From: an uncultured Bacteroidales bacterium
GTDB taxonomy: Bacteria > Bacteroidota > Bacteroidia > Bacteroidales > UBA4417
NCBI GenBank assembly: GCA_903946925.1
Contig: CAJAXK010000378.1
Span: forward strand, 1 to 59,105
Reading direction: 5' to 3'
Length of the DNA stretch: 59,105 nt
Shown here: one piece after another, positions 1-59,105 of the stretch
Numbering within the stretch: the first letter of the stretch is position 1
How the letters are laid out: every line of letters begins with the position of its first letter
Program-made: the position numbers and the translations under genes
The notes under the pieces: model-generated
Told to the model about the DNA's origin: nothing
Databases searched by the model: none
What the model saw: the letters and a program-made list of their open reading frames with translations, nothing else

Positions 1-229
1 AGTTCAAGGTTCAATGCTTCGCGTTCAAGGTTCAAATGTTCGCTTGTTCAATTGTTCGCTTGTTCAATTGTTCAAGGTTCAATGTTTCGCGTTCAAGGTT
101 CAAATGTTCGTTTATTCAATTGTACGCTTGTTCAATTGTTCAAGGTTCAATGCTTCGCGTTCAAGGTTCAAATGTTCAAGGTTCAAAAAATTGGCCACTA
201 AGTTTGTCGAAGTGCAAGGTTTAATGGTA
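1..229. repeat. 68-bp-period tandem array of GTTCAA words
   Basis: The stretch is built almost entirely from the word GTTCAA and variants. The string GGTTCAATG followed by a TTCGCG block starts at 8, 76 and 144, so the array has a 68-bp period with about 2.5 diverged copies visible, and it may continue left of the window. It ends at 191-215 in a unique-looking block beginning TTGGCCACTAAG that recurs with one mismatch at 47490-47514. Open reading frames across it are products of the repeat and carry no recognisable domain. Confidence 0.85.
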
Positions 230-3200
230 TTAATTAAGTTTGAAAAAAGTTTCTTTTCCTCCTAAAAGCTTCGATTTATTAGTATTGATAATTACAGTAG
301 CATTATTATCCGCTGTACAAATCAATTCGGTTCTATTGATTTTAATTTTAAAGTGTGTGCCTTTAAAAGCAAGCCCAAAACTTAATGATTCCCAGGCATC
401 GGGCAACGAAGGCTGAAGCGAAAGAAACTCATCGTCGAATGAAATACCGGCAAATGTCGATAAGGCAATAAGCACAGTGCCGGCCATTACCCCTGCATGT
501 ATTCCTTCGGCTGTGGTGCCTCCCTGTATATCAACATAATCGCTTGCCAAAGCATCGGAATACAATTGCCAGCTCATTTCCCTTTTTCCGGCAATGGAAG
601 CTAAACGGGCATGAACAATTCGGCTAAGTGTGGATCCGTGAGAAGTGCGCCCAAAGTAATATTCGAGGTTGCGTTGAAGGTAATCTTCAGGCAGCGAATA
701 ACCTAAGCCTGCGATTAAGCTGTCAACCTCGGATTTGCTGAGGTTATAAAATGTCATTAGCATATCAGCTTGTTTGGCAACTTTGAACTCATCAGGTGTA
801 AGGCCTTCAGCTTTTAATATGCGATCCATACGGTAAATATTCCCGTATTTCTTTTTGTAAAAATCCCAGTCCAGTTCTTTCAGGTCGAAATAACCTTCGT
901 ATTGGGCAATAATCCCATCGGCATTAATATCGAGGAACAGTTTGCCTTTAATATCTTCCCATTTTTTAAGTTCATCCAAGGAAAAACCGAGCTTTTCGAA
1001 CTCAGCCAAACCATTTTCTTCATACGATTCCAGAATAAGTGCAGCTTTACCAAAAGCCCAAGCGACCATTAAATTGGTGTATGCATTGTTGTTCAATCCA
1101 CCTTCACTGGCATCAGGATATTGCTCGTGAAATTCATCAGGACCCATAACTTTGGTGAGGTCGTAGCGTTGGCGGCTTTCGTTCCAATGGCATTTGCTTG
1201 CCCAGAAACGGCAGATTTGCAGGAACATTTCAGTCCCAAAACCCTTCATGAAATCCGTGTCACCAGTTATTTGAAAATACTGATAAATATCAAAAGCCAC
1301 TGCCAGCGAAACATGGCGTTGGAGCGAGCTGTGATCTGCATCCCATTGCCCGTTCAAAGGGTTGAGGTGGACTACCTGGGTTTCTTCGCGGCCATCGGAA
1401 CCACTTTGCCATGGGAACATGGCACCCGAATAACCATATTCTTTAGCATACTCTTTAGCTTTTTCGAGCCTGCGGTAGCGGTACATCAGCATGGATTTTG
1501 CCACGTCCGGAAGGTTGATATCGTATAAGGGAAGTATAAATAATTCGTCCCAGAAGATATGGCCGCGATACGCTTCCCCGTGCAAACCACGTGCGGTAAT
1601 ACTTGCATCAATGGCACTATTGTGCGGCGACATACTTACCATCAGGTGGTACAAATGCAACCTGAGTAGTTTTTGCGAAAACCGATCACCAGTAACCTGC
1701 ATATCAATCTTTTCCCAAACAGCTTTCCAGGCTATAGAGCTTTCATGCAATAAATTTTCAAAATCCGACTGAAGATTATCCAAAGTTTCTTTTGCAGATG
1801 CAAGCGGATTGGTTGAATCGTCATTTTTTGAAGTAAAGATTGCTGCATTTTTAACAATTGTAACTACTTCTTCGAGGGCAATATCAAACGAAACAGTTCC
1901 GTAAACCACGGATGGTGAAATTTCATTAATAATTGTCTTAACCATAGCCTTGCCATGTTTAAAGAAATAATGGTCGGCAACTTCTGCAATTTTTATTTCT
2001 GACTGGGTTGTTGAAACCACAATATACTGTCTATTGCCTTCTGCGCCCTGGCTAACAGCCTTCAGATGGTGCTGGTTGAGGGATTTGTACCTTTCGACAC
2101 CATCGTTTATTATATTGCCGTTTAAGCCTGTTTTAACAGTTATTTTCCCGCTATAATTTAAAGGTTTTATGGAATACTGCAAAGCTGATATATGCGGATT
2201 TGCCATGGAAGCAAATCTTTTGGATTCAATTAGCGTTTCATTCCCGTTTATATCGCGGACTTTTAACAATCGTGTCAACAATCCCGATTTGAAATCAAGT
2301 ATGCGCTCAATTGACAGTATCCGGGTGTTATTTATATCGAACCAATCGCCATCATTAATCCGGAAAGTTACCGGTAGCCAATTAGGTGCATTTACAAAAT
2401 CTTCGTTCCAAACATCCTTGCCCGAAATGGGTGTGCTCAGACGGTTGTAAAGCCCCGCAATATAAGTTCCTGGATAATTTATTTTGTTGGCATCGCTCTC
2501 GTCCATGGCACCCCGCGTGCCGAAATATCCATTTCCAACGCTTAACAAGGCTTCGCGGGTACGTTCTTTAGCAGGCTCGTAGGTATGATATGTTATATTC
2601 CAACCATCTTCCTCAATTCCATCCACAAACCAATTATTCAAGGCTTCGAGCGAGGTTTCTGAAATATCATCAACAACAATATCGGCACCGTTTACAAGTA
2701 ATTCGTGTTTGTTCTCTTCGCGGGCAATGCCCAAAACAAGCCCAAAATTTCCCGCATGTCCTGCTGCAACACCAGATACAGCATCCTCAACAACTATTGC
2801 ATTATGGGGTTTTACCCCCAAATTGGCTGCTGCGGTGGTAAAAATATCCGGTTCAGGTTTTCCTTTTAGGCCCATTTCGGCTGAAACCACACCATCAACC
2901 CTTGTTTCAATTAATGGCATAAGCCCGGCAGCCTCAAGTACGGCTTCACAATTTTTACTTGACGAAGCAACGCCAATCCGTATTCCGGCCTTTTTCAGGT
3001 CATGCATCATTTGCACAGTTGACTCATAAACACTTACGCCATCACGTTGCAGCACTTCGTTGAAAGTGATATTTTTCCTATTGCCCAATCCGCACACTGT
3101 TTCCAATTCAACATCATCGGAAGGATCGCCAAAAGGGATATGGATCCCACGCGATTCCAAAAATGATTTTACCCCTTCGTAGCGTGGTTTGCCATCTACA

Positions 3201-3379
3201 AAAGGCAGATAATCATCTTTTTGGGTAAATTCCTTGAAAGTCTCGCCATGTAATTTTTCACGGTACAACAGATAATCGTCGAACATTTTTTTCCATGCAT
3301 GGCTATGAACCAAAGCTGTGCGTGTTATTACTCCATCGAGATCGAAAATTACTGCTTCGAAAATATATTTTGTTGACAT
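230..3379 (-). CDS. Beta-phosphoglucomutase / GH65 alpha-glucoside phosphorylase fusion
   Basis: A 1049-residue two-enzyme fusion. Residues 1 to about 250 are a HAD-superfamily beta-phosphoglucomutase: FDLDG at 12-16 supplies nucleophile D13 and acid/base D15, and KPEPD and VEDAVSG follow. This half resembles mycobacterial Rv3400-type enzymes, as recalled from the family. From about residue 262 the protein is a GH65 phosphorylase, with the MGPDEFHE motif placing the general acid at E749. GH65 enzymes cleave maltose, trehalose or kojibiose with phosphate to beta-glucose-1-phosphate, which the other half would convert to glucose-6-phosphate. No signal peptide is visible, so it should be cytoplasmic. 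Disaccharide specificity cannot be read from sequence. It lies 211 bp downstream of the GH13 gene on the same strand. Confidence 0.93.
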   Translation of the reverse strand: MSTKYIFEAVIFDLDGVITRTALVHSHAWKKMFDDYLLYREKLHGETFKEFTQKDDYLPFVDGKPRYEGVKSFLESRGIHIPFGDPSDDVELETVCGLGNRKNITFNEVLQRDGVSVYESTVQMMHDLKKAGIRIGVASSSKNCEAVLEAAGLMPLIETRVDGVVSAEMGLKGKPEPDIFTTAAANLGVKPHNAIVVEDAVSGVAAGHAGNFGLVLGIAREENKHELLVNGADIVVDDISETSLEALNNWFVDGIEEDGWNITYHTYEPAKERTREALLSVGNGYFGTRGAMDESDANKINYPGTYIAGLYNRLSTPISGKDVWNEDFVNAPNWLPVTFRINDGDWFDINNTRILSIERILDFKSGLLTRLLKVRDINGNETLIESKRFASMANPHISALQYSIKPLNYSGKITVKTGLNGNIINDGVERYKSLNQHHLKAVSQGAEGNRQYIVVSTTQSEIKIAEVADHYFFKHGKAMVKTIINEISPSVVYGTVSFDIALEEVVTIVKNAAIFTSKNDDSTNPLASAKETLDNLQSDFENLLHESSIAWKAVWEKIDMQVTGDRFSQKLLRLHLYHLMVSMSPHNSAIDASITARGLHGEAYRGHIFWDELFILPLYDINLPDVAKSMLMYRYRRLEKAKEYAKEYGYSGAMFPWQSGSDGREETQVVHLNPLNGQWDADHSSLQRHVSLAVAFDIYQYFQITGDTDFMKGFGTEMFLQICRFWASKCHWNESRQRYDLTKVMGPDEFHEQYPDASEGGLNNNAYTNLMVAWAFGKAALILESYEENGLAEFEKLGFSLDELKKWEDIKGKLFLDINADGIIAQYEGYFDLKELDWDFYKKKYGNIYRMDRILKAEGLTPDEFKVAKQADMLMTFYNLSKSEVDSLIAGLGYSLPEDYLQRNLEYYFGRTSHGSTLSRIVHARLASIAGKREMSWQLYSDALASDYVDIQGGTTAEGIHAGVMAGTVLIALSTFAGISFDDEFLSLQPSLPDAWESLSFGLAFKGTHFKIKINRTELICTADNNATVIINTNKSKLLGGKETFFKLN

Positions 3380-3394
3380 TGGGGAAGGGTTAGA

Positions 3395-3565
3395 GGTGGG
3401 TGGGATTGTTATTTGGTGGTTAATTGGTTGTCATTCGGTGGTTATTGGTGGTCATTCGGTGGTTATTGGTCGTCATTCGGTGGTCATTGGTGGTTATTCG
3501 TGGTTATTCGTGGTTATTCGTGGTTATTCGTGGTGGTTGGTGGTGGTTGGTGGATTGATAAAATT
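3395..3565. repeat. Low-complexity GGTGGTTATTGG array
   Basis: The gap between the GH13 and GH65 genes is filled by tandem variants of GTGGTTATTGG and GTGGTCATTCGG, ending in repeated GTGGTTATTC and GTGGTTGGTG words. The unit is about 10-12 bp. An open reading frame crosses it (3318-3590, plus) but encodes only a degenerate repeat. I see no promoter or terminator here, so whether the two flanking genes share a transcript is unclear. Confidence 0.8.
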
Positions 3566-3590
3566 TGATTTTTCTGTTTATACATTTTAA

Positions 3591-5276
3591 TCAACTTATA
3601 ATAAACCAATTAAATCCATAAGGTTCTATTGTTAAAGGCGAGTTGTTATCAAAAACATTTAAACTTTTTCCGGCTAGTGAAGGGAGTTCTATTTTTACAG
3701 TTTCCTCAGTCATATTATGGATAATGAGCCATTTTTCGTTTTCATAAGTACGGATAAATGAGAGCAAGTTCCTATTGACGGTGTTGGGCAGGGTGATAAA
3801 CTCAATGTTGCCGCGCCCAAAAGTTTTGTGCTGGTTGCGGATATGCAGCATCAGCTTTAGCTTTTGATAAATTTTACTGCTCAGGCTTTCAGGATTAGTG
3901 AGGTTTTGGGTAAGCTCGGTCCAGTCTATCTTTCCACGGCATAAAAACCTGGTATCATCTTTCCCCGTAAGGGTAATCATTTCGTTATAGTAGGCCTCAT
4001 CGTTTAGTTTCCCAAATTCGTCGCCGTAGTAAATAACAGGCGTACCAGGCAAGGTTAAAATGATGGAAAATGCTAACAATATCTTACGTTCATCGCGTTG
4101 CATCAGTTCAGAAAGCCGAGCTGAAATGCCTTCGCCCAAACGGAAATCCCATTCTGGTTTAAGGCAATATTTTTGATGGATATATTTTCTTTCCTCTTCG
4201 GTAACATATACCAATTCGAGGCTCAGTTCGTCGTGGCAACGCAGGAATGTGAACCATTGACCGCTTTTAGGCAATTCGGGTGTAAATTCCCGGGATAAAG
4301 TTTCTTCGATAGGTTTGCCACTGTGCATGGCAATGGATTTGTAAATACGTGGCATTAAAGGGAAATGGTACGCAGCCTGACATTCATCGTCCTGGCCCAT
4401 GTATTCAACCACTTTGGCGGGCTGCTGGCAGGCTTCGGCTAATAAAAGTGAGCCTGGGGTAACATAATCGAGTATGGCCCTAAAAAACTTTACAATTAGA
4501 TGAGTGTTGGTAAGGTTTTCACATTCCGTGCCTTCTTCTTTCCAGATGTAAGGCGTTGCATCGGCCCTGAAACCATCAACACCTGCTTTTTGCCAGAAGA
4601 GCAGCACTTTGCAAATCTCTAAAAGTACTTTGGGGTTTCTATAATTCAAATCAGGTTGGAAATTAAAAAACCTGTGAAAATAATACTGATCGCCTTTTTT
4701 CTCCCAGTTCGAGGATTCTATCCCTTTAAAGATAATTCGCGCATCCTTATACAACGTATTATCGTCGGACCAGATATAAAAATCCCTGAACGCGTTGTCT
4801 TTCGATTTGGATGCTTCAATAAACCAAGGATGTTCATCAGAAGTATGGTTCATCGAAATGTCGAAAATTACCCTAATCCCTTTATGATGAGCATCGGCTA
4901 AAAATTGCATGAAAATCTGTTGATCAACAGTTTTACCTGTTTTGTCCAGCAATTCGGGCCTAATTTTGGTATAATCGCTTATATCGAAACCGGCATCCCG
5001 CATTGGCGATTCGAGTACGGGTAACAACCAGATACAGTTAACGCCCAATTCCTGAAGGTAATCAAGCTTTTGGGTCAGGCCAGGAAAATCGGAATTGAAC
5101 AAATCCGCATAGAGCGAATATACCACTGCATCCTTGTACCAATCAGATTGGTTGGTTTCGTGGTTATTTATAATCCGGTTTTCTTCGATTGAGTTTAAAA
5201 AATCCTCCAGGATATGGGTCGAAGCCCAGGGGTAGAGTTTCCCCCAAATATCAAATAACAAACCATGTTGGAGCAT
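3591..5276 (-). CDS. GH13 alpha-glucan enzyme, trehalose-synthase-like
   Basis: A 561-residue GH13 enzyme without a signal peptide. The catalytic triad is visible: D239 in GFRADATPY, E281 in LLLAEACQQP and D349 in FLRCHDELSLE. WYKDAVVYS, the GTECENL stretch after the nucleophile and the HDELSLE form are closest to maltose alpha-glucosyltransferase (trehalose synthase, GH13_16). The loop after the first strand is shorter than in classical TreS, so plain intracellular alpha-glucosidase or amylase activity remains possible. About 45 residues precede the barrel. The neighbouring GH65/beta-PGM fusion suggests a role in turning imported maltose, trehalose or oligomers into hexose phosphate. It is separated from the sus genes by a terminator and a repeat. 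Confidence 0.85.
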   Translation of the reverse strand: MLQHGLLFDIWGKLYPWASTHILEDFLNSIEENRIINNHETNQSDWYKDAVVYSLYADLFNSDFPGLTQKLDYLQELGVNCIWLLPVLESPMRDAGFDISDYTKIRPELLDKTGKTVDQQIFMQFLADAHHKGIRVIFDISMNHTSDEHPWFIEASKSKDNAFRDFYIWSDDNTLYKDARIIFKGIESSNWEKKGDQYYFHRFFNFQPDLNYRNPKVLLEICKVLLFWQKAGVDGFRADATPYIWKEEGTECENLTNTHLIVKFFRAILDYVTPGSLLLAEACQQPAKVVEYMGQDDECQAAYHFPLMPRIYKSIAMHSGKPIEETLSREFTPELPKSGQWFTFLRCHDELSLELVYVTEEERKYIHQKYCLKPEWDFRLGEGISARLSELMQRDERKILLAFSIILTLPGTPVIYYGDEFGKLNDEAYYNEMITLTGKDDTRFLCRGKIDWTELTQNLTNPESLSSKIYQKLKLMLHIRNQHKTFGRGNIEFITLPNTVNRNLLSFIRTYENEKWLIIHNMTEETVKIELPSLAGKSLNVFDNNSPLTIEPYGFNWFIIS

Positions 5277-5417
5277 AACAATTGGTTATTACAGGATGTA
5301 ATTGAAAAAGCAAGAAATGAAAAGGGACAGTAAACCTAATAGTAAAACCGAAACTGAAACAATGGGCTAACCCATATTCCGTGTTTAATTGTTTCACATA
5401 AGACTGACCTTAAAGAA

Positions 5418-5565
5418 GAGTACACTCCGAAAAGTCTTTTTTAGCCACAAAGGCACAAAGCCTCTAAGTTTCACTAATATAAAGCTGAATAACACTTTTT
5501 TGTGAACCTTTGTGTCATAGTGCCTTAGTGGCGGTTCGTAATTTTTAGGTTATCGGAGCGGACTC
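5418..5565. repeat. Dispersed ~150-bp inverted-repeat element, copy 1
   Basis: The ends are inverted copies of each other: ACTCCGAAAAG on the left and TATCGGAGCGGACTC on the right. Inside, GCCACAAAGGCACAAAG faces CTTTGTGTCATAGTGCC followed by TTAGTGGC, so the whole element could fold as one long imperfect hairpin. Related copies are at 27357-27507, 42621-42764 and 43391-43540. No coding capacity is seen. The rest of the 424-bp gap between the GH13 and SusF-like genes holds the terminator at 5652-5686 and otherwise nothing I can identify. Confidence 0.8.
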
Positions 5566-5651
5566 AAAGAACAAAATGGAAAAAGTCACAAAAATTTAAA
5601 GCATTGTTTTTCAGCGCTTTAATAATAGCTTATTCCTGAATTAGATTTAAA

Positions 5652-5686
5652 AAAAGGGGCTGTCCCATTACGTTCCAGCCCCTTTT
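5652..5686 (-). terminator. Rho-independent terminator of the sus operon
   Basis: Perfect 11-bp arms AAAAGGGGCTG (5652-5662) and CAGCCCCTTTT (5676-5686) enclose a 13-nt loop. It lies 15 nt after the stop codon of the SusF-like gene, with a T-run on the minus strand. It should separate the sus genes from the downstream GH13 and GH65 genes. Confidence 0.85.
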
Positions 5687-5700
5687 AAAATCAAACAACT

Positions 5701-7392
5701 CTATTTTTTTCCGTTTTTGGTAACAGTACAGCGCATTGTACCATCAAGGAACAATTTAATTGTATAGTTTCCGGCTGCAGCAACTGCAATATTGGATCCA
5801 TTTGGGGTTAATGAAGTAATATCACCACCCAAGTTGTAACCCCAATCATCATTTGCCCTGAATTTGAATTCACCGGCAGTTAAATTAAGTGTTGCAGTCA
5901 TGGCTTTATTTGTTGCATCCCAGGTCATATTCTGATCCGAATCCCATCCACCTGCTGTAGCACTACCAATTACACCCCAACGGTTAGCGGTATAGGTATA
6001 TTCGTTAGGATGGCTTAGGTCTAAAGCAAAGTAGTAATCAGCAGCCATGGCAATTGGAATGTTTGATCCGCCTGCATCCAAGGTAGCATTGGCAGCAGTG
6101 CTACCATAGTTGAAGCCCCAATCATGGTTTGCCCTGAATTTGAATTCACCAACTGCGCAAGCCATTCCACCTCTCCAGGTACTTGTGGCAGGATCGAAAG
6201 CAAGGGCAGTTTCGTCGCCCCAGCCACCTGGTGAAGCTGAACCAATAACACCCCAAACTGTAGCAACTGCAGTGTATGTCAAAGCTGAAGCATCTACATT
6301 AAGTTTGTAGTATCCTGCAGGGGAAGCGAAATTTCCTCCGCTTGCATCCAATGTGCCTGGTGTTGCGCCAGCACCGTAGTTTGGCCCATCCCAATTAGGT
6401 TTGGAAGCAAATTTCCATTCGTTGTTAGCATTGGCCATATAAACATAACCTTCAAGTTTGGTAGGTGCCGAAGAAAGGCTTTTTACAATTGGTGAATTTG
6501 CAGGATCCCAATCCTTTAAGGTAGAGCCTGGATAACTTGCTGCCACGTAATTACCTGGAATATACCAAGTCATAACTGAGAGGTAAGTGGTAACTTTTAA
6601 AGTTACAACATTCGAATATTGTGGGTTTGTTCCTGGATACGCACCTTGCGTTGCACTCACCCTGAAAGTAATGTCACCGGTTGTATTTGGAGCAACACCT
6701 GCATTAATGGCAGCGTTATTCAAATCATTTACGGTAATACTTCCTACAAAAGCAGCTCCAAATTTCAAAACGGTAGGAGATGTAAAAGTACCGTCAGCTT
6801 TACCAATCTCTACCGAATATTCGAGAGGGATATTTCCGTATTCAGTAGCATTCCACTGAAAAGCAACAGCAGTCTTTGTAGCATTCTCTACTACTAAGGT
6901 TAAAGGGCCGGCTGGTAGGATTGATAAAGTAATAGGAATGATGTAAGGAGTAACAGAAACAGTAACAGAGTTGGATTTATATTGCTCGTTATTGTTGGCA
7001 TACGATGAAATGATGCGCATTTCGAGTGTATAAGGATTGCTTATGCCCCCAAAACCAAAAACAATCGCGTTGAGTTCTTTTGCAGTAAAGGAAGTGCTTA
7101 ATACTCCCTTTAATACCCTGGTAACAGGTTTTGCAAAATTCTTACCTGCAGAATCTATTTGAACAACAAACTTTTGATTTGCGGAATCGGTGGCGTAGTT
7201 AGGCCATGTCCAGTTCAAAGTAAGCGCGGTTTTGCTTGAATCTGCAATTAGAGCGGTTACCGAAGGTGAACTACTGGACAACACAACCCCGTTTCCAGTT
7301 TTATAAAGAGGTAAATCCCCTTCTTTCTGGCAAGCAGTGAAAACCATAACGATTGCCACTGTTGCTATTAAAATTTTTACTATGTTTTTCAT
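5701..7392 (-). CDS. SusE/SusF-like starch-binding outer-membrane lipoprotein
   Basis: A 563-residue lipoprotein: a hydrophobic signal ends at TAC, giving lipid Cys21. Residues about 25-270 hold two SusE-type beta-sandwich modules (ALTLNWTWPNY and AVAFQWNATEYG starts). The C-terminal half has three carbohydrate-binding-like modules. The last two begin WGVIGSA..GGW and share GEFKFRAN.DWG.N, with near-identical DNA at 5846-5874 and 6122-6150, so they look like a recent internal duplication. In the Sus paradigm such proteins bind starch on the cell surface beside SusC/SusD. It is last in the susC-D-E-F operon, 30 bp after the SusE-like gene, and is followed by a terminator. Confidence 0.88.
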   Translation of the reverse strand: MKNIVKILIATVAIVMVFTACQKEGDLPLYKTGNGVVLSSSSPSVTALIADSSKTALTLNWTWPNYATDSANQKFVVQIDSAGKNFAKPVTRVLKGVLSTSFTAKELNAIVFGFGGISNPYTLEMRIISSYANNNEQYKSNSVTVSVTPYIIPITLSILPAGPLTLVVENATKTAVAFQWNATEYGNIPLEYSVEIGKADGTFTSPTVLKFGAAFVGSITVNDLNNAAINAGVAPNTTGDITFRVSATQGAYPGTNPQYSNVVTLKVTTYLSVMTWYIPGNYVAASYPGSTLKDWDPANSPIVKSLSSAPTKLEGYVYMANANNEWKFASKPNWDGPNYGAGATPGTLDASGGNFASPAGYYKLNVDASALTYTAVATVWGVIGSASPGGWGDETALAFDPATSTWRGGMACAVGEFKFRANHDWGFNYGSTAANATLDAGGSNIPIAMAADYYFALDLSHPNEYTYTANRWGVIGSATAGGWDSDQNMTWDATNKAMTATLNLTAGEFKFRANDDWGYNLGGDITSLTPNGSNIAVAAAGNYTIKLFLDGTMRCTVTKNGKK

Positions 7393-7422
7393 AATTTACA
7401 GTTTAAGAAGAAAAGAAAGGAT

Positions 7423-8262
7423 TTACTGTTTTTCAACATAATATTTACCCAGTTGGAAATCAACGGTAACCTTGTATGTTCCGGCAGTAGCAGGGCCAGG
7501 GAATTGTGGGTCGGAATCTTTCATCTCGAAGGTACCCCCTGATACAACGCTTCCATCAAGGGCATGGTATTGCGATCCCCAAACACCCATTTTCTGAACC
7601 AGCTTATAACCGCCGCCACCTAACATATCAACAGTAAGTGTGTACAAAGTATAAACGTTAGGGTTTTGTGTAAATTTCTGGGTTACATCGTAAGGAGATG
7701 CAAGAGGGTTATTCCATCCTCCAGCAGCAGCATTGCCAACTAACCATAAAGTGCCTTCGGTAGGCACGGCCACCAATGGAGGAGGCATAAATGGGGTAGC
7801 AGTCAATTGAAGCACATTTGAGTATAAAGCACCCGAATTATTCTTCAATACTGATTTAATCCTGAACTCGAGGTTATGCGAAACGCCGGTTTTCAGAAGC
7901 ATGGTATTCGATAAATACGAATTTAATGTGCCGACTTTAAAGGTTACATTGAGGTCGCCAGTGAAGGAAACTGTCAGTTTATTTGGATTTGTAAAATTAG
8001 CACCGGTAGTGTCCACCTCAAGGTAGTAGGTAACATCCTGCGAACTTACCCCTGTAGTGAAAGTGTAGTTTGGATTAGTCCAGGAAAACGTTACACAATC
8101 TTCTTCTTTAGTGGCATCAGTCAGAACTAGGGCCGTTTTGTTTGAGTTCAATACAGGTGCCGTTCCTCCTTCAAGGTAGATCTTCTTTTCGTCTTTGCTG
8201 CACGACCAGACTACAGAAGTCAGGAGTAGGCAGAGAAACATATATTTGGTTTTCATTTTCAT
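7423..8262 (-). CDS. SusE-like outer-membrane lipoprotein
   Basis: A 279-residue lipoprotein with signal MKMKTKYMFLCLLLTSVVWS and lipid Cys21; ATG two codons in (8256) is an equally good start. Residues about 35-150 form a SusE N-terminal module (DCVTFSWTNPNYTF, YYLEVDTTGANF). A single C-terminal module starts at LWLVGNAAAGGWNNP and resembles the SusE/SusF starch-binding domain. It is shorter than the SusF-like neighbour, having one binding module instead of three. It lies between susD (24 bp) and the SusF-like gene (30 bp), so co-transcription is very likely. Inferred role: surface alpha-glucan binding. Confidence 0.85.
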   Translation of the reverse strand: MKMKTKYMFLCLLLTSVVWSCSKDEKKIYLEGGTAPVLNSNKTALVLTDATKEEDCVTFSWTNPNYTFTTGVSSQDVTYYLEVDTTGANFTNPNKLTVSFTGDLNVTFKVGTLNSYLSNTMLLKTGVSHNLEFRIKSVLKNNSGALYSNVLQLTATPFMPPPLVAVPTEGTLWLVGNAAAGGWNNPLASPYDVTQKFTQNPNVYTLYTLTVDMLGGGGYKLVQKMGVWGSQYHALDGSVVSGGTFEMKDSDPQFPGPATAGTYKVTVDFQLGKYYVEKQ

Positions 8263-8286
8263 AGTTGATTGTTTTAAAGGTCGGGA

Positions 8287-17164: not shown

Positions 17165-18979
17165 TTGTCAAAATATTCAATACATATCCAAAATATTGTC
17201 CGCGAGCTGCCCGACAGCCCGGGGGTTTACCAGTATTATGATAAGGAAGGCAAAATTCTTTATGTAGGCAAGGCTAAAAACCTGAAGAAAAGGGTTTCAT
17301 CGTATTTCAGGCGCGACGAATCACTGATTGGTAAGGTCAAAATTTTAGTGCAGAAAATTGCCGACATCCAAATTGTGGTAGTACAAACAGAGTTGGATGC
17401 TTTGCTGCTGGAAAACAACCTGATAAAAAAATATCAGCCGCGCTACAACGTGATGCTGAAGGATGATAAAACCTATCCCTGGATTTGCATCAAGAAGGAA
17501 GCTTTCCCACGCATTTTCCCGACAAGGAACCGGATTAACGATGGTTCGGATTATTTTGGCCCTTATGCTTCGGGTAAAATGATGCATACCTTGCTTGAAC
17601 TTATCAGGCAACTTTACCAGATACGCAGTTGTAGCTTAAACCTAAATGAGTCCAATATAAAAAGCGGAAAGTATAAAGTTTGCCTCGAATTTCATATCCA
17701 CAATTGCCTCGGAGCCTGCGAAGGCATGCAAACCGAAGAAGATTACGCTCAGTCGCTGCAAGAAATAAGGAATATACTTCGCGGGAATATTTCGGCAGTG
17801 AGGCAACACCTTTCGGGCATGATGAAAGAATATGCTGAATCGTACCAGTTTGAAAAAGCCCATGTTGTAAAGGAAAAAATTGAATTACTGGATCGATACC
17901 AAAGCAAATCTTCGATTGTAAGCCCATCCATACATAATATTGATGTTTTCTCTTATGTTGATGACCCAACTGCCGCTTACATCAATTTCATGAAAGTGAT
18001 AAGCGGGTGTATTATTCAGGCACATACGGTTGAGCTTAGGAAAAAATTGGACGAATCGCCCGAGGAACTCCTGCTGCTGGCCATTACCGAAATACGCGAA
18101 CGGTTCGATTCCGACGCACCCGAAATAATAGTACCTTTTAAACCGGAAGTTGAATTCCCGGGCGTAACCTATACCAAGCCCATACGGGGCGAAAAGAAAA
18201 AACTACTCGAACTATCCGAACGCAATGCCAAATATTACCAGCTCGAAAAACACAAACAAATGGAACGTGTTGATCCCGAGCGGCATACCACACGAATTAT
18301 GGAGCAAATGCAAGCCGACCTGCGTTTAAAAGAACATCCGGTGCGTATAGACTGTTTCGATAATTCGAATATTCAGGGCGCGTATCCGGTGGCTGCTATG
18401 GTGGTTTTTACCAATGGCAAACCCGACAAAAAGGAGTACCGGCATTTTAATATAAAAACGGTTGAAGGTCCCAACGATTTTGCATCCATGGAAGAGGTGA
18501 TTTACCGCCGTTACAAACGTGTAATTGACGAAAACCAACCTTTGCCGCAGCTTATTGTTGTTGATGGCGGCAAAGGCCAACTGAGTTCGGCAATGGAAAG
18601 CATTGACAAACTTGGGCTACATGGCAAGGTGGCCGTTATCGGTATTGCAAAAAAGTTAGAAGAAATATACTATCCTGGCGATTCGCTGCCGTTGTATATT
18701 GATAAAAAATCGGAAACACTGCGTATTATCCAGCAATTGCGCGACGAAGCCCACCGCTTTGGCATCACACACCACCGTAAGCGCCGCGAAAAAGGAACTA
18801 TCAAAACCGAACTTACCGAAATTGCCGGTGTTGGTGAATCCACTTCAACGCTTTTGTTACAGAAATTCCGTTCGGTAAAGGGAATAAAAGGTACAAGTCT
18901 GGCTGATTTGCAGAAAGTTGCAGGCTTGGCCAAAGGGAAAATAGTATTTGAGTATTTCCATCAGGAGGATTCTGAGTAG
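17165..18979 (+). CDS. uvrC: Excinuclease ABC subunit C
   Basis: A 604-residue UvrC, the endonuclease that makes both incisions in UvrABC nucleotide-excision repair. The N-terminal GIY-YIG domain is clear (G20VYQYY, ILYVGKAKNLKKRV), a UVR helix pair lies around residue 210 (YQFEKAHVVKEKIELL), the C-terminal RNase H-like nuclease has RIDCFDNSNIQG and LPQLIVVDGGKGQLS, and a helix-hairpin-helix ends it (LTEIAGVGEST). The start is TTG at 17165: an in-frame TAA at 17144 leaves no upstream ATG, and the first in-frame ATG is far inside the GIY-YIG domain. It is monocistronic as far as can be seen. Confidence 0.96.
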   Translation: MSKYSIHIQNIVRELPDSPGVYQYYDKEGKILYVGKAKNLKKRVSSYFRRDESLIGKVKILVQKIADIQIVVVQTELDALLLENNLIKKYQPRYNVMLKDDKTYPWICIKKEAFPRIFPTRNRINDGSDYFGPYASGKMMHTLLELIRQLYQIRSCSLNLNESNIKSGKYKVCLEFHIHNCLGACEGMQTEEDYAQSLQEIRNILRGNISAVRQHLSGMMKEYAESYQFEKAHVVKEKIELLDRYQSKSSIVSPSIHNIDVFSYVDDPTAAYINFMKVISGCIIQAHTVELRKKLDESPEELLLLAITEIRERFDSDAPEIIVPFKPEVEFPGVTYTKPIRGEKKKLLELSERNAKYYQLEKHKQMERVDPERHTTRIMEQMQADLRLKEHPVRIDCFDNSNIQGAYPVAAMVVFTNGKPDKKEYRHFNIKTVEGPNDFASMEEVIYRRYKRVIDENQPLPQLIVVDGGKGQLSSAMESIDKLGLHGKVAVIGIAKKLEEIYYPGDSLPLYIDKKSETLRIIQQLRDEAHRFGITHHRKRREKGTIKTELTEIAGVGESTSTLLLQKFRSVKGIKGTSLADLQKVAGLAKGKIVFEYFHQEDSE

Positions 18980-19147
18980 TTGCTCCAAAAAGTTTATAAT
19001 TCTCTATTCTTTAATTGTATAAATACTGAAAAGCAACCTACCTTTGCTTACCAGTTCTATCTAAAAAAACTGCTTTTTGGCGACAATGCTACCTATGACA
19101 ACACTCGGTTTTTTTATTTTGCCATTCTGATTAAATAAACCCAAGCA

Positions 19148-21394
19148 ATGAAAACCTACTTTCTTATCTCATTTTGCCTTGTTTTTTCACTTGTTGTTTC
19201 GGCACAAAACTTTCAACGTGTGCCCAATGTTGATTTAAAAGGAGGATATTTGGGTTTTGCATCCTGGTGCGATTATAATTCGGATGGGCTTCTCGATATT
19301 TTTGTAACCGGTGAGGATTTTGGTGGCGATTTTCAACATGCCGAACTGTATAAAAACAATGGCGACAAGACTTTTTCGGAAAGCAATATCACCAACATCC
19401 CACGTGTGATTTATGGCGATCAGGCTTGGGGGGATTACGACAATAACGGCACCCCCGACTTGCTGTATGCAGGAACTCGAAGCGGTTTTTCAGAAGCCAA
19501 TATCACCAAATTGTATAAGAATATCGGTGGCATCGACCTTGTTGAAGTCCCAAACATCTTGCCATCATTGGATAAATGCACCCTCGATTGGGTGGATGTC
19601 AACAACGATGGTTTAATTGATATTTATCTTCAAGGCATAAACTCGAGCAACCAGTTCGAAATGGGAATTTATAAAAATATGGGTCAGGACAGCTTTGTAA
19701 AAATCGAGGTTGACTTAAATGCAATAAGCGGTTCGTATGTGAATTGTGGCTCAAATTCCGCCAAATGGGCCGATTTTGATAACGATGGCCTCAAGGATGT
19801 TGTGATGGGCAAGTCAACAAATCAAACATTTAGTCTCGAATTTTATAAAAATCTCGGAAACTTCAAATTTCAATTAATAGATATTGGTTTGCCAAACCTC
19901 AATTATGTAAAACTTGCCACAAGCGATTTTAACCAGGATGGATTGATGGATTTTGTTTTTATTGGAAGCACACAACCAAGTTTGATTTCGAGCGATGTTA
20001 CTGCTGATATACACGTATTTATCAACCAGGGCGGAATGAAATTCACTGAGGGTTTTACGATAAACAATGTAGGTGCATTTATCAACACATTGGATGTTGG
20101 CGATATTGATAACGATGGATTTCCTGATATAATGCTTTATGGGGCTGGTGGCTACACGCGAAGCTTGAAACTCTATAAAAACAAGCGCGATGGCAGCTTT
20201 GGGTATATGTCGCATTTTATTACCGATTCGGATAGTGGTGGTGCAAGTTTCGGCGACTTTGACAACGACAACGATCTGGATATTTTGTATTATGGCCGCA
20301 TGTATTACCCTAACGAATTTGAAACTACCTGCGTTTACGAAAACAATTCGGTTACTACCAACAGCCAGCCAAGCGCACCCGACAGCATAAAAGCTTGGGC
20401 ACAAGACAACGATTTGAATATCAGTTGGAACAAAGGCAAAGATGATGCAACCTTGCCCACAGGCCTGTATTATAACATGAACATCGGCACAAGTTCAAAT
20501 CCCAATTTATTGCTTTCCGGATGCTCGCTCGATGGAAAACTTAAAACGCCCAATACAGGCAACATGGATCAAAACCAATCCTTTTGGTATTTAAACTTCC
20601 CTGAAGGCAATTTTCAAATTACGCTTCAATCCATTGATAATTCGTACAATGCATCTGGTTTTTCAGAAGCAAATAATATATGTTTCAAAAAAACTACACA
20701 TATATTCGGCGATTCAATTTTAATTTGTGAGGGTGAAAATGTGGTTTTATCTGCTCCAGCAGAATATCCTGGATATTTATGGAACACAGGGAGCACGGCC
20801 CAAACCATTGTTGCTTCCGAAACAGGTTTGTACAATGTTAACCTATTGCATCCCGATGGCTGTATCAGTTCCGAAACCGTTTTTTTGAAAGTGCAGGCTA
20901 AACCTGAGTTTTATTTGGGTTCCGACACCACCATCACAACCAAGGATTCTTTGGTTTTATCGGCCTATCAGCCCAATGCTACGTATTTGTGGAGCGATAA
21001 TTCGCAGGATTATCATTTGCTTGTCCGAGGTGAAGATGAAGGTTTGGGCAAACATACTTTCTGGTTAAAAGTTACCAATCAATATGGATGCTTTAACCTC
21101 GATACCATAGTTGTAACTGTAATAAAGGAAACGGGCAATGATCCTGCGGAAAACATGAAAGTGTATCCAATCCCGATTCAGGACGATTTCACCATCGAAA
21201 ATGAGGAAGTAATTACCGGCACAACAAAAATAACTATTGTAAACACCTCTGGCAATTTGATTTATCAGGATTTTACGGAGCGGATGGAAAAGGTCGAAAT
21301 AATTAAATTGCCGGATTTAAACAACGGGGTTTATTTTTTGACCATCGAAAACAAGGCAAGTGATATACACCAGGTTTTTAAATTGGTTAAATGA
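19148..21394 (+). CDS. Secreted FG-GAP/VCBS beta-propeller protein with T9SS domain
   Basis: A 748-residue secreted protein. A signal peptide ends near residue 20 (VVSAQ). The first ~400 residues contain seven FG-GAP-like calcium loops of the form DxNxDGxxD (DYNSDGLLDI, DYDNNGTPDLL, DVNNDGLIDIY, DFDNDGLKDVV, DFNQDGLMDFV, DIDNDGFPDIM, DFDNDNDLDIL), consistent with one seven-bladed propeller. An FN3-like stretch and Ig-like repeats (SAPAEYPGYLWNTGSTAQT, SAYQPNATYLWSDNS) follow. The last ~80 residues are a type A T9SS sorting domain (VYPIPIQDDFTI, NNGVYFLTIE). No enzymatic motif is seen. Likely surface adhesion or binding, but the ligand is unknown. Confidence 0.88.
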   Translation: MKTYFLISFCLVFSLVVSAQNFQRVPNVDLKGGYLGFASWCDYNSDGLLDIFVTGEDFGGDFQHAELYKNNGDKTFSESNITNIPRVIYGDQAWGDYDNNGTPDLLYAGTRSGFSEANITKLYKNIGGIDLVEVPNILPSLDKCTLDWVDVNNDGLIDIYLQGINSSNQFEMGIYKNMGQDSFVKIEVDLNAISGSYVNCGSNSAKWADFDNDGLKDVVMGKSTNQTFSLEFYKNLGNFKFQLIDIGLPNLNYVKLATSDFNQDGLMDFVFIGSTQPSLISSDVTADIHVFINQGGMKFTEGFTINNVGAFINTLDVGDIDNDGFPDIMLYGAGGYTRSLKLYKNKRDGSFGYMSHFITDSDSGGASFGDFDNDNDLDILYYGRMYYPNEFETTCVYENNSVTTNSQPSAPDSIKAWAQDNDLNISWNKGKDDATLPTGLYYNMNIGTSSNPNLLLSGCSLDGKLKTPNTGNMDQNQSFWYLNFPEGNFQITLQSIDNSYNASGFSEANNICFKKTTHIFGDSILICEGENVVLSAPAEYPGYLWNTGSTAQTIVASETGLYNVNLLHPDGCISSETVFLKVQAKPEFYLGSDTTITTKDSLVLSAYQPNATYLWSDNSQDYHLLVRGEDEGLGKHTFWLKVTNQYGCFNLDTIVVTVIKETGNDPAENMKVYPIPIQDDFTIENEEVITGTTKITIVNTSGNLIYQDFTERMEKVEIIKLPDLNNGVYFLTIENKASDIHQVFKLVK

Positions 21395-21430
21395 TTGTAG
21401 GGTAATACTAACTATAAGAGTGCTTTTTTG

Positions 21431-21439
21431 TACGTTTGC
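21431..21439 (+). promoter_or_regulatory. Putative -7 element of the 66-residue membrane protein
   Basis: TACGTTTGC fits TAnnTTTG. It lies inside the longest possible frame but just ahead of ATG 21456, which supports 21456 as the real start. Confidence 0.45.
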
Positions 21440-21455
21440 CGATAAAAACATAAGT

Positions 21456-21656
21456 ATGCTCAGCAAACAACGCATCCCCGATTTAATCGTAATACTGGCT
21501 TTAGGGCTTATTTTAACGCTGTTGAATTATACCGGCACAATTGGAGTGATTTCCGATTATCCATTTATCTTTATGCTAATCATGTATTTTGTGGGCCGAG
21601 CCGTAACATGGTATGTGATAAACAAACATTTTGAGGAGGATGGGGATGGGGAATAA
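21456..21656 (+). CDS. Small membrane protein, unknown function
   Basis: A 66-residue protein with two predicted membrane helices (LIVILALGLILTLLNYTG and YPFIFMLIMYFVGRAVTWYV) and an acidic tail (HFEEDGDGE). The frame is open back to 21360, overlapping the FG-GAP gene, but the upstream part is not protein-like, and a -7 element at 21431-21439 favours ATG 21456. It lies 60 bp before the butyrate kinase gene, which has its own -7 element. I do not recognise the family, and the function is unknown. Confidence 0.65.
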   Translation: MLSKQRIPDLIVILALGLILTLLNYTGTIGVISDYPFIFMLIMYFVGRAVTWYVINKHFEEDGDGE

Positions 21657-21683
21657 ATTTTTCCATCTTTGAATAAATAATAA

Positions 21684-21692
21684 TAAATTTGA
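21684..21692 (+). promoter_or_regulatory. Putative -7 element of buk
   Basis: TAAATTTGA fits TAnnTTTG and lies 24 nt before the butyrate kinase ATG. Confidence 0.45.
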
Positions 21693-21716
21693 CGGTTCAA
21701 AATAAAAACACTACCC

Positions 21717-22796
21717 ATGTTAATAAAACATATACTGGTAATTTATCCCGAGGTTGATATAACCAAAATAGCGGTTTACCGTAATGTAAGCCTTATTTTC
21801 CTGAAATCAATACGCCATAAACCCGAAGCTTTGGCTGGGTTTGCCAACGTAATTGCCGAACTCGATTATCGTACAGGCATGATTATGGAAGAATTGAAAA
21901 ACAACCAGATAGACCTTGGCGATATTTCGGTGGTAATGGCCCGCGGTGGTTTGATCAAGCCGTTGCAATCGGGTGTTTATCAGGTAAACGAAGCTATGAA
22001 ACGCGACCTTCGCGTTGGGGTTATGGGAATGCATGCCACCAATCTGGGCGGATTGATCGCCGATAAAATAGCCTCTCTTTTGCCCGATGCAAAAGCATAT
22101 CTTGCCGATCCGGTAGTGGTTGACGAACTAGAACAAATTGCAAGGGTTTCGGGTTTGCCAGCCATTGAGCGAAATTCTATTTTTCACGCTCTGAACCATA
22201 AAAATGTTTCACGCGAATATGCCAAAAGCATCAACCGCAGTTACGACGAACTAAACCTTATTGTTGCCTATATAGGCAGTGGCGGCGTTTCGGTTGGAGC
22301 CCATCATGGAGGCAAAGTTGTTGATGTAAACCAGGCTTTTGATGGCGATGGCCCATTTTCGATGACACGTACAGGAGGTTTACCCGTTGGGCAGGTAATC
22401 GATCTTTGCTACAGCGGCAAATATACCCGCGACGAAATGCGCAAACTTATTACCGAAAAAGGTGGCATTCAGGCATATTTGGGGACAAAATCGCTTAGTC
22501 AGGTTTTATCAATGGTTGATGAAGGCGATGAACAAGCTACTTTTATTGTGGATGCAATGGCCTATCAAATTGCCAAGGAAATTGGTGCCATGGGAACTGT
22601 GCTTGAAGGGAAAGTGGATGCCATCCTGATTATGGGTTCCATTATGAACAGCAAATTTTTTACAAACCAACTGATGCGGCGCATCGATAAAATTGCAACA
22701 GTTTCGGTTTATCCTATTGTTAACGATCTCGATTCGTTAGCCATGAATGGTTTGATGATCATGCGCGGAGATGCTGAAATCTTTGAATACGTGTAA
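21717..22796 (+). CDS. buk: Butyrate kinase
   Basis: A 359-residue member of the acetokinase family, at the usual butyrate kinase length. It interconverts butyrate plus ATP with butyryl phosphate, or acts on isobutyrate or another short acid. Motifs include the N-terminal strand (HILVIYPEVDITKIAVY), VMARGGLIKPLQSGVY, GMHATNLGGLIAD, YIGSGGVSVGAHHGGKVVD and FSMTRTGGLP, all typical of Buk and not of AckA. The usual partner, phosphotransbutyrylase, is not adjacent on either side, so the acyl-phosphate source is elsewhere. Physiological direction and acid cannot be deduced. Confidence 0.92.
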   Translation: MLIKHILVIYPEVDITKIAVYRNVSLIFLKSIRHKPEALAGFANVIAELDYRTGMIMEELKNNQIDLGDISVVMARGGLIKPLQSGVYQVNEAMKRDLRVGVMGMHATNLGGLIADKIASLLPDAKAYLADPVVVDELEQIARVSGLPAIERNSIFHALNHKNVSREYAKSINRSYDELNLIVAYIGSGGVSVGAHHGGKVVDVNQAFDGDGPFSMTRTGGLPVGQVIDLCYSGKYTRDEMRKLITEKGGIQAYLGTKSLSQVLSMVDEGDEQATFIVDAMAYQIAKEIGAMGTVLEGKVDAILIMGSIMNSKFFTNQLMRRIDKIATVSVYPIVNDLDSLAMNGLMIMRGDAEIFEYV

Positions 22797-22907
22797 GTAT
22801 GTAGTTGCATATCATGGCCTTAAAAGCATATCGAACTTTTAAGCTGAGGGCTTTGATTGGGTTTTGCACCTAATCAAAGAATAATTTGTGGGATTTAAAA
22901 ATAATCC

Positions 22908-23687
22908 TCATACCCTATTTGAATCATTTATAATGTGGTGCATAGCATTTGTTAGCGTAACAAACTGCTGAACATTAAGTTGTTCGGCGCGTTTTCCAGC
23001 AAATTCCCCGTTGTAATCACCCAAAGGTTTTAGTGCATTGTGAAGGGTTTTCCTCCGCTGGTTGAAAGCAGTTTTCACAACCTGCAAAAGCAGTTTTTCA
23101 CTGCAGCCAAGTTCGGTGGTTTGGTTTCGCTGCAAGCGGATAACGGCAGATTGTACCTTTGGCGGTGGGACGAAAACTGTGGGTTCAACGGTAAACAGAT
23201 ATTCGATATCGTACCAAGCCTGGAGCAAAACGCTCAGGATTCCATAATCTTTTTTTCCGGGAGGGGCAGCAATACGCACCGCGACTTCTTTCTGAAACAT
23301 TCCAACTACTTCGTTAATTTGGTCGTGGTTTTCGAGCACACGGAATAAAATCTGGCTCGAAATATTGTAGGGGAAATTTCCTATTACCGAAAAATGACCA
23401 TCAAACAAGCTTGTCAGGTCCATCCTAAGCATGTCAGCTTCAATCAAACCTTCGCCCAATTGAGGGTAGTTTGTTCGTAAAAAAGCGGCTGATTCCCTAT
23501 CAATTTCTACAGCGATAAATTTTCCAAAACCCCGGTTTAACAGATACTTGGTAAGCACACCTGTTCCAGGCCCAACTTCAAGCACTTGTTTGGTTTGTGG
23601 CGATAGGCTTTCGGCTATTTTGGCTGCGATGTTTTCGTCTTTTAGAAAATGCTGCCCAAGGTGTTTTTTTGCTCTAACTTCGTACAA
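22908..23687 (-). CDS. rsmA: 16S rRNA dimethyladenosine transferase
   Basis: A 259-residue RsmA/KsgA. It dimethylates two adjacent adenosines (A1518 and A1519, E. coli numbering) in the 3' helix of 16S rRNA with SAM, a late 30S assembly check. The start AKKHLGQHFLKD is diagnostic, the SAM loop EVGPGTG is at 37-43 and the catalytic NFPY at 104-107. The C-terminal helical domain is normal (FNQRRKTLHNALKPLG). Its start abuts the G-rich repeat at 23690-23780, leaving no recognisable promoter. It runs convergent to buk. Confidence 0.97.
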   Translation of the reverse strand: MYEVRAKKHLGQHFLKDENIAAKIAESLSPQTKQVLEVGPGTGVLTKYLLNRGFGKFIAVEIDRESAAFLRTNYPQLGEGLIEADMLRMDLTSLFDGHFSVIGNFPYNISSQILFRVLENHDQINEVVGMFQKEVAVRIAAPPGKKDYGILSVLLQAWYDIEYLFTVEPTVFVPPPKVQSAVIRLQRNQTTELGCSEKLLLQVVKTAFNQRRKTLHNALKPLGDYNGEFAGKRAEQLNVQQFVTLTNAMHHIINDSNRV

Positions 23688-23689
23688 AG

Positions 23690-23882
23690 GGGTTGGGTTT
23701 TTGGGGTTGGGTTTTAGTGAGGGGTGGTGGGGTGAGGGGTGACGGGGTGAGGGGAGACATGGAGAGGGGAGACATGGAGATATTGGAAAATATAAATTAT
23801 TCTGGGTTTACAGTAATCTGACAATCATGCATTTATTCAATACCACATCCGAAATCCGAAATCCGAAATCCCACATCCCACA
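23690..23882. repeat. Composite repeat: GGGGAGACATGG words then ATCCGAAATCC words
   Basis: From about 23700 to 23780 the sequence repeats GGGGTGAGGGG and GGGGAGACATGGAGA. From about 23848 to 23882 it switches to CCGAAATCC and CCCACATCC tandem words that run up to the stop codon of the TPR gene. The same pair of word types in the same order lies on the other side of the TPR gene at 25733-25953. Confidence 0.8.
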
Positions 23883-25715
23883 TCAATTAACCGGATCATT
23901 CCTCAACGACCTAAACCTTTTTCTAGCCTCCACAACATAAAGGCTACCTGGATATTGTGTTAAAATCGTTTCGTACAACAGCATAGCTTTAGGTTTATCG
24001 TTTAGCTGGCTTTCGTATAAACTGGCCAGGCTAAACAGCGCATCATCGCCCAGAAGATCGAGAGGGAATTTCTCAGTTATTTCGGTATAGTATTTTGCGG
24101 CATTCTCAAACTTTCCATTTTTTGAGTTTATTTCGGCCTTTTTAAACAACACATTGTCGATAATGGAATGCATTGGATAAAGCGTTAATGCGGAATCAAG
24201 CACCGCAAGGGCATCATTATCGCGATTCCTGAATTCGAGCAAATCGGCTTTCGCGAACATGTTTAAAGGAGTTGTAACGCTGTCTTCTTCAATATTATCG
24301 CTAATCATCAACGAAAGTTCCAAAGCATCGTTGGCTATCAGTTTGGAGGTTGCAGCTTTCAGTATATCCAATTGGGCACGCGCCCAGTCGAATTCGCCAA
24401 TATAAAAGGATAGTTTGGCATTCCTGAATTTTGCCTCATGTCCAAGTGGTTCGTTTTTGAAAGTTTTTTCCACTTGCGAATAAAGCAAAGTTGCCTCCCA
24501 TTGTTCATCCGAAAACAGGTAAATATCGGCAAGTTCTAGCTTGCATTCAGCCTGGTTTTGCAAAGCTGCTTTCGGGATGTTAATAGCCTCCAATAGAAGT
24601 TCGATTGCTTCATTGGTTTCGCCCAAATAAAAAGCTTGCAGATGCGCCAGGTTGAGGATAAGCGGAATCGTGAAAGGGGTTTTTCCAAGATCGGCAAGCA
24701 AGCCGGAATACTCTTGTTTCATTGCCAATAGCTTGCTTTTATCCTGCGAAAACGATTTCGTATATTGTTTGAACTCAGTATTTATCTGCTCAATACGGCT
24801 ACGCATAACCAATTCCTTGTTGGCATTTTTTTTAATGATGTATTTGTACCCGTCAATAGCGGCATCAAAATCCTCGTTGCTTACACACAGCGCGGCAAGG
24901 TCGAAAATCCGCTGCCCGTTTTCGCCATAACGGCGATCCAAAGCTTTGGCCTGAAGCAGTGCAAACGGAAAATCTTTCTGCTGTATAGAATGCCAAAGCA
25001 ACAATTCGTTATAAAGAATTTCGTCAGGTTTCTGCTGCGACTTTTTTAGGAGTATTGAGCGGTAAGCCTCATTTTTCGAATTGTCAACATCATCGCTAAG
25101 CCATGCCTGCAAACGGTTCTGCACCATACTCATCTGCTGCTGGTTCGATGCCAATAGGTTGAGATATTCATCAATCATGTTTTCGGTGCTTCCCAACGAC
25201 TCATAAGTATATGCCAACTCAAACGAAAAAGCTGCAGGATCTTTGAGCAATTCACGCCCCCGAAGGTAAGTGCGTATCATGTAATCTGTTTCCCTCCTGT
25301 TGGCAAAGGCATTGGCAAGGTTGTAAACCTGTATGTTGTCGGCTTTCAAATCTTTAAGGCAGGTTTCATAAATTTTGCGGCCTTTCGGAATATCGCCATC
25401 CATAATATTCAAATATCCCATGTCAACCTGAAAACGTGGATCGTTAGGATTGGCTTTTAATTGCTTTTTTATGGCTTTCCCTGCTTTTTCGAAATCCTTT
25501 AGCTCAAAAAGCGTATTAATATAATATATGTAGTTGAACTGGCTTGGGTTGCGGTTAAATAGCGCCTCAAAAGTTACAAGCGCCTTATCAAAGTCTCTAT
25601 TGTTATAATATTGAACCCCAAGTTGTTCCTCCGTTTGTTGGGCAAAAAGCCTATCAGGAAATACCGTCGCCAGTAAGCCTATTGCGAAAAACAGAAAGAG
25701 AGTCTTTAGGTTCAT
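23883..25715 (-). CDS. Exported TPR-repeat protein
   Basis: A 610-residue protein with a signal peptide (MNLKTLFLFFAIGLLATVF to FAQ), so it is probably periplasmic or outer-membrane associated. TPR-like helix pairs occur through most of the length: YYNNRDFDKALVTFEALF near residue 35, PNDPRFQVDMGYLNIMDGD, AKYYTEITEKFPLDLLGDDA and KAMLLYETILTQYPGSLYVV at the C-terminus. The last part resembles BamD/YbgF-like TPRs. No enzymatic motif is seen. It is probably a scaffold or interaction protein with unknown partners. Both ends are flanked by the same composite DNA repeats. Confidence 0.85.
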   Translation of the reverse strand: MNLKTLFLFFAIGLLATVFPDRLFAQQTEEQLGVQYYNNRDFDKALVTFEALFNRNPSQFNYIYYINTLFELKDFEKAGKAIKKQLKANPNDPRFQVDMGYLNIMDGDIPKGRKIYETCLKDLKADNIQVYNLANAFANRRETDYMIRTYLRGRELLKDPAAFSFELAYTYESLGSTENMIDEYLNLLASNQQQMSMVQNRLQAWLSDDVDNSKNEAYRSILLKKSQQKPDEILYNELLLWHSIQQKDFPFALLQAKALDRRYGENGQRIFDLAALCVSNEDFDAAIDGYKYIIKKNANKELVMRSRIEQINTEFKQYTKSFSQDKSKLLAMKQEYSGLLADLGKTPFTIPLILNLAHLQAFYLGETNEAIELLLEAINIPKAALQNQAECKLELADIYLFSDEQWEATLLYSQVEKTFKNEPLGHEAKFRNAKLSFYIGEFDWARAQLDILKAATSKLIANDALELSLMISDNIEEDSVTTPLNMFAKADLLEFRNRDNDALAVLDSALTLYPMHSIIDNVLFKKAEINSKNGKFENAAKYYTEITEKFPLDLLGDDALFSLASLYESQLNDKPKAMLLYETILTQYPGSLYVVEARKRFRSLRNDPVN

Positions 25716-25732
25716 GTTTTAAATTAATGAGG

Positions 25733-25953
25733 TGAAAGGAGACAAGGGGAGGGGAGACAAGGGGAGGGGAGACAAGGGGAAGGGAGAGGAGAGACAAGGA
25801 GATTTATTTCAAAATCAGCAATCCGACATCAGCAATCCGACATCGCACATCCGAAGTCCGACATCCCACATCCGACATCCCACATCCCACATTCGACATC
25901 CCACATTCGACATCCGCAATCCGCAATCCGACATCCGACATCCGCAATCCTTT
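25733..25953. repeat. Composite repeat: GGGGAGACAAGG words then CATCCGACATCC words
   Basis: Positions 25733-25802 repeat GGGGAGACAAG about six times. Its GGGG runs could form a G-quadruplex on the plus strand. Positions 25808-25950 repeat ATCCGACATCCCAC and CAATCCG variants, about 14 short units. The second block ends next to the serS stop codon. Open reading frames through it on both strands only translate the repeat. Spacer-like sequence and constant repeat length are lacking, so it is not a CRISPR array. Confidence 0.85.
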
Positions 25954-27225
25954 TTATTTAATCCATTCAAAACCCGTGTAAGGAACAAGTGCTTTTGGTA
26001 TTCTGATTCCTTCAGGGGTTTGGTTATTTTCGAGCAAGGCTGCAACAATGCGTGGTAAGGCCAATGCACTTCCGTTCAGGGTATGGGCAAGGCGGGTTTT
26101 GCCTGCGCTATCTTTAAAACGCAGTTTCATGCGGTTGGCCTGGAAGGACTCGAAATTGGAAACAGAACTAACTTCGAGCCAACGTTTTTGTGCGGCCGAA
26201 AACACCTCAAAATCATACGTCAGTGCAGATGTAAAACTCATGTCGCCACCACAAAGCCTGAGGATACGGAAAGGAAGCTCCAATTTACGCACCAGGCCTG
26301 TAACATGTTCGCGCATGGTTTCCAAAGCTGCGTACGAATTGTCAGGGTGCTGTATCTGTACAATTTCCACTTTATCGAACTGGTGCAAGCGGTTTAGCCC
26401 GCGCACATCCTTGCCATACGAACCAGCTTCCCTGCGGAAACATTGCGAGTAAGCCACATTTTTAATTGGGAAATCGGTTTCTTTTAGTAACAGATCGCGG
26501 TAAATATTGGTAACAGGAACTTCGGCTGTGGGGATAAGGTAAAAATTGTCGAGGCCAACGTGATACATCTGGCTGTCCTTGTCGGGCAATTGTCCGGTTC
26601 CATAACCCGATGCTTCGTTAACCAAAAGGGGCGGTTGTATTTCGAGATAACCAGCCTCAACGGCTTCGTTCACAAAAAAGTTGATCAATGCGCGTTGAAG
26701 CCTTGCTCCCTGACCTTTGTAAACCGGAAAACCAGCACCTGTGAGTTTCACACCCAACTCAAAATCAATAATATCGTATTTTGAAGTTAGTTCCCAATGC
26801 GGTACGGCATCCTCGCCTAGGGCCGGGATTTCTCCTTCGCTGTAAATTGTAACATTATGCTCCGGAAGATACCCTTGAGGTGTTTCGGGGTGTGGAAGGT
26901 TTGGAAGCGTAACCAGCAAATCGTTTTGTTCTTTTTGCAGGGCATCGAGTTTTTCGGTTACTTCGCGAGCCAAGGTTTTAAGTTCGGCTGAGCGGGCTTT
27001 TAGCGCATTGGCTTCCTGCTGACGGCCTTCCTTGAACAAATTGCCAACTTCGCGTGCAATCTGGTTCGATTCGGCAAGGTTATCGTCGAGCTGTTTCTGG
27101 GTTTCGCGCCTGTTTTGGTCGGCTTCCAATATTTTTTTGATAGTTTCACGTGCTTCAACACGTTTGATGGCGAGACGTTCTATTACAAGTTCGACATTTT
27201 CACGTAAAAAGGATAATTCGAGCAT
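25954..27225 (-). CDS. serS: Seryl-tRNA synthetase
   Basis: A 423-residue class II synthetase, the usual length. It charges tRNA-Ser with serine through seryl-adenylate in the cytoplasm. The N-terminal ~110 residues form the antiparallel coiled coil that binds the long variable arm (VIERLAIKRVEARETIKKI, EADQNRRETQKQLDDNLAE). Class II motif 2 (YSQCFRREAGSYGKDVRGL) and motif 3 (NGSALALPRIVAALLENNQ) are intact. It is separated from rpmA by 370 bp of repeats and a terminator and is likely transcribed alone. Confidence 0.97.
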   Translation of the reverse strand: MLELSFLRENVELVIERLAIKRVEARETIKKILEADQNRRETQKQLDDNLAESNQIAREVGNLFKEGRQQEANALKARSAELKTLAREVTEKLDALQKEQNDLLVTLPNLPHPETPQGYLPEHNVTIYSEGEIPALGEDAVPHWELTSKYDIIDFELGVKLTGAGFPVYKGQGARLQRALINFFVNEAVEAGYLEIQPPLLVNEASGYGTGQLPDKDSQMYHVGLDNFYLIPTAEVPVTNIYRDLLLKETDFPIKNVAYSQCFRREAGSYGKDVRGLNRLHQFDKVEIVQIQHPDNSYAALETMREHVTGLVRKLELPFRILRLCGGDMSFTSALTYDFEVFSAAQKRWLEVSSVSNFESFQANRMKLRFKDSAGKTRLAHTLNGSALALPRIVAALLENNQTPEGIRIPKALVPYTGFEWIK

Positions 27226-27267
27226 TTCTTTGGTTTTTTATGTTTTTGGGTGATAGGGAAATTTGGT

Positions 27268-27345
27268 TTTGGGATGGGGTTCAAGTGCTGGATGCCGGGT
27301 TCCGAGTGCCAAGTTCCAGGTGCTGGGTTCCAAGCTGGGTGCATT
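27268..27345. repeat. Degenerate GGGTTCCAAGTGC word array
   Basis: Imperfect tandem words of the type GGGTTCCGAGTGCC, AAGTTCCAGGTGCTG and GGTTCCAAGCTGGG fill the sequence upstream of serS. There is no coding potential and no visible promoter. Confidence 0.65.
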
Positions 27346-27356
27346 TTTTTTAGACT

Positions 27357-27507
27357 GAGTCAACTCCGACAAGTGTTTTTTCGCCACAAAGACACAAAGG
27401 TTCTAAGTTTCACTAAGTTCACTAAGTTTATAGTGCTAAATAGCAATGTTCTGTGTTCTCAGTGCCTCCGTGGTTTTCTTTTTTTTGTTTTATCGGAACG
27501 GGATCAA
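27357..27507. repeat. Dispersed ~150-bp inverted-repeat element, copy 2
   Basis: The left end is GAGTCAACTCCGACAAG and the right end TATCGGAACGGGATCAA, inverted with mismatches. Internal words GCCACAAAGACACAAAGG, TAAGTTTCACTAAG, CTGTGTTCTCAGTGCC and TCCGTGGTTTTC match copies 3 and 4. It sits 19 bp past the distal end of the rpmA terminator hairpin. Confidence 0.8.
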
Positions 27508-27525
27508 GACTGCAAAAATAAAAAA

Positions 27526-27550
27526 TCCCCTGACGTGAACGTTCAGGGGA
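27526..27550 (-). terminator. Rho-independent terminator of rplU-rpmA
   Basis: Arms TCCCCTGA (27526-27533) and TCAGGGGA (27543-27550) form a hairpin followed on the minus strand by a T-run (complement of 27519-27525). It lies 46 bp after the rpmA stop. Confidence 0.8.
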
Positions 27551-27595
27551 CTTCATTATAAGTGTGTCGAACAGCAGCATTTGCTGCCCATGCGC

Positions 27596-27859
27596 TTATT
27601 CGCCCTGAATAGGATGAACCGAAACGTATGATTTGTCGTTCGCCCGTTTTTTGAACTGAACCATTCCATCGCATAAAGCGAAGATGGTATGGTCTTTCCC
27701 AAGTCCTACATTGAGGCCTGGGTTGTGAACTGTGCCACGCTGCCTGATGATGATGTTGCCTGCCTGGGCGAGTTGTCCGCCATAGATTTTAACACCAAGA
27801 CGCTTGCTATGTGATTCCCGGCCGTTCTGCGAACTACCGGCACCTTTTTTGTGAGCCAT
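27596..27859 (-). CDS. rpmA: 50S ribosomal protein L27
   Basis: An 87-residue L27. It starts directly with [14 protein letters not shown], the N-terminal tail that reaches toward the peptidyl-transferase centre, and contains [12 protein letters not shown] and [10 protein letters not shown]. There is no cleavable N-terminal extension of the kind seen in Firmicutes. It lies 25 bp downstream of rplU in the conserved pair and is followed by a terminator. Confidence 0.98.
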
Positions 27860-27884
27860 ATCTTTTGAATATTAGGAGTTACAA

Positions 27885-28196
27885 TTATATGTTTATTGCT
27901 TCAATTTTTACTTGGGTAAGATTTTGGCGGTGCCCGCTTTCTTTCTGATACCCTTTACGGCGTTTTTTCTTGAAGATTTTTACTTTGTCGCCACGGAGGT
28001 GGGCAAGTATGGTTGCCGAAACCTTTGCGCCATCAACAAGCGGCGTCCCTATGGTTACTGTGCCTTCGTTATCCAAAAGCAATACTTCGCTGAATTCTAC
28101 TGTCGAACCTTCTTCCCCTTTCAGGCGGTTCACGTAAAACTTCTGATCTTTTGCAACTTTAAACTGTTGCCCGGCTATATCTACTATCGCGATCAT
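27885..28196 (-). CDS. rplU: 50S ribosomal protein L21
   Basis: A 103-residue L21, normal length, beginning MIAIVDIAGQQFKVAKDQ and ending with the basic KIFKKKRRKGYQKESGHRQ signature that binds 23S rRNA. It is first in the rplU-rpmA operon, with a -7 element at 28234-28242 on the minus strand. Confidence 0.98.
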   Translation of the reverse strand: MIAIVDIAGQQFKVAKDQKFYVNRLKGEEGSTVEFSEVLLLDNEGTVTIGTPLVDGAKVSATILAHLRGDKVKIFKKKRRKGYQKESGHRQNLTQVKIEAINI

Positions 28197-28233
28197 TATT
28201 TAACTATTGTGTTTTTGTTCGTTAAAATGGAGC

Positions 28234-28242
28234 GCAAAATTA
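28234..28242 (-). promoter_or_regulatory. Putative -7 element of rplU-rpmA
   Basis: The minus strand reads TAATTTTGC, an exact TAnnTTTG match, about 38 nt before the rplU ATG. Confidence 0.55.
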
Positions 28243-28364
28243 CAACTTTTTCAATACGAAAACACATGTGCATCAAAATTTTACAACTTTTTTCCATGAA
28301 CATTATAATACAAGAATAAATTAGCTGTCTGGCAACTTTTTATCCTTGTATCTGAATTGTTCAA

Positions 28365-28715
28365 CTATTCAATATCCGCTTTTTTACCCTTCACTTTCCC
28401 TCTGTTCCCCACACCTCTGATTATTAAAACCTCGACCAATTTTAATGCAACCCCAACAATCTTGTTTTTTCTGTATCGCTCTGGCAAAAACCTGATAATA
28501 AAATCGTTGGCCATATTTAGGACGGAGGATATATCGCTGTTCTTTTCTGGAGTATAAGGAAGGATTTCGTTGGCTAAAATTTCGGGGATGTTACTTTTTA
28601 TTGCTTCAAATTTGTAGCTTATCAACTTTTCCTGATAGGCACAAAAGGTTTGAAGTTCTTGCTTTCGCTGGATCAATTGTTCAAGATTGCTTGTTTTATT
28701 GGCCGGCTTCTTCAT
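28365..28715 (-). CDS. Conserved small protein, unknown function
   Basis: A 116-residue protein, last in a three-gene operon. It begins with a coiled-coil-like helix (NLEQLIQRKQELQTFCAYQE) and ends in a basic tail (RGVGNRGKVKGKKADIE) after a hydrophobic stretch (KIVGVALKLVEVLII). No enzymatic motif is visible and I do not recognise a named family. It overlaps the holin-like gene by 20 bp, which suggests translational coupling and a shared envelope role. Confidence 0.7.
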   Translation of the reverse strand: MKKPANKTSNLEQLIQRKQELQTFCAYQEKLISYKFEAIKSNIPEILANEILPYTPEKNSDISSVLNMANDFIIRFLPERYRKNKIVGVALKLVEVLIIRGVGNRGKVKGKKADIE

Positions 28716-29067
28716 TTTCGCCCTCCTTTCTGGTTAGTTCACCAATAATCCGGTCTATTATATATTTTTCCATAAAATCCTTTTTCCGGGTGATCACTAT
28801 CGCAAAAAGCAAAAGATAAAAAGCAGTAACTATGAGAAAACCTATAGCTATGCTGTCGAAAAGCTTGCCCAAATAAAACCCTGCACTCATACTAAGGAAA
28901 AATAACAGAAAAAAACCGAGCAGTGCCACCACCACTGATGAAAAAAGGGCTGCGGTAACTTTAGCTATTTTTTCAAATACCTCAAGTTTAATCAAATCAA
29001 TCCTTGCCTCAACGTAGTCGGCAATGAGTTGCTTCATTTCGTTATATGTATTTGGTTGTCCGCTCAT
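28696..29067 (-). CDS. Phage-holin-like (YqjE-type) membrane protein
   Basis: A 123-residue protein from ATG 29067; the frame is open upstream but that part overlaps the YtxH gene. An amphipathic N-terminal helix (MKQLIADYVEARIDLIKLEVF) is followed by two membrane helices (AALFSSVVVALLGFFLLFF and SIAIGFLIVTAFYLLLFAIV), the layout of the putative Actinobacterial-type holin-X/YqjE family. Despite the family name, no phage genes surround it. In Bacteroidota this type commonly follows a YtxH gene, as here, and is probably an envelope-stress membrane protein. Confidence 0.8.
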   Translation of the reverse strand: MSGQPNTYNEMKQLIADYVEARIDLIKLEVFEKIAKVTAALFSSVVVALLGFFLLFFLSMSAGFYLGKLFDSIAIGFLIVTAFYLLLFAIVITRKKDFMEKYIIDRIIGELTRKEGENEEAGQ

Positions 29068-29071
29068 GGTT

Positions 29072-29311
29072 TCAGGATTTTGGTTGGGAATCTGATTCCA
29101 CTTCGGCAGTACTGCCCCTAAAAGTATCAATAATGTCCTTTGCCTTGCCGAGGCTGTCATCAAAGCCCTGTTTCAGGTTTGTGGCACCTTCTTTAAGGTC
29201 GGCAATCAGCTCGTCCTTTTTAGATGAATTAAGGAAATAGCCCAAAGCTGCACCAATGGCTGCACCAGCTACAAAGGCCATAAGTATTTTGCCACTATTT
29301 TTTTCGCTCAT
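29072..29311 (-). CDS. YtxH domain-containing protein
   Basis: A 79-residue protein with a Gly/Ala-rich membrane helix near the N-terminus (LMAFVAGAAIGAALGYFL) followed by a charged helix (DELIADLKEGATNLKQGF), the YtxH pattern. Family members are general-stress-associated and functionally undefined. It is first in the operon with the holin-like gene (4 bp gap) and the 116-residue protein, and has its own -7 element. Confidence 0.85.
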   Translation of the reverse strand: MSEKNSGKILMAFVAGAAIGAALGYFLNSSKKDELIADLKEGATNLKQGFDDSLGKAKDIIDTFRGSTAEVESDSQPKS

Positions 29312-29332
29312 AATCGACAGGATTTATTTGGT

Positions 29333-29341
29333 ACAAATATA
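29333..29341 (-). promoter_or_regulatory. Putative promoter of the YtxH operon
   Basis: The minus strand reads TATATTTGT, a TAnnTTTG match 22 nt before the YtxH ATG. A TTG lies 23 nt upstream (29362-29364), near the expected -33 position. Confidence 0.5.
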
Positions 29342-29608
29342 CCATGAAAAACAACATAATGCAACTTTTAGATACGGGCTAATGTTTGCGCAATGTTACC
29401 TCGACAATCGTAAATTTTAATAACCAATATAAATCAACAGAATAAAAAATGGAAGCAAGGCGGTTAGGCTAAAGGGAATAATTTGGAATGACCGTACCTT
29501 GTATTTTTGGTGTAATTGAGGGATTGTAGGCAGCTCTTTGTGTTTTTTCAAATTCCTTAACCCTTCCTTACGTTTTCTATCGTAATTTTATACCCAAATA
29601 TTTCTGAT

Positions 29609-31036
29609 ATGTACTCCAACCAGATTTTTGAAATCTATTGCGCTGGAAAATTCATTCCAACAAGTAAGATCCTTGATATAAAAAACCCATACGACAATAG
29701 TAAAGTTGCTAAGACCTTTCTTGCGGGTGTTCCCGAATTTGAAGTAGCAATAGCTGCTGCCCAATCGGTTGAAGAGGAATTGGTTAGTATGCCATCATTT
29801 AAAAGGTTCAACATCCTAAAACAAATAAGCGTTGAACTTCTGGATCTTCGCCAGCAATTTGCCGAACTTATCTCTTTCGAATCGGGCAAGCCGATCCGCT
29901 ATGCTTTGGCCGAGGTTGACCGCTCGATACAAACATTTGCTGTTGCTGCCGAGGAAAGCAAACGACTGCCATCGGAATATTTACAGGTTGATTGGACTCC
30001 TGCCGGTGTTGGCAAAGAAGCGCTTTTGAAATATTTCCCTGTCGGGATTGTGGCAGGTATTTCTCCTTTTAATTTCCCGCTAAACCTAGCTGTACACAAA
30101 ATCGCCCCTGCAATCGCGGCTGGTTGTCCAATTATCCTAAAACCATCGAGCCTTACACCTCTGTCAACACTCATGCTTGCGCAGATACTTGACCGTTCGG
30201 GTTTACCCAAAGGAGCAGTTTCTATATTGCCAATGGACAGGCAAACAGGCAATAAACTTGTAACCGATACGCGTATTGGATTGTTGAGTTTTACAGGATC
30301 GCCCGAAGTAGGGTGGAAAATGAAAAACGATGCAGGAAAGAAAAAAGTGGTTCTCGAATTGGGCGGCAATGCGGGGGTAATTGTTTCGCATGGAGCTGAC
30401 CTCGAACTTGCAGCCACTAAATGCGTGGTGGGTGGCTTTGCATATTCCGGACAAGTTTGCATACACACGCAAAGGATTTATGTAATGGAAAATTTGTTTG
30501 ATGAATTTACTGCCAATTTCATTGAAAAAATGAAGTTGCTTAAAGTCGGTAAACCTCTTGATACTGATACAGATGTAACTGTTATGATTGATGAAGCCAA
30601 TGCCATTAGGGTAGAAAACTGGGTAGATGAAGCTGTAAAAACAGGTGCAAAAGTAATGGCAGGAGGCAAGCGCGATGGAAGCTTTATGCAGCCAACCGCA
30701 ATCACCGGCACGCATGAAGATATGTTGGTTTGTGCCGGTGAGGTTTTTGGTCCTGTGGTAGTGATTGAAAAAGTAAAGCGTTTTGGAGAAGCTATTTCTC
30801 GGGTAAATACAGGGCGATTTGGTTTACAGGCCGGGGTGTTTACCGATAGCATTGGCGAGATGAATTTGGCATTCAACAAATTACGTGTAGGTGGGGTAAT
30901 TGTTAACGATGTGCCCACTTTTAGGGTTGACCATACACCTTACGGCGGCGTGAAAGATTCCGGTTTAGGCCGCGAAGGTGTAAAATATGCTATTCTGGAT
31001 ATGATGGAACCTAAGCTGTTAGTTAAGAATTGCTAA
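29609..31036 (+). CDS. NAD(P)-dependent aldehyde dehydrogenase
   Basis: A 475-residue aldehyde dehydrogenase superfamily enzyme, cytoplasmic. General base E250 in VVLELGGNAG and nucleophile C284 in YSGQVCIHTQR are present, as are the cofactor-site motifs SPFNFPLNLA and LSFTGSPEVGWKM and the C-terminal EVFGPVVVIE. These enzymes oxidise aldehydes to acids with NAD or NADP. Overall it looks closest to the lactaldehyde/glyceraldehyde-3-phosphate (non-phosphorylating) group, but the substrate cannot be assigned. It is monocistronic; the 359-bp gap to fbaA contains a large hairpin. Confidence 0.9.
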   Translation: MYSNQIFEIYCAGKFIPTSKILDIKNPYDNSKVAKTFLAGVPEFEVAIAAAQSVEEELVSMPSFKRFNILKQISVELLDLRQQFAELISFESGKPIRYALAEVDRSIQTFAVAAEESKRLPSEYLQVDWTPAGVGKEALLKYFPVGIVAGISPFNFPLNLAVHKIAPAIAAGCPIILKPSSLTPLSTLMLAQILDRSGLPKGAVSILPMDRQTGNKLVTDTRIGLLSFTGSPEVGWKMKNDAGKKKVVLELGGNAGVIVSHGADLELAATKCVVGGFAYSGQVCIHTQRIYVMENLFDEFTANFIEKMKLLKVGKPLDTDTDVTVMIDEANAIRVENWVDEAVKTGAKVMAGGKRDGSFMQPTAITGTHEDMLVCAGEVFGPVVVIEKVKRFGEAISRVNTGRFGLQAGVFTDSIGEMNLAFNKLRVGGVIVNDVPTFRVDHTPYGGVKDSGLGREGVKYAILDMMEPKLLVKNC

Positions 31037-31101
31037 GAAAATTGAGGTTTTGTTGCTATATACAAAACCGGAAAATTGTTGCATATAGATTTAACGTTTT
31101 T

Positions 31102-31180
31102 ACCACGGAGGCATGGAGTTCACTGAGGTCCACGGAGTAAATTCTCAGGCTTTTCTCTGTGTTCTCCATGCCTCCGTGGT
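31102..31180. repeat. Large hairpin with ACCACGGAGGCATGGAG arms
   Basis: Perfect 17-bp arms ACCACGGAGGCATGGAG (31102-31118) and CTCCATGCCTCCGTGGT (31164-31180) enclose 45 nt that can pair further (GTTCACTGAG against CTCTGTGTTC). The CTCTGTG and CCTCCGTGGT words match the right half of the dispersed element copies, so this is probably a relative. There is no T-run, so it is not a typical terminator. Nothing else is seen in 31037-31350. Confidence 0.75.
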
Positions 31181-31350
31181 TAATATTTATATTACTAAAC
31201 ATGGGATTTATCCCTTTTACAGAATAATCATTGCCAATTTAAATTCAAAAGGCCCATTTCCACATTAATATTATAATCTTTTAACGAACATGCTTTTTAA
31301 AATACTCCCAAAAAGAAAACCTTAAATGAGCCAAATAGCAACAAAAAATG

Positions 31351-31359
31351 TATCTTTGC
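31351..31359 (+). promoter_or_regulatory. Putative -7 element of fbaA
   Basis: TATCTTTGC is an exact TAnnTTTG match. It overlaps codons 2-5 of the longest open frame, which argues that translation starts downstream at ATG 31396. Confidence 0.6.
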
Positions 31360-31395
31360 AAAAAAGTTAAAACAGAAAACCTAATTCATAACAAT

Positions 31396-32475
31396 ATGTC
31401 AGACAAAGTATTACAAAGTGTTGCCGCCGGCGTTGTTACCGGGGATGACGTTCAGGAAATCTTTCGTATCGCGAAGCAGAACCATTTTGCACTTCCAGCG
31501 GTAAATGTGGTAGGAACCGATTCTATTAACGCGGTGATGCAGGCAGCCCGCGAAGTGAACTCTCCTGTAATAATACAATTCTCGAACGGGGGCGCACATT
31601 TTTTTGCAGGTAAATTCTTGGGCAACGATGGCGAAAAAGCTGCTGTTGCGGGTGCAGTTTCGGGTGCAAAACATATTCATGCCTTGGCCGAATTGTACGG
31701 AATCCCGGTATTGGTGCATACTGACCATGCTGCAAAAAAACTTTTGCCATGGATTGATGGGTTATTGATAGCAGGCGAAAAACACTTTGCCGAATTTGGA
31801 AAACCCTTGTTCAGCTCGCACATGCTCGACCTTTCGGAAGAACCGCTTCACGAAAACCTCGAAATTTGCAAGCAATACCTTACCCGTATGAGCAAAATGG
31901 GCATGACCCTCGAAATTGAGCTTGGTGTTACCGGTGGCGAAGAAGATGGCGTTGACAATTCGGATGTTGACAGTGCAAAACTTTATACCCAACCCGAAGA
32001 TGTTGCTTACGCTTATGAGGAACTGATGAAGATTAGCGACAAATTTACTATTGCAGCTTCGTTTGGCAATGTTCATGGCGTGTATAAACCTGGAAATGTG
32101 AAGCTTCAACCGGTTATCCTTAACAATTCTCAAAATTTTGTAGAAAAGAAATTCAATACTGCTTCCAAACCACTCAATTTTGTGTTCCATGGTGGGTCTG
32201 GTTCAACACAAGCCGAAATCCGCGAAGCAATTTCGTACGGTGTTGTTAAAATGAATATTGATACCGACACCCAATGGGCAACCTGGAAGGGCATTATGGA
32301 CTTTTACAAGAAAAACGAAGGCTACCTCCAGAGCCAGATTGGAAACCCTGATGGCGAGGACAAACCCAATAAAAAATACTACGACCCACGCAAATGGCTC
32401 AACGAAGCACAAAAATCGCTTATAATTCGGTTAAAAGAAGCTTTTACCGATTTGAATTGCATTGATAGGAACTAA
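31396..32475 (+). CDS. fbaA: Fructose-bisphosphate aldolase, class IIA
   Basis: A 359-residue zinc-dependent aldolase, the same length as E. coli FbaA. It cleaves fructose-1,6-bisphosphate to DHAP and glyceraldehyde-3-phosphate in glycolysis, or the reverse. Zn and substrate motifs are present: LVHTDHAAKKLLPW, SSHMLDLSEEP, GVTGGEEDGVDN, NVHGVYKPGNVKL, FHGGSGS and MNIDTDTQWA. ATG 31396 (MSDKVLQSVAAG) is chosen over 31348 because a -7 promoter element covers the upstream ATG region. A terminator follows 30 bp after the stop. Confidence 0.96.
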   Translation: MSDKVLQSVAAGVVTGDDVQEIFRIAKQNHFALPAVNVVGTDSINAVMQAAREVNSPVIIQFSNGGAHFFAGKFLGNDGEKAAVAGAVSGAKHIHALAELYGIPVLVHTDHAAKKLLPWIDGLLIAGEKHFAEFGKPLFSSHMLDLSEEPLHENLEICKQYLTRMSKMGMTLEIELGVTGGEEDGVDNSDVDSAKLYTQPEDVAYAYEELMKISDKFTIAASFGNVHGVYKPGNVKLQPVILNNSQNFVEKKFNTASKPLNFVFHGGSGSTQAEIREAISYGVVKMNIDTDTQWATWKGIMDFYKKNEGYLQSQIGNPDGEDKPNKKYYDPRKWLNEAQKSLIIRLKEAFTDLNCIDRN

Positions 32476-32504
32476 TCCTGCTTACCAACAAAGCCTGAAA
32501 AACA

Positions 32505-32532
32505 AAAAAAGCTCCGTAACTGGAGCTTTTTT
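32505..32532. terminator. Bidirectional terminator between fbaA and usp
   Basis: Arms AAAAAAGCTCC (32505-32515) and GGAGCTTTTTT (32522-32532) with a 6-nt loop. The A- and T-runs on both sides allow it to serve both convergent genes. Confidence 0.88.
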
Positions 32533-32552
32533 GCTATTGGGAGCATAGCAAA

Positions 32553-33404
32553 TTATCGTGGTGAAAGCTGCATGGTCTCGAAAGGGTTGATGCTCAGTAC
32601 AGGCAAGGGCGAATTGTTAACCATCTGCTGGGCATAAGGCCCAACCACCAAGTTGTATGGACTGGTTTCCTGCTCTGTCATAATACTTATCAGATTGGCT
32701 TTGACCTTTTTTGCATATTCTATAGTCCCGTTTGTAAGGTTATCGCAGCTCAGGGTATCGCGATGGAAAATAATACCTTCTTCTTCAAGGTATTTGCAAA
32801 CCTGGTCGGTATATTCGTCAACACGAAGTTTTATTGATTTATATTTAGATGCATAGATTGAAAGCACATAGATTTCGGCATCAAAAAGCCTAGCCAAATA
32901 TGCGGTAAAAGGGACTTTTTGGCGTGTATCGATTGTGCTGTCGATTGGCATTAAAATGTGGTTTAACGGATGGTTTGGGTTAATGCCGGCACGCAGTGTA
33001 ATTACAGGACATTTCGACATCGAAATCAGTTTATTGGCATTGCTTCCAATCCAAAATTGCTCGAACCCGGAAGAGCCGTGGGTTCCCATTACAATGCACA
33101 GGCTTTCCATTTCCTTTGCCTCATCTATTATTTCGCGGTAGGTTTTGCCTTCGCGAATAACAAAGTCAATGGTCGAATCGGGAAGCTCAGGGCTATATTT
33201 TTCAATCAGCTTGCCAAATTGGTTCCTGATTTCATCTATTAAATCGGATGAAGAATCGGAATAAATGGTTTTTTTTGTAACACTCGGGTTGTTGACCCAA
33301 ATCATGTGAACATCCAAGGTTCCATGTGAGGCAATAGAAACAGCATGTTCAAGCGCGTTTATCGAACAGTCGGAAAAATCAATCGCTGCAATAATATTGG
33401 CCAT
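32553..33404 (-). CDS. Universal stress protein, tandem UspA domains
   Basis: A 283-residue protein with two UspA domains (about 1-140 and 148-283). The first keeps the nucleotide-binding pattern G-x2-G-x9-GS in MGTHGSSGFEQFWIGSN and starts NIIAAIDFSDCSINALEHA; the second domain is more diverged. Such proteins bind ATP and are induced under growth arrest, oxygen or redox stress; no direct activity can be inferred. It is a paralogue of the gene at 34495-35334. A good promoter lies about 220 bp upstream at 33621-33654. Confidence 0.92.
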   Translation of the reverse strand: MANIIAAIDFSDCSINALEHAVSIASHGTLDVHMIWVNNPSVTKKTIYSDSSSDLIDEIRNQFGKLIEKYSPELPDSTIDFVIREGKTYREIIDEAKEMESLCIVMGTHGSSGFEQFWIGSNANKLISMSKCPVITLRAGINPNHPLNHILMPIDSTIDTRQKVPFTAYLARLFDAEIYVLSIYASKYKSIKLRVDEYTDQVCKYLEEEGIIFHRDTLSCDNLTNGTIEYAKKVKANLISIMTEQETSPYNLVVGPYAQQMVNNSPLPVLSINPFETMQLSPR

Positions 33405-33620
33405 ATACTAACTATTTTTAATGATTAACTAATTTTTTGGGGTGGCTAAGATAATGAAATTTAGCAGCCGATGCAAGTGTTTTTATTCGGTTTGTGAAAA
33501 CTATGGCGTTATTTTGCTTAAAACCGGGTAATAGAGATGGTTTTTAAACCTGCGAAAATAGTGATAAAAATATATAACAACCATTCAATCAATATGTTTG
33601 TATAATTAATTATACTAGAA

Positions 33621-33654
33621 GCAAAGATAAATGCCAGAATGAAAATTTCATCAA
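33621..33654 (-). promoter_or_regulatory. Promoter with -33 TTG and -7 TATCTTTGC
   Basis: On the minus strand TTG (33654-33652) is followed after 22 nt by TATCTTTGC (33629-33621), the best match to the full Bacteroidota promoter in the window. It points toward the usp gene at 33404, implying a leader of about 210 nt. Confidence 0.6.
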
Positions 33655-34069
33655 CAGAATTACCAAAATCCCTTTCCCCAACAAATTAAGCCATTTATTT
33701 AAACTTGTTTTGTCGTAAAAAGTATGGATTGCTATTTGCAAAATGTGCTTTTTTTTGAGCGGGGCAATCATGCCAATCGTAATTCCAACATCGTAATTAA
33801 AATAAAACTTCAGTAACTATTCACCCTATACCCGAATACCGAATAACATACCATTTTGATTGATTTAGGCTTTTAGGCTATGGGCTTTTAGGGTTTTGCT
33901 TTCCCAAAAAATATTGATTTTAATCCCAAATAACCATATTCTGATAATCCCTGACACCCAAACCCCAAATCCTAACACCTAAAAGGCAAATCCCTGAATA
34001 GTAAAAACTTCATAATATGGACAGGCTCAAATTGAGAAAATAAAAGAATGCCTGACAAATATGCAGAGG
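33655..34069. other. Intergenic region, mostly featureless
   Basis: AT-rich sequence between the usp promoter and the SPOR gene. At 33863-33897 it holds GCTTTTAGG words (the CTAAAAGCC word on the other strand) and at 33958-33982 a CCCAAACCCCAAATCC run. No gene or RNA is recognised. Confidence 0.5.
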
Positions 34070-34480
34070 TTACAGAACAATTTTGTCTTTAACAGCGAAG
34101 GAATTTGGATAACTTGACGATATCTTTTTTTGAAAACCAACAGCTTCGCTCAAGGTGCGGAAATTGCCAACACGTACACGGTAATAAGGTTCTTTGTAGG
34201 ATAAATACGATTTCATTTCAGGATTCCCCAAATCGAAATCACCTTTTGCAGAAATGGCTTTATTTTTTGAATTGCTGCCCGAATCGAAAAATATCTGAAC
34301 CCTATACCCATCAATTTCCGGGTTGTTCAAGCTCATTTTGCGGTATTGATCGGTAAGCTGGTCAATTTTTTCATCTTGCACAACTACCACCGACCCATTG
34401 GCTGGCGAAAGTTCCTGCGAATATAAACCGGAACCAAGGAAGCATAACAATAAAAGAAAGGAAAGCGAATGTTTAACCAT
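34070..34480 (-). CDS. Exported SPOR-domain protein
   Basis: A 136-residue protein with a signal peptide (MVKHSLSFLLLLCFLGSGLYS) and a C-terminal SPOR domain (about 58-136: GYRVQIFFDSGSNSKNKAI, YYRVRVGNFRTLSEAVGFQ). SPOR domains bind denuded glycan strands of peptidoglycan, often at division sites. This one is short, with only a ~35-residue linker, so it is probably a periplasmic peptidoglycan-binding factor. It starts 14 bp after the usp gene at 34495-35334, suggesting one transcript. Confidence 0.88.
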   Translation of the reverse strand: MVKHSLSFLLLLCFLGSGLYSQELSPANGSVVVVQDEKIDQLTDQYRKMSLNNPEIDGYRVQIFFDSGSNSKNKAISAKGDFDLGNPEMKSYLSYKEPYYRVRVGNFRTLSEAVGFQKKISSSYPNSFAVKDKIVL

Positions 34481-34494
34481 TTACGCAGTGATGG

Positions 34495-35334
34495 TTAGAT
34501 TGTAAAGTTGTTTTTAGGGTGAATGGTTAACACAGGCACCGGCGAATTGTTGACCAATTGCTGGGCAAACGACCCTAAAAGTATTGAATTTGCCTGGTTT
34601 TGCACATCAGTCATTATGGCTATCAAGTCGGCATCTACCATACGGGCATGTTGAATGATGTCGGCTGCCAGGTTTTCGCTGTTTATGCTGTCAACTATAT
34701 AGCTTATGCCTTTTTCGTCAAGTTGCTTTTTTGCTTTTGAAACGTTGTTGTCAACCACTTTTTGCATCGACTTGAGCCCGCTTGAGTTCAAAGCCAATAT
34801 ATTCAGATCGGCACCTGTTGATAAAGCCAATTGTGCAGCGAAAGCCAACTTTTGAATGGTGTGGGTGGAGTGGTCAACCGGTAGAAGTATTTTTCGGTAA
34901 CCGCGTTTAATATCATAATTATATTTAACGGTAACCACCGGACAAGAGGAACTGGAAACTACACGAAATGCATTCGTACCTATCCAATATTCCTCGAACC
35001 CAGATGAGCCATGGGCACCTACAACCAAAAGGCTACAATCATTTAATTTTGCATAGGTTGCAAGTTCCTGATAAACACGCCCCTTACGTACCTTAGCAGA
35101 TAGTTTGCCGTGGGTTAACTTATCTTTATACTTTGAAAGCAATTCGGCGAAATCATTTTTTGCCTCGTTGCGGAGTTCCTTGGAAGTATTGGCAAATTCC
35201 ACTTCGTTGCCGCTCAAATTATCGACCCACACCATGCTAACATTGGCATGTGAGAGGTTTGCCAACTCAATAGCATACTCAAGCGCGTGTACCGAACCTT
35301 TAGAAAAATCGATAGCAACTATTATGTCTTTCAT
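34495..35334 (-). CDS. Universal stress protein, tandem UspA domains
   Basis: A 279-residue paralogue of the usp gene at 32553-33404. ATG 35334 (MKDIIVAIDFSKGSVHALE) aligns with the start of the paralogue; an in-frame ATG 24 bp upstream would add MNINTGIN. The first domain has VGAHGSSGFEEYWIGTN, the ATP-binding pattern. The second (from about residue 148) begins RKILLPVDHSTHT and retains LLGSFAQQLVNNSPVPVL, where the motif is partly kept. It is followed at 14 bp by a SPOR-domain gene. Confidence 0.92.
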   Translation of the reverse strand: MKDIIVAIDFSKGSVHALEYAIELANLSHANVSMVWVDNLSGNEVEFANTSKELRNEAKNDFAELLSKYKDKLTHGKLSAKVRKGRVYQELATYAKLNDCSLLVVGAHGSSGFEEYWIGTNAFRVVSSSSCPVVTVKYNYDIKRGYRKILLPVDHSTHTIQKLAFAAQLALSTGADLNILALNSSGLKSMQKVVDNNVSKAKKQLDEKGISYIVDSINSENLAADIIQHARMVDADLIAIMTDVQNQANSILLGSFAQQLVNNSPVPVLTIHPKNNFTI

Positions 35335-35556
35335 GTTAATCCCGGTATTAATATTCACGGCTAAATTAATAATTTATCTTAAAATGGATTGACGAAACAC
35401 CGATATTTTCAATAAAAATTGTTTGTGTGGATTGGTTTAGGGCTATAACAGGAAACCAGGCTTCAATTTATAATAATTGATAATATATCCTGAACACCAC
35501 ACTGAATTGCAGGGGTTTTGTGCATTTGCAGTTATATAACGTTTAACCAAAGCAAG

Positions 35557-36276
35557 TTATGCCCAGCCCCTCATTTTATAATACGCTAAAGCAAAATATT
35601 CGCGTAGAACAAGAAGTTCAAATTTAAGATGATTCCAGAATTGATACCTCACTTGTAGGTTATTGCCAATTGCCGGTATATATTTATTTCCTTTAAGATC
35701 GCTGTCCTTAAAAGTAAGATCGGTTTCGAGAGCGGTTTCAAAGGTGGCCAGGCCACTAACTTGAGTAAAACCGGCTTTCCTGAAAGTTAAAACGGCGCGC
35801 TTCATGTGTTCGGGTGAAGTTATAAGTGTAACAGGCATGTTGAGTTCTGCCAAAGTTTTACCTGCACTTAGCCTTTGTGCCTGGTCGCGGGTGTTGCGGC
35901 CAAGGTTTTCGAAATGTAATCGTTCTTTATTTATCCCTCTTATTAGCAATTCCCTTGCGGTTAGGAGCGGTGCGCCCGTGCTGTCGGAAAGGTCGCCGGG
36001 AATGGAGATCATAATGTGGGCTTCTGGATTTTTCTTAGCCAAGCGGGCAGTGATAAAAGCACGCATCAAACCGCCTTCGCTCGGTATTCCGGTGCCGCTT
36101 AAAAGCACTATTGTTGTAGGTGGTTTTGTAATCCGGCTGTTGCTGGTGCCCAAACTGTAGTAGGCCCAGTAAGGCAAAGTGGTTAAAGCTATCAAACACA
36201 TAATAATAAAGAAACCACCCGAAATAAGCAGTACAGTTTTTATAACACGCAAAATCCGGTTGCCAGCTTTTTTCAT
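35557..36276 (-). CDS. YdcF/DUF218-family membrane-anchored protein
   Basis: A 239-residue protein with an N-terminal membrane anchor (TVLLISGGFFIIMCLIALTT) and a DUF218 domain: TTIVLLSGTGIPSEGGLMR, a central ENLGRNTRDQAQRLSA stretch and LITSPEHMKRAVLTFRKAG. Members such as SanA/ElyC are linked to envelope integrity and lipid-carrier or peptidoglycan metabolism, but the reaction is not settled. Both flanks are noncoding gaps of 170-220 bp with no obvious operon partner. Confidence 0.88.
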   Translation of the reverse strand: MKKAGNRILRVIKTVLLISGGFFIIMCLIALTTLPYWAYYSLGTSNSRITKPPTTIVLLSGTGIPSEGGLMRAFITARLAKKNPEAHIMISIPGDLSDSTGAPLLTARELLIRGINKERLHFENLGRNTRDQAQRLSAGKTLAELNMPVTLITSPEHMKRAVLTFRKAGFTQVSGLATFETALETDLTFKDSDLKGNKYIPAIGNNLQVRYQFWNHLKFELLVLREYFALAYYKMRGWA

Positions 36277-36446
36277 TTTATTTGTTTGTACAAACTGCCT
36301 TAGTTCTTAGTTTGGTTAAAATAATGGAAGGGATTTTGGTTTAATTGCTGTAAGTAGGTTCAGGCGCGTTTAATTGCTGTTAATTATAGGCGACATTAAC
36401 TTTATAGCAATCTTGATGTTAAACATGGATATAGAATTAAAAAAGC

Positions 36447-36953
36447 CTATTTCTTTATGATATACATTGGGGTTTGTATCACATTGCTTTTGTTTAAATC
36501 CCTGTCCTTAATATAAATCTCGAAAGCGATTGTGTCGGTTTTAAGCAAAAGGCGGGCAAAATAAAGCTCAAGCGTCATGGTAATATCACCTTTGATATTT
36601 TTGTTCCTGCCTTTGGGCGTCAGTATTGGAATACGCGAATTAAAGGTTACGCTCGAATCCACGGGCTTTACCTCAACCAACTCTTTATTATAATATTGCA
36701 TGAACTTGAGGTAGTAATTATATTTCATTGGCTCAACCGTATCCCACGAAAATAACCCAATATTTCCATCGCCATCGGTGTAGGAAATGCGTATCTCGCC
36801 AATCGAATCCTTGCCCATAACATCTCTTCCGGTAGCAAAACCGCCATATTCAATATATGGAATCCTAGGATATTGTTCTTCCTTAACACAGGCATTAAGC
36901 CCGAAAAGTATCGGGATTAGAAGTATAAAACTTATCTTTGTTAACAATTTCAT
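36447..36953 (-). CDS. Putative lipoprotein, unknown function
   Basis: A 168-residue protein with a lipoprotein signal (MKLLTKISFILLIPILFGLNAC, lipid Cys22). The body is a single predicted beta-rich domain, with IRISYTDGDGNIGLF near residue 55, a form common in small uncharacterised Bacteroidota lipoproteins, and FEIYIKDRDLNKSNVIQTP near the end. No catalytic motif is visible. It is divergent from the LuxE-like gene with 40 bp between starts, so the two may share a control region. Confidence 0.82.
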   Translation of the reverse strand: MKLLTKISFILLIPILFGLNACVKEEQYPRIPYIEYGGFATGRDVMGKDSIGEIRISYTDGDGNIGLFSWDTVEPMKYNYYLKFMQYYNKELVEVKPVDSSVTFNSRIPILTPKGRNKNIKGDITMTLELYFARLLLKTDTIAFEIYIKDRDLNKSNVIQTPMYIIKK

Positions 36954-36993
36954 TTCACGAATTTCAAAGGCATAAAATTACAAAATTTCCGGT

Positions 36994-37983
36994 ATGGACG
37001 TCATTGCTTTTAAACAACGTATTTTCGAAATGCAAAGCCTGAATGATTTCAACGAAATTGCTATCGGTTTATTTCAATACCAATACCGGAACAATGAAAT
37101 TTATCATCGGTTTGTAAATGCTTTGGGCATAAATCCTGTTGTTGTAAAGCGGACTGAACAAATCCCGTTTTTGCCGGTAAGCTTTTTCAAAACGCATAAG
37201 CTTATAAGCGGCAGTTTTTCGGAGGAAATGGTTTTCGAAAGCAGTGGCACGTCAGGCATTGAAACCAGCAAACATTATGTGGTTGATGCCGATTTGTACC
37301 AAAGAAGTTTCATGAACGGGCTAGAGCTTTTTTATGGCAATTTGTTGCAATATACCGTGTTTGCACTGCTTCCCTCCTATCTCGAACGCGGGAATTCGTC
37401 CTTGGTATATATGGTCGAAAAAATGGTTTTGAAATCGGAAAGGGCGATGGGCGGTTTCTTTCTCAACGAACTGGAGGAGTTACAAAACCAACTTGTGGAG
37501 GCAAGACGGAATGGAAAGAAAATCATGCTGATAGGGGTTACTTTTGCTTTGCTCGAAATGGCTGAAAGCTTTCCTGTTCATATTCCAGAAGCAATAATTA
37601 TTGAAACAGGAGGGATGAAAGGCCGCCGTGACGAAATTACGCGGATGGAACTTCACGAAAAATTGTGCCAAGGGTTTGGCGTAAGCAAAATCCATTCGGA
37701 ATATGGCATGACCGAACTGTTGTCGCAGGCTTGGTCTAATGGCGATGGGGTTTTCCGTTCGCCACCCTGGATGAAAATACTGATTTCCGATACCAACGAT
37801 CCTTTAAGTTACCTCCCAACAGGGCGCAGTGGAGGAATCAATATTATTGATTTGGCAAACATCCACTCATGTTCGTTCATTGCCACGCAGGATTTAGGTA
37901 GGATGTTTGCTGATGGGAGTTTTGAAGTTTTAGGCCGTTTCGATAACAGCGATATCCGCGGTTGCAGCCTTTTGGCAACTTGA
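36994..37983 (+). CDS. LuxE-like acyl-protein synthetase/acyltransferase
   Basis: A 329-residue protein of the LuxE acyl-protein synthetase family (ANL adenylating fold). The phosphate loop is FESSGTSGIETSKH near residue 82, followed by IIIETGGMKGRRDEITR, IHSEYGMTELLSQAW and a final DLGRMFADGSFEVLGRFDNS. In LuxE an acyl group is activated with ATP and transferred to an enzyme cysteine. Here no LuxC or LuxD partner is adjacent. In Bacteroidota such genes are often found alone, sometimes with O-antigen or lipid genes, and the substrate is unknown. The stop is 74 bp before the SRAP start. Confidence 0.85.
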   Translation: MDVIAFKQRIFEMQSLNDFNEIAIGLFQYQYRNNEIYHRFVNALGINPVVVKRTEQIPFLPVSFFKTHKLISGSFSEEMVFESSGTSGIETSKHYVVDADLYQRSFMNGLELFYGNLLQYTVFALLPSYLERGNSSLVYMVEKMVLKSERAMGGFFLNELEELQNQLVEARRNGKKIMLIGVTFALLEMAESFPVHIPEAIIIETGGMKGRRDEITRMELHEKLCQGFGVSKIHSEYGMTELLSQAWSNGDGVFRSPPWMKILISDTNDPLSYLPTGRSGGINIIDLANIHSCSFIATQDLGRMFADGSFEVLGRFDNSDIRGCSLLAT

Positions 37984-38024
37984 TTTTACGGTTGCAGTTC
38001 GTTATCGAGCAGCAATTTGTCCCA

Positions 38025-38056
38025 ATCCGAAATCCCCAATCCGAAATCCGAAATCC
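38025..38056. repeat. ATCCGAAATCC word run abutting the SRAP start
   Basis: CCGAAATCC words repeat up to two bases before the ATG at 38058. They are the same words as at 23848-23882, and they occupy the position where a leader or ribosome-binding region would be. Confidence 0.7.
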
Positions 38057-38057
38057 C

Positions 38058-38711
38058 ATGTGTGGCCGATTTTCACTAACATCAAACGAAGCAGAACTAA
38101 ACCTGCGCTTTGAACTCGAAGGAGGAGCTGCGCCTTATGTTCCCCGATATAATGGAGCACCAACCCAAATGATGGCTGTTATTACCAACGAAATGCCAAA
38201 CAAATTGGGCAGCCTTCGCTGGGGGTTAATTCCTCCTTGGGCAAAAGATATTTCAATTGGGAACAAAATGATCAATGCCCGTGCCGAAACCATAACCGAA
38301 AAACCTTCGTTCCGAACCCCACTGTTCAGTAGGCGTTGCTTGGTACCTGCCGATGGTTTTTACGAGTGGCAACAGGATCAAGGGAAGCAGCCTTTCAGGA
38401 TTTTTGTCAAAAGCAACCCTATCTTTGCCATGGCTGGATTGTGGGAACGGTGGAAAAGCCCGCAAGGGGAAATTGTGGATTCGTTCACCATTATAACTAC
38501 CGAAGCCAATAGTTTTATGCAGCCAATCCATAACCGTATGCCAGTAATACTAGACAGGGAAAATGAGAAAACCTGGCTTTTGAGCACTAATCCCAACGAA
38601 ATACTCCAACTATTAAAACCATATCCTACCACAGATATGGCTGCATATCCGGTTACCAAATTGGTAAATTCGCCAAGAAATCAAGGACCGGACGTTTTGG
38701 CGAAAATGTAA
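38058..38711 (+). CDS. SOS response-associated peptidase (SRAP, YedK/HMCES)
   Basis: A 217-residue SRAP protein. ATG 38058 is certain because catalytic Cys2 (MCGRFSL) must follow the initiator Met; the open frame extends 32 codons upstream only because of the repeat. Also visible are INARAET (Asn), DGFYEWQ (Glu) and IHNRMPVIL (His), matching the active-site residues of YedK. It traps abasic sites in single-stranded DNA as a stable DNA-protein crosslink. No SOS box is evident. The ElbB gene follows 53 bp downstream. Confidence 0.95.
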   Translation: MCGRFSLTSNEAELNLRFELEGGAAPYVPRYNGAPTQMMAVITNEMPNKLGSLRWGLIPPWAKDISIGNKMINARAETITEKPSFRTPLFSRRCLVPADGFYEWQQDQGKQPFRIFVKSNPIFAMAGLWERWKSPQGEIVDSFTIITTEANSFMQPIHNRMPVILDRENEKTWLLSTNPNEILQLLKPYPTTDMAAYPVTKLVNSPRNQGPDVLAKM

Positions 38712-38764
38712 TTGTGATATACCCATATTTATGTACTTTTATGCTCTTGAAAAAACAAATAGCC

Positions 38765-39415
38765 ATGAAGAAATTTGCAATTGTTTTAGCTGGTTGCGGC
38801 GTTTATGATGGTGCCGAAATACATGAGGCCGTTATGAGCATGTATGCAGTGATAAAAAATGGAGGCGAATACAAGTTGTTTGCACCCGATATTGCCCAAC
38901 ACCATGTGATAAACCATCTTACTGGGGCCGAAATGCCCGAATCGCGCAATGTGCTGGTTGAAAGTGCCCGTATCGCGCGTGGTAAAATTCAAGCCATTAC
39001 CGACCTCGACTTACGTGATTTTGATGCGCTTCTGTTTCCCGGAGGGTTTGGGGTGGCCAAGAATTTGTGTTCGTATGCGTTTAAAGGTGCTGACTGCGAA
39101 GTGCATCCCCAAGTTGGTAAAATTATCCGCGATGCGCTTAGCCTTCGGAAACCCATTGGTGCTTTGTGCATTTCACCGGTTCTGCTTGCCAAAATTTTGG
39201 GCGACGTTACTATTACTGTTGGCCCTGATGAAGGCGATGCCGTTAATGTTAAAGAAATGGGTGCAAATCATATAGTTACAAAACCCGGCGATGTGATTAT
39301 TGATAAAAAACACAGGGTATTTACCACTCCTTGCTACCAGCTTGATTCAAACATTGGGCAAATTGCCGAAGGCACCGATAATATTGTGAAGGAAATGTTG
39401 AAAAGTATGGAGTAA
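38765..39415 (+). CDS. elbB: Isoprenoid biosynthesis glyoxalase ElbB (DJ-1/PfpI family)
   Basis: A 216-residue class I glutamine-amidotransferase-like protein. ATG 38765 gives the standard ElbB start KKFAIVLAGCGVYDGAEIHE; the open frame begins 51 bp earlier. FPGGFGVAKNLCSYAF and GALCISPVLLAK carry the nucleophile-elbow Cys. ElbB was linked to isoprenoid synthesis and shows glyoxalase activity in E. coli, with no settled physiological role. A strong terminator follows at 39480-39508. Confidence 0.93.
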   Translation: MKKFAIVLAGCGVYDGAEIHEAVMSMYAVIKNGGEYKLFAPDIAQHHVINHLTGAEMPESRNVLVESARIARGKIQAITDLDLRDFDALLFPGGFGVAKNLCSYAFKGADCEVHPQVGKIIRDALSLRKPIGALCISPVLLAKILGDVTITVGPDEGDAVNVKEMGANHIVTKPGDVIIDKKHRVFTTPCYQLDSNIGQIAEGTDNIVKEMLKSME

Positions 39416-39479
39416 GAATGCAAATTGCAAATTCTGAAAAACAAGATAAAGAAGGTCTCGGGTTGCCTATCAAGTAAAC

Positions 39480-39508
39480 AAAAAAGACATCTTTTGGATG
39501 TCTTTTTT
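39480..39508. terminator. Bidirectional terminator between elbB and tnaA
   Basis: Perfect 12-bp arms AAAAAAGACATC (39480-39491) and GATGTCTTTTTT (39497-39508) with a 5-nt loop serve the convergent elbB and tryptophanase genes. Confidence 0.92.
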
Positions 39509-39617
39509 GCTTTGGAATATTTATAAATATCAAATTGTGTAGTTTTCTGTCAAAGAAAATACCAATTATGCTTTCTATTGCCATTTCCACATAGGAGCAA
39601 ATTAGGAAGCGGCTTTT

Positions 39618-40994
39618 CTATATCTTCCTCAATTTTACTGTAAAATGCCGCAAAATAGGAGCTTCCTGTTCAATGGCAAGTCCGGTTGTTATTTGGTTCC
39701 TGCGTTCGTAAACATTCCCCATGGCAACTGCCACATAGTTTATATGGTCGTTGGTATAAGTCCGGCGGGGAATGGCTAAACGCAACAATTCAAGTTCAGG
39801 GTAGCGATTTTCGCGTGTTACAGGATTGCGGTCGGCCATAATTGCGCCTATTTCAACACCTCTTACACCGGATTCAATATACAATTCAACGGCTAATGTT
39901 TGCGCCCTGAAATGTTCTTTTGGTAAATGCGAAAGTACTTTGCTTGCATCAACAAAAATAGCATGACCGCCATAAGGTTGCTGAACCGGAACACCAAAAG
40001 CGGTGAGTTTGCTGCCAAGCAAAGCAACTTGCCCAACCCGCGATTTGAGGTAATCGAAATCGGTTGCTTCGTACAAACCTTGTGCAATGGCATTCAGATC
40101 GCGGCCTGCAAGTCCACCATAAGTCAAATAGCCCTCGAACATGATGTTGAACACGGAAGCTTGCCTGAAAAGTTCGGGGTCGCGCAAAGCAATAAAACCA
40201 CCTATATTAACGATTGCATCTTTTTTGCTGCTCATGGTCATGCCATCGGAATATGAAAACATTTCGGCCACAATTTCGCGGATGCTCCGGTCTTGTTGTC
40301 CGGCTTCCCTGGTTTTGATAAAATATGCATTTTCGGCAAAACGGGCCGAGTCGAAAATCACCGGGATAGTATATTTTTCGGCCAGTTGTTTAACGGCCTT
40401 GAGGTTGGCCATTGAAACGGGCTGTCCTCCTGACGAATTGCAGGTAACGGTAACAATTATCATTGGAACCTGCTCCCGGGGATGTTTTTTTAGAACATCT
40501 TCAAGCTTTCCGAGGTCAAGGTTGCCCTTGAAGGGATGATCGATTGTGGTATCGAATGCTTCATCAATGGTGCAATCAATAGCTTTAGCTTTACGGAATT
40601 CGATATGGCCTTTAGTTGTGTCGAAATGCGAATTTCCTGGAACCAAATTGCCCTCCTTCACCATCACGCTAAACAACACATTTTCAGCAGCACGGCCTTG
40701 GTGAGTGGGCAAAAAATATTCGAAACCAAGCAAATCCTTAATAGCTGCCTGTAATTTATAAAAGGAAGAGGCACCGGCGTAACTTTCGTCGCCGAGCATC
40801 ATTTCGCTCCATTGCTTGTCGCTCATGGCACCGGTTCCCGAATCGGTGAGCAAGTCGATAAATACCTGATCGCTGCGCAGGTTGAAAAGATTGTAACCGG
40901 CATTTTTGATCCATTGTTCGCGTTGCTCGCGGGTGCTGCAACGAATGGTTTCCACCATTTTTATTCTGTAAGGTTCTGCAAAGGGTAATTCCAT
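39618..40994 (-). CDS. tnaA: Tryptophanase
   Basis: A 458-residue PLP beta-eliminating lyase, close to the length of E. coli TnaA. It cleaves tryptophan to indole, pyruvate and ammonia. The PLP lysine is K258 in MSSKKDAIV. The choice of tryptophanase over tyrosine phenol-lyase rests on VEIG in the specificity loop near the C-terminus, where tyrosine phenol-lyases have MERG with the substrate-binding Arg, and on TnaA-like FDTTKGH and ILRHFTVKL. No tnaC-like leader or permease is seen, so regulation is unknown. It ends 110 bp from the terminator at 39480-39508. Confidence 0.92.
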   Translation of the reverse strand: MELPFAEPYRIKMVETIRCSTREQREQWIKNAGYNLFNLRSDQVFIDLLTDSGTGAMSDKQWSEMMLGDESYAGASSFYKLQAAIKDLLGFEYFLPTHQGRAAENVLFSVMVKEGNLVPGNSHFDTTKGHIEFRKAKAIDCTIDEAFDTTIDHPFKGNLDLGKLEDVLKKHPREQVPMIIVTVTCNSSGGQPVSMANLKAVKQLAEKYTIPVIFDSARFAENAYFIKTREAGQQDRSIREIVAEMFSYSDGMTMSSKKDAIVNIGGFIALRDPELFRQASVFNIMFEGYLTYGGLAGRDLNAIAQGLYEATDFDYLKSRVGQVALLGSKLTAFGVPVQQPYGGHAIFVDASKVLSHLPKEHFRAQTLAVELYIESGVRGVEIGAIMADRNPVTRENRYPELELLRLAIPRRTYTNDHINYVAVAMGNVYERRNQITTGLAIEQEAPILRHFTVKLRKI

Positions 40995-41169
40995 TGGTAT
41001 AAATTTTTAAAGGGTTAAATTAATAAACTGAAAATCAATATGAAAACGAATTCTCAAATTCATCCCTTCTCTTTATGTTCCTGAAAATGCACTTCTTAAA
41101 ACCCAACATATTGCCTCGGATATTGCTATTAAAGTGAGGCGTCAAATATACATTATTTTGTTGCATTAC

Positions 41170-42600
41170 ATGAAAAAGCGAACTTTGTACAAAATTATTT
41201 TCAAAACTCTCATTCAACCAGGTGGTATGGCAAGGTTATTTTCGGTAAGTGTTTCGTTTTTATTGGCTATCTTGATTCTAAACTCCTGTTTTTCGGTGGA
41301 AAAAAGTGATGCTCAGGAGTTTGAAATTGGTAAAGTATATCCCAAAATTTGTTGTGCTGCCGATTCCAGCCAATCTTACGCCTTGTTTTTACCATCAAAT
41401 TATGATAAAAATACACCTTGTCCGGTATTGGTTTTGTTCGATTCGCATGGCGATGGTTTGTTGCCGGTGAATCTTTTCAGCAACGATGCATCAAAAAGTG
41501 GTTTTATCGTCGCGGGATCGAACAATTCGAAAAATGGAATGACGTTGGAGGAAACCACGGCAATTTATCGCAATGTATTGGCCGACCTTACTTCAAGGTT
41601 TACTATCGAAAAAAAGGCAATTTACCTGGGTGGTTTTTCGGGTGGGTCGCGCGTTGCGGCGGCGGCGGCTATAACCGAAGGCGGTGTAGCAGGGGTTGTT
41701 GGCTGTGGTGCAGGCCTACCAAACCTGAACCAAAAACCTCAAACTCCATTCAGTTATCTGGCAGTGGTTGGCAACCAGGATTTTAACCTCACCGAAATGA
41801 TGCAGCTCGACGAATCCCTTGAAAAAGCCGGGTATCAGCATCATCTTTTACTTTTTGATGGCATTCACCAATGGCCGCCTAAAGAGTTGATTCCGGATAT
41901 TTTTACCTGGCTTAGGTTTGATGCCATGCGGCAAAAGTCAATACCAGAAAACAGGTCGGATATTAACCTCTTTATTGAGCAAAACGATAAAAAGGCCAAT
42001 GATTTAGCCTCCAAAATCAAGTTTCCTGAACAACAGGAAATTTATCAAAAAATGGTTCATTACCTCAATGGATTAACGGATGTTTCCCCTTTATTGAACG
42101 AAATTGAACGGCTCGAAAATGAAACTTCAGTGGTTGCCTTTCATCAGCAGAAGAAGGATTTGAAAGAAATGGAACAAGCGCTTCAACAAAAATATTTGCC
42201 CGAAATTGAGCAGAAGGATGTTAATTGGTGGAAAAAGGAAACTGCAAAGCTGTTCAGCCTTGCCGAAAACCCAAAAAATCCTGAAACGGGAGCCGTGTAT
42301 AAACGATTGTTAGGCTCGCTAAGCCTGAGTTGTTATATGTATTCCAATGCCGCATTGAAACAGGGAAATCTGGCTTTAGCTTCCAAACATATCGAAATAT
42401 ATAGCCTTGTTGACCCTTCCAATGCCGAACACCGATATATGGCAGCCAAAGTAGCTGCGCTTAATGGCAATAGCGATGAGGTTTTTACCGCCTTAAACCA
42501 AGCTTTGGAATTGGGTTTTTTAGATTATAGCCGTTTAGATTCTGATTTTTCAGCCTATCGAAATGATAAAAGGTTTAAATGTCTTCAATTGGTCAGGTGA
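41170..42600 (+). CDS. Putative alpha/beta-hydrolase esterase with C-terminal helical/TPR domain
   Basis: About 476 residues from ATG 41170; ATG 41227 is an alternative that keeps the signal (FLLAILILNSC, possible lipoprotein). Residues about 55-275 form an alpha/beta-hydrolase domain of the PHB-depolymerase/esterase type: PCPVLVLFDSHGDG, nucleophile elbow GGFSGGSRV and the likely catalytic His in FDGIHQWPP. The rest is helical, with LALASKHIEIYSLVDPSNAEH and DEVFTALNQALELGFLDY resembling TPRs. It is probably an exported hydrolase; the substrate is unknown. Confidence 0.78.
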   Translation: MKKRTLYKIIFKTLIQPGGMARLFSVSVSFLLAILILNSCFSVEKSDAQEFEIGKVYPKICCAADSSQSYALFLPSNYDKNTPCPVLVLFDSHGDGLLPVNLFSNDASKSGFIVAGSNNSKNGMTLEETTAIYRNVLADLTSRFTIEKKAIYLGGFSGGSRVAAAAAITEGGVAGVVGCGAGLPNLNQKPQTPFSYLAVVGNQDFNLTEMMQLDESLEKAGYQHHLLLFDGIHQWPPKELIPDIFTWLRFDAMRQKSIPENRSDINLFIEQNDKKANDLASKIKFPEQQEIYQKMVHYLNGLTDVSPLLNEIERLENETSVVAFHQQKKDLKEMEQALQQKYLPEIEQKDVNWWKKETAKLFSLAENPKNPETGAVYKRLLGSLSLSCYMYSNAALKQGNLALASKHIEIYSLVDPSNAEHRYMAAKVAALNGNSDEVFTALNQALELGFLDYSRLDSDFSAYRNDKRFKCLQLVR

Positions 42601-42620
42601 TTGTTATAAGCCTGTAATAA

Positions 42621-42764
42621 TTGAGTCCACTCCGACAAGTCTTTTTTCGCCACAAAGGCACTAAGTCTCTAAGTTTCACAAAGTTTATAGTGTTGATTAA
42701 CAATACTCTGTGTCCTCCAGGTCTACGTGATTTTCTCTTTTTTAGGGTTATCGGAGCGGATTCA
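42621..42764. repeat. Dispersed ~150-bp inverted-repeat element, copy 3
   Basis: The left end is TTGAGTCCACTCCGACAAG and the right end TTATCGGAGCGGATTCA, nearly perfect inverted repeats. Internal GCCACAAAGGCACTAAG, AGTTTATAGTG and ACTCTGTGTCCTCCAGG match copies 2 and 4. It lies 21 bp after the esterase-TPR stop and is in direct orientation with copy 4 on the other side of the DUF1761 gene. Confidence 0.88.
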
Positions 42765-42850
42765 TAATTAGAGTTTTCAAAACAAACAAAACCGTATAGA
42801 CGTTGTTAACTACTATCAATCAAATCAATAACAACTTAAAAAATGAATTT

Positions 42851-43258
42851 ATGGATTTTTCTACCCTGAACTGGCTGGCTATTTTAGTTTCAGCACTCGC
42901 ATTTTTTGGACTTGGCGGCATTTGGTATTCAAAGGCTGTGTTTGGTAAAATCTGGATGTCGGAAACCGGCATAACCGAAGAAACAGCTAAAAAAGCCAAT
43001 ATGGCTAAAGTAATGGGCCTGACTTTGCTGTTTTCCTTTATCATGGCCATAAATCTGGCCTTATTTATGAATTCCCCCGAAATTGGTGCAACCGAAGGTG
43101 CCATGTATGGTTTTTTTACCGGTTTTGGTTGGGTTGCAATGTCAATTTTTGTAACCGGCCAATATGAATTCCGCAGCATACGGTATATGCTTATACATGC
43201 AGGGTATAATACTGTTGGGCTTACTATAATGGGATTGATATTGGGGGCTTGGAAGTAA
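42851..43258 (+). CDS. DUF1761-family membrane protein
   Basis: A 135-residue membrane protein with four predicted helices. ATG 42851 (MDFSTLNWLAILVSALAF) is the natural start; the frame opens 48 bp earlier without protein-like sequence. GGIWYSKAVFGKIWM, YGFFTGFGWVAMS and YMLIHAGYNTVGLTIMGLI are family features. Function is unknown. The gene stands alone, bracketed 87 bp upstream and 133 bp downstream by direct copies of the dispersed inverted-repeat element. Confidence 0.88.
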   Translation: MDFSTLNWLAILVSALAFFGLGGIWYSKAVFGKIWMSETGITEETAKKANMAKVMGLTLLFSFIMAINLALFMNSPEIGATEGAMYGFFTGFGWVAMSIFVTGQYEFRSIRYMLIHAGYNTVGLTIMGLILGAWK

Positions 43259-43390
43259 GAGGTGGTTTGAAATTGTGATTTGAGGGATTGTTGAAATTGC
43301 CACAGCTTTCGGGATAGTAGCATTTTACTGGGTAATTGCTATTACCTAAAGGGCAAGAACTTTCACGTTACCCTCAAAAAAAGTGTAACT

Positions 43391-43540
43391 TTGAATCCAC
43401 TCCGAAAAGTCTTTTTACGCCACAAAGGCACTAAATCTCAAAGTTCCAATAAGTTTATAGTGCTGATTAACAACACTCTGTGTACCTCTGTGTCCTCTGT
43501 GCCTCCATGTTTTTTTTTAGGGTTTTCGGAGCGGACTCAA
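43391..43540. repeat. Dispersed ~150-bp inverted-repeat element, copy 4
   Basis: The best-preserved copy. The left end TTGAATCCACTCCGAAAAG and right end TTTTCGGAGCGGACTCAA are inverted repeats with two mismatches over about 17 bp. Internal words match copy 3. It ends 13 bp from the tatD stop codon. Confidence 0.9.
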
Positions 43541-43552
43541 CCTAGTTTCATT

Positions 43553-44323
43553 CTATTTCAAACCAAACAGCTTCACTGCGTTTTGTGTAGTAATTTCCTC
43601 AACTTCTACAAGGCTGATTTTACATAATTCGGCAATTTTTCCGGCAATTAATGGTATGTAAGCTGGTTCGTTTCGTTTGCCACGATATGGGGTAGGTGCC
43701 AAAAAAGGGGCGTCCGTTTCGAGGATTAAATGCTCTGGCCCAACCGCAGCAACAACTTCCTGCAAACCTGAGTTTTTAAAAGTTACTACCCCACCAATAC
43801 CGAGCAAAAAACCTGCCTCAATAACCTGACTTGCCTGAAACAAATTGCCTGGAAAGCAATGAAAAACCCCTTTTAGATCCGTGTTCGATTCCTGCTTAAG
43901 TATGTGCCAAACTTCATCGAAAGATTTTCGCACATGTATGGCAACCGGCAATTTATGCTTTTTCGCTAACAGGAGCTGAAAACGGAAAGCTTCTTCTTGA
44001 ACGGCTTGATGCGTTTTATCCCAATACAGATCGATTCCTATTTCACCTATTGCTACAAAACCTCCATTCCCTAAACGGTTTTTTACTTCTTCAAGTTCAT
44101 TTTCCACGGTTTCGGGAAGTACCGAAGTGGGATGAAGCCCTGCCATTGCAAAACAATGTTGAGGAAATTGGGCGCAAAGCCCGAGCATCGGTTCCCAAGA
44201 AGTATTGTCAATATTGGGCAACAACATTAGGTTAACATTCTCAGACAAAGCTCGGGCAATAGCTTCATGTCTGTCGGCTTCAAATTCGGGAAGGTAAAGG
44301 TGTGTATGTGTATCAATAAACAT
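43553..44323 (-). CDS. tatD: TatD-family metal-dependent deoxyribonuclease
   Basis: A 256-residue TIM-barrel hydrolase. Metal ligands are visible: HTHLY at residues 6-10, GEIGIDLYWDK, AIHVRKSF, FHCFPGN and ETDAPFLAP. TatD enzymes are Mg-dependent 3'-5' exonucleases acting on single-stranded DNA or RNA and help process damaged ends. The length is normal. It is convergent with the DUF1761 gene across copy 4 of the repeat and 194 bp downstream of the BamA-like gene. Confidence 0.93.
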   Translation of the reverse strand: MFIDTHTHLYLPEFEADRHEAIARALSENVNLMLLPNIDNTSWEPMLGLCAQFPQHCFAMAGLHPTSVLPETVENELEEVKNRLGNGGFVAIGEIGIDLYWDKTHQAVQEEAFRFQLLLAKKHKLPVAIHVRKSFDEVWHILKQESNTDLKGVFHCFPGNLFQASQVIEAGFLLGIGGVVTFKNSGLQEVVAAVGPEHLILETDAPFLAPTPYRGKRNEPAYIPLIAGKIAELCKISLVEVEEITTQNAVKLFGLK

Positions 44324-44517
44324 GGTGCAACATTACGAAATAAAATTTTTGCAAGTAAGTAAAGTCTGTTTTAAACTTGTTGAAACCTTTAAAGTACGGA
44401 TTGCGATTTGTGGTTTGTTTTCAGTGGGTTGTGTGTCAACCCATACAGGGCAAACAAAAATAACACTAAAGTCATTACACTTTTTTAGCGACAGATTTCA
44501 ATTTGTCAGGACAACTT

Positions 44518-45963
44518 TTAAATTCCTGCAATAAAGTGTATAAAAATACCACTTTTACCTAATTTGTTTATGGCGTATTCAAACCTTACCACTTTGTCGT
44601 AATACGTTACAAAATCCAAACCAACGCCAGCCCCGACCAAAAAGGTTTGCGGAAGCTTATTATTGTTCAGCCCAACCCATTGCGGCTGCCACACGTAGCC
44701 GCCATCGGCAAAAGCGGTAAGGTATAAGGCATAATGGATAAGGCTGAATTTTGTTGTTGGGATAAAACCAATATCATGGGCTTGCTCGGGAACCAAAGCA
44801 AACTTTACTGTGGTATGTACAAGCATAAAATGTTTTCCATCAACTACTTGGTATTCGTAGCCCCTAACATAGTCGTTGTCGTAGCCCAGTCCGCGCATCA
44901 GGAAATAAGGCTGCCAGGAATTCGATGACAATTTTCCCGTAAGCGAAACACCAGAATACCAGCGTTTTGAAAGTTTCGAATACAACCGGGTAGTGGATTT
45001 AAGCCAGAATACATCAACAGGTTTCTCGAAACTGAAACCAAAACCTTGTTTGTTTAATTCCAAATCGGAATACCAGCCTTTGAGCGGGTAGTATTTTATA
45101 TCGCGGTGGTCGAGTTTTAGTTTGTAGTAAAGGTATAGGAACTTTGGATTCTCTGATTCCGCATAGCTGTACTCCGGGTTAAGGCTTAAAAGCGAATCGG
45201 AAAAAGTAAGTTTTTTTAGCCCTGTTGCAAGTGTGTGGGTAGTGAAAATCGAATTGCGGTATGTTGATTTTAATGCAAAATATTTTTCGGTGGATAATCC
45301 TTCGGGCACAAATGCATAAACAAGCTTATCGTTTTGGGTAACATAACCTGTTTCGCGGTTATTTTTATACCCGGCCTCAAAACCCATCCCGAAATGTTTG
45401 CGCTTGTCGATATATGGGTTTAAGTAAGCAATGCCTAACTGCCTGTTTTTGCCAAATTGGAGTATTGCATCCAGTTCGTCCATCCTGCCTGTAAAATTAT
45501 GCCATTTCACATCCAAACCATAATTTATACGGGTAAAATCGCGCGTTTGCAACCATGCATTTAAGTTGCGGTCGGTTATTTTAATAATCGGCACAGGCCA
45601 AATATACCAGCGTTCAATCAAAGAAATTGAAACATCAACTTTAGGGATTTCGTCCAAAGTATTGGCAAAAACCGTGTCGATGGTTACAAAATTGAAAAGG
45701 GAAGTATTTAATAAGTTGAGCCTCGACTGGTAAACCTGCATCCCAAAACCGTTAAGGGAAACCGTATCGCCTTGGTTGAAAAGCAATTCCCTTAAAATAA
45801 GATATTCGCGTGTTTTGTCATTACCTGACAAATTTACCGACTTGATTACAATTTTCTTATCAGTAATTGGGTTTTGAGCTATTGAAAAACCTGAAGCCAT
45901 CAGCAAAAAAAGGATCCAGATGCATCCTTTTTTAACAGAGTTGTGTTCCGGAATTAAACCCAT
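44518..45963 (-). CDS. BamA/TamA-family outer-membrane barrel protein
   Basis: A 481-residue protein with a signal peptide (LFLLMASGFSIAQ), one POTRA-like domain (about 38-115: IVIKSVNLSGNDKTREYLI, LNLLNTSLFNFVTIDT) and a C-terminal Omp85-type barrel with DHRDIKYYPLKGWYSDLEL and YVRGYEYQVVDG, the latter resembling the VRGF/Y-type loop. With a single POTRA it is too small to be the essential BamA, so a TamA-like or specialised translocation or lipid-export role is more likely. It lies 10 bp after the CBS gene, forming a two-gene operon. Confidence 0.85.
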   Translation of the reverse strand: MGLIPEHNSVKKGCIWILFLLMASGFSIAQNPITDKKIVIKSVNLSGNDKTREYLILRELLFNQGDTVSLNGFGMQVYQSRLNLLNTSLFNFVTIDTVFANTLDEIPKVDVSISLIERWYIWPVPIIKITDRNLNAWLQTRDFTRINYGLDVKWHNFTGRMDELDAILQFGKNRQLGIAYLNPYIDKRKHFGMGFEAGYKNNRETGYVTQNDKLVYAFVPEGLSTEKYFALKSTYRNSIFTTHTLATGLKKLTFSDSLLSLNPEYSYAESENPKFLYLYYKLKLDHRDIKYYPLKGWYSDLELNKQGFGFSFEKPVDVFWLKSTTRLYSKLSKRWYSGVSLTGKLSSNSWQPYFLMRGLGYDNDYVRGYEYQVVDGKHFMLVHTTVKFALVPEQAHDIGFIPTTKFSLIHYALYLTAFADGGYVWQPQWVGLNNNKLPQTFLVGAGVGLDFVTYYDKVVRFEYAINKLGKSGIFIHFIAGI

Positions 45964-45973
45964 GAAACAGGAT

Positions 45974-46636
45974 CTATACGTTTAGGTAAGTCATCAGGAG
46001 GTCGTAACGCTCTCGGAGGTTGTCGAAGTAATCGCTTTCGAAGAAGGATGCTTTTATTAAATAATCATATCGTTCAAATGATTTTATAATTGGTTGTATA
46101 TCAATACGGTTAAGTTTCATGGTAAGTTCGAGGCGGGTAGCCCCAACAGGTGATGTAACATAAAAACTCAGGATTTTTGCATCGTTTTCTTCCACAATCC
46201 TCGACACTTCTACCATCGAAAAGTTATTGGCATCCACTTCGAGAACTAAAATACCACCGGGATTGCTCACCGCAGCCGTAACCGCCATTTTTTCGACCAT
46301 ATCGGCCAATGTAATCACGCCAAGATAATCGCCATTTTCGTCCACAACAGGAAGCGTGGTGAGTTTATGTTCGGCGAAAAGTTTCATTGCCTCGTAAATA
46401 TGCTTCGATTGGGAAATAGAAATATCCTTTAATTTCAACTGGAAGTTCCATATCGGCTCTTCGAAGGATCCTGCCGCAAAAATATCATCTTCGGAAATAA
46501 GGCCCAACAACTGCGAATCATTGACCACAGGAAGGTGCGAAACCCTGAACTCATCGAACCAATGCATGGCAACAAGCCCCGTGTCGGAGGTTTTGAGCGG
46601 GAGTACTGCGTCGGATATAAGGTCTTTTGCTATCAT
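45974..46636 (-). CDS. CBS-domain protein with C-terminal ACT-like domain
   Basis: A 220-residue cytoplasmic protein. Two CBS motifs fill residues 1-130 (AKDLISDAVLPLKTSDTG, VSHLPVVNDSQLLGLISE, LTTLPVVDENGDYLGVIT), forming one Bateman module that usually binds adenosyl nucleotides. The last ~80 residues (GGILVLEVDANNFSMVEVS, TRLELTMKLNR) look like an ACT fold. It lies 10 bp before the BamA-like gene and is divergent from pdxJ, an arrangement common in Bacteroidota. The regulated target is unknown. Confidence 0.88.
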   Translation of the reverse strand: MIAKDLISDAVLPLKTSDTGLVAMHWFDEFRVSHLPVVNDSQLLGLISEDDIFAAGSFEEPIWNFQLKLKDISISQSKHIYEAMKLFAEHKLTTLPVVDENGDYLGVITLADMVEKMAVTAAVSNPGGILVLEVDANNFSMVEVSRIVEENDAKILSFYVTSPVGATRLELTMKLNRIDIQPIIKSFERYDYLIKASFFESDYFDNLRERYDLLMTYLNV

Positions 46637-46693
46637 AAAAGTACCAGTTCAAATATCGTGCCTTAAACAAGTAAAACCAAGCGTGGTGTTTTG

Positions 46694-46702
46694 TAAATTT
46701 GC
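46694..46702 (+). promoter_or_regulatory. Putative -7 element of pdxJ
   Basis: TAAATTTGC matches TAnnTTTG and lies 17 nt before the pdxJ ATG, in the 83-bp divergent gap with the CBS gene. Confidence 0.55.
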
Positions 46703-46719
46703 GGCATTAAAAATTAGCG

Positions 46720-47433
46720 ATGACAAAGTTAAGCGTAAATATTAATAAAATTGCCACAATTCGTAACGCAAGGGGTGGAAACATGCCCGATGTGCTAAAA
46801 GCTGCCATTGATTGCGAATTGTTCGGGGCACATGGCATTACGGTCCATCCTCGTCCCGACGAACGCCATATCCGCTATAGCGATGTGTATGAAATTTATC
46901 CTTTGATAAAAACCGAGTTCAACATCGAAGGGAACCCTATCCCCCGCTTCATCGAATTGGTGCTCGAAGTAAAGCCTGCACAGGTTACGCTTGTGCCCGA
47001 TTCGCACGATGCTGTTACCTCCAATGCCGGTTGGGATACAAAAAAGCACAAATCGTATTTGAAAGAAATTGTCGCCGAATTTAAAGCCAATGGCATACGC
47101 ACTTCCATTTTTGTTGACCCAATAGCCGATATGGTTTTCCATGCAGCCGAAACGGGTGCCGATCGTATCGAACTTTATACCGAAGCGTACGCACATCAAT
47201 ATCCTCTTGATCGCATTAAAGCCATTGCACCTTACATCGAAGCATCAAAAGTTGCCTCCCAAAACGGTTTGGGCATAAATGCCGGCCACGACCTGGATTT
47301 GAACAACCTTTGGTACTTAGTACGCACCATACCCGAAATACTTGAGGTTTCCATTGGTCATGCGTTGGTAGGCGAAGCTTTGTATTTAGGATTAGAAAAA
47401 ACAATTCAACTTTATTTGCAACAGTTGCGATAG
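46720..47433 (+). CDS. pdxJ: Pyridoxine 5'-phosphate synthase
   Basis: A 237-residue TIM-barrel enzyme that joins 1-deoxyxylulose-5-phosphate and 3-amino-2-oxopropyl phosphate to form pyridoxine 5'-phosphate in the DXP-dependent vitamin B6 pathway. The start [56 protein letters not shown] and [12 protein letters not shown] are characteristic. The length is normal. It supports PLP supply, for example to the tryptophanase in this window, though that link is only thematic. It has its own -7 element. Confidence 0.97.
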
Positions 47434-47436
47434 GAA

Positions 47437-47600
47437 AAGTTCAAAAGTTCAAGGGTTCAATTGGCTTCGCCGTTCAAGGGTTCAAAAGGTTGGCCACTGA
47501 GTTTGTCGAAGTGCGCCGTTCAAAGGTTCAAATGTTCAATTGTTCAATTGTTCGAATGTTCAATTGTTCGCTTGTTCGCTTGTTCTATTGGCTTCAATGT
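47437..47600. repeat. GTTCAA-word repeat sharing a core with the window start
   Basis: GTTCAAGGGTTCAA, GTTCAATTGTTC and GTTCGCTTGTTC words fill the gap between pdxJ and the MORN gene. At 47490-47514 it carries the same 25-bp block (TTGGCCACTGAGTTTGTCG...) as 191-215, with one mismatch. The open frame at 47461-47652 just translates the repeat. Confidence 0.8.
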
Positions 47601-47691
47601 TCAATTTTTAAAAGGTTACCTGCCTGAAAAAACCTGCCATAAAAAGGATTAACATCCTCAAACATTTAATCAACAAAATAACTTCCTAACA

Positions 47692-48279
47692 ATGATAAAA
47701 AACATCCTTTCCTTCATTCTGTTTTTTTCTATTACTGCCACAATGGCTCAAAAACCGGTTGAGACGAAACAGTTGGAAGACCGCAACGGAACAACATATT
47801 TAAAAGGCGAAAACACTCCTTTTACGGGAACGGCGGTTGCTTTGTTCCCTTCGGGCAAAAAACAAATTGAAATCCCGTATTTGAATGGAAAAGAAACCGG
47901 GGTGGAAACAACCTGGTTCCCGGATGGGAAAAAAATGATGGAAATTACCTATCGTGATGGTGAGTTTAATGGCTCCTACAAGTTTTATTACAGCGAAGGC
48001 GGACTGGAATATGAAAAAATATATTCGGGCGGCATGATGAACGGTCTTTCGACCCATTATTACAAGGGCGGACAAAAAGAGTACGAGGGATCCTATTCCG
48101 ATTGCCGCGAAACCGGCACCTGGACGTATTACCACCCAAACGGAATAAAAATGAAAGAAGGGAATTTTAAACTCGGATTCGAAGATGGTGTCTGGCAGTT
48201 TTGGGATGAGAACGGCAAACTTACCAAAGCTGTTGCTTGCCGGGAAGGGGAAGTGATTGATGAACGGATTGTAAAATAA
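47692..48279 (+). CDS. Exported MORN-type repeat protein
   Basis: A 195-residue protein with a signal peptide (MIKNILSFILFFSITATMAQ) and about five MORN_2/YwqK-type repeats: FPSGKKQIEIPYLNGKETG, FPDGKKMMEITYRDGEFNG, GLEYEKIYSGGMMNGLS, GGQKEYEGSYSDCRETG and PNGIKMKEGNFKLGFEDG. YwqK-like proteins are sometimes annotated as antitoxins in Firmicutes, but exported Bacteroidota members have no known role. No toxin is adjacent; the beta-propeller gene follows at 92 bp. Confidence 0.87.
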   Translation: MIKNILSFILFFSITATMAQKPVETKQLEDRNGTTYLKGENTPFTGTAVALFPSGKKQIEIPYLNGKETGVETTWFPDGKKMMEITYRDGEFNGSYKFYYSEGGLEYEKIYSGGMMNGLSTHYYKGGQKEYEGSYSDCRETGTWTYYHPNGIKMKEGNFKLGFEDGVWQFWDENGKLTKAVACREGEVIDERIVK

Positions 48280-48371
48280 CAGTTTTGTCAAATTTTAAAA
48301 GAAACCATGTGCTTCCTGCAGGAATATACATGGCTCTCTTCACAAAAGATTATTTATAGCATCACAACACC

Positions 48372-49229
48372 ATGAAAAACAGCATCCTAACATTTTTTTT
48401 CCTGCTTTCGCTTACGGTAGTTTTCGCACAAATAGCTCAGCCTAAAACCGATTTCACCAAACTTTGGGAAACCGACCCGGGTCTTAAAATCCCGGAATCG
48501 GTGCTTTACGATTCCGTTACGGGTTTGATTTTTGTTTCCAATATCGAAGGAAACCCATCAAAAAAGGACAGCACCGGATTTATTTCCACACTTTCGGCTG
48601 ATGGAAATATACTTAAGTCCGATTGGGTCAAGGGAATTGATGCCCCTAAAGGGATGGCTATTTTGAACAACCATCTTTTTGTCAGCAACATTGATGAGGT
48701 TGTGGAGATTGATATTGCTGCTGCCACAATCGTAAAGCGCTATCCCATTTCAGGTTCAAAATTCCTAAACGATATTGCTATTGATCCTAAAACGGGTATG
48801 GTGTTTATTACCGATACTGAAACGGGTGTGGTTTATGTGATGCTCAACGGCAAATCGAGCATTTGGCTGCAAGATGCACTCTATAAAGGCGCAAATGGCT
48901 TGTATCTAAAAGACAATCAGTTGTATATAGGAACCGGCAACAGCATTATGCAGGCTGATATTTTAACCGGGTCTGTAATTGTTTGTATTGCAAACACCGG
49001 AAGTATTGACGGGCTTTTTGTTGCTTCCGATAATAATTTCATATACAGCGATTGGAAAGGCTCTGTTTTTATTGCAGCCAAAAACCGCAAGCCAAGGTTG
49101 TTATTAAGCACTACTGCCCAAAAAGTGAATGCTGCCGATTTTGGGGTTATCCCCTCAAAAAACATGATCCTTATCCCAACCTTTGGCAACAACAAAGTGG
49201 TGGCTTATACTTCCGATTGCATCAAATAA
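48372..49229 (+). CDS. Exported SMP-30-like beta-propeller protein
   Basis: A 285-residue protein with a signal peptide (SILTFFFLLSLTVVFAQ). The body is a six-bladed-propeller type repeat: ESVLYDSVTGLIFVSNIEG, PKGMAILNNHLFVSNID, FLNDIAIDPKTGMVFITDT and GANGLYLKDNQLYIGTGN. The N-D pair in FLNDIA resembles SMP-30/gluconolactonase metal-site strands, but a catalytic assignment is not secure. It is 18 bp upstream of an alpha/beta-hydrolase gene, so the pair is probably co-transcribed. Confidence 0.82.
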   Translation: MKNSILTFFFLLSLTVVFAQIAQPKTDFTKLWETDPGLKIPESVLYDSVTGLIFVSNIEGNPSKKDSTGFISTLSADGNILKSDWVKGIDAPKGMAILNNHLFVSNIDEVVEIDIAAATIVKRYPISGSKFLNDIAIDPKTGMVFITDTETGVVYVMLNGKSSIWLQDALYKGANGLYLKDNQLYIGTGNSIMQADILTGSVIVCIANTGSIDGLFVASDNNFIYSDWKGSVFIAAKNRKPRLLLSTTAQKVNAADFGVIPSKNMILIPTFGNNKVVAYTSDCIK

Positions 49230-49247
49230 CTCACTCACAATACTTTT

Positions 49248-50048
49248 ATGCAGCTTTTTTACCGCGAATTCGGTGCCGGACAGGCAGTTATTATTTTGCA
49301 CGGGCTTTTCGGGCAAAGCGATAATTGGGTAACAGTAGGCCGGCGCATTGCCGATCAGTTCCATGTGTATGTCCCCGACCAACGCAACCATGGGCAATCA
49401 CCACACGCCTCCATTCATAGTTTTCCCGCTATGGCCGATGACTTGGCTGAATTTATTGAAGAACACAATATTAAAAACCCGATTTTGGTGGGCCATTCCA
49501 TGGGTGGGAAAGTTGCCATGACGTATGCCCTTGAGAATCCGGAGAAAGTCAGCAAATTAGTAGTACTAGACATTAGCCCCCGCAAATATCCTGAGCGGAT
49601 TACACACACTCAGGTTATTACCCAAATGTTAGGCATCGATCTCGAAAATATTAAAACCCGTGGCGAAGTAGAAAAGATTTTGGAATTGCGTATTGCAGAC
49701 CCACGCGTGAGGATGTTTATAATGAAAAACCTGTATTATAAAATTCATGGCAAATTGGCCTGGCGATTAAATATCGGGACAATTAACCAAAGCATGGATT
49801 TGCTTTTTGATGGCATACAAAGCGAAAACCAATACAAAGGGTCAACTTTGTTTATACGCGGCGGCAAATCCGATTATGTGCCCGATGCCGATATCCCACT
49901 AATTGCCAGCCTGTTTCCCGAAGCTATTATAAAAACAATTTCCGGGGCATCGCATTGGGTTCATGCAGATGCCCCGGAAGAATTGTGTTTTCTGTTGAGC
50001 AATTTCCTTGGAAGGGAATGTACTTTTAAAGTGAAAAGTGAAGGGTGA
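49248..50048 (+). CDS. Alpha/beta-hydrolase, YbfF-like esterase
   Basis: A 266-residue cytoplasmic hydrolase. The oxyanion motif is ILHGLFGQSDNW, the nucleophile elbow GHSMGG near residue 83 (Ser catalytic) and the catalytic His is in GASHWVHAD. The acid is probably the Asp in RGGKSDYVPD. YbfF-type enzymes hydrolyse acyl-CoA or short-chain esters; the substrate here is unknown. The last eight codons (FKVKSEG, stop) are made of the GTGAAAAGTGAAGGG word, so the natural C-terminus may have been replaced by repeat sequence. Confidence 0.88.
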   Translation: MQLFYREFGAGQAVIILHGLFGQSDNWVTVGRRIADQFHVYVPDQRNHGQSPHASIHSFPAMADDLAEFIEEHNIKNPILVGHSMGGKVAMTYALENPEKVSKLVVLDISPRKYPERITHTQVITQMLGIDLENIKTRGEVEKILELRIADPRVRMFIMKNLYYKIHGKLAWRLNIGTINQSMDLLFDGIQSENQYKGSTLFIRGGKSDYVPDADIPLIASLFPEAIIKTISGASHWVHADAPEELCFLLSNFLGRECTFKVKSEG

Positions 50049-50100
50049 AAAGTGAAATATTTCCCCCTAACAGCCTCCAGCCTAACAGCCTAATACCTAA
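50029..50100. repeat. GTGAAAAGTGAA words then CCTAACAGC words
   Basis: AAAGTGAAAAGTGAAGGGTG words span the 3' end of the hydrolase gene (50029-50056). They are followed by CCTAACAGCCT words (50063-50100) that reach into the 3' end of the LiaF-like gene on the other strand. No terminator is visible between these convergent genes. Confidence 0.65.
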
Positions 50101-51025
50101 CCACACTCACACTTGCCACACCAGCCTGGAGGTTGATTTTAATTTTATTGGCACTTTTATCGAAATTCGGTGTTTGATATTGCTGTTTCCCGATTTTTGT
50201 AAAACCATCAAATTCCTTGCTCGACAAAAAAGTATTCGAGATAATTTCGCACCCAACATTTTCGGGAACACGGATTACAATTGATGCTGCGCCGGCTTCT
50301 ACCTTAACATCTGTTAGCGGAAGCGAACCACTTAATTTCAGATCAATATCCGAAGCACCGCCTTGTATTTTCAGGTTGCGTGTTTTGAAGCCCGAAAAAT
50401 CGAAATCCACTTGGGCGGCACCCACATTAAGGTCCAAATCCCATATTGGGTTCGGGTTCAGTTTCATGTTCACGTTATTCTTTATGTCGCCATTGTTAAA
50501 ATCGCCTTTATCAAGCGAAAGCTCAATCTTGGTAAGGCTGTCTTCGGCCTTGGCGGTCATCGAATAATTGGCATTGTCGTTGTCGTGATTTACTTCGATA
50601 AGTTTGAACGAAGTATCCTTGATAGTAAAGTTCCCGACACCGATATTGAGTTTAAGCTCTGCAAATTTGGTAAGCGAGTCGAAATCTTCGGACATCACGT
50701 TGTTGTAAGTTGTTGTAGTGTCCTCATCGTTATCGTCGCGGTTAAAATGGCGGTCGTTGTCGTTCCAATCGAAATTCCAGTTGTGGTTGTCTTTCGGGCC
50801 ATACTGCTGCATGGCAAAAAACGTAACCACCACGGTTGCAAGCGAAAGAACCAGCTTGATCCAATCCTTTACAGGGATTAGCGAAATGCCCCAAAGTATC
50901 AGTATTACAGGCCATAAATGCCACACAGTATGCCAGTTGAAAAATACAACACCGGTATTTTTTAGGATAAAAAGGATGCCTACCAGTACCAGTAGAAGTC
51001 CCCAGAATATTTTACGATAGCTCAT
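50090..51025 (-). CDS. LiaF-like/DUF5668 membrane protein with adhesin-like beta domain
   Basis: A 311-residue protein. The N-terminus has three to four short hydrophobic helices (IFWGLLLVLVGILFILKNTG, LWPVILILWGISLIPV, LVLSLATVVVTFFAM), the DUF5668/LiaF-N pattern. An Asn/Asp-rich linker (about 75-110) follows, then a beta-helix-like domain of the LiaF C-terminal or toast-rack type (LDLNVGAAQVDFDFSGF, VKVEAGAASIVIRVPENVG). It follows the PspC gene by 58 bp. The pair resembles PspC/LiaF envelope-stress modules, but no LiaRS-like regulators are nearby. Confidence 0.83.
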   Translation of the reverse strand: MSYRKIFWGLLLVLVGILFILKNTGVVFFNWHTVWHLWPVILILWGISLIPVKDWIKLVLSLATVVVTFFAMQQYGPKDNHNWNFDWNDNDRHFNRDDNDEDTTTTYNNVMSEDFDSLTKFAELKLNIGVGNFTIKDTSFKLIEVNHDNDNANYSMTAKAEDSLTKIELSLDKGDFNNGDIKNNVNMKLNPNPIWDLDLNVGAAQVDFDFSGFKTRNLKIQGGASDIDLKLSGSLPLTDVKVEAGAASIVIRVPENVGCEIISNTFLSSKEFDGFTKIGKQQYQTPNFDKSANKIKINLQAGVASVSVVRY

Positions 51026-51083
51026 GGTATTTGGTTTTATTTGTTTGTTTTATTAAATGACTTGTTAAAATTCCGGTTGCGGA

Positions 51084-51593
51084 TTAGTTGCCTTTATCGT
51101 TCTTGCGTTCGGCAAGGCTGGTGGCAATAAGCACACCACCAATTACAACAAGCACGAGTGGCCACACATTATGGAAATTGATGTTGGGTATAAACCTGTT
51201 GGCGAAGAAAATCATGCCGAGGGTAATTAACACAATGCCACCAATCAAACCATTTTTGTTTTCGGGTTTTGCAGGTACGTTATAAGGGTTTGAAGTCCCG
51301 GCAGTATAATCAGGGTTTGATTGGTCACCCGGATTTGCGGAAGAGTAAGGGTCGGACGAACTATAAGGGTCGGAAGAACCCATGTTCATCGAAAAAGGGG
51401 TTAGGGGTTCCAATGGCAATGCGACCCACAGGATAAGATACACAACAGCGCCACCACCACCGGCGAAAGCTATTATCACAAATAACAACCTGATTATTAT
51501 CGGATCGATGTCGAAATACTCGGCTATTCCGCCGGCAACACCACCAAATACTTTGCTTTTAGCTGAACGGTACAAACGTTTTCTAGTTTCCAT
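51084..51593 (-). CDS. PspC-domain membrane protein
   Basis: A 169-residue protein. Residues 1-65 are a PspC domain (KRLYRSAKSKVFGGVAGGI, PIIIRLLFVIIAFAGGGGA). A low-complexity linker follows with SSDPYSSSDPYSSANPG, a tandem SDPYSS duplication visible at DNA level (GGGTCGGA words around 51349-51375). Two C-terminal helices (GLIGGIVLITLGMIFFANR, NVWPLVLVVIGGVLIATS) match DUF5668. PspC proteins sense or counter envelope stress. It is first of a two-gene unit with the LiaF-like gene. Confidence 0.9.
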   Translation of the reverse strand: METRKRLYRSAKSKVFGGVAGGIAEYFDIDPIIIRLLFVIIAFAGGGGAVVYLILWVALPLEPLTPFSMNMGSSDPYSSSDPYSSANPGDQSNPDYTAGTSNPYNVPAKPENKNGLIGGIVLITLGMIFFANRFIPNINFHNVWPLVLVVIGGVLIATSLAERKNDKGN

Positions 51594-51679
51594 GATTTTT
51601 AGTCTTTAAATGTTTTATTGTTTGTGCTTATGACGCAGGCATACTGATTAGGTTACAAGGCTTGGTTTTTATTTTAGTA

Positions 51680-51720
51680 ATTTAACTTGTCCAAAGTTCT
51701 AAACTTTGGACAAGTTAAAT
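51680..51720. repeat. Perfect 19-bp inverted repeat with 3-nt loop
   Basis: Arms at 51680-51698 and 51702-51720 are perfectly complementary (core AACTTGTCCAAAGTT) around CTA. It lies upstream of the PspC gene and about 275 bp before mntA, where no gene ends, so it is not an ordinary terminator. The rest of the 403-bp gap (51594-51996) shows only the mntA -7 element. Confidence 0.85.
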
Positions 51721-51984
51721 GCCAAATAAACCTGATATAGAATAGAGAAACTGCTATAATAATGAACAACTTAAGCCAATGGCAACATAGGTTTGGGGAT
51801 AAAAAACTGGACCTCTTGAAATAGATTTTTAGTACATTTGTAAATTGTTGAAAACAAAGCAATATTTACGCCACCGCCGCTACCTCGCAAATACCTATGC
51901 TTGGCTTCAAATATCCAGCTCATTTTCTGTGTCTGGTTAATCCCAATGCAAAAAAGACAATTCCGCTATTTGAACTAATTACAG

Positions 51985-51993
51985 TATCTTTGT
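51985..51993 (+). promoter_or_regulatory. Putative -7 element of mntA-hepT
   Basis: TATCTTTGT matches TAnnTTTG and ends 3 nt before the mntA ATG, so the predicted transcript starts at or next to the start codon (leaderless). Confidence 0.55.
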
Positions 51994-51996
51994 TAC

Positions 51997-52287
51997 ATGA
52001 TTACAAAGAATGACATAGTAGCAAAGCTGAAAGAGTTAAAGCCAACTCTTTACAGGGAATTTGCTGTAACAGAAATTGGATTGTTTGGTTCCTTTGCGGA
52101 TGGAACGTTTAATGATCAAAGCGACATAGATATACTGGTTGAGTTGGAAAGGCCAATTGGCTGGAAATTTTTTTCCCTCGAATTATACCTTGAAAAGATA
52201 TTTGAAAGAAAAATAGACCTTGTAACCAAGAATGCGCTTAAAGATCAGATTAAAGATCGAATACTTAAACAGATTAATTACGTATAA
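51997..52287 (+). CDS. mntA: MntA-type minimal nucleotidyltransferase antitoxin
   Basis: A 96-residue minimal nucleotidyltransferase. The signature GSFADGTFNDQSDID (31-45) gives metal ligands D43 and D45, with D74 in RKIDLVT as the third carboxylate, so it looks active. In characterised MntA-HepT modules the antitoxin transfers AMP to a tyrosine of HepT and silences its RNase activity. The HepT gene starts one base after this stop codon. The -7 element sits immediately before the ATG. Confidence 0.92.
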   Translation: MITKNDIVAKLKELKPTLYREFAVTEIGLFGSFADGTFNDQSDIDILVELERPIGWKFFSLELYLEKIFERKIDLVTKNALKDQIKDRILKQINYV

Positions 52288-52288
52288 C

Positions 52289-52639
52289 TTGAAAAAGGAG
52301 GACCGCACATATATTATGTATCTTGAAGACCTTCTTCTGTCGATGAATCGTATCGCGGAATATATTGAAGGAATGTCTTTTATGGATTTTAAAAGGGATT
52401 ACAAGACTGTTGATGCAGTAATACGGAATTTTGAAATAATCGGGGAAGCCTCAAAAAATATATCTTCCGATATTAAAGCAAAATATACTGAAGTGCCTTG
52501 GGCTGAGATGTATTTACTGCGGAATAAAGTCTCGCATGAGTACTTTGGGGTTGATTATGAAATAATCTGGGATGTGGCTTCACAATATTTGCCTGACAAT
52601 AAGAACCAAATCGAGAATATTCTTTTGTTGGAAAAGTAG
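52289..52639 (+). CDS. hepT: HepT-like RNase toxin (DUF86)
   Basis: About 116 residues from TTG 52289, giving the family-like start KKEDRTYIMYLEDLLLSM one base after the mntA stop. ATG 52316 is the alternative (107 residues) and has AAAGGAGG 14 nt upstream. The HEPN active motif RxxxxHxY is intact as R78-NKVS-H83-E-Y85. In known systems Y85-equivalent is AMPylated by MntA and R/H cut RNA. VIRNFEIIGEASKNIS is the other family signature. Together with mntA it forms a type VII toxin-antitoxin module. Confidence 0.9.
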   Translation: MKKEDRTYIMYLEDLLLSMNRIAEYIEGMSFMDFKRDYKTVDAVIRNFEIIGEASKNISSDIKAKYTEVPWAEMYLLRNKVSHEYFGVDYEIIWDVASQYLPDNKNQIENILLLEK

Positions 52640-52738
52640 GTAAACTGCTACCTATCAGAATTTTTTTACATGGTTTTTAAAATCTCATCCAGAGCAATCA
52701 AATAGGACGAAATTCTCAATCCAAACCCGAATTTTTTT

Positions 52739-53554
52739 ATGAAACATATTTTATCAAAAAACAAAAAACTGAAAACTATAATTCTCGAAACAGCTGAAAT
52801 TGCCGGTTATCTTTGGCAGAGGGGTTGGGCCGAGAGGAATGCGGGAAATATCTCAGTAAATATTACTGAAATATCGAATTGGGAAATATCCGATTTCGAT
52901 AAATACCCATTTGTTGAACTTCCCTATCCGTATCCTAAATTGGTAGGCAGCTCGTTTCTGGTAACCGGCACAGGTAAAAGGATGCGCGACTTAACCCGCA
53001 AACCCATGAACGGCCTTTTGGCAATAAAACTTAACCCGGAAGCAAATGGATATTGGATACTTTCGCAAAAAATTGGTTCGGATAATTTTTTGCCTACCAG
53101 CGAGTTGCCAACGCATTTAGGGATTCACCAAATGATTGCCAAAAGGGGAAGCGATGAAAAAGTGGTGATGCACACCCATGCAACCGAGCTTATAGCGGTT
53201 ACACAAACGAAAGAATTTTGTAGTGAAGCGAGCATAAATAAATTGCTTTGGGGCATGCACCCCGAAACCATTATTTTTATTCCAAAAGGGGTTGGTTTTG
53301 TTCCTTATATGCTTCCGGGATCGGTCGGAATTGCCGAAGAAACCATAAAAGCCCTTCAAGACCACGATGTTGCTTTGTGGGAAAAACATGGGGTTTTTGC
53401 AATTGGAAATAGCGTAGGCGGAACTTTTGATGTGATTGATATTTTGGCAAAATCGGCACGGATATTTTTTATGTGCCAATCAGCAAACATACTCCCTGAT
53501 GGGTTTAATGAAGAACAATTAGGGGAATTGAAATTATTGGCGGGAAATTTTTAA
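52739..53554 (+). CDS. rhaD: Rhamnulose-1-phosphate aldolase
   Basis: A 271-residue class II aldolase, close to E. coli RhaD in length and pattern. It cleaves L-rhamnulose-1-phosphate to DHAP and L-lactaldehyde. WQRGWAERNAGNISV is the phosphate-binding start, TGTGKRMRDL and PTSELPTHLGIH follow, HTHATELIAVT supplies two zinc His, and EKHGVFAIG the third. No rhamnose isomerase, kinase or permease is adjacent, so it is an orphan here. The aldehyde dehydrogenase at 29609 could in principle use lactaldehyde, but the two are 22 kb apart. A terminator follows at 53671. Confidence 0.88.
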   Translation: MKHILSKNKKLKTIILETAEIAGYLWQRGWAERNAGNISVNITEISNWEISDFDKYPFVELPYPYPKLVGSSFLVTGTGKRMRDLTRKPMNGLLAIKLNPEANGYWILSQKIGSDNFLPTSELPTHLGIHQMIAKRGSDEKVVMHTHATELIAVTQTKEFCSEASINKLLWGMHPETIIFIPKGVGFVPYMLPGSVGIAEETIKALQDHDVALWEKHGVFAIGNSVGGTFDVIDILAKSARIFFMCQSANILPDGFNEEQLGELKLLAGNF

Positions 53555-53670
53555 CACACAAAAGTATTTAACTGAAACCCGGCAGCAATAGGTAGCCTTA
53601 TCGGCAGCAAATCAGAAAGATAGGTGTGGCAGGGAAAAATTATCATTGCACCTCAACTTTAAGGCATAAA

Positions 53671-53693
53671 AAAACCGGCATTAAGCCGGTTTT
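53671..53693. terminator. Bidirectional terminator between rhaD and ahpC
   Basis: Arms AAAACCGGC (53671-53679) and GCCGGTTTT (53685-53693) with a 5-nt loop; A/T-runs flank both sides of the hairpin between convergent genes. Confidence 0.88.
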
Positions 53694-53711
53694 AAACTAT
53701 CAATCCAAATC

Positions 53712-54347
53712 TTAGTGTTTGCTTAGGTAATCGGCAACGCCATCGGCGGTTGCTTTCATGCCTTCGTCGCCTTTGTGCCAGTCGGCAGGGCAAACTTCGC
53801 CGTTTTCTTCAAAAAACTGAAGTGCATCAACCATACGGAGGGCTTCTTCAACGCTGCGTCCTAATGGAAGGTCGTTAACAACCTGGTGGCGTACAACACC
53901 TTGTTTGTCGATAAGGAACAAGCCACGGTAAGCAACTGCATCGCCATTAAATTCAACATAATCTTCGTCTTCGTCGTATTCCCATTCGCCAGCCAAAACA
54001 TCGTAGTTTTCGGAAATGGTTTTCGAAAGGTCAGAAACCAAAGGGAAAGTAACGCCTTTAATGCCACCAGCTTTTTTTTCAGTGTTGAGCCATGCCCAAT
54101 GCGAAAATTTACTGTCAACCGAGCAGCCTACAACTACTGTGTTGCGTTTCTCGAACTCGGCTAATTTATCCTGAAATGCAATGATTTCGGTAGGACAAAC
54201 GAAGGTGAAATCGAGAGGGTAAAAGAAAAATACTACATGTTTTTTGCCGATATACTGGGCGAGCGAGAATTTTTCAACAAATTCGCCACCATTTATTACA
54301 GCGTCTGCCTCAAATTGAGGAGCTTTTTTTCCAACTAATACTGCCAT
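53712..54347 (-). CDS. ahpC: Typical 2-Cys peroxiredoxin (AhpC/Prx)
   Basis: A 211-residue peroxiredoxin that reduces H2O2 and organic peroxides with thiol partners. The peroxidatic cysteine is C51 in DFTFVCPTE and the resolving cysteine C186 in GEVCPADWHKG. It is longer than E. coli AhpC. Residues 121-135 form an acidic insertion (EWEYDEDEDYVEFNG) between the YDVL and AYRGLFLID segments where family members usually have a short turn. Monocistronic, with a -7 element upstream; no AhpF is adjacent. Confidence 0.95.
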   Translation of the reverse strand: MAVLVGKKAPQFEADAVINGGEFVEKFSLAQYIGKKHVVFFFYPLDFTFVCPTEIIAFQDKLAEFEKRNTVVVGCSVDSKFSHWAWLNTEKKAGGIKGVTFPLVSDLSKTISENYDVLAGEWEYDEDEDYVEFNGDAVAYRGLFLIDKQGVVRHQVVNDLPLGRSVEEALRMVDALQFFEENGEVCPADWHKGDEGMKATADGVADYLSKH

Positions 54348-54385
54348 TTTATTTTATTGTTTTTAAAGTGTTTCTAAAATTTTTT

Positions 54386-54394
54386 GCAAAGATA
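54386..54394 (-). promoter_or_regulatory. Putative -7 element of ahpC
   Basis: The minus strand reads TATCTTTGC, an exact TAnnTTTG match, about 38 nt before the ahpC ATG. No OxyR-like site was recognised. Confidence 0.55.
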
Positions 54395-54506
54395 ATCACA
54401 TTTTGCCTTAAGCGATACATTTCATTAAATGTTTCACTAAAAACGCTAACTGATTGGTTTTGTTCAATAAATCAATAGTTTTTTCTGGAAAACCGTTCAA
54501 ATTCCG

Positions 54507-55208
54507 TTATCCTGGATTTTTTTGGAATTGCTGTCGCAAAACGGTCTTCAAACCTTCTACTTCGTGGGCATCGCTTAAAAAATAGGGCCCGATGCGGGTG
54601 CGGCAAAGTGCGCTGAGGTATGCACCACTTTGCAATGCCATTCCAAAATCGCGTGCCAGGGAACGGATATAAGTCCCTTTGGAGCAAACTATGCGGAAAT
54701 CAACTTCGGGCAAAGCTATGCGCGTAATTTCAAAAGCGGCAATGTTTACGGGGCGGGCAGCCAATTTCAAATCCACATCCTTCCGTGCCGATTCGTAAGC
54801 ACGTTTTCCGTCCACTTTAATAGCCGAAAACATGGGCGGAACCTGCATGATATCGCCGCTAAGGCTGAGTGCGGCAGCAGTTATCATTTCGGTTGTAATA
54901 TGCGCTGTGGTGAAAGTTTCGTTTACTTCTTTCTCCATGTCATACGATGGGGTGGTTGCACCCAAGGTGAAAGTTCCGGTGTATTCCTTATCGAAGGCTG
55001 TAAATTCCTCGATTCGCTTGGTGGCTTTACCTGTGCAAACAATAAGCAAACCGGTTGCAAGCGGGTCCAGGGTTCCGGCATGGCCGATTTTTATTTTTTT
55101 ACCAATCAAATGTTTGATAAGCCCGCGCAACGAGCCAATTACATCGAAGGAAGTCCAACGGTAGGGTTTGTTCACGAGCAGTATTTCGCCTTCGGTGATA
55201 TTCAACAT
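54507..55208 (-). CDS. truB: tRNA pseudouridine-55 synthase
   Basis: A 233-residue TruB that isomerises U55 in the T-loop of tRNA. Catalytic D48 lies in GHAGTLDPLATG, with KEYTGTFTLGATTPSYD and CSKGTYIRSLARDFG following. It is shorter than E. coli TruB because the C-terminal PUA domain is missing, which is usual in this phylum. It is last of the ftsX-DUF3098-uppP-truB cluster; a palindromic repeat sits between it and uppP. Confidence 0.96.
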   Translation of the reverse strand: MLNITEGEILLVNKPYRWTSFDVIGSLRGLIKHLIGKKIKIGHAGTLDPLATGLLIVCTGKATKRIEEFTAFDKEYTGTFTLGATTPSYDMEKEVNETFTTAHITTEMITAAALSLSGDIMQVPPMFSAIKVDGKRAYESARKDVDLKLAARPVNIAAFEITRIALPEVDFRIVCSKGTYIRSLARDFGMALQSGAYLSALCRTRIGPYFLSDAHEVEGLKTVLRQQFQKNPG

Positions 55209-55229
55209 TTGTTTTTTGTTATAAACGAT

Positions 55230-55253
55230 AGAGACGCAATGCCTTGCGTCTCT
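55230..55253. repeat. Perfect hairpin with AGAGACGCAA arms
   Basis: AGAGACGCAA (55230-55239) and TTGCGTCTCT (55244-55253) flank TGCC. It lies in the 107-bp uppP-truB gap inside a same-strand operon, where a strong terminator would be odd. There is no T-run on the minus side right after the stem. Confidence 0.8.
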
Positions 55254-55315
55254 GATTGATAAAAAATTACAATTTATGGTTTACAAGTCGCAGACCTGAA
55301 TAGTTGCAGAAAATT

Positions 55316-56095
55316 TTACCCAATTTTCAAATCAACGCCCATTGCCAACAGGATTAGTAAAATGGCTCCGACGGCAATGCGGTAATATCCAAAAACCTTA
55401 AAACCATGTTTTTGCAGATAAGTGATAAAGAATTTTATTGCCAGCAAGGCCACAACAAAAGCAACCAGGTTACCGACAAGCAATACGCCGATATTGTCAG
55501 CATTAAAATGTTTGTAATCCTTCAATAGTTTATATGCCGAAGCAGCAGCCATGGTAGGCACGGCCAAAAAGAAAGAAAACTCTGCGGCTTTGGTGCGTGT
55601 AAGTTTTTGCTGCATACCGCCAATTATGGTGGCTGCCGAACGCGAAACCCCTGGAATCATGGCAATGCACTGAAAAAGCCCGATAACAAAAGCATTGGGA
55701 TACGAAGCCTCTTTTTTCTCGTCGGTATTGATAAACCATTTGTCAACAAACAAAAACAATACGCCACCCAGCAACAGCATCAAAGCCACCACAAACACGC
55801 TTTCGAGCATGGCATCAATCTGAGCACTAAACAGAAAACCTAAAATGGCGGCAGGGATAAATGCAACAAACAGCTTGTAATAAAAATCAAGCGATTGAAG
55901 GAAACGTTTCCAATACAGCACTATAACCGAAAGTATGGCCCCAAACTGAATGTTTACGGTAAAAGCTTTGGTAAATTCGTTCATGTCGGTGCCTAACAAA
56001 CGTTCGGCAATAATCATGTGCCCTGTTGACGAAATAGGCAGGAATTCGGTAATGCCTTCAACAATAGCTATAATGATGGCTTCAAAATATGTCAT
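55316..56095 (-). CDS. uppP: Undecaprenyl-diphosphatase
   Basis: A 259-residue polytopic membrane enzyme (BacA/UppP) that dephosphorylates undecaprenyl diphosphate to recycle the lipid carrier for peptidoglycan and O-antigen synthesis. [14 protein letters not shown] (13-26) and [14 protein letters not shown] are the two catalytic motifs, with Glu and Arg/Ser residues intact. Its ATG overlaps the DUF3098 stop in TAATG, so the two are translationally coupled. Confidence 0.97.
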
Positions 56096-56376
56096 TAGTC
56101 TTTGGGTCTTTTCATTATTGCAACAATTTCGATTGCAAAACCAACCAATATCAGGATTGGGGACAGGGTTATCCTCCTAAAATTAAACATTTCGGCATTA
56201 AATACGTTTGGGTCATTTGAACCGCCTCCGGTCATAAGTATGAAACCAAGAAGTATGAACGCAACGCCGATAAACATTAGGATGTAATTTTCTTTACCAA
56301 AAGCAAAACCGGGGGTGCTTAGGTCTTCGGTTTTTTTAGCGGCTTCGGAAGCCATGGATTTTGCAGTTTTTGCCAT
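56095..56376 (-). CDS. DUF3098-family membrane protein
   Basis: A 93-residue protein with a charged N-terminus and two predicted helices ([19 protein letters not shown] and [20 protein letters not shown]) joined by [11 protein letters not shown]. This is DUF3098, a Bacteroidota family usually found between ftsX and uppP, as here. The placement suggests a role in cell-wall synthesis or division, but no activity is known. The stop overlaps the uppP start by one base. Confidence 0.9.
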
Positions 56377-56463
56377 TTTTTATGAGTTGTTTTTTGTAAA
56401 GATTTTTATTTTGCGTGAAATGTGATTGTTTATGTATATTGCTGGTTAGTAATATTATTTGTT

Positions 56464-57339
56464 TCAGTTTGAATAAAGGTTGTCTATTTTCATGCGCAGG
56501 AATTTGTTTACTGAAATCCAGGTTGAAAGTGCCGACAGTAGAACTCCCGTAACCAATACCCCGGCAAAGAAAACCCCAAATTGTTTAAAATCCTGTAATT
56601 CTGCTATTTCTGGAATCCGTATCCTCGAAAGGTACAAAGTGCCAACAAGCAGCAGAATCGCAATAATAGCGGCAACCAAACCATGGAAAATGCTTTTTTT
56701 TATGAACGGCATCCGGATAAAAGTTTCGGTGGCGCCCACAAGCTGCATACTCCTGATGAGGAAGCGCTTGGAATAGATCGAAAGTTTTATGGTGTTGTTT
56801 ATCAGTACAATAGAAATTGCAAGCAGTATCATGCTGAAACTCAAAATTATAAGCGTAACCTTGCTGATGTTGGAGTTTACCTGATCGATCAGCGATTTTT
56901 GATACACCACTTCTTTCACTAAGTTGCTGCTCATCAATTGTTTTTCAATCCGGGCAATGCTGTCGCTGTTGGCATAATCGGATCTAAGCAACAAATCAAT
57001 GGAAGCAGGCAAAGGGTTGTAGCCTAAAAATTGTACAAAGTCCTCGCCTAATTCTTTGGTAAGTTCTTTGGCTGCCTGCTCGCGCGAAATAAAATCGGCT
57101 TGTTTCACATAACTTGTTTTTTGAAGCCTTTTCATGTAATTGAGCATCATGTCGTCGGCAATATTATCCTTGAGCATTACCGATACGCTTATGTTTTCGC
57201 GCACATAATCCGAAAGTTTTTTTCCATGAAGTATGATTAGCCCCAAAAGCCCTAACATAAACAATACCAGCGTAATGCTAATAATGCTTGTAATGTAGGA
57301 AGCCCTGAGGCGGCCACTTCTGGAATTTTTTTCCGGCAT
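56464..57339 (-). CDS. ftsX: Cell-division protein FtsX
   Basis: A 291-residue FtsX from ATG 57339 (MPEKNSRSGRLRASYITSI); the frame opens 36 bp further upstream. Four predicted helices: one near the N-terminus (SIISITLVLFMLGLLGLII), then an extracytoplasmic domain (about 50-165), then three C-terminal ones (VTLIILSFSMILLAISIVL, HGLVAAIIAILLLVGTLY, FGVFFAGVLVTGVLLSAL). With FtsE it regulates peptidoglycan hydrolases at the septum. ftsE is not in the window, which is common in Bacteroidota. It is first of the ftsX-DUF3098-uppP-truB cluster. Confidence 0.95.
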   Translation of the reverse strand: MPEKNSRSGRLRASYITSIISITLVLFMLGLLGLIILHGKKLSDYVRENISVSVMLKDNIADDMMLNYMKRLQKTSYVKQADFISREQAAKELTKELGEDFVQFLGYNPLPASIDLLLRSDYANSDSIARIEKQLMSSNLVKEVVYQKSLIDQVNSNISKVTLIILSFSMILLAISIVLINNTIKLSIYSKRFLIRSMQLVGATETFIRMPFIKKSIFHGLVAAIIAILLLVGTLYLSRIRIPEIAELQDFKQFGVFFAGVLVTGVLLSALSTWISVNKFLRMKIDNLYSN

Positions 57340-57529
57340 CAATCTTGTTTTGGTTGAGGTAGCGAAAGTAAGCAATTTTTTTCAGCCTTTGTTATCACAT
57401 TGCTATGGTTTGCATTAATTAACATTATTGGAGGGTTTTATATGGCAGGTTAACAGGGAATTGTTTTGGTGGGAAACACCGGATTTCAACCCAATTCAAG
57501 GTTTGTGTGCCAACCCGCTAAAAAATTCA

Positions 57530-57538
57530 TAGTTTTGC
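57530..57538 (+). promoter_or_regulatory. Putative -7 element of the SDR gene
   Basis: TAGTTTTGC matches TAnnTTTG and ends 3 nt before the ATG at 57542. TTTG at 57502-57505 could be the -33 element. The transcript is predicted to be leaderless. Confidence 0.55.
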
Positions 57539-57541
57539 AGC

Positions 57542-58552
57542 ATGATACTTGTAACTGGTGGCACAGGCTTGGTTGGAACCTATCTGCTTTATGAGCTTAT
57601 ACGAAAAGGCCATAAAGTGAGGGCTTTGTTGCGTCCAGGAAAAAAACCTTACCAAACGCAAAATCTATTCGATTGCCTAGCTCCTGATATTGACAAACTG
57701 ATTGAAAACATTGAGTGGGTCGAAGGCGATGTACTTGATGCTTTTTCGTTGCAACAGGCTATGCAGGGCATTGAATATGTGTACCATTGTGCAGCATTTA
57801 TTTCATTCGACCCGCGCGATTTAAAAGAAATGCTTGCCGTAAATATTGATGGCACGGCCAATGTGGTAAATGCCTGCCTCGAAAACGGGATAAAGAAACT
57901 TTGTTACGTAAGCTCCATAGCATCGCTTGGCCAAGCCGAAAAAGGGGAAGTGATTGATGAAAATGCCAAATGGAAAACCTCGAAACTCAACAGTGGATAT
58001 GCTATTAGCAAATATGGTGGCGAGCGTGAAGTTTGGCGTGGGATTGAAGAAGGTTTGAATGCAGTAATCGTAAACCCATCGGTAATTATTGGTGCAGGCT
58101 GCCACCGTAAAGCAACTAACCAATTGTTTCATAGCATCGAGAAGTTCCTCCCATTTTATACTTCCGGGATTAACGGTTACGTTGACGTCCGCGATGTGGT
58201 AAAAGCTATGATTCTATTGATGGAAAGCAACTTAAGCGGCGAGCGCTTTGTGCTGAATTCCGAAAATTTACCGCTCAGGGAGTTTTTTGAAAAAGCAGCC
58301 AATATTTTGGGGAAAGCACATCCACATATCGAAGTGAATTCAACAATACTTACCACAATTGCATGGCTGGATGGAATGCGCAGCAGGATTTTTGGCACCA
58401 AACCGCTTCTTACCCGCGAAAATGCCAGGGCTGCCATGGCAAAATCATATTATTCGTCGGACAAGCTCCAGGCTGCTTTTGATTTCAAATTTATCCCAAT
58501 TACTGAGAGTTTAAAGGAGGCATTCAGGGTTTTGGGGAAGGGTGATGGATAG
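57542..58552 (+). CDS. NAD(P)-dependent extended SDR epimerase/reductase
   Basis: A 336-residue extended short-chain dehydrogenase. The Rossmann loop is VTGGTGLVGTYLL at residues 4-16, then VEGDVLD, a Ser-containing YVSSIASLG and the catalytic pair in YAISKYGGE (YxxxK). The VNPSVIIGAG stretch and the C-terminal layout resemble dihydroflavonol-4-reductase or 3-beta-hydroxysteroid-dehydrogenase-like members more than sugar epimerases. The substrate is unknown. It is monocistronic, with a -7 element directly before the ATG. Confidence 0.9.
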   Translation: MILVTGGTGLVGTYLLYELIRKGHKVRALLRPGKKPYQTQNLFDCLAPDIDKLIENIEWVEGDVLDAFSLQQAMQGIEYVYHCAAFISFDPRDLKEMLAVNIDGTANVVNACLENGIKKLCYVSSIASLGQAEKGEVIDENAKWKTSKLNSGYAISKYGGEREVWRGIEEGLNAVIVNPSVIIGAGCHRKATNQLFHSIEKFLPFYTSGINGYVDVRDVVKAMILLMESNLSGERFVLNSENLPLREFFEKAANILGKAHPHIEVNSTILTTIAWLDGMRSRIFGTKPLLTRENARAAMAKSYYSSDKLQAAFDFKFIPITESLKEAFRVLGKGDG

Positions 58553-58645
58553 GTTATTGGTTATTGGTTATTGGAAAATGGTTAATAGAAAATGGTTATT
58601 GGTTAATGGATAATGGATAATAGTTACTGGGAAATGGTTATTGGA
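58553..58645. repeat. GGTTATTGG word array
   Basis: GGTTATTGGTTATTGG words, grading into AATGGTTAATAG and GGATAATGG, begin at the SDR stop codon. The word is related to the one at 3395-3565. From 58646 to about 58787 I see nothing recognisable. Confidence 0.7.
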
Positions 58646-58787
58646 AATTAGACTTACATAGTAATTATCATATTAATAGGAACTTGCCAGAGTACATATT
58701 TGGCTTAGAGATGAAAAAGGACCTTTGTAATTGCTTTATATACAGTCGGTTAATTTTTTTGTTTGATGAAAGTGACCTCTGAGAAAT

Positions 58788-58990
58788 AAAAATTTCCCAC
58801 CACCAACTATCTAAGCAACGTTCCGATCCCTCCCCTCTTCTTTTTTCAAGGAGAGGGGAAAGAAAGGGGTGAGGTTTTTGGAGTGAACCGTGAGAACTGA
58901 AAATTTTCCACCACCAGTTATCTAAGCAACGTTCCGATCCCTCCCCTCTTCTTTTTTCAAGGAGAGGGGAAAGAAAGGGGTGAGGTTTTT
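58788..58990. repeat. 111-bp-period tandem duplication with GGGGAGA hairpin
   Basis: Two direct copies (about 58788-58879 and 58899-58990, period 111) are identical from CTAAGCAACGTTCCG to TGAGGTTTTT, about 69 bp, with a few differences at the left end. Each holds TCCCCTCTTC facing GGAGAGGGGA, a short hairpin. The second copy ends at the stop codon of the truncated gene. Confidence 0.85.
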
Positions 58991-59105
58991 ATTCATCCAC
59001 CACAAACTCCACTTTATATCTGGGTGTGCTTTCGAATTGGGCGGAATTTTCATCAGTGGTGTTCGTGATTTTAATGCGCATGGCATCAATTTTCTTTTCG
59101 TTTAC
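58989..59105 (-). CDS. C-terminal end of an unidentified protein, cut by the window edge
   Basis: On the minus strand a frame enters at the window edge and runs 38 codons to TAA (58991-58989). The peptide reads MRIKITNTTDENSAQFEST and then YKVEFVVDE, which is protein-like and probably beta-rich. The true start lies outside the window, and the family cannot be named from this tail. The stop codon overlaps the end of the 111-bp repeat. Confidence 0.65.
   Translation of the reverse strand, partial: VNEKKIDAMRIKITNTTDENSAQFESTPRYKVEFVVDE

Follow-up and report, generated by a model that had tools for sequence, protein, structure and literature searches.

What is the repeat of about 150 bp that recurs four times in 59,105 nucleotides of DNA from an uncultured Bacteroidales bacterium (this whole stretch is the window of our analysis), and which enzyme could have spread it? 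A sequence-only reading had offered two answers, a MITE or a REP/hairpin RNA family. We now consider it very probable that the repeat is a non-autonomous MITE of about 150 bp, mobilised in trans by an IS1182-like DDE transposase at the target ANNNNT. Copy number, ends, 6-bp duplications, an orthologous empty site and insertion sequences (IS) sharing both ends and target all support the first answer. The family is real and abundant, and its partner IS group is convincing; its kind is ordinary.

Four copies in the window

The ends of the element read GAGTCCRCTCCGA...TCGGAGYGGACTC. A 28-base pattern made of the left end and part of the interior, with up to three mismatches, occurs at four sites of the window (mean of 0.00 in 100 shuffles of the window), and these are the four dispersed copies with inverted ends of the sequence-only reading, all confirmed. 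The 15-base end motif at the same tolerance gives seven sites, each the end of one of these copies, with 0.75 expected in shuffles and no shuffle reaching 7; the eighth end, at the left of copy 1, has diverged further and escapes this motif. Bounds were set by the 6-bp target duplication, which leaves copy 1 as first drawn and corrects copies 2, 3 and 4: the TT first placed at the start of copies 3 and 4 is part of the target site, not of the element.

5412..5417, no strand: target-site duplication, copy 1 left, AAAGAA
5418..5565, plus strand: MITE copy 1, 148 bp, interior class B; missing at the orthologous site of the sister species G002
5566..5571, no strand: target-site duplication, copy 1 right, AAAGAA
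27357..27505, plus strand: MITE copy 2, 149 bp, class A interior; flanks TAGACT / AAGACT, 5/6 agree
42617..42622, no strand: target-site duplication, copy 3 left, ATAATT
42623..42763, plus strand: MITE copy 3, 141 bp, interior nearer class A
42764..42769, no strand: target-site duplication, copy 3 right, ATAATT
43393..43538, plus strand: MITE copy 4, 146 bp, class A interior; flanks AACTTT / AACCTA, 4/6 agree

The surroundings of the copies are less uniform than first described. Among ORFs of at least 100 aa, copies 1 to 3 do lie between codirectional genes, whereas copy 4 sits between convergent ORFs (42803-43258, plus; 43553-44323, minus). Likewise, the supposed lack of coding capacity holds for copies 1, 3 and 4, which overlap no ORF of at least 100 aa; copy 2 is spanned by a 103-aa open frame with a GTG start (27250-27561, plus), which we take for chance. 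The terminators placed near copies 1 and 2 can be seen by eye as palindromes, GGGGCTG..CAGCCCC at some 90 bp past copy 1 and CCCCTGA..TCAGGGG at some 21 bp past copy 2, but neither is listed by a terminator scan with a loop limit of 8 bases, which gives a different site near copy 1 (5375-5362, minus) and none near copy 2. As the palindrome near copy 1 is kept in a relative without the element, it belongs to the host gene, and the terminator link of copy 1 is host context.

Folding of the copies bears on the hairpin half of the original proposal, taken here as a family of structured RNAs (small RNAs or 3' structures of mRNAs) whose usefulness would explain its spread. The minus-strand RNA of copy 4 folds far more stably than its shuffles (z -6.4; plus strand, z -2.2) and copy 1 outdoes its shuffles on either strand (z -2.9 and -4.0), but the plus-strand RNA of copy 2 is no better than shuffles (z +0.8) and that of copy 3 only weakly so (z -1.9; 9 of 200 shuffles as good). 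Folded as DNA, copy 1 alone stands out, and near-palindromic MITEs give a hairpin anyway. Rfam yields no match at gathering score in the window. Across 46 oriented copies, in sets of 26 and 20, compensatory stem changes are at shuffle level or slightly above: paired columns show no clear excess of double changes over shuffles, and the strongest of eight covariation cases (4 against a mean of 1.4) is reached by 10 of 300 shuffles. With neither a known family nor a clear compensatory excess, and with only some copies folding clearly better than shuffles, an RNA family is very unlikely, and annotators should not read the repeat as a regulatory RNA.

Copy number, target site and an empty site

The source genome is a draft of 6.17 Mb in 498 contigs. 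The end motif with at most one mismatch occurs 192 times forward and 177 times in reverse (369 in total; reversed control 1 + 0), and the interior motif with at most three mismatches 111 + 111 times (222; control 0 + 0), from which we estimate roughly 200 copies. The family is thus abundant genome-wide rather than limited to a handful of copies, and it would fill about 0.5% of the genome if 200 copies of 150 bp are assumed. As befits a MITE, it is short, gene-free and numerous: the 33 end pairs scored in this genome span 137-232 bp, most of them about 150.

Terminal repeats are conserved as well. When sites were sampled through their interior (40 stretches, 41 scored sites, one stretch being counted on both strands), both 13-bp ends were present within three mismatches at 29/41 sites, the left end at 35 and the right end at 34. 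This sample includes 11 longer elements of 174-226 bp with extra inserts, seen by eye. Also by eye, the longer variants at L212, L214, L217, L225, L228 and L240 carry a nested CGGCARGCTCA-type insert, and an insert of about 50 bp lies in the left arm at L221, L224, L236, L238 and L245 as well as at L217, L225, L228 and L240. The smallest form seen, a 62-bp minimal element at L079:3001-3062, has its ends almost back to back and an exact 6-bp duplication. Within the 150-bp class, 46 copies have a median pairwise identity of 77%, a median nearest neighbour of 91% and a closest pair of 98%, rough figures computed with 11 of the 46 not yet turned to a common orientation; the spread of the family is mostly not recent.

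Target-site duplications were sought and found. With shuffled pairings of flanks as control, exact 6-bp duplications occur in 14 of 33 scored pairs of this genome (shuffled mean 1.07, maximum 6), in 12/31 from relatives (mean 0.70, maximum 4) and in 11/29 of the interior-drawn sample (mean 0.70, maximum 6); the pair lists are automatic and include a few doubtful pairs, such as two with a common right end in L030. No other length from 3 to 10 bp rose above the maximum of its shuffles. A 5-bp duplication, our first reading by eye, was rejected when counting gave 6 bp. The consensus of the duplications in MITEs is ANNNNT, the first base being A in 38/39 and the last T in 37/39. In the window, the 6-bp duplications are exact at copies 1 and 3, while the flanks of copies 2 and 4 match at 5/6 and 4/6 positions.

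In the sister species G002, the orthologous site lacks copy 1, an empty site of the kind that had been called for. There, the two genes that flank copy 1 are still together on a single contig (84% and 74% identity), and the gap between the conserved flanks is 95 bp, compared with 249 bp in the window; subtracting 154 bp for the element and one duplication from 249 gives the same 95, an equality that is partly luck because the bases immediately left of the insertion align poorly. The site holds a single AAAGAA, and the alignment score is 345 with the element removed and 304.5 with it kept. Copies 3 and 4 yielded no empty site, since their neighbours do not stand together in the genus relatives searched, where no conserved synteny was seen.

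The 6-bp duplication weighs on the REP half of the original proposal too, read here as the spreading of a REP-like element by a host Y1 (HUH, RAYT) transposase; no target duplications are known for Y1 enzymes. The genome does contain five Y1 transposase matches, and at L035 the Y1 ORF lies 12 bp beyond a MITE copy. However, this is the only one of the five loci with the end motif nearby, and each of the five has different inverted repeats near its gene, on both sides at L031, L034 and L035 and on one side at L032 and L033; no Y1 gene in this genome bears GAGTCC ends. A REP/RAYT system would show a Y1 gene flanked by the same repeat and no target duplication; here the Y1 genes carry other repeats and duplications are present, which makes this origin extremely unlikely. 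Distinct inverted repeats of their own, as at L031-L035, are expected of REP systems.

A probable partner group of insertion sequences

Nineteen of 119 genomes, the source genome included, hold the exact end motif. Among 40 stretches examined around exact hits, L057 has two ends 1.3 kb apart around a truncated transposase ORF with a DUF772 domain. Searches with this transposase, then with a full-length relative, matched 4/119 genomes at 1e-10 and 14/393 at 1e-20, and full IS copies were found in several genomes. All four genomes matching the first transposase fall within the 19 with the exact end motif. Within the genus, the gene is present in one of 16 genomes (the source genome included), that of G011, an uncultured Bacteroidales bin (contig CAIXAQ010000892.1).

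The candidate partner enzyme, a DDE transposase, has about 550-580 aa and carries a DUF772 domain at its N-terminus. In an alignment of eight proteins (553-579 aa), D162, D356 and E462 are invariant and are taken for the putative catalytic triad. For three transposases tested, the best NCBIfam match is NF033551 transpos_IS1182 at 114, 104 and 81 bits, together with Pfam DUF772; as the curated cut-off is 270 bits, we regard the enzyme as a distant relative and name it IS1182-like only. A PDB search by sequence gave no match, and a plasmid collection gave three records, all archaeal, at about 26% identity.

Among named genomes, a scan turned up 139 relatives, and 77 loci were retained, mostly from Bacteroidales and other Bacteroidota. 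A few come from bins labelled Cloacimonadota, Spirochaetales, Treponema, Firmicutes groups, Ignavibacteria or Deltaproteobacteria, and some bins outside Bacteroidota may be contamination. The search for a transposase with matching ends thus succeeded in relatives: 56 of the 77 loci have both ends within four mismatches of the motif (reversed motif 0), as expected if the MITE shares its ends with an autonomous IS, and 75 have at least one (reversed motif 2, single-end, same flanks). Of the 21 without both ends, 13 have less than 150 bp on one side. At the 56 loci with both ends, the IS are 1330-2053 bp long, with a median of 1859. Exact 6-bp duplications flank 19 of the 48 IS with usable flanks (shuffled mean 0.96, maximum 6), starting with A in 19/19 and ending with T in 18/19; exact 7-bp duplications flank 2/48 (shuffled mean 0.06), and at 32/56 both-end loci no duplication of 4-9 bp was seen.

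Subterminal positions were compared too. Over positions 14-25, none of the 11 close IS agrees with the left and right ends of the MITE and one agrees with them swapped; among all 56 IS, one agrees and four do when swapped. When the range is cut to positions 14-20, a choice made after the fact, 10 of the 11 close IS agree, and among all 56 there are 17 in agreement and 2 swapped; the right-end word used here, TAACCCT, is not the commonest (copies read AAACC in 21/46 and TAACC in 13/46). We consider subterminal asymmetry weak evidence for a tie between IS and MITE.

The sequence-only reading had called the mobilising enzyme unknown. There is now a strong candidate, and we infer from shared ends and target that the IS1182-like transposase moves these MITEs. 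It would recognise the GAGTCCRCTCCGA ends plus a few bases, act in trans on the MITE and insert it at ANNNNT, so that 6 bp are duplicated; the interior, a hairpin-like repeat not derived from the IS body, would be carried along and need have no function. No transposase of this group was found in the source genome as assembled in 498 contigs, which makes its MITEs orphans within this assembly, and movement in trans is not seen there. Draft assemblies of this type often lose multi-copy IS, and the enzyme presumably arrived on an IS since lost from, or unassembled in, this genome. A DUF772 pseudogene of the source genome (L090) was rejected as partner, having no ends within four mismatches.

The first transposase also has no match in 15 of the 19 genomes holding the end motif, which, with the lack of a match in the source assembly, would suit a MITE moved by another enzyme that shares ends and target by chance. 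Against such a coincidence, two separate sets share ends of at least 13 bp, the same 6-bp duplication length and an A....T target, and we judge it highly improbable.

Interior module and relation to known systems

We compared the interiors of 84 elements from 10 genomes that passed a filter on ends and length. Those of G000, G002 and G011, all of the window's genus, largely match one another; those of G000 match the single interior of G041 in 95% of pairs, those of G067 in 37% and those of G091 in 26%, so that one interior type extends across several families. Common descent could equally explain this recurrence. The genus interiors have no match in G065, G084, G098 or G105, and some other families of the order have the same end shell with quite different interiors. 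Only 2 of the 84 match IS bodies, and weakly. Judged by such comparisons, the interior is not a visible IS remnant and differs between some lineages. Elements at L053:2886-3016 (G104) and L056:2886-3016 (G065) have GAGTCC ends and an interior with the word CATTGCGAGG, which we take to be a common dispersed repeat.

Copies of the module GCCACAAAGGCAC..GTGCCTTTGTGGC that lack the ends are also present in the genus, both in arrays and on the two sides of a GxxExxY (PDDEXK_3) gene in inverted orientation; 11 interior-matching stretches from G001, G003, G005, G007, G008 and G013 have no end pair within three mismatches. At L253:361-935, a GxxExxY gene (TIGR04256, 122 bits) lies between inverted module copies, and by eye similar open frames adjoin the module at L258 and L260. 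In the source genome, hairpin words lie near three of the five PF13366 loci. GxxExxY (PF13366) genes were rejected as the autonomous form of the MITE: four of the five loci have no end motif within three mismatches, and the fifth (L040) has one, more than 1.3 kb from the gene.

GxxExxY (PF13366/TIGR04256) genes or look-alikes stand near CACAAAG/CACAGAG-type hairpin words at L039:1195-1905, L038, L040, L253, L258 and L260; the words are inverted or tandem, and MITE ends are lacking around these genes. Such genes and words together may constitute a separate small mobile unit. On the basis of the module found without ends and beside GxxExxY genes, we tentatively suggest that the MITEs are chimeras, an IS1182-like end shell around an independently spreading hairpin module, a possibility we rate somewhat below even. 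If true, one transposase would repeatedly capture a locally abundant hairpin, giving a simple route to studying how MITEs acquire an interior that their IS did not supply.

As far as literature searches reach, the family is new as a named one: among titles and the starts of abstracts, with subscription journals thinly covered, we found no paper on these ends or on an IS1182-linked MITE of Bacteroidales. An abundant Bacteroidales repeat thereby gains a name and a likely enzyme.

Bacterial MITEs are short elements with terminal inverted repeats in common with an IS, target duplications and high copy number. The present family resembles them in size, in ends common with an IS, in duplications (14/33 exact at 6 bp, with both terminal repeats at 29/41 sites) and in copy number; it differs in an interior that seems no visible IS remnant and varies between some lineages. 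With REP/RAYT systems it shares dispersed intergenic palindromes, but it has target duplications, and the Y1 genes of the genome come with other repeats. The tie to the IS1182 family lies in NF033551 as top match and in the DUF772 domain of the partner transposases, the scores of which stay below the cut-off. The IS1182-family member IS1272 is reported to replace stem-loops and not to make the usual duplication (PMC5678879), whereas the partner IS and the MITEs described here duplicate 6 bp.
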